64,000 bases of DNA from the NCBI RefSeq assembly GCF_031583575.1, contig NZ_CP134146.1, positions 3,100,001 to 3,164,000 of the forward strand, in the 5' to 3' direction. The stretch's first letter is position 1, and each line of letters begins with the position of its first letter. The position numbers and the translations under genes are program-made. The DNA comes from Thalassotalea nanhaiensis. GTDB lineage: Bacteria > Pseudomonadota > Gammaproteobacteria > Enterobacterales > Alteromonadaceae. The notes under the pieces are model-generated. The model saw nothing but the letters and a program-made list of their open reading frames with translations. It was not told the origin of the DNA and did no database searches. Below are positions 1 to 64,000 of the stretch, piece after piece.

Positions 1-165
1 CTCATACCATTGCTCGCTGCCATATATTGAGATTAACTCAGGTTTGAAGCACCATTGGTTTTTCGGTAACACCGAAGGCCAGCTAAGGGCGTCAGGGGTT
101 AAAAACTGCTGCTCTGACATTTGCGTTAACTTTTTCAGTTGGGTAGTAAACTTTGCAGTATTCAT
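1..165 (-). CDS. partial CDS, N-terminus of a possible AurF-like diiron oxygenase
   Basis: Only the first 55 codons are in the window; the gene continues past base 1. The ATG at 165 overlaps the stop of the upstream KAS III-like gene by four bases (ATGA), which indicates translational coupling as the last visible gene of this operon. The visible peptide has no signal sequence. It contains W-C-F-K-P-E-L-I-S-I-Y-G-S-E-Q-W-Y, which resembles the start of AurF-like diiron N-oxygenases (a P-E-L-x-S-x-Y-G segment). That resemblance is from memory and weak. The gene is clearly real from its coupling; the function is a guess. Confidence 0.5.
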   Translation of the reverse strand, partial: MNTAKFTTQLKKLTQMSEQQFLTPDALSWPSVLPKNQWCFKPELISIYGSEQWYE

Positions 166-1112
166 ACTTTTTCTACCACCATACATTGCCAATTACTGCC
201 AAACCCTGCCATAAACAGTAATATCAGTTGGCCTTTTTTTATTTTTCCACTGTCATCGAGTTTTGATAGATTAATGATATTGTCAGCGCTGATCACATGG
301 CCTACGTGCGCTAATGACTCAAACCACGCTTTGTCCTCATCAATGCCTAAAAGGGCGGCAAGAATTGACCAAGCTTTAGCATTAGTATTTTGCGGAATAA
401 CCCAGTCGATAGCGTCAATGGGTTTATTTATTTGCATCAGGGTTTCGTTAATTAACTGATGTATATATGAGAAGTAACTGCCCACGGTTTCATCATCACT
501 TGCACATGCCTGTGCACCGTTGGTAATGTGCTTAACCGTTAAAATTCGAAATCCTTGTGGTTTTCTCGACACTAAACAAGCAGCACCACCATCTGAAATT
601 AGATTGTACGCTTGCTCGTAATATGCATTCTCAGGGAAGTTATCAGCGCTAATGCATAGCACGTTGTTAATATTTTCTTCCGCTGCTAAAAAGTTTTTAG
701 CAATGCGAATACTACCTAACATACAAGTACATGCTTGTTGGGTTAAACCAATAACAAAAGCGTTCTCCATGCCAAATTTCACTTGCAGTTTACTGGCAGG
801 AAACACCATTAAATCTTTTACATCTCGACTCTGTTCAAACACTTCATGTTGATGACAGTTAGCATTTTGCGGTAGACAATTTGCGTAAATAATACAGTCA
901 ACGTCAGCCGTATTTATTTTACTATCTTGCAATGCTTTACATGCCAGTTGATATGCGTTTTCATCAGCAGAGCAAACAAAGTGCTGTTCAAATCCAGACG
1001 CTTGCAAAGCTTGAGCTGAAGAAACTAATACACCGGCCTTTTCAGCCTCACGAATTGTTCTTAGCTCAGAGCCCAATGAAGTCCCCAATTGTTGTAAGTA
1101 GGTATCAGTCAT
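162..1112 (-). CDS. beta-ketoacyl-ACP synthase III-like (thiolase-fold) protein with altered catalytic residues
   Basis: 316 aa, about the length of FabH. The fold is indicated by Q-Q-A-C-T-C-M-L-G at 125-133, where Cys128 sits at the nucleophile position, by S-D-G-G-A at 173-177, and by the C-terminal G-F-G-S-N-W at 303-308. Canonical KAS III has a catalytic His in H-Q-A-N; here the segment is I-P-Q-N-T-N, so Gln241 replaces His. The usual catalytic Asn region reads H-V-G-H-V-I-S-A-D-N, placing a His near 272. It therefore probably performs a non-standard acyl transfer or condensation rather than primary fatty-acid initiation. It lies downstream of an acyl-activating ligase and a membrane methyltransferase, and its stop overlaps the next start by four bases. 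Product unknown. Confidence 0.75.
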   Translation of the reverse strand: MTDTYLQQLGTSLGSELRTIREAEKAGVLVSSAQALQASGFEQHFVCSADENAYQLACKALQDSKINTADVDCIIYANCLPQNANCHQHEVFEQSRDVKDLMVFPASKLQVKFGMENAFVIGLTQQACTCMLGSIRIAKNFLAAEENINNVLCISADNFPENAYYEQAYNLISDGGAACLVSRKPQGFRILTVKHITNGAQACASDDETVGSYFSYIHQLINETLMQINKPIDAIDWVIPQNTNAKAWSILAALLGIDEDKAWFESLAHVGHVISADNIINLSKLDDSGKIKKGQLILLFMAGFGSNWQCMVVEKV

Positions 1113-1121
1113 AGTTACCTC

Positions 1122-1688
1122 TTATGGCAACTTAGCAGGGATAAAACGGCCAGTAGTGCTCATATACCCTTGGTACTTGCTACCAAATACTTGAGTTAAT
1201 CGCGTCTCTTCACGTTTAGCTGTTAGTGTTAGGACAATACAGCTATAAACGCAGCACCCTAAAATCAAATAGTGTGGAAATAACAGTAAGCTTGCACAAA
1301 ATGCTAAGAAAAATGCAGAATAAAACGGATGTCTTATTCTTTTATATGGTCCCCAAGTGACCAACTCTTGTGGCTGATCATTTACTTGATGCCATAACGC
1401 CGGTTTAAACTCATGCGCATGTATTGTGCTTGCGATAAGACCGATTGAAGCAATACTAAATAATGCCGCGCAGATTTGAGCTAATTCAAACCACAGTTGT
1501 GAGGGATATTTTAAGCTCGTTAACATGCCAACAAAACCCAAAATTAACACCACAACCACAACCAAAAACGGTAATGCCGTGCAACACCATTTTAGATTAA
1601 ACGAACCATCACGACGGAATATGATTAACGGTAAGCTGGCAATTAAAGCGAAATTGCTCATTACCAAAGTGAAAGATACGGTATCCAT
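1122..1688 (-). CDS. ICMT-family (PEMT/NnrU-like) integral-membrane methyltransferase
   Basis: 188 aa with four to five hydrophobic segments (about 5-23, 38-58, 70-88, 124-156). The signature of isoprenylcysteine carboxyl methyltransferase-type enzymes is near the C-terminus: G-P-Y-K-R-I-R-H-P-F-Y at 113-123 and K-R-E-E-T-R-L at 158-164, followed by F-G-x-x-Y-x-x-Y. These residues bind SAM and line the active site in this family. Bacterial members methylate diverse small lipophilic acids or lipids, so the substrate cannot be named. Its start overlaps the stop of the ligase gene (TAATG), so it is the second gene of the operon. Confidence 0.85.
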   Translation of the reverse strand: MDTVSFTLVMSNFALIASLPLIIFRRDGSFNLKWCCTALPFLVVVVVLILGFVGMLTSLKYPSQLWFELAQICAALFSIASIGLIASTIHAHEFKPALWHQVNDQPQELVTWGPYKRIRHPFYSAFFLAFCASLLLFPHYLILGCCVYSCIVLTLTAKREETRLTQVFGSKYQGYMSTTGRFIPAKLP

Positions 1689-3514
1689 TATTCGACCTCC
1701 TTCTGTTGAGCGTGTTGTTGCACAATTTGTTCAACCTGTATGCGTTTAATTTTTCTTGTAGTTGAACGAGGTAAATCTTGCGAAAGTACAATAACGATAT
1801 TAGGTCGCTTCCAACGTGCAAGCGTCTCACTTTTTTGTTCAATAATGTCTGTGAGTCTGTGCTCAAGTGCATGTTTGTTTTGATTTAGCTCTGCAATTAA
1901 TTCATCACTTGCCACAACAACAGCACACACTTGTAACCGGCCTTTATTGATTCCTTTATTGGCCGTTAAAGCGACCACACAACCCTCTTTAATATCAGGA
2001 TGAGCAAATAACTGTGGCTCTATCTGTTCAGGTTGTAAATTTTGGCCGTCGGCTAAAACAATGGTATTTTTCTTTCGACCGGTTACATAAAGAAAACCTT
2101 TTTTGTCGATATAACCCAAGTCACCAGTGTGTAACCAGCCCTGGGGATCAATTGTTTGCGCCGTTAATGTTTGATCATCAAAATAACCTGCCATCACATG
2201 ATGACCGCGAGTAAGAATTTCACCAACAGCATAAGTATCTAATTGATTCTTTTTGTCTATTTTTACTTCACAGCCAGGTAGTGGTTTACCTACTGAACCA
2301 TAACGATTTTTATAGGGAGTATTGGCACTGATCACCGGGCTCGTTTCTGTCATACCGTAGCCTTGATATATGGTAAAACCAAGGTTGGTAAAAAACTGCA
2401 ATGTGGCTTTATCCAGTGGCGCCCCGCCGCAAACAAAATGTTTAAACTTATCGCCAAATTGCTGATGAATTTGATGAAACAATCGTTTTCTTACAATGGT
2501 TGGTAAATATCGGCTTGTATGAAAAAGCGCCTTAAACAATAACTGTTTCGCTTTTGGCTGTTGCGCAACCTTTTGTAAAATAGATTTTTTCATTAATGAT
2601 AAAAACAGCGGTACTGCAATTAAGAAAGTTGCATTTTGAGTACGCATGGTTTTTAAAAGATCTTCAGGAATTAAGCTATTTAGATAACACACATGCCCAC
2701 CACCCCACAGTACACCTAATAAGCCTGCTGATAATTCTAATAAATGATGTAAGGGTAATATCGATACACATACTTCTGCGCCATCGGTTTTCATTAGTCG
2801 ATTTAAATTTTCGACCTGACCGACAATATTTCGATAGGTAATTTCGACACCTTTAAACTTTCCTGTCGTGCCCGAGGTGTAGCAAATCACTGCTTTACTG
2901 TTTAATTTAACTCGATGGTGATATTTACTAAACGATGTGACCGATGATTCAAGTGTGGTTAAATGCGCTTTATAACACTCAAGTTCAATAACAAAGTTAA
3001 TGGTATTGAGTTGCTTTTGCAGCGTTACCCCTGTTGTAAACATGTGAGTAGACGCAATTAGCGCCTTAGGTTTTGCATCGTTTAAAATTAACAGTAATTC
3101 CACTTCTGTTAATTGTGGGTCAACTGGTACCACAATAGCACCGCAAGAAAGAATGGCTAAAAATGCGATAGCCCAATGTGGACGCGCTTCACTTAATAAT
3201 GCAATTCGATCTGATCTGCGAACCCCTTTTGCTAAAAGTAATTTAGAAAACTGCTTTACTTCCTCAGACAGCTCGGCATAGGTGAATTGATCTTCAACAT
3301 TTATCTCACCACCTAGCAAATGGCCCGATAAAGCTACTTGTGTGGAATATTCATTTGCCTTAGCTTGCAAAGTAGCAGCAACATCAACTTTAAATTCTGC
3401 TTGCGAGTACTGCTCTAGCCTGTCTACCAATAATGCTGTTTTCATGATTTCACCTTTTTCCAATAAGCCAATGCTCATTTTGAAAGTTCGATAGAGATCA
3501 AATTTTTTAGTCAA
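1688..3514 (-). CDS. AMP-dependent acyl-CoA synthetase / acyl-AMP ligase
   Basis: 608 aa of the ANL superfamily, which activates a carboxylate with ATP to an acyl-adenylate and usually passes it to CoA or a carrier protein. Visible motifs: Y-T-S-G-T-T-G-K at 212-219 (phosphate loop), Y-G-M-T-E-T-S-P at 386-393, T-G-D-L-G at 463-467, G-R-K-K at 479-482 and a C-terminal R-K-I-K with candidate catalytic Lys588. First gene of the minus-strand operon. The start is uncertain: a TTG at 3514 has a strong AAAGGAG eight bases upstream, while an ATG 23 codons later has AAGGTG. The longer form adds residues not needed for the fold. The substrate is probably a fatty or aromatic acid used by the KAS III-like neighbour. 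Confidence 0.9.
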   Translation of the reverse strand: MTKKFDLYRTFKMSIGLLEKGEIMKTALLVDRLEQYSQAEFKVDVAATLQAKANEYSTQVALSGHLLGGEINVEDQFTYAELSEEVKQFSKLLLAKGVRRSDRIALLSEARPHWAIAFLAILSCGAIVVPVDPQLTEVELLLILNDAKPKALIASTHMFTTGVTLQKQLNTINFVIELECYKAHLTTLESSVTSFSKYHHRVKLNSKAVICYTSGTTGKFKGVEITYRNIVGQVENLNRLMKTDGAEVCVSILPLHHLLELSAGLLGVLWGGGHVCYLNSLIPEDLLKTMRTQNATFLIAVPLFLSLMKKSILQKVAQQPKAKQLLFKALFHTSRYLPTIVRKRLFHQIHQQFGDKFKHFVCGGAPLDKATLQFFTNLGFTIYQGYGMTETSPVISANTPYKNRYGSVGKPLPGCEVKIDKKNQLDTYAVGEILTRGHHVMAGYFDDQTLTAQTIDPQGWLHTGDLGYIDKKGFLYVTGRKKNTIVLADGQNLQPEQIEPQLFAHPDIKEGCVVALTANKGINKGRLQVCAVVVASDELIAELNQNKHALEHRLTDIIEQKSETLARWKRPNIVIVLSQDLPRSTTRKIKRIQVEQIVQQHAQQKEVE

Positions 3515-4046
3515 AATTTAATCTCCTTTTAATCAATGTTCAGTATTAAGGTGCAGAATTTGCGCCATATACACAAAACAACCTAAGCAATTGTTTTTAA
3601 TAGATTATTTAAATATCAGTATTAAAACAACCAATAACTCAAAGTACATTTATGTATTTAAAACAAACATAAATGTCTTTTTCATTACAACAATCCATCA
3701 CTCTATTCGCTATTTCTTCTAGCGCAGCAGTTAGCCACAAAGTATTAATCAACTTGTTCATACAATTTTGCATAACGACATAGCATTTATGTACAACAAA
3801 AATTATTTACTCAATTCTAACCAATCATTTAATCCTTTTATAAAACAACACATTAACAAGGATTGTAAAATCGGTTCAGTTCTTGCTCCTAGGTATTACT
3901 AGTGAAATGCATTTTGTAAAACTTACAAAATCAAAGTAGCTAAGAAGGTAATTTGATCAATAAAGCGTAGTTGAACTTTTGATGTTTTGCTTTCTGACAA
4001 TTCCGCGAGAAGACTCCGGAAAACTAACCAATTGGAGACAACACTG
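3515..4046. promoter_or_regulatory. divergent intergenic region, 532 bp
   Basis: AT-rich non-coding DNA between the ligase operon (leftward) and the secreted hydrolase gene (rightward). It should hold both promoters. I see no convincing operator, riboswitch or repeat. A 20-codon extension of the hydrolase frame begins at 3987, but it lacks a signal peptide and is probably not translated. Confidence 0.4.
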
Positions 4047-5354
4047 ATGAAAACGTTAATAATTGCGGCAGTTTTTATAAGCTTTACCGCGACAACCAAC
4101 GCAGGCAGCACATACTTTATCGATCAAACTAAACTGCCATTTACAGCGTTACCAAATGCAACAGCATATTGGGGAGTACACACAAATGCCGGTTATCATA
4201 TAGAAGTACCAGATAACTGGAATGGCGAGCTGGTAGTTTGGGCACACGGATTCAGAGGTTTTGCTGAAAATGAGCTTACTGTAGATAACCACCCAATGCG
4301 TCACTTTTTAATTGCGCAGGGGTATGCTTGGGCAGCTTCGTCATACAGCAGAAATAATTACGATGTGACCACAGCAGTACAAGACACCTTAGCTTTACTT
4401 AAAAGATTCAATGGTATTGTAGCAAGACCAGATAAAATCTATATGACAGGCTTATCAATGGGGGGCCATATTACAGCGGTTATTATTGAACAATTTCCTA
4501 ATTTATTTGCAGGTGCTATGCCAATCTGTGGCGCCGTTGGCGATTATGAATCCTTTGATTTCATTTTAGACTTCAACCTGGCAGCGCAGCAGCTTGGTAC
4601 TGGTTCTTCGGTATTCCCGGTAGAGCCTTTTACTTATGTAACAGCAACAGTACCCAGCATTAAAGCGAATCTAGAATCAGCGCCAAATATGTGGCCAACA
4701 GGATTAAATCAAAAAGGGGAAAACTTGAAAAACCTTGTAATGATGCGTTCTGGAGGTGACCGTCCAAACTTTGACAGTGCTTGGTATTACTGGAATACGT
4801 TTAGAAATATTGTAACGGGTCCTGGCAACTTCCTATTTGATCTGGGTTTAAGTGATGGCGTAATGCCAAGAAACCCTGGCAGTACCGTTGAAAACATCGA
4901 TGTTGTATATCAGTTTGATACAGATCCAGAGCTTAGCGCTGAAGAACAAGCGTTTAATGATGCCGTATTTAGAATTGCCTTGGCGCCACAAAGCAAAAAT
5001 CCAAATGGTTTATCACAGGTACCAGTGATTAGTGGCAACTTGCCAATTCCAGTTTTAACAATGCACAACATCGGCGATTTATATGCTCCCATTAATAATG
5101 AAATTGCCTATGCCACCAAAGTTAAACAACAAGGTAAACAAGACTTACTTGTCACTCGCGCTTATAAAGGTGTTGTTCACTGTGACTTCACCGCAAGTGA
5201 AATGGTATCGTCATTTTTAGACCTGGTTGACTGGGTTGAAAACGGCAATAAGCCTGCTGGTGATGATTTCTTAGATGCAAGCAATGTAGCTGCTGATGAT
5301 TTTGGTTGTCAGTTTACCGATGGAGATCATTTATTAGGTGCAACTTGTCCATAA
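4047..5354 (+). CDS. secreted alpha/beta hydrolase (esterase/peptidase-like)
   Basis: 435 aa from the ATG at 4047, chosen because GGAG lies nine bases upstream and the protein then begins with a typical Sec signal peptide (M-K-T-L-I-I-A-A-V-F, cleavage near T-N-A-G). The alpha/beta hydrolase fold is shown by H-G-F-R-G (about 67-71, oxyanion strand) and the nucleophile elbow G-L-S-M-G-G (135-140, Ser137). A candidate catalytic His is in V-V-H-C-D-F near the C-terminus. Paired cysteines there suggest a disulfide, consistent with export to the periplasm or outside. It appears monocistronic, with a strong terminator after it. The substrate (ester, peptide or polymer) cannot be told from sequence. 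Confidence 0.8.
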   Translation: MKTLIIAAVFISFTATTNAGSTYFIDQTKLPFTALPNATAYWGVHTNAGYHIEVPDNWNGELVVWAHGFRGFAENELTVDNHPMRHFLIAQGYAWAASSYSRNNYDVTTAVQDTLALLKRFNGIVARPDKIYMTGLSMGGHITAVIIEQFPNLFAGAMPICGAVGDYESFDFILDFNLAAQQLGTGSSVFPVEPFTYVTATVPSIKANLESAPNMWPTGLNQKGENLKNLVMMRSGGDRPNFDSAWYYWNTFRNIVTGPGNFLFDLGLSDGVMPRNPGSTVENIDVVYQFDTDPELSAEEQAFNDAVFRIALAPQSKNPNGLSQVPVISGNLPIPVLTMHNIGDLYAPINNEIAYATKVKQQGKQDLLVTRAYKGVVHCDFTASEMVSSFLDLVDWVENGNKPAGDDFLDASNVAADDFGCQFTDGDHLLGATCP

Positions 5355-5383
5355 TAAAAAGCCTAAAAATAAATTACACCATT

Positions 5384-5411
5384 AAAGCCTGGCTGAGCCA
5401 GGCTTTTGTTT
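5384..5411 (+). terminator. intrinsic terminator after the hydrolase gene
   Basis: Perfect stem AGCCTGGC / GCCAGGCT (5386-5393 and 5397-5404) with a TGA loop, followed by TTTGTTTTG. It ends the hydrolase transcript. The remaining bases to 5719 show no gene and should contain the tldD promoter. Confidence 0.85.
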
Positions 5412-5719
5412 TGCTTCGAATATATAAAATAGACTGGTATACCTACTTGCACATCTATTTTTTTTAATTGCATGGAACTTGCGGCTAAGTTGAGCTCGCT
5501 TTTTAAAACCAGCCCCCCATACACAATTTGTTACGTTTCAACTTTTATCTGCTTCAATTGCTGTGCTAACGTCGTATTATAAAATAATTAGCACCTTGAT
5601 TTAGCAAAATTTAACTGCTAATTATATTAGCTTAAGAATTTAAAAGTTCCCTCTGCTCAATAGCTTACCTTAAAGTAGCGATGAGCCGTTATTAACATTC
5701 AACTGATAAAGGTCAGAAG

Positions 5720-7348
5720 ATGGATAGACGTAATTTTATTAAATTTTCTGGTATCGGCATGGGTGCAATTGCCTTACCGATGACAGGAAACATAGTATCT
5801 GCAGCAGAAATGCTTGATACCCCAATGGACGTAGCTTACAAAAAGAAAATGGCAGATATTGCTTTAAATGCAGCAAAATCGATTGGTGCCACATATTGTG
5901 ATGTTCGTATCGGTCGCTATTTAAATGAGTTTGTAACTTGTCGTGAAAAGCGCGTGGACAATATTGTTAATACCGAATCTGCAGGTATTGGCATAAGAGT
6001 AATTGCGAATGGCACATGGGGCTTTGCATCTACCTCAAATATGACTCCTGACAGTATTGCTAAAACAGCTAAACAAGCAGTTGCTATTGCCAAGGCGAAC
6101 TCTAAGTTTCAAACCGTTCCAGTACAACTGGCACCAGTTAAAGGTGTAGGCGAACAAAGTTGGAAAACACCAATTACAAAAAATGCTTTTGAAATTCCTA
6201 CCAAACAAAAAACAGAGTTACTGCTGGATGTAAACGCTGCTGCGATGGCAAATGGCGCTAATTACATAACATCTGTACTGTTTCTGGTAAACGAACAAAA
6301 GTATTTTGCATCTTCAGATGGCTCGTATATCGATCAAGATGTGCATCGATTATGGGCACCATTCTTCGCTACCGCTGTTGGTAAATCAGGCTTTAAACAA
6401 AGAACAGGTTTAGGCAATCCAGTAGGTATGGGGTTTGAATACTTAGACGGTAAAAAAGAAGATAAGATATATGTACAAGGCGCAAATGTAGGCTATAAAA
6501 ATTCTTACGATATTATCGAAGATGCGGCAAATGCCGGTAAGCAGCTACAAGCCAAGCTAAAAGCACGTTCGGTAGAACCAGGCAAATACGATCTAGTATT
6601 AGATCCGGCTCATTTAATGTTAACCATTCATGAGTCCGTTGGTCACCCGCTGGAGCTGGACCGAGTATTAGGTTACGAAGCCAACTATGCTGGTACCAGC
6701 TTTGCCACACTGGATAAATGGCGCTCGAAAAAATTCCAATACGGTTCAGACATTGTTAATTTAGTCGCTGATAAAACCCAAGTGGGCTCACTTGGTCATG
6801 TTGGTTATGATGATGAAGGTGTTAAAACCAAAGAATGGGATCTGGTTAAAGATGGCATTTTAGTGAACTACCAAGCCACACGTGATCAGGTTCACATGAT
6901 AGATCAAAAAGAATCGCACGGGTGTAGTTATTCACAAAGCTGGCGCGACGTACAGTTTCAACGTATGCCTAACGTATCATTAAAACCAAACGAAAAGGAT
7001 CTAAGTGCTGACGACATCATTAAAGATGTAGAAGATGGCATTTATATTGCCGGTCGAGGTTCTTTCTCAATAGATCAACAACGCTATAACTTCCAATTTG
7101 GTGGACAGTTATTCTATGAAATCAAAAATGGTAAAATTACTGAACAAATTGAAGATGTTGCTTACCAGTCGAATACCCAAGAGTTCTGGAACAGTTGTGC
7201 CAGCCTTGCCGGTAAATCTGATTATCGCGTAGGCGGCTCGTTCTTTGATGGTAAAGGTCAACCTTCGCAAGTAAGTGCCGTGTCTCACGGGTGTCCAACA
7301 ACGCGCTTTAATAACGTCAACGTTATTAATACAGCACGTAAAGTTTAA
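5720..7348 (+). CDS. tldD-like: TldD-family zinc metallopeptidase, Tat-exported
   Basis: 542 aa. The N-terminus D-R-R-N-F-I-K-F-S-G followed by a hydrophobic stretch and V-S-A-A is a Tat signal peptide, whereas E. coli TldD is cytoplasmic. The metal site H-E-S-V-G-H is at 304-309, and a C-terminal Cys493 (N-S-C-A-S-L) aligns with the third zinc ligand of TldD. The usual enzyme is a TldD/TldE heterodimer that degrades unfolded peptides in its chamber. The partner gene follows after about 30 bases. Export in folded form by Tat would place a TldD/E-type protease in the periplasm or on the outer face of the inner membrane. The assignment to the family is firm; the location is inferred from the signal. 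Confidence 0.9.
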   Translation: MDRRNFIKFSGIGMGAIALPMTGNIVSAAEMLDTPMDVAYKKKMADIALNAAKSIGATYCDVRIGRYLNEFVTCREKRVDNIVNTESAGIGIRVIANGTWGFASTSNMTPDSIAKTAKQAVAIAKANSKFQTVPVQLAPVKGVGEQSWKTPITKNAFEIPTKQKTELLLDVNAAAMANGANYITSVLFLVNEQKYFASSDGSYIDQDVHRLWAPFFATAVGKSGFKQRTGLGNPVGMGFEYLDGKKEDKIYVQGANVGYKNSYDIIEDAANAGKQLQAKLKARSVEPGKYDLVLDPAHLMLTIHESVGHPLELDRVLGYEANYAGTSFATLDKWRSKKFQYGSDIVNLVADKTQVGSLGHVGYDDEGVKTKEWDLVKDGILVNYQATRDQVHMIDQKESHGCSYSQSWRDVQFQRMPNVSLKPNEKDLSADDIIKDVEDGIYIAGRGSFSIDQQRYNFQFGGQLFYEIKNGKITEQIEDVAYQSNTQEFWNSCASLAGKSDYRVGGSFFDGKGQPSQVSAVSHGCPTTRFNNVNVINTARKV

Positions 7349-7381
7349 TTTGGACAAATCTACTAATTTTGGAGGTAAATG

Positions 7382-8728
7382 ATGACGATTTTATCAGAAC
7401 AACAAGCAAAAAAATTATTAACAAAAGTACTTAAATATTCAAAAGCCGAGAGCTGTGAATGTAATTTAAGTGGTCAATTAAGCGGTAATATTCGCTATGC
7501 AAGAAATACGGTAAGTACTGCTGGCCAAGTGAGTGACATCACTTTGGCAGTGCAATCAACCAATGGATTGAAAACCGGTGTGGCAACCATTAATGAATTT
7601 GATGATGCATCAATTTTAAAAGTAGTACGCCGCTCAGAAGAGTTAGCATCTTTGGCGCCTGACAATCCTGAAACTATGCCATTATTTGGCCCACAAAAAT
7701 ATATCAAAACCAAAAGCTACTTTGATTCAACCGCCAGCGTTACTCCAGAGGATAGAGCGCAAGCGGCAGAAGATAGTATTGCACCGTCGAAGAAAAACAA
7801 ACTAATTTCATCAGGTTTTTTAAACGAGACAGTAGCGTTTGAAGCAATCATCAACAATAAAGGGTTGTTTGCTTACAATACTGCCACTAACGTTGAATTT
7901 ACGGTAACTATTCGCACAGAAGATGGTACTGGTTCAGGTTGGGTTACTCGTGACTTTAGTGATTACTCTAAACTTGATACCGCCGAAGCATCACAGGTTG
8001 CTATTCAGAAATCTATGGGTTCGGTTGACGCCAAGGCTATGGAGCCTGGTAAATATACGGTTATTTTAGAGCCCGCGGCAAGTATTGATCTATTAAGAAA
8101 TATGGCATTTTCAATGGATCAACGTAGCGCCGATGAAGGTCGAAGCTTTATGAGCAAAAAGCCTGAAGAAGGTAAAGAAGGCGGTCCTACCAATAAACTT
8201 GGCGAAAAAATGTTTGATCAACGAGTAAACATGTACTCTGATCCAACTCATCCGGATGTTCCTACAGCGCCATTTGCCAATGATGGGCATAGTGTCGGCA
8301 GAACAGATTGGATTAAAGACGGTAAAGTGGTCAACATGCCAAATACGCCATATTGGGCTAATAAAACCGGGGTAGATTACAAACCAACAACTGCCAGTGG
8401 ATTGCAATTTATCATGGAAGGTGGCACGGAATCGCTTGAAGAGATGATCAAAAACACCCGACGTGGCATTTTAGTGACACGCCTTTGGTATATTCGTCAA
8501 CTCGATCCGCAGTCTTTGCTCTATACCGGCTTAACTCGTGACGGTACGTTTTATATTGAAAACGGTAAAATTAAATACCCAATTAAAAACTTCCGCTTTA
8601 ACGAAAGCCCAATCATCATGTTAAACAACATTGAAGCTATGGGTAAACCACAGCGTATTAATGGCTGTATGGTACCTACGATGAAAATTCGTGACTTTAC
8701 CTTTAGCAGTTTATCTGACGCAGTATAA
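7382..8728 (+). CDS. tldE-like: TldE/PmbA-family partner of TldD
   Basis: 449 aa (448 if the second of two tandem ATGs is used). The second ATG at 7382 is preferred because GGAGG is then six bases upstream rather than three. It has no H-E-x-x-x-H motif, as expected for the non-catalytic subunit of the heterodimer. The C-terminal part has the R-L-W-Y-I-R-Q-L-D-P-Q-S-L-L-Y-T-G-L-T-R segment typical of the family. Unlike its TldD neighbour, no signal peptide is visible; it may travel with TldD by hitch-hiking through Tat, or the complex may form differently. An intrinsic terminator follows. Confidence 0.88.
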   Translation: MTILSEQQAKKLLTKVLKYSKAESCECNLSGQLSGNIRYARNTVSTAGQVSDITLAVQSTNGLKTGVATINEFDDASILKVVRRSEELASLAPDNPETMPLFGPQKYIKTKSYFDSTASVTPEDRAQAAEDSIAPSKKNKLISSGFLNETVAFEAIINNKGLFAYNTATNVEFTVTIRTEDGTGSGWVTRDFSDYSKLDTAEASQVAIQKSMGSVDAKAMEPGKYTVILEPAASIDLLRNMAFSMDQRSADEGRSFMSKKPEEGKEGGPTNKLGEKMFDQRVNMYSDPTHPDVPTAPFANDGHSVGRTDWIKDGKVVNMPNTPYWANKTGVDYKPTTASGLQFIMEGGTESLEEMIKNTRRGILVTRLWYIRQLDPQSLLYTGLTRDGTFYIENGKIKYPIKNFRFNESPIIMLNNIEAMGKPQRINGCMVPTMKIRDFTFSSLSDAV

Positions 8729-8743
8729 AAGTAACTGGGAAAA

Positions 8744-8771
8744 ACACCATAGCCTTGCTATGGTGTTTTTT
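8744..8771 (+). terminator. intrinsic terminator between tldE-like and DUF4159 genes
   Basis: Stem ACACCATAGC / GCTATGGTGT (8744-8753 and 8757-8766) with loop CTT, then a T run. Only about 30 bases remain before the next start, so the downstream genes either depend on read-through or on a promoter overlapping this hairpin. Confidence 0.85.
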
Positions 8772-8800
8772 ACGTTCATTGGTTTAAATAACTGTAAAAT

Positions 8801-9499
8801 ATGAATAGACGTTCATTCATTAAAAGTTTAACTCTTACCCCTATTGCCGCATCGCTGTTAACTTCTTATAAGGTTATGGCAACCGATTATGACTTTTACT
8901 TTACCCGGTTAAGTTACGAATCTGGAGATTGGGAGGTAGATGAACGTATGCCCTCAAACGTGCTCAACTCATTAATTGAATACACTACTATAAAGGTTGA
9001 CCTGACTGAACGAGTCATTGCCTTAGCTGACGAAGCGATGTTGTCTTCGCCCTTTTGCTATCTTGCTGGCCATCGTTTAGTGCAGTTTAATATGGATGAA
9101 AAACAAAATTTTAAACGTTATGTTGAAAATGGCGGTTTTATCTTTGTTGATGATTGTAACCACGACATAGATGGTTTATTTGCCCGTAGCTTTGAACAAC
9201 AGATGGCAGAAATGTTTGGCAGTGAAGCATTAAAGAAAATCCCCAATAATCACCCCATTTATACCTCATTTTTTGAATTTGATGGGCCTCCAAATACCGG
9301 CTTGGAGTTAAATGGTTGGGGCGATGATTTAGTTCACGATTACCTAAAAGCAATTGAAATTAATGGTCGTATTGCTGTGCTTTATAGTAATAAAGATTTA
9401 GGTTGTGAATGGGATTATGACTTTAGAAACAAACGTTGGTTAGCAAAAGACAATACCCGCTTTGCTGTAAATATAGTCGTTTATGCAATGACCGCTTAA
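8801..9499 (+). CDS. DUF4159-family protein with Tat signal
   Basis: 232 aa. The N-terminus M-N-R-R-S-F-I-K-S-L-T is a second Tat-type leader in this locus. After it, Y-F-T-R-L-S-Y-E-S-G-D-W and the F-V-D-D-C-N-H-D segment match the DUF4159 family, which has a class I glutamine-amidotransferase-like fold and is often found with MoxR/DUF58/BatA genes. Its role is not established. It starts 30 bases after a terminator and is 12 bases upstream of the MoxR gene, so it is probably the first gene of the MoxR operon. Confidence 0.8.
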   Translation: MNRRSFIKSLTLTPIAASLLTSYKVMATDYDFYFTRLSYESGDWEVDERMPSNVLNSLIEYTTIKVDLTERVIALADEAMLSSPFCYLAGHRLVQFNMDEKQNFKRYVENGGFIFVDDCNHDIDGLFARSFEQQMAEMFGSEALKKIPNNHPIYTSFFEFDGPPNTGLELNGWGDDLVHDYLKAIEINGRIAVLYSNKDLGCEWDYDFRNKRWLAKDNTRFAVNIVVYAMTA

Positions 9500-9511
9500 T
9501 AGAGAAAAATC

Positions 9512-10516
9512 ATGTCCAAATTAACAGAACAACAGATCAACACAAATTTAGAAAACTTAAGCTTGGTCGTCGATGAAATTGGCAAAGTGATTGTTGGCCA
9601 AAAAGACGTCATTGAAGAATTATTAATTGCCATCATTGCCGGAGGCCATTGTTTACTTGAGGGTGTACCTGGTTTGGCAAAAACCTTAATGGTAAGTACT
9701 CTGGCTAAAACCGTTGATTTAAATTTTCACCGAGTTCAATTTACCCCAGATTTAATGCCAAGTGATATTATCGGCACTGAAATTCTTGAAGAAGATCATG
9801 TTAGTGGTAAGCGCTTCTTCAAATTTCAACATGGTCCGGTATTTACCAATATTTTATTGGCCGATGAAATTAACCGTACCCCGCCGAAAACGCAAGCAGC
9901 GCTACTAGAAGCAATGCAAGAAAAGCGAGTAAGCTATGGCGGTAAAAATTATCCATTACCAAAGCCGTTTTTTGTATTGGCTACACAAAACCCAGTAGAA
10001 CAAGCAGGCACCTATACCCTGCCAGAAGCGCAACTTGATCGATTTTTAATGTTGGTTCGTGTTGGCTATCCGAGCAAAGACGATGAAATTGAAATACTAA
10101 ATCGCACCACATCAAATACTAATGTTGAGCTAAATACCTTATTAACTGCCGATGATATTATTTGTATTCAAAATTTGGTGCGTGATGTCGAAGTATCACC
10201 CGCCCTGCTGGCTTACATAACCGATATTGTCAGAGCAACTCGTCCTGGTGAGCATTTATCCGACTCATTAAAAGACTATATCCGCTGGGGTGCTGGGCCT
10301 CGTGCAGGCCAGGCTCTAGTTATGTGCGCCAAAGCCAAAGCTCTTCTTGATGGCCGTTTTAGCGTTACCATCGATGATATTCATAGCATTGCTCCTGCGG
10401 TATTAAGGCATCGAATATTATTAAACTTTCAGGCACAAGCCGATAATGTTATCCCAGATACTGTAGTGAAAGATTTATTAGCAAGTGTCGCCAAACCGAT
10501 AAGTCCACTGGCTTAA
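9512..10516 (+). CDS. MoxR-family AAA+ ATPase
   Basis: 334 aa. Walker A G-V-P-G-L-A-K-T at 51-58 and Walker B L-L-A-D-E-I-N at 115-121, followed by R-T-P-P-K-T-Q-A-A-L-L-E-A-M, identify the MoxR AAA+ group. MoxR ATPases act as chaperones for maturing protein or metalloenzyme complexes, working with von Willebrand A proteins encoded alongside. Here the DUF58 gene follows eight bases after the stop. Cytoplasmic, since no signal or membrane segment is present. Confidence 0.95.
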   Translation: MSKLTEQQINTNLENLSLVVDEIGKVIVGQKDVIEELLIAIIAGGHCLLEGVPGLAKTLMVSTLAKTVDLNFHRVQFTPDLMPSDIIGTEILEEDHVSGKRFFKFQHGPVFTNILLADEINRTPPKTQAALLEAMQEKRVSYGGKNYPLPKPFFVLATQNPVEQAGTYTLPEAQLDRFLMLVRVGYPSKDDEIEILNRTTSNTNVELNTLLTADDIICIQNLVRDVEVSPALLAYITDIVRATRPGEHLSDSLKDYIRWGAGPRAGQALVMCAKAKALLDGRFSVTIDDIHSIAPAVLRHRILLNFQAQADNVIPDTVVKDLLASVAKPISPLA

Positions 10517-10524
10517 TTGCGCTC

Positions 10525-11439
10525 ATGGAAACCTTTATCGATCCACGCACCTTAGCTAGAGTTAAAGACATGCCGCTGATTGCAAAAACAGTGGCTGAAG
10601 GTTTCTTGCATGGCTTGCAACCCAGCCAGCAACGTGGCATTGGCATAGAGTTCAGTCAATATCGAAGTTATGAGCCTGGCGATGAATTAAACCGTATCGA
10701 TTGGAAATTATTTGCCCGTTCCGATCGATATTTTGTTCACGAAGCAGAGCGAGAAAGCGAAACAAAAATTTGGTTTGTACTTGATGCCAGTGCCTCCATG
10801 GCGCATCAATCTCAAGACAATCAAACTCAAATAATTGACTCAAACTGGAGCAAATTTGATTACAGCCGGCACTTAATTGCAACGCTTGCATATTTGGCAC
10901 TTAAGCAGGGAGACTCGGTTGGCTTTATTGGCTTATCTACGGCTAGTTTAAGTTTTTTACCACCTCAAGGCGGCGATCAACAATGGCATGCAATTTTACA
11001 ACAACTACACTCGATTTCACCTGGCAACAAATTTCCCGATAAGCGGTTATTAACGAAGCATATTAACGAGGTTCAAAAACCTGGTTTGGTATTTTTCTTG
11101 TCAGATTTTTATCAAGTTGATAACGAAATTTCAGATCTATTAACTCACATTGGCCACGGGCAAAGTGAAGTAGTTGCATTGCACATGCAATGCAACGATG
11201 AGTTAGTCTTTCCTTATAAAGGTGCTGTACGGTTTCAAGACTTAGAAAGCAACGAACAAGTGTTGATTTCAGCAACAACGGCTAAAGCCAGTTATTTACA
11301 AGCAATGCAAGCGCACCTGTTGTCAATAAAAAAGCATTTATCCAAATCCCAAGTTAATTACTATCAAGTTAATACCAGCGATCCACTTGACCAAGTACTG
11401 TTTGATTACTTAAGCCTGCGGGCTAAAGGCTTAGATTAA
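10525..11439 (+). CDS. DUF58 / vWA-like protein
   Basis: 304 aa. The DUF58 signature Y-E-P-G-D-E-L-N-R-I-D-W lies at 49-60, and the MIDAS-like D-A-S-A-S-M at 87-92 (W-F-V-L-D-A-S-A-S-M) is a metal-dependent adhesion site of the von Willebrand A fold. It is the standard partner of MoxR, probably linking the ATPase to its membrane-bound clients. Its stop abuts the ATG of the next gene, consistent with tight coupling. Confidence 0.92.
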   Translation: METFIDPRTLARVKDMPLIAKTVAEGFLHGLQPSQQRGIGIEFSQYRSYEPGDELNRIDWKLFARSDRYFVHEAERESETKIWFVLDASASMAHQSQDNQTQIIDSNWSKFDYSRHLIATLAYLALKQGDSVGFIGLSTASLSFLPPQGGDQQWHAILQQLHSISPGNKFPDKRLLTKHINEVQKPGLVFFLSDFYQVDNEISDLLTHIGHGQSEVVALHMQCNDELVFPYKGAVRFQDLESNEQVLISATTAKASYLQAMQAHLLSIKKHLSKSQVNYYQVNTSDPLDQVLFDYLSLRAKGLD

Positions 11440-12831
11440 ATGTTTAGTGTATCCTATCCGGCCTTATTATTGGGTTTGTTATGTTTGATCATTCCAATAT
11501 TAATCCACCTGTTTAACAAAAGCCGTGGCCGATTAGTTAAAGTTGGTAGCATAGAGTTACTGCGCAAGCTAAAAACGAGCCAGGTACGGCAAGTAAAAAT
11601 ATACCGTTGGTTATTATTAATATTGCGCTTATGCATTTTTGCCTTAGCCACATTATTAATGGCTGAGTTATGGTTTAATAGTACGGCAATAAACGACAAT
11701 ACTCGTCAAGTTTTAGTCAGTAAACCTTGGTTAAAGTACGCCCAACAAGATGAAATTGAGCGTTTATTTAGTCGTCATAAAAACGATGACATTTATTTGT
11801 TAGGGCAAAAGCAACTCGCCTTAACACCTCATTTAGCAAAAACTTATAATGCTGACCTGTCTATAGCAAAACCTTTCGCGATTTGGCCTGATATTCATCA
11901 GCACATAAATGCGCTGAAAATCAATCAGCCAATGAGCATTTATATTACCAATGAAGTTCCACTAACAGAGTTAACGTCTGTAGAGCGGATAAAGCCAAAT
12001 ATTAGTGCACAGCAAGCAAAACAAATCGACTGGCAAATAAAGTCAATTTTAGATGACGCTACAAGTGAACACGTATCAACATTTACTGTGGCGATATACC
12101 AACAAGAAAACCGAAATATAAGCCCCCTTTTGACTGCTCTCGAAGCAATACAACGACATACAATCAGTTCATTAAGCGTATCAGTTGTGAATAACGAGCA
12201 ACTCGAATCTGTACAGGCAGAGGTATTATTTTATTTAGCCGATAAACCATTGCCAGAATATTTAATCGAACGTATAAATCAGGGCATGGTGGTGATCAAA
12301 GATAATACGGTAATTGGTCAAAACATAACGAGCAACCAACAAACGGTTGTGCAACAAGGGCAATTTAATATTGTTTCCACACTGGAGTTATTGGCTCAAA
12401 CAACAGTTTTTCGTTACGTTTCAGCATCGAGCCAATCAACCATAACACATCAAACTGATCAGCAAGCACTCACGCCAGTAAATACCTTTTGGTCGCTAAG
12501 TAATGGCGTTCACTTACTCGCAATAAACAGGTTTGGTTTAGGTAAAGTGATTGAGTTTTCTTCACGCTTTGAACCGCTGTGGTTTGGCCTAACTAAGCAA
12601 GCAGAGTTTCCATCCGTATTAACTTTACTCCTTAGCGAACACACGCAATTAAAACAATATCAAAATATTAAAATAGAGCAGTCGCAATTGCAGCTTGCGC
12701 ATAACGGTATGGATAAACAGTACGACACTAATATGGTCACTAAACAGCCATTATTTCATTACCTAGCCTTATTATTAGTGTGTTTTTGGTTATTGGAGCG
12801 CCTGTTAAGTGAGAAGTACTACCGTGGCTAA
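11440..12831 (+). CDS. BatA-like N-terminal double-transmembrane protein
   Basis: 463 aa. It starts with the BatA N-terminal module: a first membrane helix (about 7-25), a basic cytoplasmic loop with S-I-E-L-L-R-K-L-K, and a second helix (about 56-77). A long periplasmic region follows, then a C-terminal helix (about 441-460) that ends with a basic tail. In the full Bat family this layout carries a vWA domain; I see no intact MIDAS motif here, so it may be a structural member. Start immediately after the DUF58 stop. Confidence 0.75.
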   Translation: MFSVSYPALLLGLLCLIIPILIHLFNKSRGRLVKVGSIELLRKLKTSQVRQVKIYRWLLLILRLCIFALATLLMAELWFNSTAINDNTRQVLVSKPWLKYAQQDEIERLFSRHKNDDIYLLGQKQLALTPHLAKTYNADLSIAKPFAIWPDIHQHINALKINQPMSIYITNEVPLTELTSVERIKPNISAQQAKQIDWQIKSILDDATSEHVSTFTVAIYQQENRNISPLLTALEAIQRHTISSLSVSVVNNEQLESVQAEVLFYLADKPLPEYLIERINQGMVVIKDNTVIGQNITSNQQTVVQQGQFNIVSTLELLAQTTVFRYVSASSQSTITHQTDQQALTPVNTFWSLSNGVHLLAINRFGLGKVIEFSSRFEPLWFGLTKQAEFPSVLTLLLSEHTQLKQYQNIKIEQSQLQLAHNGMDKQYDTNMVTKQPLFHYLALLLVCFWLLERLLSEKYYRG

Positions 12832-15229
12832 TACTAAGACAACCGCACAGTCAAACACTATGTCCAATGACAGTGCTAGAGATCAAAATAACAACTCCAA
12901 CGAGCTGCCTACTGATATTGCTTTGCTCGTAAAGAAGTTATGCCAGCAAGCCAAACAGCGCTTAATTATTTCAAATTTGGTAAAAGTATTGCCGCTAATA
13001 GCGCTGTTGCTACTACTAAACAATATTCTTGCGTTAAATGTTAGCGTGCTGTTAGGCATTACTGTATTGCTTGTTATCTCGACATTGCTGCTAACCGTTT
13101 ATGGCAAAATATTTAAGCGTATTACTCCTTTAAATATTTTGCTGCACTTGAATAGACACTACCCTGTATTTGAAGAAAGTGCACAGCTAATACTGGAAAA
13201 TGACAAAACGAAGCTGTTGCAGCAATTACAAAAACAAAAAATTAAGCGTTTATTTTTAGCGGAATATCAACGTACCAGCTTTGCCCTAAGCAAACAAAAA
13301 ATAGCCTATTTACCTTGGTTAACGGCTACCTTATTGATTAGCGTTATGCATTGGAATTTCGAGTTTATTGATGCTCACCTGAATACTTTCAAGGTGAAAC
13401 CGACAAGTGCACCAATTCATAACAATGACGTAATATCAGTGCCAAGCATTGTTGAACAAAAGGTAAGTATCATTTCTCCTGAGTATACAAAACGAGAAAC
13501 AATACATAGCGACAACTTAGATATAGAAGCTCTTGCGCAAAGTACCATACATTGGCAACTGAAAATGTCAGATCAAAGCCAAACATATTTTTTAATGTTT
13601 AGCGGGCAAACACCGATTGAATTAATAAAAACAGAGCAAGGCTGGTTTGAATTGAAACACCCGGTTACGACAACAGGGCTATATAGAATAGCCTACTCTG
13701 ATCAGCACATTCCGCTTGAACAAGTTTATTCAGTTTCAGTTGGCAAAGATGAAAAGCCGAAAATAACCATAGTCACGCCACAAAAAACCATTACTGAAAT
13801 TGCCAAGAACGCGCCAGCAACCATTCAAAGTAGTGTATTAGTCAATGATGACTTTGCCATTACCAAGGTTGAAATATTAGCTTCGGTGGCAAAAGGCTCA
13901 GGCGAGTCGGTAAAATTTAGAGACCAAACTTTTACCTTTGATTCATTTTCTGAAACGGACAAAGGCAGATTATATGAAAAGAATTGGGACTTAAACGCGC
14001 TGGGTATGGAGCCCGGCGATGAAGTGTACTTTACCGTATATGCTTCGGACAATCGTCAGCCAACCGTACAGCAAACCCGCTCGGCAACAAGCATTATTCG
14101 TTGGTTAGATGATGATATTGAAATTACCACGGCAGAGGGGATTGTAATTAATTTTGAGAGTGAGTATTTTCGCAGCCAACGCCAAATAATTATTGAAACC
14201 GAACAGCTTATCCTTGATAAAAATGACCTGAGTCAACAACAACTCAGAGCAATATCTGAAGATTTAGGGCAATCGCAGAGTGACTTAAAGCAGCGTTACG
14301 GTCAATATCTTGGCGATGAATTTGGCGAGGGTGAAGGCGCTGAAATGCTATCCAATTCCAATGTTGATGTATCTGAGCCAAACAGCGAAGCGTTATCTCA
14401 TCAAGATGATGAACACCTTGAGCACCAAAAGAATGCACAACAAGCCAGCACACAAATTGCTGAGCACGGTCACGAAGAGCACGATCATCAAAATAATAAT
14501 GATAAAAGTGGTATGAGTGAAATCTTAGCACGTTTTGGCCACAATCATGGTGAGGCCGATCTTGGCCCTATCACTAAACGTAATCCGAAAGCGTTGATGA
14601 AACGTGCGGTAAGTATTATGTGGCAAGCCGAATTACATTTAATGCTATCACAACCTGAAAAAGCACTGCCATTTGAGAAGGAGGCTTATAAGTACCTAAA
14701 ACTTGCCAAACAGGCTGATCGTATTTATGTCAAACGCCTTGGCTTTGAGCCACCACCAGTAAAAGAAGATAAACGATTAAGCGGTGAGCTTGAGGATATT
14801 TTGTCAAATAATTTAATTACTGATGCCAGCTTGAATTTAAATGATGACTCGATATTGTTTCAGCAACTGTTTCAACTATTTAATGAACAACAATACAGCC
14901 AGCAATTATCCGCAGCTCATTTAGCACTTATTGAAGAAGCAAAGCAACGGTTTACCATTTTAGCCCAAGATAACCCAACATTGATTAAACAAGCTGCGCT
15001 ACTCGAACAGGTGATTATAGCCGGCTCTATCGCAGCGCTTGAAAACGTTAAGACATGTGATGACTGCGTTAATCAATTTATGCAAAAGCTGTGGCAGATA
15101 TTACCCGCAGCGGTGGCAATACCAACAACGAGAAAAATCATGGTTGATACAGACTCTCCACTTTATAAAGAGTATTTATTGCACACTCAAAAGCAAAGTA
15201 GTGCAATGCAACATGGTGGTAAACAATAA
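12809..15229 (+). CDS. large membrane-anchored protein of the MoxR operon, DUF4175-like
   Basis: 806 aa from GTG 12809, which overlaps the preceding gene by 23 bases; GTG at 12824 is an alternative start. Two adjacent membrane helices (about 52-98) and a third near 168-185 anchor it. The rest is a large periplasmic domain with beta-rich repeats, then a helical region containing an acidic, His-rich stretch (H-G-H-E-E-H-D-H, about residues 553-560) that could bind metal. The arrangement of hydrophobic N-terminus plus long polar body resembles DUF4175-type proteins in MoxR loci; this match is by architecture only. Confidence 0.6.
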   Translation: MRSTTVANTKTTAQSNTMSNDSARDQNNNSNELPTDIALLVKKLCQQAKQRLIISNLVKVLPLIALLLLLNNILALNVSVLLGITVLLVISTLLLTVYGKIFKRITPLNILLHLNRHYPVFEESAQLILENDKTKLLQQLQKQKIKRLFLAEYQRTSFALSKQKIAYLPWLTATLLISVMHWNFEFIDAHLNTFKVKPTSAPIHNNDVISVPSIVEQKVSIISPEYTKRETIHSDNLDIEALAQSTIHWQLKMSDQSQTYFLMFSGQTPIELIKTEQGWFELKHPVTTTGLYRIAYSDQHIPLEQVYSVSVGKDEKPKITIVTPQKTITEIAKNAPATIQSSVLVNDDFAITKVEILASVAKGSGESVKFRDQTFTFDSFSETDKGRLYEKNWDLNALGMEPGDEVYFTVYASDNRQPTVQQTRSATSIIRWLDDDIEITTAEGIVINFESEYFRSQRQIIIETEQLILDKNDLSQQQLRAISEDLGQSQSDLKQRYGQYLGDEFGEGEGAEMLSNSNVDVSEPNSEALSHQDDEHLEHQKNAQQASTQIAEHGHEEHDHQNNNDKSGMSEILARFGHNHGEADLGPITKRNPKALMKRAVSIMWQAELHLMLSQPEKALPFEKEAYKYLKLAKQADRIYVKRLGFEPPPVKEDKRLSGELEDILSNNLITDASLNLNDDSILFQQLFQLFNEQQYSQQLSAAHLALIEEAKQRFTILAQDNPTLIKQAALLEQVIIAGSIAALENVKTCDDCVNQFMQKLWQILPAAVAIPTTRKIMVDTDSPLYKEYLLHTQKQSSAMQHGGKQ

Positions 15230-17103
15230 TGTTTTTCAGCCAATTAAGTTTTAGTACATCGTTACCTTATTTGATGGTTACTATTGCCGTACTGTTAACC
15301 AGCTTTTTTATCGTTGGCTATTTTCTATACCAGCGTTTTGCCAGCAAACAAGAGTTACGTTTTTGGCTGTTGCTAGCCCTTAATGGCATCGCAGCTTTAG
15401 CCTTATTTGGTTTGGTGAGCCAACCACATTGGCAAACTAACGAACCACAGTTTGCCACATTAATTACTGCTGGCAGTGGTCAAATGGCAACTGACCTAAC
15501 ATCGCCAGCATTTATATTCAACGATAATCAAAAGCCAAAAAAACACACTCAATGGCCACTAATTTATAGCACCGAACAGCTAAGTGAACATTTACCAAAC
15601 TTACAAAAACTGCAAATTGTCGGTCATGGCTTATATCCTTCACAGCTCCAGCATATCTCCGATATCGCTATTAAATTTACCCCAGATGATATTAGCCCAG
15701 GCTTGATTGATGTTAGTTGGAATAAACAATTAATTTTAGGCGAACCATTAAACTTCAGTGCGCGTTTTAGAGCCTCAAATGCTAGCGCCATTCTAACAGC
15801 AAGGATATTGGACTTAACCGGTAACACTGCAGCCGAGATGAATATATTAGCCAATGAATCATTTCAATTAACCTTGCAACCCAAAGCGCTTGGTCATTAT
15901 CTTTATCTGATACAAATAATAGATAACAATCAACAAATACTCACTCAACAATCGATTGGTGTGAATGTGACTAAGAGGGTGGATACTAATATTATGATCA
16001 TTCAGTCTGCGCCCTCTTTTGAAAGCAAGCAATTGGCTAACTGGATAAGTCAGTATCAGTCAAAAGTGATTGTTCATACCCAGATCAGTAAAAATAAGTT
16101 TTTATCGCAACGTTTTAATATTGCCGCTAACGTAGGTATATCTTTAAGTCCTAAGTTGTTGGCAAGGCAAGATTTAGCGATTGTTGATGGCACAAGTTTA
16201 ATAGCGATGTCCTCGTTGCAACGGCAATGGCTCTCTCACGCCGTTGACAATGGTTTAGGATTGCTGGTACTTGCTGATACAAAACTAATAGAGCATTTAA
16301 AAACTGAATCGTTAGACATTATTAATGACTTTTCATTAACCGAATCGGCACAAAGTAACAGCAGCATTTACCCCGTTTGGGCACAATCGCAAACGATAGA
16401 TAATATTTCCGAGGTTGCTTTAACGCGTTTACCGGCAGCATTGAAGGTAAAACAAGGCAAAGTACTCATTGCTGATAAACAACCTTTAAATGTAGCAAAA
16501 GACAAAGGGTTGGGAGTCATTTCCATGTCGATATTACGAGAGCGGCATCGATGGTTCACCCAGGGAGAGTTAACTACTTACAGCAATTACTGGCAATTTT
16601 TGCTCACGAAAATCAGCCGCTCAAATAATCGCGATCGATTTAGCACAGGCGTTTTAACTGCGCCAATTTTAGCCACTCACAAACAACAAATATGTGTTTT
16701 TGCCAAACAAGATATAACGGCACAAATAACTCAGCTAAGCAGCCAAGAAACTAGGCCAATACAGCTAAATAAAAGCCTGCTGGTGGAAAATCACCATTGT
16801 GGTGTTTATTGGCCTCCAGTCGGTGATTGGTATAAATTAACCTTAAATAATGCCTCAACAACTAATGCTATTAGCCATCAATATGTGCATGTAGCTGCGA
16901 GCAGTGATTGGAAAACTTGGCAGCAATATCAAAAGGTACGTTCGACATTGCAAGCAGTTCAAAATAGCAAAAATAACACTCCAGAAAACTCCACTTTGGG
17001 CGCTAAGTTACCGATAAATACAAGTGTCTTTTGGTGGCTATTTATTATTAGTGCCACTATGTTGTGGCTTGAACAGAAAACACGAGCTTCGATAAAGCAA
17101 TAG
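15229..17103 (+). CDS. BatA-locus membrane protein with amidotransferase-like middle domain
   Basis: 624 aa; its ATG overlaps the last base of the upstream stop (TAATG). Two N-terminal membrane helices (about 15-36 and 44-63), a long periplasmic region and a single C-terminal helix (W-W-L-F-I-I-S-A-T-M-L-W-L) frame the protein. The middle part (L-G-L-L-V-L-A-D-T around residue 345) resembles the class I amidotransferase-like fold seen in similar operons, without a visible catalytic triad. It ends the operon. Function unknown; it probably forms a membrane complex with the two preceding proteins. Confidence 0.6.
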   Translation: MFFSQLSFSTSLPYLMVTIAVLLTSFFIVGYFLYQRFASKQELRFWLLLALNGIAALALFGLVSQPHWQTNEPQFATLITAGSGQMATDLTSPAFIFNDNQKPKKHTQWPLIYSTEQLSEHLPNLQKLQIVGHGLYPSQLQHISDIAIKFTPDDISPGLIDVSWNKQLILGEPLNFSARFRASNASAILTARILDLTGNTAAEMNILANESFQLTLQPKALGHYLYLIQIIDNNQQILTQQSIGVNVTKRVDTNIMIIQSAPSFESKQLANWISQYQSKVIVHTQISKNKFLSQRFNIAANVGISLSPKLLARQDLAIVDGTSLIAMSSLQRQWLSHAVDNGLGLLVLADTKLIEHLKTESLDIINDFSLTESAQSNSSIYPVWAQSQTIDNISEVALTRLPAALKVKQGKVLIADKQPLNVAKDKGLGVISMSILRERHRWFTQGELTTYSNYWQFLLTKISRSNNRDRFSTGVLTAPILATHKQQICVFAKQDITAQITQLSSQETRPIQLNKSLLVENHHCGVYWPPVGDWYKLTLNNASTTNAISHQYVHVAASSDWKTWQQYQKVRSTLQAVQNSKNNTPENSTLGAKLPINTSVFWWLFIISATMLWLEQKTRASIKQ

Positions 17104-17167
17104 CCTTAACGGATTGGTTGACCTGGGCTCGGTTCAATAAATGTTGCTTAAGCCGCATTCCAGTAGT

Positions 17168-17818
17168 TTACATATAACCGGTTTTTACTAAAATAATACA
17201 ACCTTGTTTGCTAAATGGATTGTGTTTTGAATAATTAGGCGAACGTAACCAAGTACCTTGGGGATAGCTGCCATGCTCATCTTCAAATACCCCATCCAGA
17301 ACAAATATCTCTTCACCGCCAGCATGCACATGTGGTTGAAAATGTGTACCGGGTTGCCAGCGAACAAGCGCTGTATGCTCGGTGCCAAATGAATGTAATG
17401 GCATTACCGACAAGCCATCTACTAAACCGGGTAACCACTCTTGCTTAGCGGTTTCAATTTTTACAAACTCACTGTCGCCTGTTTGAAACTGATTAAGCTT
17501 TACAAATAACTCACAACCTTCAGGGCTTTTCGGTGAATGACTTGAGCCTGGAGGATTACGAAAATAAGTCCCCTTTGGGAACTTGCCATGCTCATCTTCA
17601 AACACGCCTTCTAAAACAAATATCTCTTCGCCACCGGGGTGAGAATGCGCCGAAAACCCAGTTTCTTTCTCGTATTTAACCACGCTGGTAGTCAAGCCCG
17701 ATTCAGCGCCTTCACGCTCTAACTTTTTACGATAAACACCTTTGCTTGGGGACTCTTCCCAAGACATATCAGCGGTGTTTATTGCTAACGCGACACTACG
17801 ATCTAAATTTAAATTCAT
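17168..17818 (-). CDS. double-cupin protein, ChrR-like
   Basis: 216 aa from ATG 17818, which has AAAGG eight bases upstream; a TTG one codon earlier is less likely. Two cupin modules are obvious from duplicated metal-binding motifs: H-S-H-P-G-G-E-E-I-F-V-L-E-G-V-F-E-D-E-H-G and H-V-H-A-G-G-E-E-I-F-V-L-D-G-V-F-E-D-E-H-G. Such tandem cupins occur in ChrR anti-sigma factors, but no N-terminal zinc-binding anti-sigma domain and no adjacent sigma factor gene are present here. It is therefore more likely a stand-alone metal-binding sensor or dioxygenase-like protein. Confidence 0.85.
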   Translation of the reverse strand: MNLNLDRSVALAINTADMSWEESPSKGVYRKKLEREGAESGLTTSVVKYEKETGFSAHSHPGGEEIFVLEGVFEDEHGKFPKGTYFRNPPGSSHSPKSPEGCELFVKLNQFQTGDSEFVKIETAKQEWLPGLVDGLSVMPLHSFGTEHTALVRWQPGTHFQPHVHAGGEEIFVLDGVFEDEHGSYPQGTWLRSPNYSKHNPFSKQGCIILVKTGYM

Positions 17819-18042
17819 CAAATTTACCTTTATAATATTCTTATTATGACTAAAAATATAAGAGCTGTAATCATTTCGTAACAGATACGTATTATTTCGT
17901 TACAATTTTAGTTTGATTCTTATATCTAAAAGTTTTACAACACCACGACTATGTTATAAAAACAATGTCGAATAATAATTTTTAGCCTAAGTAAATCAAT
18001 TTTAGCTTAGGTAATAGTAAGCATTACAGGGGAATACCTTAA
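17819..18042. promoter_or_regulatory. divergent promoter region between cupin and M3 peptidase genes
   Basis: 224 AT-rich bases without an open frame, holding promoters for two divergent genes. No operator-like repeat is obvious. Confidence 0.35.
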
Positions 18043-20205
18043 ATGAAAGCACGTATATTAACGCCAATTGCGTTAGCCATTGCTCTTGCAGGTTGTAATT
18101 CAGCTACCACTGAAACAACAGCAAGCACCGAAGTAGCTCAGCAAACAGTAAATGTTGAAGCATCTAATCCGTTTTACCAAGAGTACGACACTCCGTTTGG
18201 TATTCCTCCATTTGAAAAAATCAAAATGGCGCATTACAAACCTGCGATGGAAAAAGGTATTGCAGAAATAGAAGCTGAAATTGCGGCAATTATTAACAAC
18301 CCGGCTGCGCCAACATTTGAAAACACAATTGAAGCGATGGAAAAAGGTGGCGACTTACTTGATAAAGTAACCAATACTTTCTACGGTTTAATTGGCTCGA
18401 TGTCGTCTCCGGAAATGCAGGCAATTTCAAAAGAAATGTCACCTAAATTCTCAGCAATGAGTGATGATATAAACCTAAACGACAAGTTATTCCAACGTGT
18501 TAAAGCTGTATTTGATCAAAAAGACTCATTAACGCTTAACACAGAGCAAAAAACATTATTAGAAAAGACCTATAAAGGCTTTGTTCGCGCCGGTGCAAAC
18601 TTAAACGATGCAGACAAAGAAACATTACGTGGTTTAAATCAACAGATTTCTTCATTAAGTATTCAATTTGGTGAAAATTTATTAAACGAAACCAACGGCT
18701 TTGAGCTAGTTATTGAAAACGAAAAAGAACTAGATGGTTTACCAGAAAGCATTGTTGCTGCGGCAGCTGCTACTGCAACCGCTAGAGGCCATGATGGTAA
18801 GTGGGTATTTACTACTCATCGTCCAAGTTTTTACCCATTTTTAACTTACTCAACAAACCGTAAGTTACGTGAACAGTTGTTCTATGCATATACGCATCGT
18901 GGCGATAATGACAATGCCAACGATAACAAAGCAATTGCTTCAGAAATGGCATCACTTCGTTATCAACGTGCGCAAGTACTAGGGTATAAAACTCATGCTC
19001 ACTACGTACTTGAAAACAACATGGCAAAAACGCCTGAAAATGCTTACGGATTATTAGACAAAGTTTGGCCAGCATCACTTAAACGCGCTAAGCAAGAAGT
19101 TGCAGATATGCAAGAGTTTGCTAATTCACAAGGTGCTGATTTTAAACTAGAAGCATGGGATTGGTGGTACTACTCTGAAAAAGTTAAAAAGATGAAATAC
19201 GCTTTAGACGAGTCAATTACAAAACCTTACTTTGAACTTAACAACACAATGCAAGGTGTGTTCTACACAGCAAACCAATTATGGGGCGTTGAGTTTAAAA
19301 AGCGTGATGACTTACCTAAGTATCACCCAGACGTAACTACTTATGAAGTGTTCGATAAAGACGGCTCTTCAATTGGTATTTACATGACCGACTTCTACGT
19401 GCGTGAATCAAAACGTGGTGGCGCTTGGATGAGCTCTTTCCGTAAACAATTCAAAATGTACGGCGAAAACGTTCAGCCTATTATTTATAACGTATTAAAC
19501 TACCCTGCTCCTGTAAATGGTGAGCCAGTGTTACTAACGTTTGATCAAGCATCTACATTATTCCATGAATTTGGCCATGCTATCCAAGGCTTGTTATCTG
19601 ACGGTTACTACCGTTCATTAACAGGTACATCTTTGCCTCGCGATTACGTGGAATATCCTTCACAAGTGATGGAAAACTGGATGACCGAGCCACAAGTGTT
19701 GAATAATTTTGCTAAACACTACCAAACAGGTGAAGTGATTCCAGCTGAATTAGTAGAAAAAATTCAAGCCTCTGGTAAGTTCAACCAAGGTTTTGCTACT
19801 ACTGAGTACATGGCAGCGGCTTTACTTGACTTAAAATGGCACACGCTTGAAACAGCTGAGCTACAAGATGCAGATAAATTTGAAGCTGATACGTTAGCTG
19901 AATTAGGTTTAATTAACGAAATCGCACCTCGATATCGTTCAACTTACTTCTCACACATCTTCGCTGGTGGATACTCATCAGGTTACTACGGCTACATTTG
20001 GTCAAACATCTTTGATGCCGATACATGGGAAGTATTTAAAGAGAAAGGTATCTTTAACCAAGAAGCTGCTACAGGCTATCGCGTAAACGTACTGCAAAGT
20101 GGTGGTACTGAAGATCCGATGACAATGTACAAGCGCTTTAGAGGTAAAGAGCCAAACCCTGTATACTTACTTGAACGTCGTGGTTTAGTACCTGAGAGCA
20201 AGTAA
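18043..20205 (+). CDS. dcp-like: M3-family metallopeptidase, lipoprotein (peptidyl-dipeptidase Dcp type)
   Basis: 720 aa. The start M-K-A-R-I-L-T-P-I-A-L-A-I-A-L-A-G-C-N carries a lipobox (L-A-G-C), so the protein is probably lipid-anchored in the envelope. The zinc site H-E-F-G-H is at 508-512, with L-F-H-E-F-G-H-A-I-Q-G typical of thimet/Dcp peptidases; length fits Dcp. It would trim oligopeptides entering or leaving the periplasm. GGGG lies upstream of the start. A clear terminator follows, so it is monocistronic. Confidence 0.93.
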   Translation: MKARILTPIALAIALAGCNSATTETTASTEVAQQTVNVEASNPFYQEYDTPFGIPPFEKIKMAHYKPAMEKGIAEIEAEIAAIINNPAAPTFENTIEAMEKGGDLLDKVTNTFYGLIGSMSSPEMQAISKEMSPKFSAMSDDINLNDKLFQRVKAVFDQKDSLTLNTEQKTLLEKTYKGFVRAGANLNDADKETLRGLNQQISSLSIQFGENLLNETNGFELVIENEKELDGLPESIVAAAAATATARGHDGKWVFTTHRPSFYPFLTYSTNRKLREQLFYAYTHRGDNDNANDNKAIASEMASLRYQRAQVLGYKTHAHYVLENNMAKTPENAYGLLDKVWPASLKRAKQEVADMQEFANSQGADFKLEAWDWWYYSEKVKKMKYALDESITKPYFELNNTMQGVFYTANQLWGVEFKKRDDLPKYHPDVTTYEVFDKDGSSIGIYMTDFYVRESKRGGAWMSSFRKQFKMYGENVQPIIYNVLNYPAPVNGEPVLLTFDQASTLFHEFGHAIQGLLSDGYYRSLTGTSLPRDYVEYPSQVMENWMTEPQVLNNFAKHYQTGEVIPAELVEKIQASGKFNQGFATTEYMAAALLDLKWHTLETAELQDADKFEADTLAELGLINEIAPRYRSTYFSHIFAGGYSSGYYGYIWSNIFDADTWEVFKEKGIFNQEAATGYRVNVLQSGGTEDPMTMYKRFRGKEPNPVYLLERRGLVPESK

Positions 20206-20262
20206 ATTCAATTGAAGAGAACCAATCTTTGAAGCACTCATACTAGATTGGCATCTTGTCAT

Positions 20263-20290
20263 AAAAACCCGCTAAGTTAGCGGGTTTTTT
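20263..20290 (+). terminator. intrinsic terminator after the M3 peptidase gene
   Basis: AAAACCCGCTAA-G-TTAGCGGGTTTT stem followed by TT; the mirrored A run means it can also end the convergent minus-strand gene. Confidence 0.9.
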
Positions 20291-20301
20291 ATTGAGTTAA
20301 T

Positions 20302-21054
20302 TTAACTCATGTTGGCCTTTCTATTTTTCAATAACCAGTAAACCCAATACCCCGCCAATGCAGACAATAAGTGCTTCATTGTATGACCACTTATAACGCC
20401 TGTTAATTCCAAAATAGGTTCATCATAAACCTCACTAAACTTAGCTAGTGCATAAAACAAAAAAATAAATATGCATGAGTATTGGTGACTATATTGCCAT
20501 TTATACTTAATCAACATGATGGGCAACAAAACCAGAGGAAGGTATTGAGTTAACAGGTAAAAACGCATATCGCCATGCATAAAATGCTCGGAAATGCCCC
20601 AATATATAACACCAGAAACTCCTAACCCCACTAACGGTAGCAGAATTTTACGGGCTAACCTTACTGACACTAGTTCACCAACAAACGCCGTAAATAACGC
20701 CATAAAGCTTATCGCAATAGCCAATCGGTCAAACACTAACGTGAAGTTATTCGGTTCAATATGGTAATAACTAGAGCCGATAAACGTCAACATAAGGCCG
20801 ATGAAAAACAATTGATAACTGGGTAAAACACTTATGTCGCAGTATTTTTCCGGTTTATTTAATAAAGCTGTAAGACCAATTAAACCAACAATAAAAAATG
20901 CGATGTTAGAAATTACATTTAGCGCGTTTGGAATAAAATACAGAGCTTGCTGATCGGCAAATTGATGATACTGCGGTTCTTGTGCCAATGGCGGTACAAG
21001 TAAAAGAAACATGACTAATGCCAAACTGCCAAAAATTAAATAGTTTTTGTTCAT
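20302..21054 (-). CDS. ceramidase-like (CREST superfamily) membrane protein
   Basis: 250 aa from ATG 21054 (AAGG six bases upstream); an upstream in-frame ATG at 21099 adds 15 residues that do not look like part of the protein. Seven hydrophobic segments. The motifs S-S-Y-Y-H with a following D-R-L-A-I, and the C-terminal S-G-H-T-M-K-H-L, contain the His/Asp/Ser residues that bind zinc in alkaline ceramidases and other CREST hydrolases. The likely role is hydrolysis of an amide or ester in a membrane lipid; the substrate is not determined. Confidence 0.75.
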   Translation of the reverse strand: MNKNYLIFGSLALVMFLLLVPPLAQEPQYHQFADQQALYFIPNALNVISNIAFFIVGLIGLTALLNKPEKYCDISVLPSYQLFFIGLMLTFIGSSYYHIEPNNFTLVFDRLAIAISFMALFTAFVGELVSVRLARKILLPLVGLGVSGVIYWGISEHFMHGDMRFYLLTQYLPLVLLPIMLIKYKWQYSHQYSCIFIFLFYALAKFSEVYDEPILELTGVISGHTMKHLLSALAGYWVYWLLKNRKANMS

Positions 21055-21248
21055 AATCGACCTTGTAAGTAGTGACTCATAAATAACATCTTGATTCACT
21101 TCTTAAGAGCAGGTTTTATGCCACCTAGCACCACCGTGTAAACGCCTGAATTTTATACATTAATTCCAATCAACAATAATAAATATTATACAAACATACA
21201 AAAATGTACATTTAAACTACACTTTTACCTGTTAGACAATTTTAGTAC

Positions 21249-22733
21249 ATGGTAGGGGCTATGCAAAATTTAACAGCTGTAGAGTATACGTTTTTTTCAA
21301 AATTCATTCGTGCGGTGTTATCAAACCCGTTTACCGATGAGCGAAAAATTTTAAGTGATCTGATTTCCAAAAATTACTTTCCAGAAAAAGATTCAAAAGT
21401 ACACTTTTTCAAAAAACTGCAACCTTTGCTTAATGAGAACATCGATAAACTCGACAAACGTGGCTTTAAACAACTAAGTGATTTTAGCGGCATGGAGAGT
21501 AGACTGATTTATTTTTCATACATAGTTGCCATCTATTTAAACTTTGTCGATGACTTTGATGAGTTTATTAATCACCAATCAAATAATAAAAACGCCAGTC
21601 TGGCATTTCCCAAAGGGCAAGAGATATTAGTTCAATTAGAACAACGCGGTTTTTCAGCTAAAGAATCTTTACGCTTGCTTGAGCTTTATTACCAATTTCG
21701 ACGAGCCTATTTATTTCTTAACAACGGCCTTGTCGGGCAAAGTCAGAGCATGGCCAAGCTGAGAGTTGAGTTATGGAATAACTTATTTACCTTTGATGTG
21801 CCAAATTACCATCAAAGCTTGTGGAATCAAATGGAAGATTTTTCACTATTTATATTAGGTGAAACAGGTACTGGTAAAGGTGCAGCAGCCAGAGCCATAG
21901 GTTTATCAGGACACATTTTATATGACAAAAACACAGGATGTTTCAGAGATAATTTTCAAGATATTTATGTTGAAGCGAATCTATCTCAGTATTCAGAAAA
22001 TTTAATTGAATCAGAGTTGTTTGGTCATAAAAAAGGTGCATTTACTGGCGCCTTTGAGCAATACCAAGGCCTATTCAACCAATGTAAACTAAACGGTTCA
22101 TTGTTTTTAGATGAAATTGGCGACATAAGTGAAAACATTCAAATAAAGTTATTAAAGGTGCTACAAGAAAGAGTTTTTACCCCAGTAGGAAGCCATAAAT
22201 CAGAAGCGTTTCATGGCAGAATAATTGCTGCAGCAAACCAACCTTTACAGGAGCTTCGTCAAAATAACAAACTAAGAGACGATTTTTACTATCGCTTATG
22301 CTCAGACATTATTGAAATACCAACCCTTAGACAACGCCTGTCTGAATCTTCTGATGAATTGGTAATATTAACCAGAGAGCTGGTAAAACGCATTTGTCAT
22401 CAAGAAGATGAAAACATTGTTTCATTGGTTATTGAGTCGCTAAACAAACACGTGAGTAAAGATTATCATTGGCCAGGTAACGTTCGTGAACTTGAACAAG
22501 CCATTCGGAGAATTATCCTCAGAGGTAGCTATCATGGCGATACTTTACGAATACAAGGCAATAATAGTGTAGATAATATTATGCAACTTATGGCGGATTC
22601 AAATATAGATGTTAAAGAGCTAACCATACGGTATTGCCAGAGTTTATACGAGCAGCTGAATACCTACGAAGCCGTTGCCTTAAAAACTAATTTAGACCGA
22701 AGAACGGTAAAAAAACATGTGACTGGTGAATAA
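21249..22733 (+). CDS. sigma-54-dependent transcriptional activator with unusual N-terminal domain
   Basis: 494 aa. The AAA+ core has Walker A G-E-T-G-T-G-K-G at 204-211, the sigma-54 contact loop G-A-F-T-G-A at 263-268 and Walker B L-F-L-D-E-I-G-D at 285-292. A short Fis-like helix-turn-helix closes the protein (about 472-491). The first 200 residues are not a receiver, PAS or GAF domain that I recognise; they are helical and acidic or aromatic-rich, perhaps an atypical sensory domain. The initiation codon is unclear because two ATGs (21249 and 21258) both lack a good ribosome site. It is monocistronic and convergent with the decarboxylase gene. Confidence 0.85.
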   Translation: MVGAMQNLTAVEYTFFSKFIRAVLSNPFTDERKILSDLISKNYFPEKDSKVHFFKKLQPLLNENIDKLDKRGFKQLSDFSGMESRLIYFSYIVAIYLNFVDDFDEFINHQSNNKNASLAFPKGQEILVQLEQRGFSAKESLRLLELYYQFRRAYLFLNNGLVGQSQSMAKLRVELWNNLFTFDVPNYHQSLWNQMEDFSLFILGETGTGKGAAARAIGLSGHILYDKNTGCFRDNFQDIYVEANLSQYSENLIESELFGHKKGAFTGAFEQYQGLFNQCKLNGSLFLDEIGDISENIQIKLLKVLQERVFTPVGSHKSEAFHGRIIAAANQPLQELRQNNKLRDDFYYRLCSDIIEIPTLRQRLSESSDELVILTRELVKRICHQEDENIVSLVIESLNKHVSKDYHWPGNVRELEQAIRRIILRGSYHGDTLRIQGNNSVDNIMQLMADSNIDVKELTIRYCQSLYEQLNTYEAVALKTNLDRRTVKKHVTGE

Positions 22734-22747
22734 TGCACATCAGTATT

Positions 22748-22790
22748 AAATTTAACAATATCGACTATGAAATCGAATATTGTTAAATTT
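22748..22790. repeat. 17-bp inverted repeat between convergent genes
   Basis: AAATTTAACAATATCGA and its complement with one extra A, separated by eight bases. Long, AT-rich, without a T run; could be a weak bidirectional transcription end or a protein-binding site. Confidence 0.6.
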
Positions 22791-22824
22791 GATCATATGT
22801 TTTGATGTAAGACCTTACACAAGA

Positions 22825-24618
22825 TTAACTTTTAATATTCTGCCATTGTTTCATTGCCTCTGGATTTCCGTTTTTTGCTTGAATATATAAATTCAGCATT
22901 TTTATTTCGTGGCATTGATACTGTGGAGCCGTGTCGGCAGGTACTTCAATTAATGTTATACCTTTATTTTCTCTAACCGATTGTTCGAAGACTTGAGTAA
23001 ACTCAGCAATAGTTTCACAGTGAAACCCTTTACCGCCATAGGCACTTACGAGTTTAATAACATCAAAGTCTGGTGTTGAACAATGATATATGTCCCCTTC
23101 TCCACTTTTACCTAAATGATAAATATCGTTTCTCATGTAAATTATAATTAGGCTTGATTGATCTTTTTGCAGATGTATTAATTCGTTCAGCTGAAAATGA
23201 AAGCCGCCATCTCCGGTGATCAATACCGCGATGTCATCTGTTTCTTGTTTCTGTATTTCATTACAAATAGCTCGAGCGTAAGGCAAGCTAGTTCCCATAG
23301 CAGCATACCAGGGGTTTGTAATCCAACTTCTACCAATAGTTGCTTTCTTAGTGGTTAAGCCATAAGAAGCAAAGTATGAATTGCCAATTTCTGGAATGTA
23401 AACAAATGGTTTGCGAGTGTTTTTTTGAATGTTGTTAAGTACTGCAGAAAGGTTATGAAAATCAATTTTTGCTGAATCGTCAAACTCTTTTGCTTCTTTA
23501 GCAGGCAGTGTTATATCAAATTTATTAATACCTGATGTTAATAAGTTTGCAAAAATATTTATTATTTCTTGCTGGTTTTGTACCGTCCCTTTGATTGTGG
23601 TTTTATTTTCAAAAGAGTCAATTTGGTGTGTCCCGGTATTAAAGGCTGAGTTAGTATCTTGCGCATGAATACTGGTGTCGACTTCAATAATGTAATCTGC
23701 CTGTTGCTCAATATAATCTCGATTTTCAGGTAAGCTGAATACTCCGTTATATGTGCCAAGCGATAACGGATCATACTCGTCGAATAACCCTTTGGCTAAC
23801 CAAGTTGTCGCGTAAGGAATATTATAGGTATGGCAAAATTCCATTAATTGGCCGCGCAGCTGCTTATTAAGCTTTACATTTTCACCTATAAACACTAAAG
23901 GTTTTTTAGCTGCATGTAATTTTTTTACTATGTGGCTGGCAATCAAGGCTTCGCCCTGTAGCACAAAATTGTTTTTGTTAAGCTGATTTATATTTTTTGG
24001 TAATGCGATTGCTTGTGTTTTTTGGAATATTAAATCTCTTGGGATCTCAATGAACACAGGTTCTTTATTTAAATAAGCGTGGCTAACAAGTTGGAAAAAA
24101 CGTTCTGCGGCCATATTGGGTTGCCCCAAGGAACGCGCTCCCTGTAACCGTTCAGCTTTCATCCCTAACGAACGAAACGATTCTAATGCACAATCGTAGT
24201 TTGCTCGCCAGGTGGAAGATGATGCAACAGTGTGGTGGATGGTGTGATTTGAGATTTCATTTTCGCCCGGCGCACCGGATATAAATATTACTGGTAATTT
24301 TTCTGTGATCGCCAAAGCTGCAGCACTGGTACAAGGCAAGCTTCCAACTGTGTAAGTGGTAAGCGCCACACCAATACCCTTAATTTCAGCATGCCCGCAA
24401 GCGTTGAAGCCGGCATGCATCTCGTTGCTTGAAGGCGAAAGGGTTATGTTAGAGCTTAAAGCGGAAATAAGGTTTGCGGCAAAATCCCCTCCTACACCAT
24501 ACAATTGATCACAGCCGAAAAACTGCAACACATTAACAAGTGCATCCCCCAATTGTGGTAACGTTTTACTGTAATCCCCACCAAAATTATTTTGGTAATG
24601 TACGTTTATATCTGTCAT
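22825..24618 (-). CDS. thiamine-diphosphate 2-oxoacid decarboxylase (IPDC/PDC type)
   Basis: 597 aa with the three-domain layout of ThDP decarboxylases. Glu66 (S-S-N-E-M-H) is the cofactor-activating glutamate, the catalytic His pair is at 128-129 (T-I-H-H-T), and the ThDP/Mg site runs from G-D-G-G-F-H to R-N-D about 27 residues later (about 465-495). The HH pair places it with pyruvate, indolepyruvate or phenylpyruvate decarboxylases rather than acetolactate synthases. The preferred oxoacid is unknown. GGGGG four bases before ATG is the ribosome site. The neighbouring sigma-54 activator is a plausible regulator, but this is only positional. Confidence 0.85.
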   Translation of the reverse strand: MTDINVHYQNNFGGDYSKTLPQLGDALVNVLQFFGCDQLYGVGGDFAANLISALSSNITLSPSSNEMHAGFNACGHAEIKGIGVALTTYTVGSLPCTSAAALAITEKLPVIFISGAPGENEISNHTIHHTVASSSTWRANYDCALESFRSLGMKAERLQGARSLGQPNMAAERFFQLVSHAYLNKEPVFIEIPRDLIFQKTQAIALPKNINQLNKNNFVLQGEALIASHIVKKLHAAKKPLVFIGENVKLNKQLRGQLMEFCHTYNIPYATTWLAKGLFDEYDPLSLGTYNGVFSLPENRDYIEQQADYIIEVDTSIHAQDTNSAFNTGTHQIDSFENKTTIKGTVQNQQEIINIFANLLTSGINKFDITLPAKEAKEFDDSAKIDFHNLSAVLNNIQKNTRKPFVYIPEIGNSYFASYGLTTKKATIGRSWITNPWYAAMGTSLPYARAICNEIQKQETDDIAVLITGDGGFHFQLNELIHLQKDQSSLIIIYMRNDIYHLGKSGEGDIYHCSTPDFDVIKLVSAYGGKGFHCETIAEFTQVFEQSVRENKGITLIEVPADTAPQYQCHEIKMLNLYIQAKNGNPEAMKQWQNIKS

Positions 24619-24820
24619 TAATCCCCCTAAAGACCGATCTTTTTTTGTTATTATTTTGATCGAAAAATGTTAAGTGTGGAGGTATTTTCGTCGATAATAT
24701 TTTTGTAAGGTTGCGCTGTATCAATAATTCAGGTGATAGAGTTTAGACTGTGCTGTATTCACTTAATTATTTGGAAAGAATATTTTACATCCATATCCTG
24801 CTCAATTCATTTCTGGATAT

Positions 24821-24853
24821 AAAAAAGCCCCCTAATTGCTAAATGAGGGGGCT
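24821..24853 (-). terminator. intrinsic terminator of the Ig-like lipoprotein gene
   Basis: AGCCCCCT (24826-24833) and AGGGGGCT (24846-24853) pair; on the minus strand the stem is followed by TTTTTT. It lies just past the end of the lipoprotein gene. Confidence 0.88.
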
Positions 24854-24871
24854 GATAACTACATGAAGTAA

Positions 24872-27190
24872 TTAGTCACTAATTAAAATTGAAGCCTTGG
24901 TTTGTGTACCAGACGGCGCTGTAATTGTAACCGTCAATGGTCCGGTATCAGCTACTTCCTCGGCATCGTCTGATTTTTTAATCACAACGCTACACGATTC
25001 AAAGCCAAGGCTCGAAGAGTTCAATACGGTACAACTGCTAGGACCAACGATTACGCCATTACTTGCAGAGAAGTTGACCGTAGTGCCTGCTGGCATTCGA
25101 CCGTTATGCAGATCAGTAAAATTAGCAATCACAGTGGCAGGACCATTGGCAATATCTACCGTTTGAAAATAACTATTGATGTCTTTATTATTTAAACCAC
25201 TTTCGATTAAACCAATTACGGCGTACGAACCTGATTGCAATATAGTAATGTTTTGCCAAATAGGAATTAACTGTTTGGTACAACCTTGCCCTTCAACTGG
25301 ACATAAAACAGTATTAACCATTTGGTTACCCTGCCAGTCATAACGACCATTAGAATTAAAATCTACATACTCTTCATTATCGCCACCATTTTGATGACAA
25401 ACAAAGCCAGTATCTGCGTGGCAAGCATCGATTTGCTCTTGCGCACCAACTTCTAATGTCCCATCACTGTATCGACCGCCATAGAAACCATCTTCATTAT
25501 CATCTCTAAAACCTTCGGCAGGTAAATCCTGAAACGCTTCATTTTCGTCATACAGACCATTGCCATTACTATCAGAGAAGCTTTCTTCACCAATTAAATG
25601 AGCAAAAATAGTTATTCTATTGCCATAAACAGAGCCAAGTCCGCCCCACATTGATGGCATATCTACTGTTGCTAGCTGACCGTTATCGTATGGGCATGGC
25701 ACAATGTCGTTCGTTGAATTTAAGTTTGTATTTACACCATTTTGATCTAAACAATCCATACCATCTCCCAGCCAGCGGCTAAAAGTATTAGGCTCTCTGA
25801 AATCAGGAATTGGTGTTCTAGGATTAGAGCTTGTCCAAGTAACGACACAACGGCCATTAGTGGTTTTACACGCTGGCTCAATTTGACCAAACTCAGTAGT
25901 AAATGCAATAGCTGTACCATCTGGAACCGGGTTATTAAAATGATCAGCTACATGTGCAGTGACCTGCACTTGCACACCATCAATTAACCATGTTTCCGGA
26001 TTTAAATTAGAAACAGCCAGACTAAAGCTATTAGAATCTGCAACACCTGATGAGATGACCAGCAGATCTGAAACGGTAGACAAATCTGGATTAGACACTA
26101 AGGTAGCAATAACTCTTATTGTTGACGCAACATGCCCAGATTGGACAATAACGTCAACAAAGCCATCGGCGTTGGTTTGTGCACTTGTATAATTTAAAGA
26201 AATATTACCTACTTGCGATGACAATTCAAACATCACTTCTTCATAAGCAGCCGGATTCCCCGTTACATCAAGCACTTGAAAAGTTAATACAGAGGTTTCA
26301 CTGCGAGTAACTCCACCGCCACTACCTCCGGTTCCCTGTAAAGCGATAAATTCATTTGATGCTCCGATAAAATTGATACTGCCAGCAGTAGCGTCTTGCA
26401 CATCAATGACTACACTGGAGCTAAGCAGTTGACTACCGACCTTGGCGTTTACTTCTATAGTATCGGCTTGTCCACAGGCAATATCTTTATAAGTAGATTG
26501 CGCGGTCCCGTTCACACTGACAACAACGGATTCAATTGTTGCTAAACCTGCTGCTACACATACAGAAGAAAAATTCACCACTACCGGTTCATTATAGGAT
26601 GTCGCATTATCGTCATCGTTGATAGTTACACTAACAGTTGATGTTCCTGTTGCACTTATCGATGCTGGTGAAGCAACTGCCTCAGACATAGAGACGTTAG
26701 TAGTTTCAGCGCTAACTGAAAAGTTCATACTCGCCGACAAGCCGCCACCAGAAGCAATTATCGTATCAGCCCCTGCTTGATTCCCTGCACTGAGAATAAT
26801 AGACGCAACGCCATTTTCATCAGTTAACACAGTCCCAATAGCAGGGTCTAGTACACCAAGGTTATATTGCATGGAAAACGCTATTAATACGCCAGCTTGC
26901 GGCTGTTCATCAATAAGCATGGTTGCACTTACAACAACAGGGCTGCCTGTAACAACATTTAAGGTTTCAACACCCAAACTATCAGCCATTGTAACGTTGA
27001 AACTAATTACCTCTTCAACAGTTGTTGTGACAGTATCATCAGAGGAGGTATCGGTTGAAGTATCGGTTGAGTTATCTGTGCCATTAAGATGGGCGGCTAT
27101 ATTTTCCGGACTTGGTTCATCACCTTCACAACCAACCAACAGAAACAAGATCACAAATAAAGAAGTTAACACTTTGATGGTGTAGTTCAT
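24872..27190 (-). CDS. large lipoprotein with bacterial Ig-like (BIG_1/invasin-type) domains
   Basis: 772 aa from ATG 27190 (AAGGA eight bases upstream); an ATG seven codons earlier is less likely. Lipobox L-L-V-G-C-E-G near residue 21, then an Asp/Thr/Ser-rich linker. Repeated segments of the type G-x-P-V-x-V-S-A-T, D-x-x-G-V-A-S-I and N-A-D-G-F-V-D-V-I-V are those of BIG_1 Ig-like domains. Two Asp/Asn-rich loops near the middle (S-D-S-N-G-N-G-L-Y-D-E-N and D-F-N-S-N-G-R-Y-D) look like calcium-binding turns. Probably an outer-membrane-anchored surface protein; adhesion is suggested only by domain type. Confidence 0.8.
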   Translation of the reverse strand: MNYTIKVLTSLFVILFLLVGCEGDEPSPENIAAHLNGTDNSTDTSTDTSSDDTVTTTVEEVISFNVTMADSLGVETLNVVTGSPVVVSATMLIDEQPQAGVLIAFSMQYNLGVLDPAIGTVLTDENGVASIILSAGNQAGADTIIASGGGLSASMNFSVSAETTNVSMSEAVASPASISATGTSTVSVTINDDDNATSYNEPVVVNFSSVCVAAGLATIESVVVSVNGTAQSTYKDIACGQADTIEVNAKVGSQLLSSSVVIDVQDATAGSINFIGASNEFIALQGTGGSGGGVTRSETSVLTFQVLDVTGNPAAYEEVMFELSSQVGNISLNYTSAQTNADGFVDVIVQSGHVASTIRVIATLVSNPDLSTVSDLLVISSGVADSNSFSLAVSNLNPETWLIDGVQVQVTAHVADHFNNPVPDGTAIAFTTEFGQIEPACKTTNGRCVVTWTSSNPRTPIPDFREPNTFSRWLGDGMDCLDQNGVNTNLNSTNDIVPCPYDNGQLATVDMPSMWGGLGSVYGNRITIFAHLIGEESFSDSNGNGLYDENEAFQDLPAEGFRDDNEDGFYGGRYSDGTLEVGAQEQIDACHADTGFVCHQNGGDNEEYVDFNSNGRYDWQGNQMVNTVLCPVEGQGCTKQLIPIWQNITILQSGSYAVIGLIESGLNNKDINSYFQTVDIANGPATVIANFTDLHNGRMPAGTTVNFSASNGVIVGPSSCTVLNSSSLGFESCSVVIKKSDDAEEVADTGPLTVTITAPSGTQTKASILISD

Positions 27191-27432
27191 TAAATTATTC
27201 CTTAATATCATTCTGTAAGCTACAGCCCTTTGCTACAGATATTTTTTTTGTAGTCTTTTAGCTTAGTTGAATTAAAGGTTAACTTTCTAAAATCAATTAA
27301 AAACGCAATCTGATGACATAATATGCAATATTATGAAGTAATTAAGTAAGGAGGGTGACTGATTAAACAGAAGTGCTAATGGCAGTTGTTAACAATAACA
27401 ATTGCCATATTTATACTCTCAGTGTGTATAAA

Positions 27433-30243
27433 TTAATTAACTTGTTCAATTTCGAAAACAATGCTTTTTAATAGCCGTTCTATTTGTTCAGTATTGTTTG
27501 CGACTATCTCAGACTCCAGTTCAACCGCAACATCAGATATTTTTTGAAAACCAAACATAGCAGCGGCACCGGCAAGCCTATGAACTAGATGTAAAAACTG
27601 CTTAACATCATTATCTTGATGATATTTAATGAGTGATATTCTATCTTTGTCTAAATCTGTTTTAAACGCTGACACCAAGTCAGAAATATCAACATCTTTA
27701 AACGTATTTTCAACTTCATCAGTATTTATATCGCTATTATAATAATGACTGACGGTATTGATAAACACATCTCGTTCTATCGGCTTTTTAAGGTGGCCAT
27801 CAAAGCCTTGTTGCAAATACTCACTAACTTCGTGGGCCATAGCATTAGCCGTTAAAGCAATAATAGGTACTTCACAACCATGCTGGCGCAGTTTAATCAG
27901 CGCTTCTAAGCCATCCATTTCTGGCATTTGAATATCTAATAGTATGAGTTCTGGCTGATGGATAAAATTTTGCTCGATAGCTTGAAGACCATTTTCTGCA
28001 GTAATAACCTCTAGGCCAAGATGTGATAACAAACGTGTTATTAATCTTCGATTATCAGCATGATCTTCCGCTAATAGAATTTTACCTTTAAGTTTAATAT
28101 TTTTACTTGTTGAAATAGGTTGTTTTACTTGTCTAACTGTAGCCAAATCAGCTGGCGAATATGGCAAAGTAAAGGTAAAGGTACTGCCTTTTTTGTATAC
28201 ACTCTGTACGCTAATTTCACCTTTCATCATTGATGCTAATTGCCCTGACAAAAATAACCCCAACCCAGTACCACCAAAGCGACGATTAATACTGCTATCG
28301 GCTTGCACAAAACTATCAAATACAGTGCTTATCTGTTTATTATTCATGCCTATACCTGTATCAGACACTGTAAAGACCAGACTATTATTTGCCAAACTAA
28401 CATCAACTAGAACTTTACCTTGTTGAGTAAATTTTATGGCATTAGAACAAAGATTTATAAGGATTTGATTTAATCGTAAATAATCTACGTTTACAGCACA
28501 TGGCACTGGTATGTTATTGGTTACGGTAAACTCTAGATGTTTCCTTGAAGCTTGTTCAGTAAACATATTAGATAAACCATTACAAAGATCACTAATATCA
28601 TGTGCACTTATATCTAGTTCTAATTTCTCAGCTTCAATTTTACTGATATCTAAAATGTCATTTACAATTTGTAATAGGTGCTGGCTATTGGAGTGAATAA
28701 CCTTTATTTCCTGACTTAAATCAATCGCTTCAACTTCTCCGTTAATAATCGCTTCAGATTGTCCGATCACTGCACTTAAAGGGGTACGAATTTCATGGCT
28801 CATATTAGCCAAAAACTGACTTTTAATTTTATTCGCTTGTTCAAGCTTTTTAGAAGTTTGTTCAAGTTCATAGGTGCGTTCTTTAACTTGACTGGCTAAT
28901 AGCTTTTTAGTGCTAAGTTCTTTTTTACGACGATAAAAGAAGAACACTGCACCTAACATTAAAACAAAAGCAACAATGATAAAGTTACGAGTTAATTTGT
29001 CTTGCGAATTTTGTAAAAGTTGCAATTGTTTGGCTTGTTGTAACTGTTTAACTTGTTGAGCTAATTGCTTGGACTCGAATACCGCCAACTCTTCATTAAG
29101 TGCTTCATTAGCGTCTTTATCTTTTTCACGCTGGTATTGTTGATAAATGTTTACCGCTTCTTGTGGGTTGTTTTTAGCCGCATGAAGTAAGGCGTAAAGT
29201 GCTAAATTACCATTCATCAAAGCCTTATGCTGAGAAGAAACCGCAATATAATTGGATAAATCATTAAACGTTAATGACTTTTGGTAATCACCTTTATAAA
29301 AATGTCCCCTTGCTAATTCATAATAACAATTACCTAAAGCCGTTTGATGATTGAATTGTTCGCTTAATTTCACGCAAGAAGTCGCAAGCTTAATAGCTTC
29401 ATCTACTCTGCCCATTTGATTGTAAAGATCTGAGAGATTATTATGCTGTGAAGCAATATGATAGCCTTCATTATTGTTTTCATAATACGCAAGAGCTTTT
29501 AAAGTGTTTTGCTCTGCCAATTCAAATTGCTCGGCACTTTTATACGCGACCCCTAAATCACTATAGGCCAATGCTAACCCTGCTTTGTCATCAATTTCGG
29601 TCCGATCATTTATAATTTGCGGTAATATTTCTATCGCTTTATCAAAGCGCTTCAACGTTATATATAAACCTGAAATATTAAAACGAATATCGATTTTGTC
29701 TAACCTACTGCCATGTTCTTGATATATCGCTTGTGCCAATCGATACGAGTTTAATGCACCGCGGGTATCACCGGTGTTATTTTGTACTAATCCAATGTTA
29801 TTGTATAAATGTGCCTGCTTGATCAACTCATCAGTGGTTAAATAGAAATCTAATGACTCTTTATAGGCTGCAAGGGCTTTGGGGAAGTCACCTTTGTAAT
29901 AATTAAATACACCGATAAGTTTTTCTGCATCAGCATTCGCGTACGGAAGTTTATTTTCTATAGAAGTATTTTTTGCAAGGCTAATGGTAGAAATAGCACT
30001 ATTTAAATCACCCAATGAAAAATGATTTAACGCGATTTCTGTTAACAGGCTTATCGACTGCTCTGGTGTTGGTGATAATTGTTGAAGAGCGTTCTCTAAT
30101 CTTAGGTTTGCCGCAGCTTTATCTTCGATGCTTTTTACACTTTCAATGAACACTTCAAAGTTGTCAATTTCTGCCCGTGCAGATGCAGTGACAACGGAAG
30201 AAATTAACATAAAAACAGCGACTAAAATCGACATTCGATTCAT
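27433..30243 (-). CDS. TPR-containing hybrid sensor histidine kinase with receiver and Hpt domains
   Basis: 936 aa. A signal peptide is followed by a periplasmic array of TPR-type helical repeats (about 45-390), one membrane helix (about 418-435) and a short coiled coil. Then come HisKA with the H-box M-S-H-E-I-R-T-P (phospho-His near 481), an ATP-binding domain with the G1 box D-T-G-I-G-M and G2 box G-G-T-G-L-G-L, a receiver with L-L-D-I-Q-M-P-E-M-D-G (Asp near 770), and an Hpt domain with H-R-L-A-G-A-A-A-M-F-G (His near 888). The full His-Asp-His phosphorelay is present in one chain; the final response regulator is not adjacent. Signal unknown. Confidence 0.92.
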   Translation of the reverse strand: MNRMSILVAVFMLISSVVTASARAEIDNFEVFIESVKSIEDKAAANLRLENALQQLSPTPEQSISLLTEIALNHFSLGDLNSAISTISLAKNTSIENKLPYANADAEKLIGVFNYYKGDFPKALAAYKESLDFYLTTDELIKQAHLYNNIGLVQNNTGDTRGALNSYRLAQAIYQEHGSRLDKIDIRFNISGLYITLKRFDKAIEILPQIINDRTEIDDKAGLALAYSDLGVAYKSAEQFELAEQNTLKALAYYENNNEGYHIASQHNNLSDLYNQMGRVDEAIKLATSCVKLSEQFNHQTALGNCYYELARGHFYKGDYQKSLTFNDLSNYIAVSSQHKALMNGNLALYALLHAAKNNPQEAVNIYQQYQREKDKDANEALNEELAVFESKQLAQQVKQLQQAKQLQLLQNSQDKLTRNFIIVAFVLMLGAVFFFYRRKKELSTKKLLASQVKERTYELEQTSKKLEQANKIKSQFLANMSHEIRTPLSAVIGQSEAIINGEVEAIDLSQEIKVIHSNSQHLLQIVNDILDISKIEAEKLELDISAHDISDLCNGLSNMFTEQASRKHLEFTVTNNIPVPCAVNVDYLRLNQILINLCSNAIKFTQQGKVLVDVSLANNSLVFTVSDTGIGMNNKQISTVFDSFVQADSSINRRFGGTGLGLFLSGQLASMMKGEISVQSVYKKGSTFTFTLPYSPADLATVRQVKQPISTSKNIKLKGKILLAEDHADNRRLITRLLSHLGLEVITAENGLQAIEQNFIHQPELILLDIQMPEMDGLEALIKLRQHGCEVPIIALTANAMAHEVSEYLQQGFDGHLKKPIERDVFINTVSHYYNSDINTDEVENTFKDVDISDLVSAFKTDLDKDRISLIKYHQDNDVKQFLHLVHRLAGAAAMFGFQKISDVAVELESEIVANNTEQIERLLKSIVFEIEQVN

Positions 30244-30443
30244 ACACGACCCAAAATTATAATTGATTATTCGTTATTATTTTCAGCACTATAATGCGGT
30301 AATGGACTGTTATAACATTTAATCAAGTTTAAAAAAACTACAGATGAAAATAAATAGTTACGGGCATGTAAATTACTTTGGTCATCATGTTAAGCTAACG
30401 CGGAAATTAACATTGGAAAGTTAATAACTAAAAAAGGTAAAAC

Positions 30444-31310
30444 ATGAACGAAATTAAAAAAATTAATGTCCCGGTAAAGAGTCTCGCAGGCGCGCTTGTG
30501 GTAGCCATAGGCCTTTTTGGCTCGATATACACAGTTAATGAAGGCCACATTGGCATAGTAAAGCGTTTTAGTGAAGCAAAAGAGCAAGTAAATCCTGGTT
30601 TACACTTTAAAGTGCCATTCATCGATACCGTTGAAGAAATCGAAGTCAGAACACGTAAAAATGAAGAGAAAATGGCGTCAAGTACTAAAGAGCAGATGCC
30701 AGTAACCGTAATCGTTTCAGTAAACTGGACCGTAGATAAGTCAGCTGCACTAGATTTATTTCGTCAATATGGTGGTTTAACGCAATTTGAGTCAAGAATT
30801 CTTGATCCTAGATTTAGATCAGCAACAAAAGATGTAATTCCTAAGTACGACGCCGAACAACTAATACAAGATAGAGCCAGTGCTATACAGGCAATAGAAG
30901 CAAACTTTATTGAAGAGATGAAAGACTTTCCTGTAAGTGTTGATAATATTCAAATTGAAAATATTCAACTTCCTGCAAAGTACTTAACGTCAATTGAAAC
31001 TAAGCAAACTGAGAAAAACTTAGCGGCAGCTGAAGAACACAAATTAGCCCGTCAAAACCTGGAAGCTCAGCGTGCAGTAAATACAGCGAAAGCTCAAGCT
31101 GACGGTATTGAACTTGTTGCTATTGCTGAAGCAAAGGCGATTAAACTAAAAGGTTTAGCTGAAGCTGAAGCCATAACAGCAAAAGCTAAAGCGCTTGGTA
31201 ATAACCCATTAATTGTTAAATTAACCGAAGCGCAAAACTGGGACGGCAAGCTACCAGCAACAATGCTTGGTGGCGATAACCTGCCTATTTTAGATCTGCG
31301 TAACAAATAA
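30444..31310 (+). CDS. prohibitin/SPFH (band 7) family membrane protein
   Basis: 288 aa. An N-terminal hydrophobic segment (about 12-32) is followed by the band 7/SPFH domain (G-H-I-G-I-V-K-R-F, then P-G-L-H-F-K-V-P-F-I-D) and a long Ala/Glu/Lys-rich coiled coil from about 180 to 250. The layout is that of prohibitin-like proteins, which form rings on the membrane and associate with proteases. AAGG six bases before ATG. A terminator follows; it is monocistronic and divergent from the kinase. Confidence 0.9.
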   Translation: MNEIKKINVPVKSLAGALVVAIGLFGSIYTVNEGHIGIVKRFSEAKEQVNPGLHFKVPFIDTVEEIEVRTRKNEEKMASSTKEQMPVTVIVSVNWTVDKSAALDLFRQYGGLTQFESRILDPRFRSATKDVIPKYDAEQLIQDRASAIQAIEANFIEEMKDFPVSVDNIQIENIQLPAKYLTSIETKQTEKNLAAAEEHKLARQNLEAQRAVNTAKAQADGIELVAIAEAKAIKLKGLAEAEAITAKAKALGNNPLIVKLTEAQNWDGKLPATMLGGDNLPILDLRNK

Positions 31311-31315
31311 TATTT

Positions 31316-31357
31316 AGCGCTAATATTCTACGAACATTAAGATATTAGCGCTTTTTC
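31316..31357 (+). terminator. intrinsic terminator after the SPFH gene
   Basis: AGCGCTAATAT (31316-31326) and ATATTAGCGCT (31342-31352) form a perfect 11-bp stem followed by TTTT. Confidence 0.85.
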
Positions 31358-31476
31358 CTACCCAACTTCCCCACGATATAAAATTCATTCTTTTAAATAA
31401 CCAATACTCTACTGATTCTGAGCGTCTAAATATTCGCATTATTTAACCGAAAACAAGCTGGTTAGTTACCTTCAAA

Positions 31477-32892
31477 CTAAGGGTTCGGTGTGCCGGGATC
31501 ATTTTTTATCGATGCTAAGTGCTCTTCAATAACTTGCCATAAGGGTGTGTCTACCCAAGTGTCATCAAGATAGAACTTTTCAGGTTCTTCTTCCTTTGGA
31601 TCTACCAACAAATTGTAGATTGATGGATAAGCCATGTTTTTAATCGCATAGCTACTTTCATCAATCTCCTTAAGGAGCATCTTCCAGTTTCGCCACTTCA
31701 CGCCAAACAGTTCATTACCAATATAAATAACAATAGATTCTCGAGCAGATTTAGGCGACTTAGCCATAAAGAAATTAGATTGATCAACACCATCGAGTAT
31801 CCTATCTTGTGGAATCTTACCACCTCCAAAGTTTGCCAATGTTGGAAACATATCTACCAGGTGAACGATGTCATTTGATACTTGTTTCGCCGGTATTTTT
31901 TCTGGATAACGGATCAAAAAAGGCACTCGTAAGGAGCCTTCATAAGGAGAAAACATAGTGCCACGCCAGGGCCCTGTGAATCCAAATGATCGCTTTATCC
32001 CTTCACGACCATTGTCTGAGGTAAAGATAAAGATAGTGTTTTCTTTAAGCCCTAGCTTATCAACGGTAGCAAGAAGCTCACCAACATAAGAGTCTGTTTG
32101 TGCCAAAACGTCAGCAAAACTGCCATTACCTGTTTTGCCTTTAAAGTCGGGGTGAGCGTCTACAGGTTCATGAGTTTGCGTATAAGGCAGATAGGCGAAA
32201 AATGGCTGTTTATTTTTAGCTTTGCGCTTAATAAAATCGATGGCGTGATCGGTTATTTCTCGGTCAATAGTGGCACGTTTGGCACGACCATACACTTCAT
32301 GTTTTGTTGGTTTTTTGTTTTTTTGTGCCGTCATGATATGGGTAAATTTAACGCCTGCGTCTTTTTGAAAACTATCACTGTCTGGCCAAAAAGCTTGGTC
32401 CGAAGAGTTGGGAATGCCATACCACTCATCAAACCCTTGGTCGGTTGGGTAACGTCCCTCGGCGTCACCTAAATGCCATTTTCCGAACATGCCAGTCTCA
32501 TAACCAGATTCAGACAACATCTCAGCTAAGGTGATTTCCCATTTCGTTAATCCATACCATATATCTCTCGGGGGACCTTCTAGGTTTTGTCGGGTGCGAA
32601 TACCATAACGACCAGTCATTAATGATGAGCGAGAAGGTGTACATTCAGCTTCTACATTAAAATTAGTGAGTTGCAAACCTTCGGCGGCAATACTATCAAT
32701 ATTGGGTGTTGGTGCACCACGCAACACTCCACCACCATACACACCAATTTCGCCATAACCAAAGTTATCCATAAGCACCAGAACAATATTTGGTTTATCT
32801 TCATTCTTTGCCTGTGCATGCGCCAATGGAATTGACTCTAATAGGACTAACGAAAATACTAAATAACTTACACCTAGGATGTACTTGTACAT
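31477..32892 (-). CDS. secreted sulfatase (type I, formylglycine-dependent)
   Basis: 471 aa. Sec signal peptide to about residue 26 (P-L-A-H-A-Q-A). The metal-binding M-D-N-F-G-Y-G at 41-47 and the maturation motif C-T-P-S-R at 84-88 are those of type I sulfatases; Cys84 would be converted to formylglycine by a sulfatase-maturating enzyme encoded elsewhere. G-K-W-H-L-G-D provides further active-site residues. Marine bacteria use such enzymes on sulfated algal polysaccharides, but no polysaccharide-utilisation genes are adjacent. AAAGGAG lies upstream of the ATG. Confidence 0.92.
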   Translation of the reverse strand: MYKYILGVSYLVFSLVLLESIPLAHAQAKNEDKPNIVLVLMDNFGYGEIGVYGGGVLRGAPTPNIDSIAAEGLQLTNFNVEAECTPSRSSLMTGRYGIRTRQNLEGPPRDIWYGLTKWEITLAEMLSESGYETGMFGKWHLGDAEGRYPTDQGFDEWYGIPNSSDQAFWPDSDSFQKDAGVKFTHIMTAQKNKKPTKHEVYGRAKRATIDREITDHAIDFIKRKAKNKQPFFAYLPYTQTHEPVDAHPDFKGKTGNGSFADVLAQTDSYVGELLATVDKLGLKENTIFIFTSDNGREGIKRSFGFTGPWRGTMFSPYEGSLRVPFLIRYPEKIPAKQVSNDIVHLVDMFPTLANFGGGKIPQDRILDGVDQSNFFMAKSPKSARESIVIYIGNELFGVKWRNWKMLLKEIDESSYAIKNMAYPSIYNLLVDPKEEEPEKFYLDDTWVDTPLWQVIEEHLASIKNDPGTPNP

Positions 32893-33144
32893 GGCCTACT
32901 CCTTTGTTGGCACATGACCCATTTGGCGAGTAATCGCTGTTGATCATTTTTAATATAGTTATAGTCAATAATTTATAGACAAGCCTCCCTTAACTGAATA
33001 CCCAATAAGGGTAGAATATTTCTAAGTAAGCTATTAAATGTTGGCATTCTTTCACATTAAAACAAAAAGCAATTTGCTTAATATCCCCTGCATAATCTAA
33101 AATGTCTGCAATATAACTTATCATCAAAACAAAAAGGTTTTCAC

Positions 33145-33243
33145 ATGGCATTGCCAGACAAATTTATCTATTCGATGAACCGCGTTTCAAAAGTTGTTCC
33201 GCCTAAGCGTACGCGTTTAGTAATCGAAATATACTATAGATAA
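33145..33243 (+). pseudogene. ettA: stub of the original ettA 5' end, severed by element 1
   Basis: The first 23 codons read as the host EttA N-terminus (M-A-L-P-D-K-F-I-Y-S-M-N-R-V-S-K-V-V-P-P-K-R), preceded by AAGG nine bases upstream. The canonical V-V-P-P-K-R of EttA is present here but absent in the full-length copy at 49203. After codon 22-23 the sequence departs from ettA and reaches TAA at 33241. This is the left-hand remnant left when element 1 inserted; the original promoter still sits upstream. Confidence 0.9.
33190..33232. other. attL of element 1 (serine recombinase site in ettA)
   Basis: The host ettA sequence runs up to CGTAC (33208-33212), after which element DNA begins (GCGTTTAGTAATCG). 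The same CGTAC occurs at 49269-49273 where ettA resumes. The central dinucleotide is inferred to be AC at 33211-33212 from the symmetry of the reconstructed attP. Confidence 0.8.
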
Positions 33244-33250
33244 ATTGAAT

Positions 33251-33280
33251 AAAAAAGCCCTAATTAAAGGGCTTTAAAAA
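33251..33280 (-). terminator. terminator of the R-M operon at the left end of element 1
   Basis: AAAGCCCT (33254-33261) and AGGGCTTT (33268-33275) pair; read on the minus strand the stem runs into TTTTTT. It would stop transcription from the methyltransferase gene leaving the element. Confidence 0.75.
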
Positions 33281-33382
33281 ATTAGAATGTAGGTATCTTA
33301 AATCTGATCAACCATTATTGGAGCAGGTAATAGGTAATACTACCCTCAATTTTATAGTTCCAATAGAAAACCTTGTTATGCG

Positions 33383-34450
33383 TTACTTCTCTCGAATATT
33401 GGCCTTTGGTAACTTTAAAATTGCCTCGCCAGCACCTTTATATAGGGGGTGTCCCAAAAGGTTCTCTGTTTCACAGTGAGTTGGTTGTGGATATTGAAAG
33501 TAGTGTAAATTCTTTGCGGCAACGAAAAATAGTCTGCGCCTTTTTTGAGGGACACCATAGTCTGCCGCCATCAACTCCCTATGTGTCACATCGTACCCTA
33601 TATCTTGAAACGACTTATATATTTCCTCAATCATATTAGCGCTCTTAACTTGCGCCAAGCCATAGACGTTCTCCATAACGACAATTTCTGGCTTCAAAGC
33701 ATCAACATGTCTTATGTAATCTCTATATAGGACACCAAGAGGATCTTTAGTAGCCTTCTGTTTTCCTGCTACACTAAACGGCTGGCAAGGAGGTCCTCCA
33801 ATTACAATGTCAGGATTTTGGCCTAGCACTTCTTTTACTATAGAAGGTTCAAGTTGAGTAATATCTTCTCTGTGAAAATTCCATTCTGGTCGATTGTGAC
33901 TAACGGTAGCTTCAGCCCATTTTTCAATGTCGGTCGAAAAGCGTGTTTCAAACTGAATTAGTTTGTCAGACGCCTGTTCAAAGCCTAAATCTAGCCCACC
34001 TGCTCCAGTAAAATAAGATGCAACCTTCAACTCACCGCCCTTGTTAAGTCGTTCGAAATATTTAGCCACCTCTCTAGCTAATTCTTTTGCAAGTCCCACA
34101 GGTACCGCATTACCTATTTGTTTTTGGACTTGGCCTAAAGTTCCTTTGAACTCATAATCAAGTGGAAAGTCCTGTAAAACAGCGGCCTCTCTTGGAGTTA
34201 TATATCTATCTTCTTTAGGGTGTACAAACTTGTTAAAAATGTATGCTGTCACAGTTAGAGAAGGTTTACCTTTTTCCAACCTCAACAAACGCATATTCGG
34301 ACCACCTGTTTTTTTATCCCCCTTACGAATAAAGCTTTCATGTTGAAGGTGCTCTGGTAAATCCCCCATTTTACCTCCGGGAGGGAGGTGTTTCATTCTC
34401 TCAAGGACTATACCTGTATACTCTCTAGTCTCATGGTTTGGTATTTTCAT
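33383..34450 (-). CDS. circularly permuted DNA (cytosine-5) methyltransferase
   Basis: 355 aa. All conserved C5-methyltransferase motifs are present but rotated: motif IX (R-Y-I-T-P-R-E-A-A-V-L-Q at 82-93) and motif X (Q-I-G-N-A-V-P at 111-117) come first. They are followed by motif I (F-T-G-A-G-G-L-D-L-G-F at 147-157), motif IV with catalytic Cys222 (G-G-P-P-C-Q-P-F-S), motif VI (E-N-V-Y-G at 260-264) and motif VIII (Q-K-R-R-R-L-F-F at 302-309). The C-terminal E-A-I-L-K-L-P normally precedes the target-recognition domain, so the new ends lie just before that domain. Permuted C5 enzymes such as M.BssHII are known but uncommon. Its start overlaps the endonuclease stop (ATGA), so it protects host DNA against that partner. 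Confidence 0.92.
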   Translation of the reverse strand: MKIPNHETREYTGIVLERMKHLPPGGKMGDLPEHLQHESFIRKGDKKTGGPNMRLLRLEKGKPSLTVTAYIFNKFVHPKEDRYITPREAAVLQDFPLDYEFKGTLGQVQKQIGNAVPVGLAKELAREVAKYFERLNKGGELKVASYFTGAGGLDLGFEQASDKLIQFETRFSTDIEKWAEATVSHNRPEWNFHREDITQLEPSIVKEVLGQNPDIVIGGPPCQPFSVAGKQKATKDPLGVLYRDYIRHVDALKPEIVVMENVYGLAQVKSANMIEEIYKSFQDIGYDVTHRELMAADYGVPQKRRRLFFVAAKNLHYFQYPQPTHCETENLLGHPLYKGAGEAILKLPKANIREK

Positions 34451-35580
34451 AGATTAATATCGCGTAAAATAGGTTCTTCAAGTGTGATTATAAAGTCGAA
34501 TGCCCTGCGGAGCCTATTAGAAAGTATGCCTTTTTGACCATTTAGCTCACTTATATCTTCATCAAGCCCCCAAAGCATATCGACAAATGGGTCTACATAT
34601 TCCTGCCCGTGACGATAAGCTGGGAGGTTGGATATTATAGCCGTTTTTATGCTAGGTTCATCTTTTAAATTAGTGCCTATTTTCAAAGACTGATATATCC
34701 CTTTTTTGATGTCATCGGTGCGATCCATTCCAGCGCTAGTCTTGCTATCACTAATAGATTCTTTTTTAGGCCATCCATCTCGATCTTTTGCAATTTTAGG
34801 AGGACTTCCACTAGCGTTTGCAAGGTAGTACATTTTGTTTTGTCGGTCTTTTTTAGAATAAGCATCTCTGGCAGATAACCACTCGTTGATGCATTTTTGA
34901 ATTATCGGCATATTAACTTCTTCAATAAGGAAGTCTACTAATGGCTTGAATGGCCATAAGTCATCACCGACTTTTCCAAGATTAACGGGACCTATACTGT
35001 GAAGAAAAATAGCGGAATCGCACGCTCTAAGTTGTGAATTTGTTATAATTAATTTTTCATGCTCTCCTTTTAAACAACTATTAGGCGCTTTAAATAGAAA
35101 AGGGTAAGTTAGCAATGGAGCTGATTTTACTTCTGCTAGTATAACCATTCCATTTTTATGCTTTAGTACAGCGTCGGCAGCTTCTGTTCCACCGACAGCA
35201 ATAACTTCATTTAGCTGTGGATAAAGTTTTTCAATGAACCTTAATATTACTTCACTACTAAGTTTACCTAATGCTCCTGATTGAGGTTTTACCGCTTTTT
35301 GATAAGACCATGTTTCGTTGTTGGTATAACAAGGTGAGCAAAGATTTATAAACCCTAAGTGGGCATTATACTTATCTTCTATATTGTCACATTGTTCAAT
35401 TGATTTTTCTATCCCTGCTGTAGCATCTATATAAGCAGACGACATAACCAAATCAAAACAAAATGCTTGTATATGGGAATCTTTATCTACAAGCCAACTG
35501 AGTAGACGATCTACTTCAGTTCTCCACGGGTAATCAACCAGCGGTTCTCTGCCAGCAATATTGTTAATTTCGAATGTCAT
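34447..35580 (-). CDS. probable type II restriction endonuclease, PD-(D/E)XK
   Basis: 377 aa. I do not recognise the specific family, but the central segment has the nuclease pattern D136...E150-V-K152 (A-D-A-V-L then I-L-A-E-V-K), the PD-(D/E)XK catalytic signature. A C-P-C pair (C81, C84) could be structural. It is the first gene of a two-gene operon whose second gene, with a four-base overlap, is a C5 methyltransferase. This arrangement, endonuclease upstream and methylase downstream, makes restriction the most probable role. The recognition sequence cannot be predicted. Confidence 0.75.
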   Translation of the reverse strand: MTFEINNIAGREPLVDYPWRTEVDRLLSWLVDKDSHIQAFCFDLVMSSAYIDATAGIEKSIEQCDNIEDKYNAHLGFINLCSPCYTNNETWSYQKAVKPQSGALGKLSSEVILRFIEKLYPQLNEVIAVGGTEAADAVLKHKNGMVILAEVKSAPLLTYPFLFKAPNSCLKGEHEKLIITNSQLRACDSAIFLHSIGPVNLGKVGDDLWPFKPLVDFLIEEVNMPIIQKCINEWLSARDAYSKKDRQNKMYYLANASGSPPKIAKDRDGWPKKESISDSKTSAGMDRTDDIKKGIYQSLKIGTNLKDEPSIKTAIISNLPAYRHGQEYVDPFVDMLWGLDEDISELNGQKGILSNRLRRAFDFIITLEEPILRDINL

Positions 35581-36030
35581 TTATTTCTCGATGTATAAAA
35601 TTGATTTGTCGAACAGCTATTTAAAATGAAAAATGTGCGAAAGGAGGGGTGTCCCACCTTAAACAAAGTTTATTTTATCAATTAAAAACCTAAGTGAATT
35701 ACTATAGTCAGCTCAAAATAGAAGCTAATATTTTTTCATACCCATTACTTTAATGACTATCCAAAAAATGTAAACCCTCACTAGAAAAAACAATTCTTAT
35801 CATGGTTTTATTCAAAATAAATTTAAGTAAGTAAAAAGTTAATAACATCAGCGTTTTGTATCAATATTACAGTTCTCACGCCCTAATAGAGAGGAAGGGG
35901 TTTTAGATAAATCGAATTAGAAGTAATACAAGCTAATTTCGACTTAAAAAGTTTCTATTTACCTAAATCGATACAAATCCCAATCCAAAGCACTTTTAAA
36001 CCAATTCCACATCCAAAATAGGACTAAAAC
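35581..36030. promoter_or_regulatory. 450-bp intergenic region upstream of the first small operon
   Basis: Non-coding DNA between the leftward R-M operon and the rightward small genes. The notable content is the 27-bp sequence at 35870-35896 that recurs at 37144-37170. The distance from it to the next start is about 135 bases here and 30 bases at the second copy. Confidence 0.5.
35870..35896 (+). repeat. 27-bp leader repeat, copy 1
   Basis: Matches the sequence at 37144-37170 with one mismatch; core CGCCCTAATAGAGAGGAA. It lies upstream of the 36031-36595 gene pair. Confidence 0.9.
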
Positions 36031-36234
36031 ATGGCAAAAGGTAATAACCGAGTAAAGCTAGGTATCAGTAGAAATCTGATCGCTAAAATTTCTGCTCGTT
36101 TCCCTGAAGTAACAGCAACACAGGCTCTAGAATTTTTCATTCTATCGCATTTAGACAGAAATCCAGATAAGAGTGCCCCTGTGCACCAAGGAATAAACAA
36201 TGAGCAAAGACAAACTACAAAATATAAGGGTTAG
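36031..36234 (+). CDS. small basic protein, possible ribbon-helix-helix regulator
   Basis: 67 aa; AGGA seven bases upstream of ATG. The N-terminal half (V-K-L-G-I-S-R-N-L-I-A-K-I) followed by helical segments (T-A-T-Q-A-L-E-F-F-I-L) is compatible with a ribbon-helix-helix fold, a beta strand plus two helices; the C-terminal 18 residues are polar. No family identified. It overlaps the next gene by 35 bases, suggesting coupling. It could be the regulator acting at the 27-bp repeats, but there is no direct evidence. Confidence 0.55.
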   Translation: MAKGNNRVKLGISRNLIAKISARFPEVTATQALEFFILSHLDRNPDKSAPVHQGINNEQRQTTKYKG

Positions 36235-36595
36235 ATATAACCTTACAAACTACACACAAATTGACATGCAATATCTAGAAGTTGGTTCAAGGTCGTATAT
36301 AGAATTTAATGGCTATTCATCGGCTGTAATCAAAAACCCGAAGAGACGACCAGATCTTCGCTCTAAATTAAAGTCTGAACCATTAAGACAATACATCAGA
36401 TTAAGAAGTGATGTATGGTTTAGAAATATTGAATTAAAAGATATTGCCATCAACCAATTTAAAAACTCAAGAAGAAACGCTGATCCACCGATTAAAAATA
36501 GTTGGTGCGTTACATTCATTGATAAGTTAACAAGGAGCAGGTATATCTTTGCCTATATTAATGGTAAAAAATATATTGATATTCACAAATCCTAA
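36200..36595 (+). CDS. unknown 131-aa protein of element 1
   Basis: AAGGA lies seven bases upstream of the ATG. No recognised domain and no signal or membrane segment. Its C-terminal W-C-V-T-F-I-D...Y-I-F-A-Y-I-N-G-K-K-Y-I-D-I resembles the end of the 37200 gene product (Y-F-L-V-I-N...L-I-F-T-Y-I-N-S-E-L-H-F-Y), so the two may be distant paralogues with a beta-rich C-terminus. Both follow a copy of the 27-bp repeat. Confidence 0.6.
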   Translation: MSKDKLQNIRVRYNLTNYTQIDMQYLEVGSRSYIEFNGYSSAVIKNPKRRPDLRSKLKSEPLRQYIRLRSDVWFRNIELKDIAINQFKNSRRNADPPIKNSWCVTFIDKLTRSRYIFAYINGKKYIDIHKS

Positions 36596-36696
36596 GCGGG
36601 GGTTTATAGCGAGGGTTTCGATGCTTAACAATAAATCCTAAGCGGGGTGTTCGCTCTATAACCCACGACTTATAGAGGGATAGCGTCTAAGCGGGG
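36587..36696 (+). repeat. three iteron-like direct repeats CTAAGCGGGG
   Basis: AAATCCTAAGCGGGG occurs at 36587-36601 and 36633-36647, and the shorter CTAAGCGGGG at 36687-36696, with spacing of 46 and about 50 bases. The first copy overlaps the stop codon of the preceding gene. Related TTATAG(C/A)GAGGG sequences lie between them. Spaced repeats like these can bind a replication or regulatory protein. Confidence 0.75.
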
Positions 36697-37143
36697 GGTT
36701 CCCAATATATAGTCCCCGATTATCCCCCTTAATTAATAATTCTAACTAACATCTTTCAGAGTTAAATCTAAAAATAAACCACGGAGCGAAGCGACCCGAA
36801 CGGCAGAGCCGTGAGGAGCTAAACGAACGATAAGATTCTTAAGCTCTCGACCTTCGGTCTCGGTTCCGCGACTTCGTCGCTACACGTATTATTTAGAGGT
36901 TTTTTAATACTGAATATTAGGTAATAACTTAGCTTGTAAATGTTCAGCTTATGCGAGCGCAGCGAGGCAGGATTATGGATGGCTTACCGAGAAAGATCTT
37001 AGCTAATACCTTAAAACACCTATAAATCCTATTATCTCCTTCGATATTAAACGATCTTAATTATCCAGTACGAATACCAACGATATAGTTTTCCGTCCGA
37101 ATTTAGGCTTTAAAAGCGGTTAAATACTTACTAATTTAGTTTT
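36697..37143. other. non-coding region with many short palindromes
   Basis: Contains GAGCGAAGCGAC, CGGCAGAGCCG, GACCTTCGGTC, GACTTCGTCGC and GCGAGCGCAGCGAGG-type sequences, several of which are perfect or near-perfect small hairpins. No open frame is supported. It separates the two small operons of element 1 and may include a replication or packaging signal; this is a suggestion only. Confidence 0.5.
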
Positions 37144-37170
37144 CAGTTATCACGCCCTAATAGAGAGGAA
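37144..37170 (+). repeat. 27-bp leader repeat, copy 2
   Basis: Same sequence as 35870-35896 with one change, 30 bases upstream of the 37200 start. Confidence 0.9.
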
Positions 37171-37199
37171 AGAACTAACTTTAAAGGAACATTAATAAA

Positions 37200-37601
37200 A
37201 TGAATGATTTATCAATGTCTTTTAAATCAGCACTATATTTTGATGCTTTAATCAGATCTGAAATAAATGCTAATTTTCAAGACGTTAAATACCCCGAAAG
37301 CTTTAAAATTGAAGAGCTTTCAAATACCGAAGTATTAATCCATATAGATGGTCAAAGTCTTATAGGCAATTTATCGCTTCCGATCAAGACTGATCAAAAC
37401 GGCAGGAAATTGTTAAGTGGCATACTTCGTCATTTTAGAACTTTAGGTTTAACGCCAGCCGTGCAGGGGAAATTTAATAACTATCCTAAATCTTACTTTT
37501 TAGTCATTAACCGCACAGGTAACGATGGTAAGCAAAATAAGTTAATTTTCACTTACATTAATTCTGAGCTTCATTTTTATAAGGAGGTAATAAATGCCTG
37601 A
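37200..37601 (+). CDS. unknown 133-aa protein, possible paralogue of the 36200 product
   Basis: AAAGGA lies about 11 bases before the ATG. No recognised domain. The C-terminal I-F-T-Y-I-N-S-E-L-H-F-Y matches in pattern the I-F-A-Y-I-N-G-K-K-Y-I end of the 36200 product, and both genes sit behind the 27-bp repeat. It overlaps the next start by eight bases, so the four genes 37200-38203 form one operon. Confidence 0.6.
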   Translation: MNDLSMSFKSALYFDALIRSEINANFQDVKYPESFKIEELSNTEVLIHIDGQSLIGNLSLPIKTDQNGRKLLSGILRHFRTLGLTPAVQGKFNNYPKSYFLVINRTGNDGKQNKLIFTYINSELHFYKEVINA

Positions 37602-37947
37602 TAAAGTAATTAACCGCAAACATAGCCCCGAAACTAAAGCCAAAATATCTGCTTCAATGACAGGCAAAAATAACCCTCGCTTTGGAGCTAAATTAACCGA
37701 CAACCATAAAAAGGCTTTAACTAAAGGGCGAATTAAAGCTCAAGCCGAAGGTAAGATGGGTAGACCTATCGTTAATCCTAAAATTACGGTAAACGGTTAT
37801 TCATTTCAGCTAACCAACAATGTTAAAACCGCTACTTTTAATGGCATAAAAGCGATCCTCGCTCATTCAAAATTAAACCCTAATGGTTACTTTAATAATG
37901 AATGGTTTGCTAGGAGAAATATCACCATAAAATTTTTAAACAAGTAA
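37594..37947 (+). CDS. NUMOD3-motif DNA-binding protein
   Basis: 117 aa with an AAGGAGG ribosome site six bases upstream. The segment H-S-P-E-T-K-A-K-I-S-A-S-M-T-G-K-N-N-P is a NUMOD3 motif, a DNA-binding module normally found beside GIY-YIG or HNH domains in homing endonucleases. Here no nuclease domain follows; the C-terminal part (G-Y-S-F-Q-L...F-N-G-I-K-A-I) looks like another helical, NUMOD1-like DNA-binding portion. A free-standing DNA-binding protein, perhaps a regulator or partner of a separate nuclease. Confidence 0.75.
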   Translation: MPDKVINRKHSPETKAKISASMTGKNNPRFGAKLTDNHKKALTKGRIKAQAEGKMGRPIVNPKITVNGYSFQLTNNVKTATFNGIKAILAHSKLNPNGYFNNEWFARRNITIKFLNK

Positions 37948-37956
37948 GGACTACAT

Positions 37957-38046
37957 ATGTCGAAACAATCCAACTACCGACGACAATTTTTCTTATTAAA
38001 ACGTAAGGCTGAAAAGGAACAACCTAATGAATCAATCAACCCGTGA
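37957..38046 (+). CDS. 29-aa basic mini-protein
   Basis: AAGGA six bases upstream of ATG and tight packing between two NUMOD3 genes support translation. Highly basic (M-S-K-Q-S-N-Y-R-R-Q-F-F-L-L-K-R-K). It overlaps the next gene by 20 bases and may also serve to couple its translation. No family. Confidence 0.5.
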   Translation: MSKQSNYRRQFFLLKRKAEKEQPNESINP

Positions 38047-38203
38047 AAAATTAAGCCTAGCCCTTAAAGGGCGTAAACTAAGTAAATCCCATGTTCGTAA
38101 TATGCGTAAAGCTTTAACTGGGCGAAAAATGACTGACGAAACTAAAGCTAAAATGTCTGAGTCTGCCAAACAACGCCATGCTAGAGAAAAACTAATCGCT
38201 TAA
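38027..38203 (+). CDS. 58-aa protein made of two NUMOD3-like repeats
   Basis: AAGGA eight bases upstream of ATG. Two copies of the NUMOD3 pattern fill the protein: R-E-K-L-S-L-A-L-K-G-R-K and D-E-T-K-A-K-M-S-E-S-A-K, with M-R-K-A-L-T-G-R-K between. A minimal basic DNA-binding peptide without nuclease. It ends convergently on the HNH gene, sharing four bases. Confidence 0.65.
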   Translation: MNQSTREKLSLALKGRKLSKSHVRNMRKALTGRKMTDETKAKMSESAKQRHAREKLIA

Positions 38204-38910
38204 ATAAAAATATTATTCCGGTGATATTCTAAATATGGCTTATGCTCTTCTTTAATAAATCTAAGACTTAATTTATCGGTTATCTGCAACGCTTCAATTT
38301 CTTGAATAGATAATAACTTCGATATTTTAATCAAACCGTTATTATTAAAAGTAATTAACCCTCGGTCGAATAGCCGATCTAAATTAGGCGCTAATAATAA
38401 ACCATTATATTTGTCGACCTTTTCAGTATTCGAAGAAACGCTCCAAGGCTTAATATGTGAAGCATTTAATAATTCTGTTCTCTTAAGAGCAGTAACAGAA
38501 CAAGAGCCCCATAATTCGATTAAAGCATCCCTATATTTACCTTGACCTAATCGCGTTTCAATTTCGCGTACTTTAGTCACATCTAGGGGCGTAGCTATTA
38601 TTTGTTCAATATCAGTTATTGAATCATTAACCCCAGTATAAGAACTAGCAAACTTAATATATTTATTAATTGCTGACTTAAAACTAGATATGTCATTGAG
38701 TAATTGGTATTTATCTCTTTTTTCTCGGTTAGCCTTCAATTCTTCAAGCTTAACCTCTGCAATATTTTTATCTAACGAAAAATCTATTAGCAGCCCTTGG
38801 GAAGAAACATACCTTAGCCAAGATATATAGTTATTCTTCGACTGATTGGAGTTAGGTCCTTGCTCACGCATAAATTGCCAGAATTCAGTTTCTTTATAAA
38901 TTACGTCCAT
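38200..38910 (-). CDS. HNH endonuclease (HNH_2 type)
   Basis: 236 aa. The C-terminal half has the HNH_2 pattern: C-S-V-T at 137-140, S-H-I-K-P-W at 151-156 and N-G-L-L-L-A-P-N-L-D-R-L-F-D-R-G at 169-184, which together give the His-Asn-His metal-binding finger. The N-terminal half is helical without a named domain. Such HNH_2 proteins occur as restriction-type enzymes and as phage or plasmid nucleases. It faces the NUMOD3 genes, so the NUMOD3 proteins and this nuclease could be separated halves of a homing-type activity; that is a guess. Confidence 0.8.
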   Translation of the reverse strand: MDVIYKETEFWQFMREQGPNSNQSKNNYISWLRYVSSQGLLIDFSLDKNIAEVKLEELKANREKRDKYQLLNDISSFKSAINKYIKFASSYTGVNDSITDIEQIIATPLDVTKVREIETRLGQGKYRDALIELWGSCSVTALKRTELLNASHIKPWSVSSNTEKVDKYNGLLLAPNLDRLFDRGLITFNNNGLIKISKLLSIQEIEALQITDKLSLRFIKEEHKPYLEYHRNNIFI

Positions 38911-39332
38911 TTACTACCTAATACGGTTGTCGTTATGTCATTCAGTTTATCGCTAAGATAATACTTGAGGCTTTGTTGATAGGTTAGCAAACAAAATGAT
39001 AAAGGTCATAAGTTATTGTCTTTCTGAGGTAGTCTGCTGCTACCCCTTATGGCTATGGTGTCTATTGAGTTTTATAAAATGTAATAAAGCCCTTCAATAT
39101 ACAGGGGGGCTGTCATAAAAAACCAGGCATTAACTGGCCTAACCCGCGCTTACTTAATTTTACACGTATTTTAACCAGCTAACGTCACTAATCACATTAC
39201 GATTAAAAGCCATAAAAACCGCTAATTCTTCGCCATATAACGGCAAAAACCACTGAGTTAGTAGGCTTGTATCACAAAGCAATAAATCTAACCGTTTTAC
39301 CCACTAAATTTCACCCTATTAAAGGATTAACT
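38911..39332. other. intergenic region upstream of the HNH and 39333 genes
   Basis: 422 bases. Contains the hairpin-like AGCCC...GGGGGGCT (about 39087-39111) and CCAGGCATTAACTGGCC. It should hold two divergent promoters. An in-frame ATG at 39267 exists, but the later start with a good ribosome site is preferred. No gene seen. Confidence 0.4.
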
Positions 39333-39878
39333 ATGACAAAAGCTCTATACCTTCGCTGTGAAGAAGGCGAAATAAAATTAAACCCTGATCTCACTTACAA
39401 TGTATTTGACCAAAATATGACAGCCAAGCAATTAGCTAAACTAAATATAAATCATTTACCTTGGCTAGACCAAACGACTGCACTGCAAGAAATTGAAAAC
39501 TTCCAAAAACTCTCGATACTTTACCACCCTGATATTGTTAGCTCTTTAATTACCGAAGAAGAAAACTCTATTTATTGGGGGAAAAGAGAGCATGAAGCAC
39601 TCATTATCTTTAGGCGTGAAACCGTTAATAAAAGTGAAGATGATTTGTCTGAGTCTCAGCGCAAACGATTAATCGCTTCGCCTTACGATATAACCGCGAA
39701 TAAGGCGAGAGTTAAGAAGCACTCTATCATTAAGCAATTAGTTAGCCTTGGTTACCACAAAGATTCAGCGCAAAGTCTTTTTGATGATTTTATGGATAAG
39801 AACGGCATTGGTCACATGAACCTAAAAGCAGGCGATATTGTGACTTTGATTGATGAATTTACCCTAGAGAAAAACTAA
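39333..39878 (+). CDS. unknown 181-aa protein upstream of the capsid gene
   Basis: The start is chosen at 39333 (AAGGA six bases upstream); an ATG 22 codons earlier lacks a ribosome site. Soluble, acidic, mixed alpha/beta, without recognised motif. Its position before the capsid gene makes a head-related role (scaffold, protease or minor head protein) conceivable, but no catalytic Ser/His pattern of a prohead protease is evident. Separated from the capsid gene by 335 bases. Confidence 0.55.
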   Translation: MTKALYLRCEEGEIKLNPDLTYNVFDQNMTAKQLAKLNINHLPWLDQTTALQEIENFQKLSILYHPDIVSSLITEEENSIYWGKREHEALIIFRRETVNKSEDDLSESQRKRLIASPYDITANKARVKKHSIIKQLVSLGYHKDSAQSLFDDFMDKNGIGHMNLKAGDIVTLIDEFTLEKN

Positions 39879-40213
39879 CGTACTCCTAAAGCCTATTTGA
39901 AGTTTAAGTAGGTTTTGTGGGTATTGGTTCCCCCTTCCTACGATAGAAAAGCCTGAGCATGCGTATTCACTGCTTACCCCCTAAAAATCCCCTTAAAACT
40001 TAAATTATTAACTAAGCATTTTTCAACAATTTGATATTTTCGGATGCATAGCTACTTTGCGGAGGTTTAAGTTTTGGTGGGGGTTTCTAACTGTCAGACA
40101 GGCAGTAATGCGATCTAATAGCTATTAGTTCACTTCGTGTAAGTCGCGCCTATGCGTGCAACTTATTTAAACGTAAACCCCAAACTCGCAAGTAAGCGAT
40201 AAAGGTAAAAAAT
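39879..40213. promoter_or_regulatory. 335-bp leader of the capsid gene with palindromes
   Basis: Non-coding. Holds CTGTC-A-GACAG and the perfect 14-bp palindrome CTAATAGCTATTAG at 40115-40128, which could be an operator. A weak stem pairs AAGCCTA with TAGGTTT near 39890-39915. The capsid start at 40214 is preceded by AAAGG. Confidence 0.5.
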
Positions 40214-41494
40214 ATGAAAATTAAAACCTATGCACAATACCAAGCTGCATTAGCAAAAATTAAAGCAATTATCGGCAATGAAATGGATCACACAACCATT
40301 AACCGCCTAAAAAGCCTTTCAATATCAGACGAACAGAAATTACGTCAAATTGGCTCGGCATTAAATGAAGTCTGCGATAGTGATATTGCAGAAATGAAAT
40401 CTGCTCATTTAGCACTTCGCCTTAAAGCGAAAACTATTAAGCCAACAAAATCTAAAAGCCAATTAAAGACTAAAAGTAAGAAGGTAAATGACGTGAAAAA
40501 ACAATTAAAAACCACAACTAAAGCAGAGCGTGATAATCATTTACGCGGTAAAGCCCTTTTATCTTCGGATGCTGCTGTAGCGATTGATAAGTCGCTTCAA
40601 TTAAAAGTTATTGAACGCGCTCGCGCGGTTGGTGGACTATTCGCAGATGTAAATATTGAAGTTGTTGATAGCCTAATTGTTAAAGCTAATCCTGTCGCCC
40701 TAACCGCAGCACAAGTTGCAGCTTATACAGAAAGTGACGGTTCAGTCGCATTTGTTCGCGGTCAAACAGGTTTAGGAACGATGGTTCAGCCTACGGTTTA
40801 TACGGGCAAAAATGAATTTAAAGATTACATTTCTAAAGAAGTCATTAACGATGTTCACGTAGACGTTGAAGGTTGGCTTTTAAATCAAATGTCACGTTCT
40901 TTTAATAATGAGTTTGCCATTCAATTTGTCGCTGGTGATGAAACAACGAATAAAGAGTTTATGGGAATATTCGGTAATCGCTTCCATACCACTAATTCAT
41001 TTGTTGCGGATAGCTCCCGCGATATTGAAACCCTTGGCGCTTTTGATAGTAAAGTTAATGGTTCATTAGGTGGCGCAGACCCAAGCGTTGCAGGTAATGC
41101 CGTTGACAATATACGTGATTTTATCGACACCCTACCGACTGAGCATAGAGATGGCGCTAAGTTGTATATGCATAAAAGCGTATTAAGCCATATTCGAAAA
41201 CTTAAAACTCTTGAAGGCGCTTCTTTAGTCGTTAACGGAAAAATTGACGATTTTGACGTTGTTCTTGATGACATGATGCCAGCCTATGACGAAGTTGCGG
41301 CAGTAGCCGAACCATTAATTCTTTTCGGTAAAGTAAACGAAGCTTTTGCTGTTAAGTCTCATGCCTCAGAGCTAGATATTAACCCGTATAAAATTGATGG
41401 TGCTGTTGCCTATGAAGAGGTTCAACGTATGTCCTCATTCATCAAAGACAATAACGCACTTCGAATATTCTTTGCAGGTACTAAAGCACCATAA
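40214..41494 (+). CDS. HK97-fold phage major capsid protein
   Basis: 426 aa. An N-terminal helical delta-like domain (1-70) and a Lys-rich linker (71-100) precede the capsid domain. The domain is recognised from the E-loop region V-Y-T-G-K-N-E-F-K-D-Y-I-S at 195-207, the spine helix with E-G-W-L-L-N-Q-M (219-226), F-V-A-G-D-E-T-T-N-K-E-F-M-G-I at 238-252 and L-Y-M-H-K-S-V-L-S-H-I-R-K-L-K at 317-331. F-D-V-V-L-D-D-M-M-P at 347-356 and I-L-F-G-K-V-N-E-A-F at 369-378 complete it. This is full length for the HK97 family and has no visible disruption. Remarkably, no terminase, portal, protease or tail gene is near. It is monocistronic, with its own leader and terminator, so it is probably expressed on its own. 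Confidence 0.9.
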   Translation: MKIKTYAQYQAALAKIKAIIGNEMDHTTINRLKSLSISDEQKLRQIGSALNEVCDSDIAEMKSAHLALRLKAKTIKPTKSKSQLKTKSKKVNDVKKQLKTTTKAERDNHLRGKALLSSDAAVAIDKSLQLKVIERARAVGGLFADVNIEVVDSLIVKANPVALTAAQVAAYTESDGSVAFVRGQTGLGTMVQPTVYTGKNEFKDYISKEVINDVHVDVEGWLLNQMSRSFNNEFAIQFVAGDETTNKEFMGIFGNRFHTTNSFVADSSRDIETLGAFDSKVNGSLGGADPSVAGNAVDNIRDFIDTLPTEHRDGAKLYMHKSVLSHIRKLKTLEGASLVVNGKIDDFDVVLDDMMPAYDEVAAVAEPLILFGKVNEAFAVKSHASELDINPYKIDGAVAYEEVQRMSSFIKDNNALRIFFAGTKAP

Positions 41495-41527
41495 CCTAGC
41501 TATAAATCAGCTAAAAACCACTAATTC

Positions 41528-41551
41528 AAGGGGCTAATTCAGCCCCTTTTT
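41528..41551 (+). terminator. intrinsic terminator after the capsid gene
   Basis: AAGGGGCT / AGCCCCTT (41528-41535, 41541-41548) with loop AATTC and a T run. Confidence 0.9.
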
Positions 41552-41611
41552 AATATCCAATACAAAACATCACCGTATCCATACGGGATTAAATAAAATA
41601 GGAAAATAACT

Positions 41612-42217
41612 ATGTCTTTACGTGACAAATTACGCACTCGCCAAAGCAATATCACCGTTCTTGGCTCAGATAAAGAAAACGAAAATGTTTACGGTTTAAA
41701 TGCTACGTCGAATGAAAATAAATTAGCGATCTGGAATGACCTTTTAAAGTCTGAACGAACGCAATTATCTTATGGTTCAATATCACTTAGGGGCGTTAGC
41801 GGAACCGTTACTGGTAAACGCGAATATCAAATGATGTCCATGCTCATCGGTGATACATTAACTTCAAGTACTTCTGTCGATATAGCCAAGCGTTATATTG
41901 ATACTTACGACAAGGGCAGCAAGCACGATAATGTCGTATTTAATGAAGGCAATTATAAAGCTTACGGCTGCCACCACGCTAAAAAGCCGTTTATTCCATC
42001 GGAAATGAAAGAAGAAAGTGTTCAGGTTTATGTAGTAGATCGCGTAGATACCCAAACGGGCGAAAAGATTGGTCGATATGTAAAAATGACCAAGTCGGAA
42101 GCTGCCGATTATCATGCCAAGCAAACGGCTGAATATAAAGCAGGCAAAAATACGATTGAAACTCTAATGGGTGATCCAAGTAAACGCGCAAAGCTTGAAG
42201 CTTTATTGGCTGAATAA
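41612..42217 (+). CDS. unknown 201-aa protein downstream of the capsid gene
   Basis: AGGAAAATAACT precedes the ATG. Soluble, no recognised domain. It follows the capsid terminator and is translationally linked to the next gene, whose ATG overlaps its stop. Candidate head-decoration or host-interaction protein by position only. Contains a C-x-H-H cluster (Y-G-C-H-H) and a Lys-rich middle part. Confidence 0.55.
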   Translation: MSLRDKLRTRQSNITVLGSDKENENVYGLNATSNENKLAIWNDLLKSERTQLSYGSISLRGVSGTVTGKREYQMMSMLIGDTLTSSTSVDIAKRYIDTYDKGSKHDNVVFNEGNYKAYGCHHAKKPFIPSEMKEESVQVYVVDRVDTQTGEKIGRYVKMTKSEAADYHAKQTAEYKAGKNTIETLMGDPSKRAKLEALLAE

Positions 42218-42570
42218 TGCCATTAAATATAAAGTTATTACCGCCAACTAAAGTTACCCTTCCTATTGCACCACTTAAGTATCAACGCAAAATCTGCCAA
42301 TTTGAAAGGCGTTATTTAGCTAAAGGTGGCGTTCATGAGTATTTAGTCACTACGTCATCATTACGATATTTAGTACGTGAATTTTGCTATTTTCGCTGTC
42401 ACGGTTGGTGCTTAGAGAGTAACGAACCGCAAACGATTCACTACTGCATGTGGGAAGGTCGTTCTTACGCTATTTCAACTTTAGTAGGATGGGGCAATCG
42501 TAAGCATAAAAACTTTAAGCGTATAGATCGTATTTGCCTAGTGGAAGTGGAAGATAGGAAATATAGCTGA
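42217..42570 (+). CDS. unknown 117-aa Cys- and aromatic-rich protein
   Basis: Starts at the TAATG overlap with the preceding gene. Basic, with several Cys and Trp residues (F-C-Y-F-R-C-H-G-W-C-L-E, then H-Y-C-M-W-E-G), which could bind a metal. No family recognised. A bidirectional terminator follows. Confidence 0.55.
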   Translation: MPLNIKLLPPTKVTLPIAPLKYQRKICQFERRYLAKGGVHEYLVTTSSLRYLVREFCYFRCHGWCLESNEPQTIHYCMWEGRSYAISTLVGWGNRKHKNFKRIDRICLVEVEDRKYS

Positions 42571-42595
42571 ATCACTTACCAAAAGTGAGTAAATC

Positions 42596-42636
42596 AAAAA
42601 AGCCAATATAGTGTTAAACTATATTGGCTTTTTATT
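42596..42636. terminator. bidirectional intrinsic terminator
   Basis: AGCCAATATAGT (42601-42612) and ACTATATTGGCT (42618-42629) pair perfectly; A run on the left and T run on the right serve both convergent genes. Confidence 0.9.
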
Positions 42637-42648
42637 TCAACAATAACA

Positions 42649-43299
42649 TTAATCGTTTAGATACATTTTCTTAGCTAACTCTTGCTTACGGATTAATTCA
42701 CTGAAGTTAAACCGACCACCTTCAGTAAATTCGCAAAAATCACTATAACCTTTATTTATAGTTAATTTAGCTCTGTCTTTTAATAAATTTTTATTAAAAA
42801 GATCTTGGTTACCTTCAACCACATTAGGAGTTACTTTAATATTCTTCGTTTCATTAACAGTAGCACTTGCAAGCTGACTTTTAGCAGCTTTTATTGCCCT
42901 ATATTTAGTTTCAAACTTAAAAATAAATTCCCCTAACTCATTAACAGTACGAACATTATAAAAATCATAATCAATAAAAGTATTCCCGTTAGAGGTTCTT
43001 TTATCAAGACTTAATGCTTTCACCGTTTCTTCAAAAATAGAATCATTTTCAGCTTTTTTAAAATAGGTAATTCTAGGGTTCGAACCACATCTATTTATAA
43101 ATCGGTTATCCGCTAGCGTGACACGAATAGGTGACAGCTGATTTTTAATGTGAAACAACTTTCGAGCCTCTATAAAACCAACTTTTATTAGCTCATCTCT
43201 CCATTCAAGTTGATTTTTTGAAAAATCAGGGACTTCATTAAAAACTTCCAGCGATGATTGCTCACCAAAGGCTTCAAATTCAAACTTACTAATACTCAT
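42649..43299 (-). CDS. unknown 216-aa protein of element 1
   Basis: Soluble, charged, mostly helical, with no recognised domain. It begins with acidic/aromatic residues (M-S-I-S-K-F-E-F-E-A-F) and carries a single C-G-S-N-P-R motif. Convergent to the 42217 gene. A 450-base non-coding gap lies upstream. It could be a transcriptional or anti-phage factor; there is no evidence for either. Confidence 0.5.
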   Translation of the reverse strand: MSISKFEFEAFGEQSSLEVFNEVPDFSKNQLEWRDELIKVGFIEARKLFHIKNQLSPIRVTLADNRFINRCGSNPRITYFKKAENDSIFEETVKALSLDKRTSNGNTFIDYDFYNVRTVNELGEFIFKFETKYRAIKAAKSQLASATVNETKNIKVTPNVVEGNQDLFNKNLLKDRAKLTINKGYSDFCEFTEGGRFNFSELIRKQELAKKMYLND

Positions 43300-43749
43300 A
43301 TCTATTTTCTCCTCAAAGACATATAAAAAATATTTTTCGAGGCTAAATTAAAGAAAAAGCCAAAGCTTGTATCGCCTAAATCAAGTTATTAATTATTACT
43401 TCTAACTTGCGAACTTGGCTACGCTTTAATTTCAAAATAGCACCGAACTAACTTACGTTCTTTTCAAAGCATAGACACAAAAAATAACCTTTACAATCAA
43501 TATTTTACACAATTAAAAATACGCTAAAAACGTATGGTTTAGTAGGTAATTAAAGGACTAATTTTGCGACAACCACCCTACTACCGATTAAAGAAGAAAA
43601 GAGATTCTAACTAGCTAAATTTGCTGTTTTTGGGGCTTTTATCGTATTCTGGCTTTATAGCGTTCAAAAAAGAAACAATTAATGGACTAAGAAAGCTAAC
43701 CTCGTATAATTATTGAAACCGACAAATAAAAATTAATTAAGGCGCATTA
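43300..43749. other. 450-bp non-coding gap
   Basis: AT-rich DNA between divergent genes, with promoters presumably at each side. I see no repeat, RNA or terminator in it. Confidence 0.35.
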
Positions 43750-44151
43750 GTGAAAATAACAGCAACAACAAAAGAAGAATTTTCTGTGCAATTTCGTAAT
43801 TATCTAAACCAAGATAAGAGCCGAAATTTATGTAATATCGTTTACAAGTGGAAAGTTGAAAACAATATTCCGCGGATGAAAGGTGAAAGTAATATCCTTT
43901 ATATTGGTCAAACTAAACGTAGCCTATATGACAGGTATTCAGATAAAAGATCTTTCAATATAGAATTAACCTATTTTGAGCAATTTTATAAATATGCGAT
44001 TCAAGAATACGGTAGCTTATTTATCGAAATTTTAGCTGTTGACGATGTAAAACTAGAGGAACATCGGGAGTTAGATCATTATCGCAGTATGCACTTTGAG
44101 TATCCGCCATTAAATAGAGCTATCCCTCGAATGCAAAAAAACAATAACTAA
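43750..44151 (+). CDS. GIY-YIG-like nuclease domain protein
   Basis: 133 aa from GTG 43750 with AAGG seven bases upstream. A degenerate GIY-YIG pattern is seen: V-Y-K-W-K at 31-35 stands for the GIY strand, I-L-Y-I-G-Q-T-K-R-S-L-Y-D-R-Y at 49-63 contains YIG and the conserved Arg62, and a C-terminal Glu (L-E-E-H-R-E-L, 102-108) could bind metal. It is short, single-domain and upstream of SIR2-HerA. Possibly a homing-type or anti-phage nuclease. The domain call is moderate because the first motif is divergent. Confidence 0.6.
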   Translation: MKITATTKEEFSVQFRNYLNQDKSRNLCNIVYKWKVENNIPRMKGESNILYIGQTKRSLYDRYSDKRSFNIELTYFEQFYKYAIQEYGSLFIEILAVDDVKLEEHRELDHYRSMHFEYPPLNRAIPRMQKNNN

Positions 44152-44301
44152 TACACCTGTAAATGTAACTGCCTGTTACTTATTAGTATTTCCATAACTT
44201 CTCGCTTTATGTATAGCTTTATAATATTATTTTTATAAATATAAAAATTAAACTAGCGACATTTTTCAAGCTGGTTATATCAGCTAAAATAAAGGGACTT
44301 C

Positions 44302-45363
44302 ATGGCTATACTTAAATTATTTGAAACAAACAACGAACATTTTCAAGAATATTTTTCTCGCATTTTTCAATCCTCAAATATTAACTTCTTATTTGGTGCC
44401 GGAGCATCAAATCCAGCGATTACAGTTGCTGGAGATATAGAAAACAAAATTCAAGAGTTATACGATGAAGGAAATGTTAGCGAAGCTGAGAAAGTTGAAT
44501 ACGACTTTTTAGCGAGTGTTCAAAAAATTTGTGCAAAATTAGTTCAAGGAGCGTCCTTTCCGGCTAATAGCCATGAGATTTTAGTACTATCAAACTACGA
44601 GCTATTTTTAGACATAATTCAAGACATGCTCCAGCAAAGAAGAAACAGCTTGCTCCCTAAGAAGGTAAATATTTTTACAACAAATTATGACTTATTTGTT
44701 GAACAAGCAGCACTTAAGTTTAAAGGGTTAGTATTGAATGATGGTTTTCAAATACGTTCGACTTTGAAAAATGAATATCAATATGAAACCAGAAGCTTTA
44801 GTCGTACATTTTTTGAAACTAGTGCTTTATATGATTATAAAGTTGAGTTACCCGTTGTTAATTTATTGAAGATACATGGTTCTATGACTTGGACAATGGA
44901 TGCTCCAAACTCAGAAATAATTAAGTATAAAGCTGAAACTAACTTCCTCCCCTCAATTGAAGAACTAACCGAGGAACAAATAAAGCAACACCTTGAAAAT
45001 TACTACTTAATTTATCCTAAAAAAGAAAAATTCAAAACAACATTGTTGAATCACACTTACTACGATTTAATGAGAATTTACTCGAATGAGTTAGATAAAG
45101 AGCAAACAGTTTTGATTGCATTTGGCTTTTCATTTCAAGACGAGCATCTATTTGACTTAACCAAAAGAGCATTAAGAAATTCAACCCTTAAAATAATTAT
45201 ATTTGCATTTAACAATAGTGCAAAAGAGTTACTTCTAGAAAAATTCTCAAACTTTAACAATGTAGACATTATCTACAGAAGCAATGATGAACAAATAAAA
45301 TTTGAACAATTTAATGATGCTATGCAATGTTTCAGAGGTTCAGGAGCAAAAAAATATGCATGA
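44302..45363 (+). CDS. SIR2-domain NADase of a SIR2-HerA defence system
   Basis: 353 aa. The SIR2-like NAD-binding pattern is clear: F-L-F-G-A-G-A-S at 29-36, T-T-N-Y-D at 126-130 and the catalytic-His segment L-L-K-I-H-G-S at 188-194 (His192). In the established SIR2-HerA anti-phage system, this protein assembles with a HerA ATPase and depletes NAD+ upon infection. The following gene overlaps by eight bases and encodes that ATPase, giving the canonical pair. Confidence 0.9.
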   Translation: MAILKLFETNNEHFQEYFSRIFQSSNINFLFGAGASNPAITVAGDIENKIQELYDEGNVSEAEKVEYDFLASVQKICAKLVQGASFPANSHEILVLSNYELFLDIIQDMLQQRRNSLLPKKVNIFTTNYDLFVEQAALKFKGLVLNDGFQIRSTLKNEYQYETRSFSRTFFETSALYDYKVELPVVNLLKIHGSMTWTMDAPNSEIIKYKAETNFLPSIEELTEEQIKQHLENYYLIYPKKEKFKTTLLNHTYYDLMRIYSNELDKEQTVLIAFGFSFQDEHLFDLTKRALRNSTLKIIIFAFNNSAKELLLEKFSNFNNVDIIYRSNDEQIKFEQFNDAMQCFRGSGAKKYA

Positions 45364-47392
45364 TAAAGAGTCAATACTAAAGGTCGGTGAAGTTTGTGAA
45401 GTTCAGGGCCGAATAATCATTATTAGAATCTACAAAAATAAGAACCTTTCGGACCTATTTTATGACGGAACCATTATTAAGAATGTTTCCGTAGGTAGCT
45501 TTATAGAAATTAAAAAAGGGTTCACTAGCCTAATAGGGAAAATTGAAGGAGAAAGGTTAACTGAAGACAAAATAACCCAATCGACTAACCAGCCTACCTC
45601 TACTTATCAACGATATTTAACTGTGAGTTTATCAGGCTATATAGATCGCTCTGCTAAGTTTATTGGTGGGACAACGGAATTGCCGCTAATAGGCAACGAA
45701 GCCTATATACTCACCCATGATAAAGTTTCTAAGATTCACAATATAGGCACTTCATGTAATGAACAGTCTATTAATATTGCTGAAACTCATGTAGATAAAA
45801 TGCCTGTTTCTTTGCCTGTTGATGGTTTATTAAATACCCATATAGCTATTTTTGGTAACACCGGAAGTGGTAAATCAAATACACTAACATCCTTTTATCA
45901 GTCTGCGTATAGCTGCTTAGAAAACCATTATGGTTCTAATATCTTTAATGAACGTTGTAAGTTTTTATTATTTGATTTTAATGGAGAATACACTTCAGCT
46001 CCTTGTATTACCCGAAATAAAAAAGTCTACAACTTAAACACTCGAAATAAAAATTCAGATAAGGTGCCATTGCCTGGTGAAGGTATTCTAGATATTGAAG
46101 TTATCTCCATAATATGCGAAGCAACTGAAAAGACACAAAAACCAATGCTAGAAAGAGCATTAAAAAAATATAAATTAACTCAAGAAAAGGGTTCACCAAT
46201 AGAGTATGTAAAAGCTATATTAAAAAATATTATTACTAAAACTTTATTGATGGCTGATAAACAAAAAACGGCAGTATTAATAGGATACTTTAGTTCAATT
46301 TTTAATAATGCGGATGATCTTCAAGACGACCTTGAGCTACGACAAGATTCTGTTAGGTATATAATTGGAACTGCCCACAATCAAGGATTTATAAATAACC
46401 CTGAAAGCCCATATATTCCACGCACAAATTTATTTAAGAAAGTAGATCTATTTTCTTTCGAAGACAATGACTTTAATAATTTTATTAAATTTGTCTATAT
46501 TCAATTAATTGACGACCTATTAAGCTCGCGTGTAGCAAATGAGCATGTAAAACCTGTACTTGGAAAACTAAAACAGAAAAAGTCATACATTGAGAAAGTA
46601 ATTAATTTCGATGGTGGTGATATCTGGGAAGGTACTAATTTTGTTGTTATTTCTTTAGATAAAGTAAATATAGACATTAAAAAATTACTTCCACTTCTAA
46701 TTGCTAAAACCATTTATGATGAAAAGAAAAATTCCCGCAATAACCAATCACTCAACATAATTATTGACGAAGCACACAACATATTATCTAACGAGTCGTT
46801 TAGAGAAACAGAGGCATGGAAAGATCATAGATTGGAAACATTTGAGGAGATAATTAAAGAAGGGCGTAAGTTTGGTACTTTTATGACAATTTCAAGTCAG
46901 AGGCCAAATGATATCTCTCACACAATTACTTCACAAGCGCATAATTATTTCATCCATAGACTAGTCAATGAACGTGACCTAAATTCAATTTCAAACGCTG
47001 TTTCTTACATTGATAAAATAACTGAAGAGTCTATACCTAATCTGCCAACTGGCGTTTGTATATTTAGTGGTATATCAACACAGATACCACTAAAGTTGAA
47101 AATACATGAATTAGATGCCTCAGAGCAACCTAACAGTAACACTTTTAAATTTTTTGATAAAAACTTTAATAGTTTAAACGCAAATACTTTGGCCGAATAC
47201 CTTGATTTAACTGAAGAAGAATTAGAATCTATGGATTTGACTCTTGAAGAGAATACAGGTCATTCAGGTGAAATGGTTTATAGTTTTTATTTTAATGTCC
47301 CTGAAGGCACTCCGACCTATATTCTTGAGAAAAAAGGTTGGCAAATAGGTCAGAGTGTTTGTGATATTCCTATTGAATTAGGTGTAGGCTAG
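45356..47392 (+). CDS. HerA-type hexameric ATPase of the SIR2-HerA system
   Basis: 678 aa from ATG 45356, chosen for GGAG nine bases upstream; an earlier in-frame ATG lies inside the SIR2 gene. An N-terminal beta-barrel (HAS-like) region is followed by Walker A G-N-T-G-S-G-K-S (167-174), the F-D-F-N-G-E-Y motif, Walker B I-I-I-D-E-A-H-N and the S-S-Q-R-P sensor segment. HerA is a FtsK/HerA-clade translocase; here it is the partner that assembles with the upstream SIR2 NADase. Confidence 0.9.
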   Translation: MHDKESILKVGEVCEVQGRIIIIRIYKNKNLSDLFYDGTIIKNVSVGSFIEIKKGFTSLIGKIEGERLTEDKITQSTNQPTSTYQRYLTVSLSGYIDRSAKFIGGTTELPLIGNEAYILTHDKVSKIHNIGTSCNEQSINIAETHVDKMPVSLPVDGLLNTHIAIFGNTGSGKSNTLTSFYQSAYSCLENHYGSNIFNERCKFLLFDFNGEYTSAPCITRNKKVYNLNTRNKNSDKVPLPGEGILDIEVISIICEATEKTQKPMLERALKKYKLTQEKGSPIEYVKAILKNIITKTLLMADKQKTAVLIGYFSSIFNNADDLQDDLELRQDSVRYIIGTAHNQGFINNPESPYIPRTNLFKKVDLFSFEDNDFNNFIKFVYIQLIDDLLSSRVANEHVKPVLGKLKQKKSYIEKVINFDGGDIWEGTNFVVISLDKVNIDIKKLLPLLIAKTIYDEKKNSRNNQSLNIIIDEAHNILSNESFRETEAWKDHRLETFEEIIKEGRKFGTFMTISSQRPNDISHTITSQAHNYFIHRLVNERDLNSISNAVSYIDKITEESIPNLPTGVCIFSGISTQIPLKLKIHELDASEQPNSNTFKFFDKNFNSLNANTLAEYLDLTEEELESMDLTLEENTGHSGEMVYSFYFNVPEGTPTYILEKKGWQIGQSVCDIPIELGVG

Positions 47393-47453
47393 CTCCACAG
47401 AATCGTCATAAAATCAGTTAAAAAATAATCCAGTTATAATATATAGCTGGAAT

Positions 47454-49184
47454 TTAACCTGAATTTTTTATAAAACCATCAATCGTTGCGGTATATGTCC
47501 AACGTTTTTCTTTAGTACTAAACCATACCGCACGACTTTCGCCAGTATTAAAAATAATATTATAAGTAAGTTTTTCTTTATCTTTAAAAGTCGGTTTTTG
47601 CATACCTTCAATATGCGTTGTTAATTCATCATCATCAAAATTTCTCTTGAAATCTTCCCACTGTTCGTCAGTTTTAATGCTGCTACCATACCGATAAACG
47701 TCGATGCGTTTAATAAATTTCGGTAACATCGACTTTAACTTTAACCTAGTATCAGTAGGGATTTCGCTATGCTTGACCTGATTTAGTAACTCTAAAAACT
47801 CGACTTCTTCGGTAGTTTCTAAATGCGTTGCAGCTTCAACTTCACTCTTAACTTTGACAAGATCTTGTTTTAATTTTGATATATTTTCTTCTATATTTTC
47901 CTTGCGTAAAACGAAGGTTTCTTTAGTTATAACGCCATCTAAAAGAAGGTCTAATAGTTTATCTAGCTTAGGCTGCAGTAAGTCAATTTCGGAGGTTAAA
48001 TCAGCCTGTTTTACCTGTAACGAGCCAACATCAATAACATTTCCTTTGAATATCAGATCGTAATTAACTTTATCCTTACAAAGCTCAATTAGTACTTGCT
48101 CTAAGAATCGCGCCCGCGAACTACCACCAAAACAAACCGACTCACCCTTGGCATGACCAGAACAACGAATAGATGCCGATTTATTTTTCTGCTGCTGAAC
48201 CACAAAACGCGACCCGCAATAACCACAAAATGTAATCCCCATATAAATTACAGGCGGATATTTACGCATCGAAGGCGTAGTAGTTCTTGTCTTACGAATT
48301 TCTAATGCTTGATAAAATACGCCTTTGGGAACCGTTATAGGGTAATAATCATCAACTTGGGACTCATTGTCCTTACCTACGTTAAAAACTCTACGCCCAA
48401 TAAGGCGGTAGTCCGTAAGAAGGCGCGTAACATACGATTCATTCCAAACACTTCTTATCTTTCTGGTATTTTTATGGGCAGCTACCCGTTTATGATGCTC
48501 CATCCAAACAGCTTCATTTTCGTTTAACCATCTAACGATGCTATTTGCTCCCTTCCCATCGTTATACATTTCAAAGATTTTACGAATAACTTCGCCACGT
48601 TTCGGGATCACTTCAAAACCGACGATTTTCGGTGGCGTATGTGATGTATCGTATACTTTAGAAATCCAATTAGGTAAATTGCCCACGGCTACAACTTCGC
48701 CATTAGCAACTCGCTTCTGGTAACTGGCGATAGTTCGTTCAGCCCTAGATCGAGATTCTTTGTTAGCTGCTTCGGCTTGCGCCTGTATTCCTACGAAACG
48801 CCCAAAATCAGAAACATCTTCCGGTGAAATCGTTTGTCCAGTAGTAGAAAAGTGTATCAATAACCCCGATAAAGCTATTTCTCGAATTTTAGTCGCGGCA
48901 TCAAAAAACTCTTCACGGCTAAAACGCGTCATATCGAACATTACAACGACACTTCCTTCTGGATATGCGCCATTGCGAGCCGAAGTTAAGATCTCCTGTA
49001 AATTTGCCCCTCGATAGGCGCTTACGCCAGCTTCTACAATATCATCTAACCTAACATAATCGTCTTTTTCCATAAGACGCTCTATTGCTTGGTTATTAAT
49101 ATGGCGTTGGTTATCCAACCCACTGCCGTTAGCAGCTTGTGAGCTATCACTTACTCGGATATAATTTACGATAATTTTATTCAT
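47454..49184 (-). CDS. large serine recombinase (integrase of element 1)
   Basis: 576 aa. The resolvase domain has catalytic Ser12 (Y-I-R-V-S-D-S-S-Q). The recombinase domain follows (G-K-G-A-N-S-I-V-R-W-L-N), then a zinc ribbon C-G-Y-C with a distal C-x-G-H...C near 318-355, and a C-terminal coiled coil (about 385-440) that controls directionality in this class. It lies at the right end, reading inward, 18 bases from the ettA start codon. It is the enzyme expected to join attP with the site in ettA. A directionality factor is not identified. Confidence 0.95.
   Translation of the reverse strand: MNKIIVNYIRVSDSSQAANGSGLDNQRHINNQAIERLMEKDDYVRLDDIVEAGVSAYRGANLQEILTSARNGAYPEGSVVVMFDMTRFSREEFFDAATKIREIALSGLLIHFSTTGQTISPEDVSDFGRFVGIQAQAEAANKESRSRAERTIASYQKRVANGEVVAVGNLPNWISKVYDTSHTPPKIVGFEVIPKRGEVIRKIFEMYNDGKGANSIVRWLNENEAVWMEHHKRVAAHKNTRKIRSVWNESYVTRLLTDYRLIGRRVFNVGKDNESQVDDYYPITVPKGVFYQALEIRKTRTTTPSMRKYPPVIYMGITFCGYCGSRFVVQQQKNKSASIRCSGHAKGESVCFGGSSRARFLEQVLIELCKDKVNYDLIFKGNVIDVGSLQVKQADLTSEIDLLQPKLDKLLDLLLDGVITKETFVLRKENIEENISKLKQDLVKVKSEVEAATHLETTEEVEFLELLNQVKHSEIPTDTRLKLKSMLPKFIKRIDVYRYGSSIKTDEQWEDFKRNFDDDELTTHIEGMQKPTFKDKEKLTYNIIFNTGESRAVWFSTKEKRWTYTATIDGFIKNSG
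49137..49165 (+). promoter_or_regulatory. outward sigma-70-type promoter inside the recombinase gene, driving ettA
   Basis: TTGTGA (49137-49142), a 17-base spacer, and a perfect TATAAT (49160-49165) on the plus strand, antisense to the recombinase start region. A transcript from near 49172 would have a leader of about 30 bases with AAGG eight bases before the ettA ATG. It replaces the host promoter left behind at 33.1 kb. Confidence 0.65.
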
Positions 49185-49202
49185 ATTCTTAAGGTTTCCC
49201 CA

Positions 49203-50882
49203 ATGGCATTGCCAGATAAATTTATCTATTCGATGAATAGAGTATCAAAAGTTATTTCAAGTACCAAACGTACAATTTTAAAAGACATCTCCTTATCATT
49301 TTTTCCCGGCGCTAAAATTGGTGTTTTAGGTTTAAATGGTTCAGGTAAATCAACGCTACTGCGTATTATGGCAGGTGTTGATAAAGAGTTTGAAGGTGAG
49401 GCGCACGCACTTGCCGGCACCAAAATTGGTTATTTAGAACAAGAGCCGCAACTTGATGAAGAAGCTACGGTTCGAGAATGTGTAGAGCAAGCAGTTAGTG
49501 AAGTTAAAAATGCCTTGGCGCGTTTAGATGCTGTCTATATGGAATATGCCGAAGAAGGCGCTGACTTTGATGCTCTTGCCAAAGAACAAGGTGAACTGGA
49601 AGCAATCATTGAAACCCAAGACGGCCATAATATTGATAACGTGTTAGAACGTGCTGCTGATGCACTGCGTTTACCTGAGTGGGATCAACCAATAAAAGTA
49701 TTATCTGGTGGTGAACGCCGCCGTGTAGCGTTATGTCGACTACTACTTGAAAAGCCAGACATGTTATTACTTGATGAACCAACTAACCACTTGGATGCAG
49801 AATCTGTGGCATGGCTTGAGCGTTTCTTACATGACTACTCAGGGACGGTTGTTGCCATTACCCATGATAGATACTTCTTGGACAATGTTGCCGGTTGGAT
49901 CCTAGAGTTAGACCGTGGTGAAGGTATTCCTTGGGAAGGCAATTACTCTTCATGGTTAGAGCAAAAAGATGCGCGTTTAGAACAAGAAAAACGTCAAGAA
50001 AATGCTTTAGCGAAAACCATTAAGCATGAGCTTGAGTGGGTTCGCTCCAATCCGAAAGGCCGCCAAGCGAAATCAAAAGCTCGCATGGCTCGTTTTGAAG
50101 AATTATCAAGTAATGAGAACCAAAAACGTAATGAAACTAACGAGCTTTATATTCCACCGGGGCCACGCCTGGGCGATAAAGTTATTGAGGTTGAAAACCT
50201 AACTAAGTCATATAACGACCGCGTACTAATTGATGATTTAAGTTTCTCAATGCCTAAAGGCGCAATAGTAGGTATTATCGGTCCAAACGGCGCAGGTAAG
50301 TCGACTTTATTTAAAATGTTATCGGGTGCAGAAGCGCCGGACTCAGGTTCAGTTACAGTTGGTGAAACCGTTAAACTTGCCTCTGTAGATCAGTTCCGTG
50401 ACGACATGGATGATGCAAGAACCGTTTATCAGGAAATTTCAGAAGATAATGAAATTATTCAAATTGGTACTTATGAAATCCCTGCACGTGCCTATGTAAG
50501 TCGTTTTAATTTTAAAGGTACAGACCAACAAAAAGTGATTGGTCAATTGTCAGGTGGTGAACGAAATCGTGTGCATTTAGCCAAACTTGTTAAAACAGGT
50601 GGTAACGTATTACTTCTGGATGAGCCAACCAATGACTTAGATATTGAGACATTACGTGCTCTTGAAGAAGCTATTTTAGAGTTCCCAGGTTGTGCGATGG
50701 TTATTTCCCATGACCGTTGGTTCTTAGACCGCATTGCCACGCACATCATTGATTACCGTGACGAAGGCGAAGTAAACTTTTTTGAAGGTAACTTTACCGA
50801 ATACGAAGAGTGGCTTAAGAAAACTTATGGTCCACAGGCAGCTGAACCACACCGCATTAAGTACAAACGTATTACTGCGTAG
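49203..50882 (+). CDS. ettA: EttA, ABC-F translational throttle, with element-derived 5' end
   Basis: 559 aa. Two ABC domains with Walker A G-L-N-G-S-G-K-S-T and G-P-N-G-A-G-K-S-T, signature motifs L-S-G-G-E-R and the EttA arm between them. EttA binds the ribosomal E site and gates the first elongation step by the ATP/ADP ratio. The first 24 codons come from element 1: host V-V-P-P-K-R is replaced by V-I-S-S-T-K-R, one residue longer, and the frame is kept. Promoter and ribosome site also come from the element. Downstream, a shared terminator with the convergent crotonase gene. Confidence 0.96.
   Translation: MALPDKFIYSMNRVSKVISSTKRTILKDISLSFFPGAKIGVLGLNGSGKSTLLRIMAGVDKEFEGEAHALAGTKIGYLEQEPQLDEEATVRECVEQAVSEVKNALARLDAVYMEYAEEGADFDALAKEQGELEAIIETQDGHNIDNVLERAADALRLPEWDQPIKVLSGGERRRVALCRLLLEKPDMLLLDEPTNHLDAESVAWLERFLHDYSGTVVAITHDRYFLDNVAGWILELDRGEGIPWEGNYSSWLEQKDARLEQEKRQENALAKTIKHELEWVRSNPKGRQAKSKARMARFEELSSNENQKRNETNELYIPPGPRLGDKVIEVENLTKSYNDRVLIDDLSFSMPKGAIVGIIGPNGAGKSTLFKMLSGAEAPDSGSVTVGETVKLASVDQFRDDMDDARTVYQEISEDNEIIQIGTYEIPARAYVSRFNFKGTDQQKVIGQLSGGERNRVHLAKLVKTGGNVLLLDEPTNDLDIETLRALEEAILEFPGCAMVISHDRWFLDRIATHIIDYRDEGEVNFFEGNFTEYEEWLKKTYGPQAAEPHRIKYKRITA
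49251..49292. other. attR of element 1
   Basis: Element arm (ATTTCAAGTACCAAA) meets ettA (AATTTTAAAAGAC) at CGTAC, 49269-49273. Combined with attL it defines the insertion. Confidence 0.8.
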
Positions 50883-50922
50883 AAGACACGAATAATGGTT
50901 TAAATTACCATTCTCGTTGCTT

Positions 50923-50959
50923 AAAAAGGATAAGGAGTCGTTGGCGCCTTATCCTTTTT
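50923..50959. terminator. bidirectional terminator between ettA and crotonase genes
   Basis: AAAAAGGATAAGG (50923-50935) pairs with CCTTATCCTTTTT (50947-50959), then TATTT. Works for both convergent genes. Confidence 0.9.
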
Positions 50960-50966
50960 TATTTCG

Positions 50967-51767
50967 TTATTTCGCTAATTTTGCCATTAACTCGTTTACC
51001 GCGTCCAAATGCTCCGGGTTGTTATGACACATGCCTTGAAACACTGCGCAAATATCAAGAAAGTCTGGTAATTCTGTACGCTGCGCCATTTTCATCAAGC
51101 GTTTGGTCATACGAAGCGCTGCGGTTGGTTTACTGGCGATTTCGGTAGCAAGTTCGTTTGCTTTATTCAATAACTGTTCAGGTTCAACAACATCGAGTAA
51201 TAAACCAATTTCTTTTGCTTCGAATGCATCAATGACTTTACCGGTAAAAGTAAGCTCTGCCGCTTTTTGATAGCCAATAACACGTTGCATAAACCATGCT
51301 CCGCCATCACCTGGAATAATGCCTAAATTGACAAAGGTTTCGCCAAATTTTGCTTTAGTCGAGGCTATGCGTAAATCACACATATTACAAATATCAAAAC
51401 CAGCGCCTATTGCCGGACCATTAACAGCCGCAATGACTGGCACTTCACACGATTGGATAGCCAAAGGAATGCGCTGTATGCCTTGACGGTATCTATTTTC
51501 AAGTTCAGATACATCGCCAGCAAAGTCCCCACTACGATTAGCCATATCTTTAATATTCCCGCCCGATGAAAATGCAGAGCCAGCTCCGGTTATGATTAGC
51601 ACGGCAATATCAGCGTTTTTATTGATCCAAGTAATGGTATCTACAATGTCATCAGCAATTTGAGTACTGGTTAAGGCATTTCTTAAATCGTGACGGTTGA
51701 ATGTTAATGTTACGACTTTATTGTCTAAACATAGTGTTGAGTCAGTAAGTTGTGGTAATTGGTTCAT
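50967..51767 (-). CDS. enoyl-CoA hydratase/isomerase (crotonase family)
   Basis: 266 aa. The oxyanion-hole segments S-S-G-G-N-I-K-D-M and N-G-P-A-I-G-A-G-F-D are present, and an acidic pair (G-E-T-F...I-P-G-D-G-G) at the catalytic positions fits hydratase or isomerase activity. It probably acts on an acyl-CoA in fatty or amino acid degradation, but no other genes of such a pathway are adjacent. Monocistronic, leftward. Confidence 0.88.
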   Translation of the reverse strand: MNQLPQLTDSTLCLDNKVVTLTFNRHDLRNALTSTQIADDIVDTITWINKNADIAVLIITGAGSAFSSGGNIKDMANRSGDFAGDVSELENRYRQGIQRIPLAIQSCEVPVIAAVNGPAIGAGFDICNMCDLRIASTKAKFGETFVNLGIIPGDGGAWFMQRVIGYQKAAELTFTGKVIDAFEAKEIGLLLDVVEPEQLLNKANELATEIASKPTAALRMTKRLMKMAQRTELPDFLDICAVFQGMCHNNPEHLDAVNELMAKLAK

Positions 51768-51944
51768 AAGGCTCAGCTTTAAATTTAATGATATTAATTG
51801 ATTCTATCGAACCTGCTGCCAAATTGTAATGAAATATATCTGCTACTGGTTTTGCATAAAAAATTAGCTATATTGTATGGGTACAATTTTAAAAAATATA
51901 AACAAAAAATAATTATTATTACATTCATATTTCAGGACAGATCA

Positions 51945-53987
51945 ATGAAAAAGTTATTAATCCCCTCATTAATTGCTATGGGACTTTTTGCTTGCTCCAA
52001 TGGCGAGTCAGATAGTGTAGCATCTACACAACCAACACTTAGTTCAGGTATATTACTTGAAAACATGGACACAACAGTAAACCCCGGAGATGATTTTAAT
52101 CAATACGTTAACGGTAAATGGATGTCTACTGCCACCATCCCAGATGACAAATCATCTGCAGGTGTGTGGGTACAGTTAAGAGATGCCTCTCAGGATAATG
52201 TTAAGAAAATTATCGAAGAATCATCGACAGGTACATTTGCAAACGGTTCAAATGAACAAAAAGTTGGCGACTTATATAATTCATATTTAGATATGGAAAA
52301 ACGTAATGCGCTGAGTGTCACTCCGCTTGATTTTGAGTTTTCTGCGATTAATGGCATAAGCGATTATTCAGAGCTTGCCGTTTACTTTGCCGAAGCGAAT
52401 AAACGTAACTACAACCCTCCTTTTGCTCTTGGCCAATACGTTGATTTAAAAAATCCATCTACCTACATGATTTACACTTGGCAAGCGGGTCTAGGCTTAC
52501 CAGATAAAGAGTATTATTTTAAAGAAGGTGAGAAGTCTGAAAGTATTCGAACTAAATACCGTACTCACATTGAAAACATGTTTGCATTGGCTGGTTTCAA
52601 TGATGGTAAAACGGCAGCAGAGACCATTTTTTCAATAGAGTTAGAATTAGCCGGATATCACCTGGAAAAAGAAAAAACTCGTGATATGGTCGCGCTTTAC
52701 AATAAGATCCCGCGTAATGAATTAAATACCATTATGGCCGATTTCGATTGGGATAGATTCCTAACCACCGCAGGTGTTAACGATATCGATGGTTTGGTTG
52801 TCACCCAGTTAGATTACATGAAAAATTTAAATAAGGTGATTAAGAACACGCCAATTGACAGTTGGAAAGTGTATTTAAAATGGCGTGCATTAAGTGCTAA
52901 TGGCTCGCGTTTAACAAGTGCTATTGATGATGAGAATTTCGATTTTTATACTAAAACACTGTGGGGCGCAAAAGAGCAAAAGCCTATGTGGCGCCGTGGC
53001 GTAGGGGTCGTAAATGCAACCTTAGGCGAAGTCGTTGGTAAAGTGTATGTAGATCGTCACTTTCCACCAGAAGCGAAAGCACGCATGCTAACGATGGTAA
53101 ACAATTTATTTAAAGCCTACGAGCAAAGTATTAAAGAACTTGATTGGATGACTGATGAAACTAAGGCACAAGCATTAGATAAACTGTCAAAATTCACACC
53201 TAAAATTGGCTACCCAGACAAGTGGAAAGATTATTCAAAATTAGACATTAAAGGCGATGATTACTTTGGTAATATTGAACGAGCTGCACTGTTTACTTAC
53301 CAACAAAACTTGGACAGACAAAACAGCCCTGTAGATAAAACTGAATGGGGAATGAATCCGCAAACCATTAACGCCTATTACAATCCACCATTAAATGAAA
53401 TTGTTTTTCCTGCCGGAATTTTACAACCACCATTTTTTGATATGAATGCAGAAGATGCGGTTAATTATGGCGCTATTGGTGCAGTTATTGGTCATGAAAT
53501 CGGCCATGGTTTTGATGATGCAGGCTCTACTTTTGACGGAGATGGTGTGCTTAGAAATTGGTGGACCGACAAAGATAAAGATGAATTTAAAAAGCGTACC
53601 TCAGCATTAGTTGCACAATATGATGCTTTTAAAGTATTTCCTGATTTAAATGTAAACGGTACATTTACGTTAGGCGAAAACATTGGTGACTTAGGTGGTT
53701 TAAGTATAGGTATGAAAGCTTATAAATTATCACTCAATGGTGAAGAGGGTCCGGTATTGGATGAATTTACCGGAGAACAAAGGGTTCTAATAGGATTTGC
53801 TCAGGTTTGGCGCGGCATTCATAGAGAAGAACTATTACGTCAATTAGTTGGCACTGATCCACATTCTCCGCAAAAATTTAGAGTAAATGGCACGGTAAGA
53901 AATGTACCAGAGTTTTATACCGCTTTTGACATTAAAGAAGACACTAAACTTTACTTAGCGCCAGAGCAACGCGTTAAAATTTGGTAA
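51945..53987 (+). CDS. pepO-like: M13-family (neprilysin/PepO) metallopeptidase, lipoprotein
   Basis: 680 aa from ATG 51945, which has AGGA seven bases upstream and starts a lipoprotein signal (M-K-K-L-L-I-P-S-L-I-A-M-G-L-F-A-C-S) with lipobox F-A-C; a longer upstream frame is not used. The zinc site H-E-I-G-H is at about 517-521 with a downstream E-N-I-G-D-L-G-G providing the third ligand. Length is normal for M13 enzymes, which degrade small peptides. Envelope-located like the M3 enzyme at 18 kb. Confidence 0.94.
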   Translation: MKKLLIPSLIAMGLFACSNGESDSVASTQPTLSSGILLENMDTTVNPGDDFNQYVNGKWMSTATIPDDKSSAGVWVQLRDASQDNVKKIIEESSTGTFANGSNEQKVGDLYNSYLDMEKRNALSVTPLDFEFSAINGISDYSELAVYFAEANKRNYNPPFALGQYVDLKNPSTYMIYTWQAGLGLPDKEYYFKEGEKSESIRTKYRTHIENMFALAGFNDGKTAAETIFSIELELAGYHLEKEKTRDMVALYNKIPRNELNTIMADFDWDRFLTTAGVNDIDGLVVTQLDYMKNLNKVIKNTPIDSWKVYLKWRALSANGSRLTSAIDDENFDFYTKTLWGAKEQKPMWRRGVGVVNATLGEVVGKVYVDRHFPPEAKARMLTMVNNLFKAYEQSIKELDWMTDETKAQALDKLSKFTPKIGYPDKWKDYSKLDIKGDDYFGNIERAALFTYQQNLDRQNSPVDKTEWGMNPQTINAYYNPPLNEIVFPAGILQPPFFDMNAEDAVNYGAIGAVIGHEIGHGFDDAGSTFDGDGVLRNWWTDKDKDEFKKRTSALVAQYDAFKVFPDLNVNGTFTLGENIGDLGGLSIGMKAYKLSLNGEEGPVLDEFTGEQRVLIGFAQVWRGIHREELLRQLVGTDPHSPQKFRVNGTVRNVPEFYTAFDIKEDTKLYLAPEQRVKIW

Positions 53988-54003
53988 TTCTTAACAGTAA
54001 CTG

Positions 54004-54030
54004 AGAATAGCCAATTACATTGGCTATTCT
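54004..54030. terminator. hairpin between M13 and RRF_GI genes
   Basis: AGAATAGCCAAT / ATTGGCTATTCT (54004-54015, 54019-54030) with loop TAC; overlaps the last codons of the minus-strand gene. Probable termination signal, though the T run is short. Confidence 0.7.
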
Positions 54031-54395
54031 TCAGACCATTCAAATTCATCAATCGCCGTTCTAGCTTCTGCTATAGTGCAATTAGCTAGAACGACTAATT
54101 CTGTAACACTTATACCAGGGTTTCGTTTAACTAAGTTGAGTATTTCAGTATGAGTAAAACTGCCCCGCTCTTTTTCAATTAACTTAACCAACCATTGCCA
54201 AGTTTCTTCTTCAGAGTTTCGTACAAGCTCAATAATTTTTGTCATTTGCTCACGGTCAGCTGTTAGCCGCCAGTTTCGCGAACGACCAATACGGTTTAAT
54301 TCACAGCCAGATTGTCTTACAAGTGCCTTCAACTCAAACGCTCGCATGGCGCGACGTAGAAATGATGGCAATAAGATGTGATGAACTGCTGGCAA
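54024..54395 (-). CDS. RRF_GI-family protein (annotated as ribosome recycling factor family)
   Basis: 123 aa. The N-terminal I-L-L-P-S-F-L-R-R and C-E-L-N-R-I-G-R-S-R-N-W, and the C-terminal P-G-I-S...C-T-I-A-E-A-R-T-A, match the small gammaproteobacterial RRF_GI family. Despite the name it is unrelated in length to true ribosome recycling factor, and its role is unknown. Start codon TTG at 54395 with AGAG upstream; no better ATG exists before the conserved region. Confidence 0.75.
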   Translation of the reverse strand: MPAVHHILLPSFLRRAMRAFELKALVRQSGCELNRIGRSRNWRLTADREQMTKIIELVRNSEEETWQWLVKLIEKERGSFTHTEILNLVKRNPGISVTELVVLANCTIAEARTAIDEFEWSEE

Positions 54396-54507
54396 AAGTT
54401 TAATCTCTTAATTAAAAGTTAATAAAATTGCTACGAGTATATCAAGCTATTAATAAACAAAACAAAAAAATGCTCCTGCTTTTTTATCGTACAGCACATC
54501 CATGTGC

Positions 54508-54535
54508 AAAAAAACCACTGATAAACAGTGGGTTT
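54508..54535 (-). terminator. terminator of yfhL
   Basis: AAACCACTG / CAGTGGGTTT stem; on the minus strand it leads into TTTTTTT. Ends the yfhL transcript. Confidence 0.75.
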
Positions 54536-54556
54536 GAATTTATTATCCTGATTTGA

Positions 54557-54811
54557 TTACTCAGGTATACCGTGCATTTCGTAGCATTTAACTAGTAAGT
54601 CTTCTTCTGATTCAACATGATCAGGATCAGGCTTAATACAATCTATTGGGCAAGCAATAACGCATTGTGCTTTTTCATAATGCCCCACACATTCGGTACA
54701 TTTATTAGGATCAATTTCATAAATCTCCTCGCCAAGGGTTATCGCCTCGTTTGGACATTCCGGGTCGCACATATCGCAGTTGATGCAGGTGTCTAATATT
54801 TTTAATGCCAT
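54557..54811 (-). CDS. yfhL: YfhL-type 2[4Fe-4S] ferredoxin with element-derived 5' end
   Basis: 84 aa from ATG 54811 (AAGGA ten bases upstream). Two cluster-binding motifs: C-I-N-C-D-M-C-D-P-E-C-P and C-T-E-C-V-G-H-Y-E-K-A-Q-C followed by C-P, as in Allochromatium-type ferredoxins. Codons up to about 16 lie inside element 2; the original codons sit at 62295-62354, where the host sequence is M-A-L-L-I rather than M-A-L-K-I. The ancestral operon was trhP-yfhL; insertion moved this gene 7.5 kb away, so it must use a promoter within element 2. Confidence 0.93.
   Translation of the reverse strand: MALKILDTCINCDMCDPECPNEAITLGEEIYEIDPNKCTECVGHYEKAQCVIACPIDCIKPDPDHVESEEDLLVKCYEMHGIPE
54765..54775. 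other. attL core of element 2 in yfhL
   Basis: TCGCACATATC, identical to 62308-62318. It lies in the codons for C-D-M-C-D of the first cluster motif. Confidence 0.85.
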
Positions 54812-54942
54812 GTATATGATTTCCTTGACGAAAAGCATTTAGCTGATTGTTTTAAAAGAGTTTTCATATCAAGCCTAGTAGAAAAATGCGTTACTTTGAT
54901 GGTAACTAAAAGTAATAAAATTACTTACATTGTACCAAATTG

Positions 54943-54992
54943 GTAACACAAATCAGTAACACAAATTTTAAATTTGAAACTTTGTGTTACTG
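54943..54992. repeat. left integrase arm-type repeats of element 2
   Basis: Three copies around AGTAACACAAA: GTAACACAAA at 54943-54952, CAGTAACACAAA at 54954-54965, and inverted TTTGTGTTACTG at 54981-54992. The same motif recurs at the right end. Confidence 0.75.
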
Positions 54993-55146
54993 ACACTTAA
55001 AAATAAATCAAAATTTTTTCGTTTAATCATGATGTGGACACCCGCAGGTTACTATATCTCGTGTTGCAACATTTACTTAGAAGATCTTCGAAAATTGGCC
55101 TTGAATGCCAAGGCCTCCTTTTGTTTAAATTTTGGAGATACAAATC

Positions 55147-56763
55147 ATGAAAATTAGAAAACCTGTTAAACCAACGCGAGAAATATACGAAGCAGCCAAA
55201 AAAAAATGGGAGTCAGTAAAGCCTAGTTATGAACCTGATGATTTGGAGAATTGTCGTTGTTACGCAGTAACAATACTAGCTTATACAGGTAATGCGAAGC
55301 TCTCCAAGTACGAACAAGAAAACAATCTTCGTATCGACTTCACTAAAGGAGGGCGTGTAACCATACGCTCTAATTTCCCTAAAGCTTCTAGGATGAAAAA
55401 CTTTACAATAGGTGATTACCCTCTGGTTCAGCTTGTTTCGTCTCGCACAAAAATTAAGGAAGTTTTTGATGGCAACTCTAGTAGAGGCACAGTGAGTGAC
55501 GCAATTGATTTATATGAAAAGGATCTGGAACGTAAAGTGGCTAATAACAAGTTAAGTCAAGGTAGCTTTGGTACTTACGAGTGCCGACTTAATAAATTGC
55601 GCCCTTACTTTAACAAAGCCCCAGTTTTTGCTGACTTAATGGCGGGAGGGATAGAATGTGTACTTGACCAAATTATTGAAAATGAATCGCCAAATTATGC
55701 TCCAGAGCTTTTCGCAGAATTAAAGAGAGTATGGGGGTTTGCAGCATCTAAGTTAGCTAACGGAAGAAACATAGCTGCGAGCATAGCTGTTGACTATGTG
55801 TCTTCACGGGTGGAATGTGTTTCCGCAACAAGGCTGTATACAGATATAGATAGCATTGTAGAGCTTTATATCAATATCGGCTTAGCCCCCAGTACTCAGC
55901 AGAAAAACGCTATGCGGTACATGATATTAACAGGTGTACGTCCCATTAATGTCTGTAATTTGCGGTGGGAGTGGCTAGACGATATCCGTTGTCCAAGGAA
56001 GATAACCTATCCGAAAGGCACGATGAAGGACAAAAATCGCCCTTTCGAATTACCTGTAACTTCTGCCCTGCGAGCATTACTAAAAGAACAGCGACAATGG
56101 CAATTACAAGCTGGTAGCTGCAATAAAGAGTTTGTGTTTTTACAGCCAACTAATCCAAGTGAAGCATTTGCTGTGCGTTCTCTGGACAAGTTAATCAAAG
56201 ACTACAGTCCTGTTGACTGTGTTAAGGGTGACATTGAAAATGCGAATGTAAAAGGCACAAATGGTGCTTTTAACACCATGTGTCGCAAATTTTGTAAAAC
56301 TAACATCAAGGGGTTGCTGAAACAAAGCGGCCGTACCTATAGCGATATCAATTTCATTGCAAATTTGGCCATGCACCACAAAACCACTGATGAAGACCAC
56401 AGAGATGATATGAAGGAACCATACGATTTTACAAACGAACTCTTTCCGCATGATTACCAAGAAAAATTTAACGCCTTTAAGTTACATCAGGCGTCAATTT
56501 TAGCTAAAGCTAAAGAGCTTGTAGGAAAGAAAGTCCGTAAAACAGGAAGAGAACAAGCTATAGAAGAGCGTGCTATTGAAAATCAAGAACGCAATAAACT
56601 TCGAGCAGAGATCAAATCAAGCATCGGAAAAAAAGGATATTCTTTGTTTATTAGAGATCCACTTCCTAATGGTAATACATTAGTCAAAGATTTAATTTTG
56701 GACCAAGAAGGACGTCAGGAAGTAAGGGAACATCTTAGTTCTAGTATGGCGATCGCAGCGTAG
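55147..56763 (+). CDS. int: tyrosine recombinase (integrase of element 2)
   Basis: 538 aa from ATG 55147 (GGAG nine bases upstream). The catalytic part has Arg265 in L-T-G-V-R-P-I-N-V-C-N-L-R-W followed by a beta-hairpin Lys segment (K-I-T-Y-P-K-G-T-M-K-D). A His-bearing segment L-A-M-H-H-K-T follows, with a candidate nucleophile Tyr further on. Longer than average and divergent in the H-x-x-R box (C-R-K-F-C-K-T-N), unlike the familiar P4 type. It lies by the left end, reading inward. A short GC-rich hairpin (GGCCTTG/CAAGGCC) precedes it. Confidence 0.82.
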   Translation: MKIRKPVKPTREIYEAAKKKWESVKPSYEPDDLENCRCYAVTILAYTGNAKLSKYEQENNLRIDFTKGGRVTIRSNFPKASRMKNFTIGDYPLVQLVSSRTKIKEVFDGNSSRGTVSDAIDLYEKDLERKVANNKLSQGSFGTYECRLNKLRPYFNKAPVFADLMAGGIECVLDQIIENESPNYAPELFAELKRVWGFAASKLANGRNIAASIAVDYVSSRVECVSATRLYTDIDSIVELYINIGLAPSTQQKNAMRYMILTGVRPINVCNLRWEWLDDIRCPRKITYPKGTMKDKNRPFELPVTSALRALLKEQRQWQLQAGSCNKEFVFLQPTNPSEAFAVRSLDKLIKDYSPVDCVKGDIENANVKGTNGAFNTMCRKFCKTNIKGLLKQSGRTYSDINFIANLAMHHKTTDEDHRDDMKEPYDFTNELFPHDYQEKFNAFKLHQASILAKAKELVGKKVRKTGREQAIEERAIENQERNKLRAEIKSSIGKKGYSLFIRDPLPNGNTLVKDLILDQEGRQEVREHLSSSMAIAA

Positions 56764-57139
56764 TTGATCTCCGATGTTCTAGTTGTAGTGGTCAAGTAAA
56801 ACTGGCCACGGTCTTGTATTCTTGCCAATATCTTCTTTCTGATTCATTAAAGCTAATATAGCTTGTAAACAATTCAGTTAGATATAAATAAAAACAAGAG
56901 AGATAAAACCCAAGGCTCTAATCCGAAGTGGGGAGCAGAGAATAAATGAGATTCTGCATGCAAACCGTTATATTTCCCTAGCTTAAAAACTATCTATAAG
57001 TGTCATTACTTCGCAAGAAGTAGATGACTAAAGCTTCGCTATTTGGCGAGGCTTGCAGGAGTGGCGAGAGCCATTTGGATTTTGACGGGGATCTCGTTGA
57101 TTGAAAACTGTAGTCCGGTTTATCCCGAACACGATTGAG
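56764..57139. other. non-coding region after the integrase gene
   Basis: 376 bases with no supported gene, ending in a strong terminator at 57140. A transcript ending there could be the 3' tail of the integrase message or a separate small RNA; the sequence GAGGCTTGCAGGAGTGGCGA near 57049 is GC-rich compared with its surroundings. No RNA family recognised. Confidence 0.4.
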
Positions 57140-57161
57140 GCTCCCATAGGGAGCTTTTTTT
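57140..57161 (+). terminator. intrinsic terminator
   Basis: GCTCCC-ATA-GGGAGC stem (57140-57154) followed by seven T. Confidence 0.92.
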
Positions 57162-57185
57162 ATTTATAATGAGAAGGGCTTTGCT

Positions 57186-57311
57186 ATGCGAAAAATATTC
57201 ATCAAGTGCGTTATTGCTTTACTTCTGTTTGCGGTCGTCGCTCCGCTTATCAATCAAGCAGTGCCATTTTTTACTGCGTTAAAAATCATTCCTAGCCAGT
57301 GGTTGGTATAG
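57186..57311 (+). CDS. 41-aa single-span membrane mini-protein
   Basis: ATG 57186 with AAGGG seven bases upstream. Sequence begins M-R-K-I-F-I-K-C, then a hydrophobic span (V-I-A-L-L-L-F-A-V-V-A-P) and a short tail. It could be a small inner-membrane or secreted peptide. Starts just after the terminator, so it has its own promoter. No family recognised; the ribosome site and membrane span support it as real. Confidence 0.5.
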   Translation: MRKIFIKCVIALLLFAVVAPLINQAVPFFTALKIIPSQWLV

Positions 57312-57382
57312 TTTTTGAAAAAGCCTTAGTCCATTTTAGGTTGCTAAATTGATCAAGGCTTTTGACTAGGAGCGAACGCAGA

Positions 57383-57780
57383 AAAATAAAAGATAGGACG
57401 GTGGATTTAGCTGCCTGGCTGCCCCCGTTCTTTATTTTCGTCGCGTGCGACTAAGCAGCAAAGCTGTGAGCGAGAGCGAATTTTCACCCTGTGAAAACTT
57501 GTTGTGAATCATCTAAAGCCGCGCCCAAGCGCATAAGGCAGACCTCCCCAGCGGTCGTTTTTGGTGAGAGCCGACAGGCTGCCACCCGTCAGCAGCAAAC
57601 TTGTTTGCGAGTGGCTGACCAACCGATTCCCCGAGTCCCCGAGGACAGGAAGTGGTTGGTCAGGCGCGGAGCGCTGGACGGGTGGCGTTTATTCTTAAAT
57701 TGAAGTGGAGCGACAGTGACAAGTAAACGTAGGGCGTCCAGCCCGTAAGCGTTTGAGTCCAATTTAATGATAAATAATGA
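57383..57780. other. GC-rich, highly structured non-coding locus (candidate ori, oriT or structured RNA)
   Basis: At least eight inverted repeats in about 400 bases: AAAATAAA/TTTATTTT (57383, 57431), GTCGC/GCGAC (57440-57451), TTTTCAC-CCT-GTGAAAA (57481-57497), GCGC-CCAA-GCGC (57521-57532), the cloverleaf at 57581-57686, and TTAAATTG/CAATTTAA (57695, 57760). GC-rich in an AT-rich element. It lies directly upstream of the replication-relaxation protein gene, where an origin or transfer site would be expected. Confidence 0.65.
57581..57686. repeat. four-way cloverleaf of nested inverted repeats
   Basis: Outer stem GCCACCCGTC/GACGGGTGGC (57581-57590, 57677-57686). Inside it lie three hairpins: GCAAAC/GTTTGC (57595-57608), CTGACCAACC/GGTTGGTCAG (57615-57624, 57654-57663), and GCGC-GGA-GCGC (57664-57674). 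The loop of the middle hairpin has the tandem TCCCCGAG (57628-57643). All four stems are perfect. Confidence 0.8.
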
Positions 57781-57941
57781 GCGGAGCGAATCAGTCTATT
57801 CACGTATGTAATACGCGTCTGTTTTTGTGCCTTGGTGGTGTGCGCAACACATCGACGCTTTATTGTTCACTGTTCCCACGCGTAAAAATCCCCGAGGTGT
57901 ATCTCTATTTATTTTAAACACACACCAACCAGACGAGCAAA

Positions 57942-58847
57942 ATGAGCGATTATCTCAATAACAACAACTTTTCACCCATCAATAATTTCGGCACAAAATA
58001 CGGTGGTACAGCGAGCCGTAAAGCTTCTTTACTTTTTGAGCAAAAAGTTTTAATTTGGCTCTCAAAATTCAAATTCACAAACAATATTATCATTGCTGAC
58101 CTTTGCGATATGAAGCCTACTAGCGCACGCGATAAGTTGCGCAAGTTGGCGAATAAAAACCTCATTCGCAAAGTTCAATGTATGTCGGTCCGTGATAACT
58201 TTGTTTACATTCTCACCCAAAGCGGAGTGAATAAACTCTTTGATAATTACAACATTAAAAGCCCGTCACCGTGGCTTGATGTAACCAAAGTCAGAGACAA
58301 AACACAGGCTACGCACGATTTATGCGTGCAGTATTTTTGCGCAATACAAAGCGCAATTAATGCAACCTATAGCATAAAAAGCGAATTTGAATTGGGCGAT
58401 CTGCCAAAAATAAAAGGACGTATTGGGAATAGCAATGTTGAGCTAAAGCACAAACCCGATGCAATTATAAAACACGCTGAAGGCTCTGATTTTAGTGGAA
58501 ATTGGGCGGTGGAATACGAAAGTGTTCGCAAAAGCAGCGACCGCCTGACTGAAATTTTCACGTATCATTATTTACATAGCAATTTAGATGATCGAGAGCG
58601 AAAGTATTGGGCGGTGCATTATTTTTTCAGTCGATTTTCAGACTTAAAATACTATAAGAAGATACTAAATAAAGTAGCAATAAACCGTTACCCTGTATGC
58701 TTTACTCACGTTGATGGGGGCGAGGAATACGATGAAAACCAAGAGCAGCGCGACAATTTTTTAAACTGTTTTCACTTCCACCATATTCATAATCAATTAT
58801 CGGAAAATTTCTATTTTAGGGACAAGGCTATCGATATTAATTTTTGA
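57942..58847 (+). CDS. replication-relaxation (MobC-like) winged-helix protein
   Basis: 301 aa. An N-terminal winged helix (about 30-100: V-L-I-W-L-S, L-R-K-L-A-N-K-N-L-I-R-K, Y-I-L-T-Q-S-G) is followed by a nuclease-fold-like region with T-H-D-L-C-V-Q, K-P-D-A-I-I and W-A-V-E-Y-E-S-V-R-K. This order matches the replication-relaxation/MobC family on plasmids and integrative mobilisable elements, where it assists at the origin of transfer or replication. Immediately downstream of the structured locus, its probable binding site. Weak ribosome site at the ATG. Confidence 0.65.
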   Translation: MSDYLNNNNFSPINNFGTKYGGTASRKASLLFEQKVLIWLSKFKFTNNIIIADLCDMKPTSARDKLRKLANKNLIRKVQCMSVRDNFVYILTQSGVNKLFDNYNIKSPSPWLDVTKVRDKTQATHDLCVQYFCAIQSAINATYSIKSEFELGDLPKIKGRIGNSNVELKHKPDAIIKHAEGSDFSGNWAVEYESVRKSSDRLTEIFTYHYLHSNLDDRERKYWAVHYFFSRFSDLKYYKKILNKVAINRYPVCFTHVDGGEEYDENQEQRDNFLNCFHFHHIHNQLSENFYFRDKAIDINF

Positions 58848-59101
58848 TTCGTAGTTAATATCCCTAAAAAGTCGCTTCTAATTCAATCATAGATAACAAC
58901 TACTATCGTCTTTTTGCTCACTATAAGATAGCGCGGAAGAGCTTATATACTCTTGGATTGTGCGCTTTAATTGACAGAAGTCTATAAATAATTCAAATGT
59001 TTGACAAATTAAAACGCTCAGATGAGCACCTTTTATTGCACTATTGTAGAAAAACATGGGAGAATAAAATGATTGAAATAAAACAATAAAACAGGAAAAC
59101 A

Positions 59102-59587
59102 ATGAAAAAAACATTAACTACACTAGCATTAGTATTAACCTTAGCTTTAACTTTATTTGGATGCGGCAAAGACATTCCTAGCGATGACTATGTAAGGGAG
59201 CTAATTGAAATCCAATTTACTCTTAAAGAACAAGAGGAAATTTTTATACAAGAGTTTAACCTTAATGATGATTTTACCCTTGGCATCATGATATTGGACG
59301 AATTTGAAATAACCAAAGCTGAATTAATTAGTGAGAGTCAATATAGGGTAGAGGCATCAATTCTATTTCATTTCACAAGCGACACCGATAAAATTGCGAA
59401 AAGCATAGTAGAAAAAATGCGAGCTCACTCTAACGAAAATTTTGACGACGAATACATAGAAGTATTATCACAGTCTTTTACACGTCCGCTTGAAAAGTTA
59501 TTTGGCAAATCAAAGAAAGGCGAAAGTAAATTTCGCTCTGGATTTTATATATTTAAAAGAGTAGATGGTGAATGGATACTTTCTTAG
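59102..59587 (+). CDS. small lipoprotein, unknown function
   Basis: 161 aa. Signal with lipobox L-F-G-C (M-K-K-T-L-T-T-L-A-L-V-L) and AGGA before the ATG. The mature part is acidic, mixed alpha/beta, with D-G-E-W-I-L at the end, resembling small periplasmic lipoproteins of the DUF4878 kind only in general character. On a mobile element it might act in exclusion or immunity, but there is no evidence. Confidence 0.65.
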   Translation: MKKTLTTLALVLTLALTLFGCGKDIPSDDYVRELIEIQFTLKEQEEIFIQEFNLNDDFTLGIMILDEFEITKAELISESQYRVEASILFHFTSDTDKIAKSIVEKMRAHSNENFDDEYIEVLSQSFTRPLEKLFGKSKKGESKFRSGFYIFKRVDGEWILS

Positions 59588-59739
59588 TACCCTCAGACAA
59601 TCTATATATTTATTATAACTCTTATTTTAGATGGCATTAGAGAATAAAAAGAAGCACTTAGCGAAAGCGGTGTTTTTTTTATGGCTGAAACAGCACAATC
59701 CACCGCCAAGCACTTTCAGGAGTCTGTTTTCGGTTGTGC

Positions 59740-59763
59740 AGTCAATTAGCTTGCTAATTGACT
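59740..59763. repeat. 11-bp perfect inverted repeat AGTCAATTAGC
   Basis: AGTCAATTAGC-TT-GCTAATTGACT between the lipoprotein and the convergent ATPase gene. No T run adjacent; a cruciform or terminator-like stem. Confidence 0.7.
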
Positions 59764-59796
59764 CCACAGATCAAATAATAACGCTCAATGCATGGG

Positions 59797-60672
59797 TTAT
59801 CTAACTACGTTAAAAATTACGCCATTATTGGTCACCGAAAATTTAAAAGGGATTGTGCGCTTGTTTTCCGCATTGCGATGACGAGCCTTGCTAAACACCC
59901 ACTCAATGTGCTCTTTGGGTTCTTCATTTTTCTTAACTGTAGGTGCTTTCAAATCAATAGTTAAGTCATTAAAGGTGTCTAGTATTGAGCTACCCATTCG
60001 GTCTCCAGATTTAACTGTGTGGTTGACTGTGATCACAGCTAGGCCACTTGAACGGAGTTTGCGTAACCAATTAGTGAATTCTTTCATTTTCAAAGGATCT
60101 TTATCATCCGTTTCACTTAGCACTGAGATAAAATTATCCAATACTAAAACTTGAGCATCTTTTGCATAATGCTCGACAATGCCTTGCCCAATTTCGGATG
60201 TTAGGTCCGGGATATTTAATCCAATGTCATCGGTGTTCATCACAGATAAGTTGTTATCCAATAACTCTAGTTGTTCGCCGTTAAAGCCTTCAGAAAACTG
60301 AAAAAGCCTTTCTTGTATGTCTTCTTCGGGCATTTCAGCGTCTATATAAACGATTTTAACAGGAGTCTCAGCTTTCCAATAGAGGAACCTTGTTGCTGTT
60401 GCCATCGCCACGCAAGTTCCCAAGACAGTGTAAGTTTTACCACCACCAGCCCCTGCGGAAAAGTTGTTGATGGTTTTAGACCGTATTAAGCCTTCTAAGT
60501 AATTCTGCCTTAAAGGGATTACCTTATTCTTTATAGCTTTTACCGTTTTTGGCGCGAATGCTTCAAGCTCTATTCCTTCGCTAGCACATAATTGCTCAAG
60601 CCGATTTTTGTTAAAGTCATTTTTGGAACCGACTAAAAACGCTTCATTCAGATCATCGTTAAAATTTTTCAA
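59797..60672 (-). CDS. RepA-like AAA ATPase (RecA-fold helicase type)
   Basis: 291 aa from TTG 60672 (GGTG seven bases upstream); no better start was found. Walker A G-A-G-G-G-K-T-Y at 74-81, Walker B V-L-V-L-D-N-F, and a T-V-N-H-T-V-K-S-G motif are those of the RSF1010 RepA/KaiC-like RecA-fold ATPases, used as hexameric helicases in small plasmid replication. It suggests that element 2 can replicate or be unwound after excision. No primase gene was seen. Confidence 0.75.
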   Translation of the reverse strand: MKNFNDDLNEAFLVGSKNDFNKNRLEQLCASEGIELEAFAPKTVKAIKNKVIPLRQNYLEGLIRSKTINNFSAGAGGGKTYTVLGTCVAMATATRFLYWKAETPVKIVYIDAEMPEEDIQERLFQFSEGFNGEQLELLDNNLSVMNTDDIGLNIPDLTSEIGQGIVEHYAKDAQVLVLDNFISVLSETDDKDPLKMKEFTNWLRKLRSSGLAVITVNHTVKSGDRMGSSILDTFNDLTIDLKAPTVKKNEEPKEHIEWVFSKARHRNAENKRTIPFKFSVTNNGVIFNVVR

Positions 60673-60798
60673 TTGTTTTCACCATAATATCAATTGGTTA
60701 TTTAAAAAAAGGGAAAGTCTGGCCTCAAGGTTTAGATATTTTTGTATGTCCTGAACCTATAAATTTTCTAATTTTGCAAAAATTAAAAATTTATAGGT

Positions 60799-61092
60799 TT
60801 AAAATGAGTAATGCTGCTGTTTCAAATCACTAATAAATTTACAACTGAACAAGTTAGCAACAGTAAGTTCTGTGCTCAACAAGCACAGTAGTATTAGTAC
60901 TAATGCACGTAAGCTCTCGTCGTCAACCATGTCAAGGTTCACTTTGTATTCCTGACCAACAGCACAATCATCAGCCTTTATTAAAGATAGGATAATCTGT
61001 CCAATATCAATAGAAACGTCGCTATATGCGAACACTTCTAAAAGAGCCTTGAGCTGCTGGATAGCTAGTTCAGTTTGTTTATCTAATATCAT
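60799..61092 (-). CDS. small helical protein, unknown
   Basis: 97 aa from ATG 61092 (AGGA seven bases upstream); a longer upstream frame is not supported. Predominantly helical with a hydrophobic stretch L-R-A-L-V-L-I-L-L-C-L-L. No recognised domain. Between the ATPase gene and an exported protein, pointing leftward, possibly co-transcribed with the ATPase gene. Confidence 0.5.
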   Translation of the reverse strand: MILDKQTELAIQQLKALLEVFAYSDVSIDIGQIILSLIKADDCAVGQEYKVNLDMVDDESLRALVLILLCLLSTELTVANLFSCKFISDLKQQHYSF

Positions 61093-61285
61093 TGAGTATT
61101 CCTCGATTAAATGAAAAGGAGTGGCAAAAGACACCACTAATTAAGTCGAGAAAAATATACCCTCAACAGATAAATTTTAATAAGTTTGATTATGCTAAAT
61201 ATTGGTAAAAATGGATTGAAATATTGATTGGTTTGTTATCAAATAGCACAAATTACCAATAACAAGAAAAACTAAAGGAATTAAT

Positions 61286-61696
61286 GTGAAAAAAATACTA
61301 CTTATGTCGTTACTACTTTCTTCGACAATAGCGCACAGCGCAGAGGTATCGGTGACTTGCAACTATCAGAAACACCGAATTTACCACAATAATGAGACTA
61401 TAAAAATTGATTTTGACAAAAGAAAACTGACACTAGCTAACTCTTTAGAGTACAAAATCACACATATTGGTTCTTACAAAAACACCCCTATTTCCTTAAC
61501 CGCTGAAAAAAACACCTATACACCATATAGAAAAGAAAGGGTAATTCTAAAATATACCCCAGAAAAGAAACAAATAGGGTCTGTTATAGTTATTGATGAA
61601 ATTCACCCGAGTAAACAAGGTGAATACTCATCTAAACCTTACAAGGGTGATGATGGATTCCAAGTGATCTCTAGTTCATACATATGTAATCGATAA
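61286..61696 (+). CDS. small secreted protein, unknown
   Basis: 136 aa from GTG 61286 with AAGGA six bases upstream; the overlapping ATG two bases earlier is immediately followed by a stop. A Sec signal peptide (M-K-K-I-L-L-M-S-L-L-L-S-S-T-I-A-H-S-A) precedes a basic mature part containing two Cys (C-N-Y near its start and I-C-N-R at the end) that could form a disulfide. No family recognised. Confidence 0.6.
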   Translation: MKKILLMSLLLSSTIAHSAEVSVTCNYQKHRIYHNNETIKIDFDKRKLTLANSLEYKITHIGSYKNTPISLTAEKNTYTPYRKERVILKYTPEKKQIGSVIVIDEIHPSKQGEYSSKPYKGDDGFQVISSSYICNR

Positions 61697-61715
61697 CTTT
61701 TAGCTAAAGTAGAAC

Positions 61716-61907
61716 TTACAGTCTATAAGCACTTTCCATTATTGACTCATTAAATTGCTTTAATGAGTCTTTACAAAATTCAATTTTCTTATGAGATAAC
61801 TTATTGCACTTAATTAAATGTTTCATAGGGTGTTTAGTACGATATACCCACAAGGTTTTACGAGTAACATTTAAATACTGACAAGCTTCTTGATGCGATA
61901 ACATCAC
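61716..61907 (-). CDS. HTH_17/AlpA-like DNA-binding protein, second of a tandem pair
   Basis: 63 aa from GTG 61907, which overlaps the preceding stop (GTGA) with GGAGG seven bases upstream. S-H-Q-E-A-C-Q-Y-L-N-V-T-R-K-T-L-W is a helix-turn-helix of the excisionase/AlpA type. Similar in layout to its neighbour and probably arisen by duplication. Confidence 0.8.
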   Translation of the reverse strand: MMLSHQEACQYLNVTRKTLWVYRTKHPMKHLIKCNKLSHKKIEFCKDSLKQFNESIMESAYRL

Positions 61908-62104
61908 AGTTTTACCTCCTCAAAGACTTGATTACAGAAATGGTCTAATGAATCTGGACAAAAAAATAAATGTCTTCCTGACCGTTTGAATGCCTTAATC
62001 AGCTTGCGATGCTCATGTGTATACATATATGACCATAAAGTCTTACGGCATATTTTCAATCTTTTGCAAGCCTCTGTAGCAGTGATAAGGTTATCTATAT
62101 TCAT
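61904..62104 (-). CDS. HTH_17/AlpA-like DNA-binding protein, candidate excisionase
   Basis: 66 aa; GGAG five bases upstream. I-T-A-T-E-A-C-K-R-L-K-I-C-R-K-T-L-W is the excisionase-type helix-turn-helix. It lies next to the right-end arm repeats, the position expected for a directionality factor. Its stop overlaps the next gene. Confidence 0.8.
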   Translation of the reverse strand: MNIDNLITATEACKRLKICRKTLWSYMYTHEHRKLIKAFKRSGRHLFFCPDSLDHFCNQVFEEVKL

Positions 62105-62201
62105 TGTAACTCCGGTTAATTTGAAGAATTACAGCAATATTAATGTAAGGGTGTCTTTATGTTGAATAATGCGCTAAATTTGGAGAGAGCGTGCTGATAT
62201 G

Positions 62202-62276
62202 GATAGAAATCTATGTTACTGTGACAAGGTCTTCTGATAATTGTCAGTAACACGGCAAGTAACACAGATTTCTATC
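62202..62276. repeat. right integrase arm-type repeats of element 2, in a large inverted repeat
   Basis: TGTTACTGTGACA at 62214-62226, TGTCAGTAACAC at 62242-62253 and AAGTAACACAGA at 62257-62268 share the left-end motif. The ends GATAGAAATCT and AGATTTCTATC make an inverted repeat that encloses them. Confidence 0.8.
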
Positions 62277-62294
62277 TAGATGAAAACAAAGGCG

Positions 62295-62354
62295 TTATTT
62301 TAGGTGATCGCACATATCACAATTTATGCAAGTATCTAAAATGAGTAACGCCAT
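62295..62354 (-). pseudogene. yfhL: stub of the original yfhL 5' end, severed by element 2
   Basis: 20 codons: M-A-L-L-I-L-D-T-C-I-N-C-D-M-C-D, then H-L-K and stop. It begins 17 bases after the trhP stop, the normal spacing of a trhP-yfhL operon. The core TCGCACATATC is at 62308-62318. Confidence 0.9.
62308..62318. other. attR core of element 2
   Basis: TCGCACATATC, identical to 54765-54775; to its right the host yfhL sequence is original. Confidence 0.85.
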
Positions 62355-62371
62355 ATTGATCGAACCTTGCG

Positions 62372-63775
62372 TTAAGCGCTTGCTTGGTTTTGTGCAAATG
62401 GGTGACGAGTATTCTCACCATCATTTAAATACCGCATAATAATGCCGTATTCCAAGTCAAAATCAGTATCGAGTTTTATTTGTACAAAATGCCCCGAGCC
62501 TTTAGCGTCGGTAACTTCTTCGCCTTTACGGTTTTGCATATACTCCAAGACAAAGCTAATATTGCCTTGTGGGGTCATTAATTCTATTGAATCACCCGTT
62601 AAAAACTTATTTTTAACGTCAATTTCAATCAAACCATCTTCCGTTCGACCTAACACTTCACCAACAAACTGCTGACTGTCAGACTTTGAATAACCATATT
62701 CATAATTTTGTAAATGGTCATGGCGATGACGCGCCAGGAATCCTTCGGTATAACCACGGCTGGCTAAGTGCTCTAGATTGCCTTTCAGATCTTCATTAAA
62801 ACTTTTACCTGCAACGGCATCATTCATTGCTTGTTTATATATTTGCGCGGTGCGGGCACAGTAATAGAATGATTTAGTACGTCCTTCAATCTTTAATGAG
62901 TGCACACCCATTTTAACTAATCGTTCTACATGCTCGATTGCACGTAAATCTTTAGAATTCATGATATAGGTGCCGTGCTCATCTTCAAACGCCGGCATAT
63001 ATTCACCTGGACGACCTTGCTCTTGCAATAAAAACACTTCATCGGTTGGCTTTTGCTCTTTTTTGGCCATATCTGGCGTCCAAATTTCTGGCTCTTCTGC
63101 ACCAATAATATCTTGCTGAGGCGCTACGGCAATAATTTCACCATGCTCATCTTCTTTGGCGTCATGGGCATTGTAGGACCAACGACAAGAATTAGTACAC
63201 GTGCCTTGGTTAGGGTCTCGTTTATTAATGTAACCTGATAATAAACAGCGGCCAGAATAAGCCATGCATAACGCGCCATGTACGAAAACCTCAATTTCCA
63301 TTTCAGGCACTTTCATGCGAATTTCTTCAATTTCATCTAATGACAATTCACGCGACAAAATAACTCGCTCTACACCTTGTTGGTGCCAAAACTTTACTGT
63401 TGCCCAGTTTACAGCATTCGCTTGAACCGATAAATGAATTGGCATATCAGGGTAAGCTTCGCGGATCATCATTATTAGGCCTGGATCACTCATAATAAGT
63501 GCATCTGGCTTCATTGCGATAACAGGTGCGATGTCTTTTAAATAGGTTTTAAGCTTTGAATTATGTGGTGATATGTTGCTTACAACATACAACTTTTTAC
63601 CAAGTGCATGTGCTTCATTTATGCCAATTTCAAGGTTGGCTAAGTTAAATTCATTATTACGAACGCGTAAGCTATATCGAGGTTGGCCTGCGTAAACAGC
63701 ATCGGCGCCATAGGCAAATGCGTAACGCATGTTTTTAAGACTGCCAGCAGGAGATAATAATTCTGGTGAAAACAT
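62372..63775 (-). CDS. trhP: TrhP (YegQ), peptidase U32-family tRNA uridine hydroxylation protein
   Basis: 467 aa from ATG 63775; an upstream in-frame start would add 31 residues before the family's normal M-F-S-P-E-L-L-S-P-A-G. Motifs S-P-A-G, A-D-A-V-Y-A-G, and the cluster H-G-A-L-C-M-A-Y-S-G-R-C-L-L-S-G with C-T-N-S-C provide four conserved cysteines. TrhP makes 5-hydroxyuridine at tRNA position 34, dependent on prephenate and iron-sulfur cluster synthesis. Next to the yfhL stub, so the operon was trhP-yfhL; the ferredoxin may serve this enzyme, which I cannot verify here. Confidence 0.9.
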   Translation of the reverse strand: MFSPELLSPAGSLKNMRYAFAYGADAVYAGQPRYSLRVRNNEFNLANLEIGINEAHALGKKLYVVSNISPHNSKLKTYLKDIAPVIAMKPDALIMSDPGLIMMIREAYPDMPIHLSVQANAVNWATVKFWHQQGVERVILSRELSLDEIEEIRMKVPEMEIEVFVHGALCMAYSGRCLLSGYINKRDPNQGTCTNSCRWSYNAHDAKEDEHGEIIAVAPQQDIIGAEEPEIWTPDMAKKEQKPTDEVFLLQEQGRPGEYMPAFEDEHGTYIMNSKDLRAIEHVERLVKMGVHSLKIEGRTKSFYYCARTAQIYKQAMNDAVAGKSFNEDLKGNLEHLASRGYTEGFLARHRHDHLQNYEYGYSKSDSQQFVGEVLGRTEDGLIEIDVKNKFLTGDSIELMTPQGNISFVLEYMQNRKGEEVTDAKGSGHFVQIKLDTDFDLEYGIIMRYLNDGENTRHPFAQNQASA

Positions 63776-63923
63776 GTAAATACCAACCCTATTTATTGTA
63801 AGGACATTAAAAAAGAGCGGTATTTTAGTCGCTGAAGGCGAAAGGTTCAATACACATACAGTTAACAACTGTTATTAAATGTACGAACCTTGTTCAATAT
63901 CAATAAAAATAGATACTTAACGG

Positions 63924-64000
63924 TTAATCTTCTAAGTAAGAATTAGTTGCTAATTCAAATTGCGCTAACATATCTTCAATGAAACGGTTCACTTCACCGG
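63924..64000 (-). CDS. partial CDS, C-terminus of an unknown protein
   Basis: The last 24 codons are visible (ending R-F-I-E-D-M-L-A-Q-F-E-L-A-T-N-S-Y-L-E-D, stop at 63924-63926); the rest lies outside the window. Co-directional with trhP, about 150 bases upstream of it. Too short to identify. Confidence 0.5.
   Translation of the reverse strand, partial: GEVNRFIEDMLAQFELATNSYLED

Follow-up and report, generated by a model that had tools for sequence, protein, structure and literature searches.

A probable large-serine-recombinase element in Thalassotalea nanhaiensis that interrupts ettA and supplies the gene with a new start

Rebuilding of the 5′ end of a target gene by an integrating element has precedents in the SXT/R391 ICEs at prfC and in the dusA islands. 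SXT/R391 elements are large, conjugative and equipped with a tyrosine integrase, and the integrase of the dusA island IMEVchUSA3 is also of the tyrosine type. Integron gene cassettes are small cassettes at one anchored site. As presented in the account of IMEVchUSA3, dusA islands bring new 5′ coding sequence and a promoter, the latter tested by lacZ fusion (PMC8409611). Where it treats serine integrases, a review of IMEs describes them as disrupting dispensable genes (PMC5704250), and the passages on target genes in a survey of large serine integrases likewise term these disrupted (PMC10083194). Among the papers listed in literature searches there was no report of an island in ettA, nor of 5′-end rebuilding by a serine integrase.

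The DNA analyzed here (hereafter the window) is a stretch of 64,000 nucleotides of the T. nanhaiensis genome (NZ_CP134146.1, positions 3,100,001-3,164,000). The initial annotation held that the first codons of ettA occur twice in it, that element DNA separates the host start from its gene, and that the element supplies a start, ribosome-binding site (RBS) and codons of its own; all of this is borne out, with 23 codons by our count (Table 1). The stub begins with the ATG at 33145, continues with MALPDKFIYSMNRVSKVVPPKRT and RLVIEIYYR, and stops at 33241-33243; several relatives without the island have an EttA N-terminus that matches residues 1-23 of its peptide exactly. The stub and the rebuilt ettA share 46 of their first 51 nt; the other five, spread over four codons, leave the amino acids unchanged. 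Further on the stub reads VVPPKRT and the rebuilt copy VISSTKRT, with one additional codon. The element-supplied start codon and N-terminal codons are in frame with the gene body, and joining the host flanks in silico gives a 558-aa EttA reading VVPPKRTILKDIS, as is typical of the family.

With a probability that we put at about 0.88, the island is an integrative element that entered at a specific site, its large serine recombinase (LSR) having recombined attP, on a circular form, with an attB among the first ∼30 codons of ettA. The junctions attL and attR share the common core CGTAC (33208-33212 and 49269-49273). The predicted attP is an inverted repeat matching at 15 of 19 positions and centred on AC, a dinucleotide common to both junctions; from this symmetry the crossover is placed at AC, which puts the insertion point in codon 24 and gives an element of 16,061 bp. 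Shuffled sequence reached this degree of symmetry once in 20,000 trials at core centres and 11 times in 20,000 at any position; across the window, 2 positions out of 63,940 do so. The attP falls in codons 17-24 of ettA and the altered residues of the rebuilt copy coincide with one of its half-sites, which may explain the extra codon there. At its left end the element is identical at 17 of 24 positions to the left end of a small insert in G139, a genome of another family (0 of 4000 shuffles were as good).

Alignment to relatives was expected to reveal one continuous ettA at the empty site, and this is the case: attB is uninterrupted, and the usual reading among 128 distinct ettA starts is V/I-V-P/A-P-K-R/K, four having an extra codon. 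In G495, a member of the same genus, an uninterrupted and complete ettA directly follows the sulfatase gene that is the left neighbor of the stub, with the SPFH and TPR-kinase genes beyond it, and the sequence 5′ of ettA is homologous to that 5′ of the stub. The EttA of G495 starts with MAQPLPDKFIMSM, an N-terminal type other than the MALPDKFIYSM of the stub, so this genome does not hold the exact pre-insertion allele. A promoter class like that beside the stub (TTTGCTT ... CTAAAATA) precedes uninterrupted ettA in relatives including G495; the native promoter itself was absent from the output of a consensus promoter scan.

The LSR contains Resolvase, Recombinase and zinc-ribbon domains; at E 0.001 the genome holds no other match to it. 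It adjoins the second ettA copy, as first noted, the two genes being divergent with 18 bp from ATG to ATG. No solved structure matched it at E 0.001, and peptide patterns found no intact close relative in GTDB contigs or IMG/VR. Relatives in 395 family genomes are all distant (best 30% identity), as are those in 35 phage and 17 plasmid records (at most 28% identity among the matches listed). Thalassotalea eurytherma has, at a contig edge, a divergent LSR start beside an EttA with the extra codon; the 40-residue LSR fragment is 50% identical to the window LSR. The genus has another LSR, in G332 (30% identity), next to dinB; since the ∼36 kb to its left yielded no repeat of the dinB start, a parallel case is not supported there.

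Within the first codons of the LSR gene lies a probable nested promoter that would drive the rebuilt ettA. Its boxes match the consensus at 10 of 12 positions, a weak test alone, and similar boxes occupy the equivalent place in T. eurytherma and in the LSR-start remnants described below. In the mechanism proposed, the LSR would recombine the circular attP with attB in ettA, crossing at the AC of codon 24. The right end of the element would mimic the host gene, with an RBS, ATG, codons 1-23 and a promoter opposite the first LSR codons; as this end supplies both promoter and gene start, the rebuilt ettA would be transcribed from element DNA, and the native promoter would now read the 32-codon stub only. 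Both junctions, the empty site, the symmetry of the predicted attP and the intact rebuilt frame can be read from the sequence directly, as can arrangements of stub and rebuilt gene at the same codons in other genomes; we infer that this LSR made the insertion and that the element would be able to excise. A capsid-carrying phage satellite would have further morphogenesis or packaging genes; among the scanned island proteins, several of which match no family, the phage capsid gene is accompanied by no recognised terminase or portal.

Table 1. Features of the ettA element and its junctions (window coordinates).
Feature	Position	Strand	Basis
Native ettA promoter beside stub (TTGCTT, 18, TAAAAT)	33074..33103	+	Named by eye
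ettA stub: native codons 1-23, 9 further codons, stop	33145..33243	+	Sequence reading
Putative left crossover dinucleotide AC (attL)	33211..33212	+	Centre of attP inverted repeat
Element left end, attP right half	33213..33240	+	17/24 match to G139 insert left end
Intrinsic-terminator-like hairpin after methyltransferase gene	33254..33275	-	
C5-cytosine DNA methyltransferase	33383..34450	-	PF00145, PADLOC MTase_II
Type II restriction enzyme	34447..35580	-	PADLOC REase_II E 2.6e-35; no Pfam match
NUMOD3 protein, homing-endonuclease-like	37594..37947	+	
HNH endonuclease	38200..38910	-	PF13391
HK97-type phage major capsid protein	40214..41494	+	PF05065, phrog_10; weak match to capsid Rcc01687
SIR2-like protein, probably of SIR2-HerA defence pair	44302..45363	+	PADLOC SIR2 E 1.1e-110
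HerA-like ATPase, probably of SIR2-HerA defence pair	45302..47392	+	PADLOC HerA E 2.9e-194
Large serine recombinase, 576 aa	47454..49184	-	PF00239, PF07508, PF13408
Probable element-supplied ettA promoter (TTGTGA-17-TATAAT)	49137..49165	+	Antisense in LSR codons 7-16
Element-supplied RBS (TAAGG)	49190..49194	+	Named by eye
Rebuilt ettA, 559 aa	49203..50882	+	Best solved match EttA 3j5s, E 1.8e-285
Element-supplied ettA codons 1-23; 3′ end is attP left half	49203..49271	+	Sequence comparison
Putative right crossover dinucleotide AC (attR)	49272..49273	+	attP symmetry

A stub and a rebuilt ettA also surround small inserts of 0.9-3.3 kb (880-3330 bp) in six other genomes, one of which, with an insert of 951 bp, belongs to a second family; one Colwellia has two such inserts in tandem. 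We searched for cases of a stub followed directly by a complete ettA; in 6/6 relatives with both on one contig an insert is present. The second ettA copy of G508, G096 and G176 is on a contig other than that of the stub, and the query of the 5′ survey was unmatched in 99 of the 395 family genomes. The small inserts may have been mobilised in trans. A Pfam scan of six of their cargo proteins revealed no integrase. Could they instead be unrelated to the LSR element, and owe their origin to another recombinase or to homologous recombination of ettA 5′ ends between strains? No relative of the window LSR was listed for G394, G493, G530 or G593 at E 1e-8, nor for G139 at E 0.001. The attP symmetry is mostly weak, being significant in two of seven inserts (those of the window and G394) and 7-8 of 19 in the other five. 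Similar LRR genes occur in three of the Colwellia inserts, whose two ettA copies are nearly identical, and the stub of L129 has CGTGC instead of CGTAC. Against this stand the use of the same ettA codons, the same rebuilt structure, the related left ends of some inserts, and G394, where an LSR-start remnant is joined to an ettA stub 880 bp upstream. A separate origin is less likely, though a serious contender.

In 11 more genomes, where no LSR gene was recognised, ettA is adjoined by sequence that resembles the LSR start. An LSR-start score of at least 8 was reached by 10 of the 128 ettA starts and 0 of 2586 control windows; a score cut of 7, which three control windows also reach, defines 13 matches. 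All 13 start 13-19 nt upstream of the ettA ATG, but among the other 115 starts, too, the commonest best-scoring position is 18 nt upstream (25/115), and position alone therefore says little. The sequence YCRVS, which we take to be the recombinase motif bearing the catalytic serine, is intact in five ettA starts without a recognised LSR gene. On the ettA tree the LSR-start motif is scattered: its presence in 13 of 108 rows takes 9 changes. It could be argued that these are host promoters that merely resemble LSR codons, with no earlier elements involved: the need for a good promoter on the other strand limits the choice of codons, TTGACTG...CTACAATA-like promoters lack the LSR motif in several genomes, and the number of matches depends on the score cut. 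The excess of high scores over controls, the intact YCRVS and the combination found in G394 make this improbable, and remnants of earlier LSR elements are the preferred reading. Their origin by simple deletion of a resident element of the window type was doubted because the 11 remnants lack the extra codon; the rebuilt copies of G394 and G493, which lack it too, remove this difficulty.

The LSR might also be there by chance, the ettA 5′ end having been duplicated in tandem or a host segment having been duplicated on either side of an illegitimate insertion. This would account for the two flanking 5′ copies and for the native promoter class on both copies in the Colwellia inserts, but it is highly improbable and can be set aside: the two copies have different promoters and differ in codons 18-24, and relatives have the site uninterrupted. 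The window copies match only in the RBS region, codons 1-17 and CGTAC, with one codon inserted; the changes fall on the inverted repeat that has the junction at its centre, and the left end resembles that of an insert in another family.

The promoter-like sequence in the LSR gene, the coincidence of altered residues with an attP half-site, the small inserts and the LSR-start remnants go beyond the initial annotation. A bolder reading, which we hold to be less likely than not, is that ettA serves marine Gammaproteobacteria as a platform for serine-integrase cassettes, where LSR elements and integrase-less cassettes would enter at one codon, the newest beside the gene body. Each would give ettA a new promoter and N-terminus while the displaced promoter would drive cargo, and the codons of the LSR catalytic motif (YCRVSxxEQST) would double in antisense as an ettA promoter, kept by the host after element decay. 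A conserved translation-factor gene is here kept intact by an element carrying its own copy of the gene start. This suggests a route of entry into a gene not readily lost, in which an attP half-site doubles as coding sequence and the ettA promoter may be overprinted on a recombinase gene. If leftover LSR starts do serve as ettA promoters, mobile elements have repeatedly rewired the expression of a ribosome-associated factor. Could one LSR be moving integrase-less cassettes in trans?

The likeness to SXT/R391 at prfC that was originally pointed out holds for the rebuilding of the target gene. The window element does not belong to that family: it has an LSR, lies in ettA and measures 16 kb, and no conjugation gene was recognised among the scanned island proteins. 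IMEVchUSA3 differs in its target, dusA, and is described as mobilised by IncC (PMC8409611). An LSR, an attB inside a gene and a dinucleotide core ally the ettA element with large-serine-integrase elements as these are characterized in the relevant passages of both surveys (PMC5704250; PMC10083194), and unlike them it has its target gene rebuilt, not disrupted. With their att-like sites, lack of a recognised integrase and one tandem arrangement, the small inserts recall CIMEs and tandem accretion as outlined in the IME review (PMC5704250); they differ in being 0.9-3.3 kb long and in each rebuilding the start of the target gene. Like integron cassettes they are small and lie at one anchored site, and in their case the anchor is a coding gene.

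The first codons of ettA are present twice in the window, as the initial annotation had read: at 33145, where the frame ends after 32 residues (the stub, displaced native codons 1-23), and at 49203, where a complete 559-aa EttA begins (the rebuilt gene). The large serine recombinase (LSR) likewise lies beside the second copy, its start 18 bp from that ATG on the opposite strand; searched against the 4.31-Mb genome at E 0.001, it matched only itself. The two copies are alike from the ribosome-binding site through codon 17, and the five differences among 51 coding nucleotides (46 identical) are all synonymous. After codon 17 they diverge (VVPPKRT in the stub, VISSTKRT in the rebuilt gene) until a common CGTAC. 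When the window flanks are joined, ettA reads without interruption as a 558-aa protein with VVPPKRTILKDISLSFF.

Features of the island and cargo of the small inserts
Feature	Location	Coordinates	Remarks
Stub	window	33145-33243	
HK97-type major capsid gene	window	40214-41494	weak match to capsid Rcc01687
SIR2-HerA-like defence pair	window	44302-47392	directly adjoins LSR
LSR	window	47454-49184 (-)	
Candidate promoter of rebuilt ettA	window	49137-49165	antisense within first LSR codons
Rebuilt ettA	window	49203-50882	
ParE-type toxin + small partner gene	G394 insert		
LRR proteins	G493, G593, G530 inserts		Pfam (G493, G593); by eye (G530)
TPR protein	L129 insert		
114-aa protein	G139 insert		
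229-aa protein	small insert		lipoprotein-like by eye; matches no family

EttA comparison places Thalassotalea and other Colwelliaceae as the nearest named relatives. The continuous, island-free ettA expected in relatives was found in G495 (same genus), directly after the sulfatase gene that is the stub's left neighbour in the window. The upstream sequences of stub and G495 ettA are homologous, and G495 has SPFH and TPR-kinase genes further to the left, both of which are also kept in G481, a further relative; the N-termini differ (MAQPLPDKFIMSM in G495, MALPDKFIYSM in the stub).

The reconstructed attP, the inferred recombination site of the element, is an inverted repeat matching at 15/19 around AC, the putative crossover; attB, its counterpart in intact ettA, has a symmetry of 7/19. 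A score of 15/19 was reached in 1/20,000 shuffles at four core positions, in 11/20,000 at any position, and at 2/63,940 window positions. The left half of attP is formed by ettA codons 17-24 on the element, and we infer that the changed residues and extra codon stem from the need for attP symmetry.

The stub retains a promoter whose class (TTTGCTT ... CTAAAATA) also precedes uninterrupted ettA in many relatives. For the rebuilt gene, the candidate promoter is TTGTGA-17-TATAAT; at the same place in T. eurytherma, one strand encodes YCRVSTTEQST and the opposite strand carries a -10-like TACAAT. Five promoter-like matches in 500 bp against a shuffle mean of 1.3 constitute a weak test on their own. 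The extra codon occurs in 4 of 128 distinct ettA starts (window, T. eurytherma, G315 and G072), with no LSR motif upstream of ettA in G315 (within 0.8 kb) or G072. In G072 (L043/L268), the EttA N-terminus (MALPDKFIFSMSRVSKYISSSKKH) includes the extra codon yet the promoter is of the native class, and neither stub nor window-island gene was found within about 19 kb upstream; this start could be a leftover of recombination between stub and copy.

Among the best 80 GTDB-contig ettA loci, an open LSR start adjoins ettA only in T. eurytherma, whose contig terminates within the LSR gene; one further locus, L137, has an LSR-start remnant. An LSR-start profile scored antisense over 110 nt upstream of each of the 128 ettA starts gave at least 7 at 13 of them, against 0/2560 shuffles and 3/2586 real control windows, none of which exceeded 7; a score of at least 8 was reached by ten starts and by 0/2586 control windows. 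All 13 matches begin 13-19 nt ahead of the ATG, and 18 nt is also the commonest best-scoring position among the other 115 (25/115). The window and T. eurytherma are two of the 13; in the remaining 11, no gene for an LSR was recognised (scope for seven of them, 1.2-5 kb upstream). YCRVS is intact in five of these 11 remnants, and that of G394, a genome that also carries a small insert, has a stop in the LSR frame with TTGACT and TACAAT preserved. On the ettA tree (FastTree, 108 rows) the LSR-start label requires 9 changes (shuffled mean 12.5; 1/500 as low), so it is scattered, yet somewhat clustered. The sister genomes G554 and G449 share the same gene upstream of ettA, one having an LSR-start promoter and the other the native class. 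A toxin-antitoxin-like pair was seen by eye upstream of ettA in both Thalassotalea genomes (L035, L092). The lowest-scoring matches may be chance or ordinary promoters.

A 25-aa EttA-start query matched 296 of 395 family genomes and found two or more copies in six: the window genome, G394, G493 (three), G530, G593 and G508. The second G508 copy (L288, G508:C62:6-74) lies at a contig edge and continues into ettA behind a different promoter, and may be a tandem copy or a product of mixed strains. A 20-aa query matched 357 of 375 genomes of the order, three with two copies; it matched the window genome only once and thus misses stubs. In G139, from another family, 951 bp separate a stub from rebuilt ettA; the second ettA copies of G096 and G176 lie on other contigs. 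Leaving aside G508, G096 and G176, and with the GTDB contig L129 included, stub and rebuilt ettA occur in six other genomes (G394, G493, G530, G593, L129 and G139). The inserts measure 880, 1073, 1934, 2877, 3330 and 2553 bp, plus the 951 bp, two being in tandem in G493. No window-LSR relative was found for G394, G493, G530 or G593 at E 1e-8, or for G139 at E 0.001. In 5/7 inserts the cargo is oriented like ettA and follows the stub (opposite orientation in G394 and G139), so the displaced native promoter might drive it in those five.

Eight left ends were compared in 28 pairs, each against 4000 shuffles. Window-G139 (17/24) and G493b-G530 (20/24; G493b being one of the two G493 inserts) were matched by none, and G593-L129 (16/24) was equalled in two; three further pairs had p < 0.02 and 22/28 lay above that. 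The cargo of G493b and G530 is similar too, so their likeness may be plain inheritance. The strongest link between the LSR element and a small insert is the window-G139 pair.

The island also encodes a C5-methyltransferase with a restriction enzyme, an HNH protein and a NUMOD3 protein, and looks like a defence-carrying island; beside the capsid gene, no terminase, portal or other head genes were recognised among the island proteins scanned. In G332 (L061, L247-L249), dinB and an LSR 30% identical to that of the window are divergently arranged, with about 150 bp between the LSR and the dinB start; a second such start did not turn up in about 36 kb to the left of the LSR.

Our literature search on ettA islands and serine-integrase sites found no serine-integrase rebuilding, ettA site, promoter within a recombinase or such small inserts. 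According to one review (PMC5704250), which also describes CIME accretion, the genes disrupted by IMEs with serine integrases are dispensable ones. Another paper reports that dusA islands give their target gene a new promoter and N-terminus, and cites SXT at prfC as doing likewise (PMC8409611); on that account both rebuild the 5' end of the target gene, as the ettA island does. We thus rate target-gene rebuilding as already known; as far as that search reached, its occurrence with a serine integrase, at ettA, with a promoter inside a recombinase gene and with small inserts may be new.
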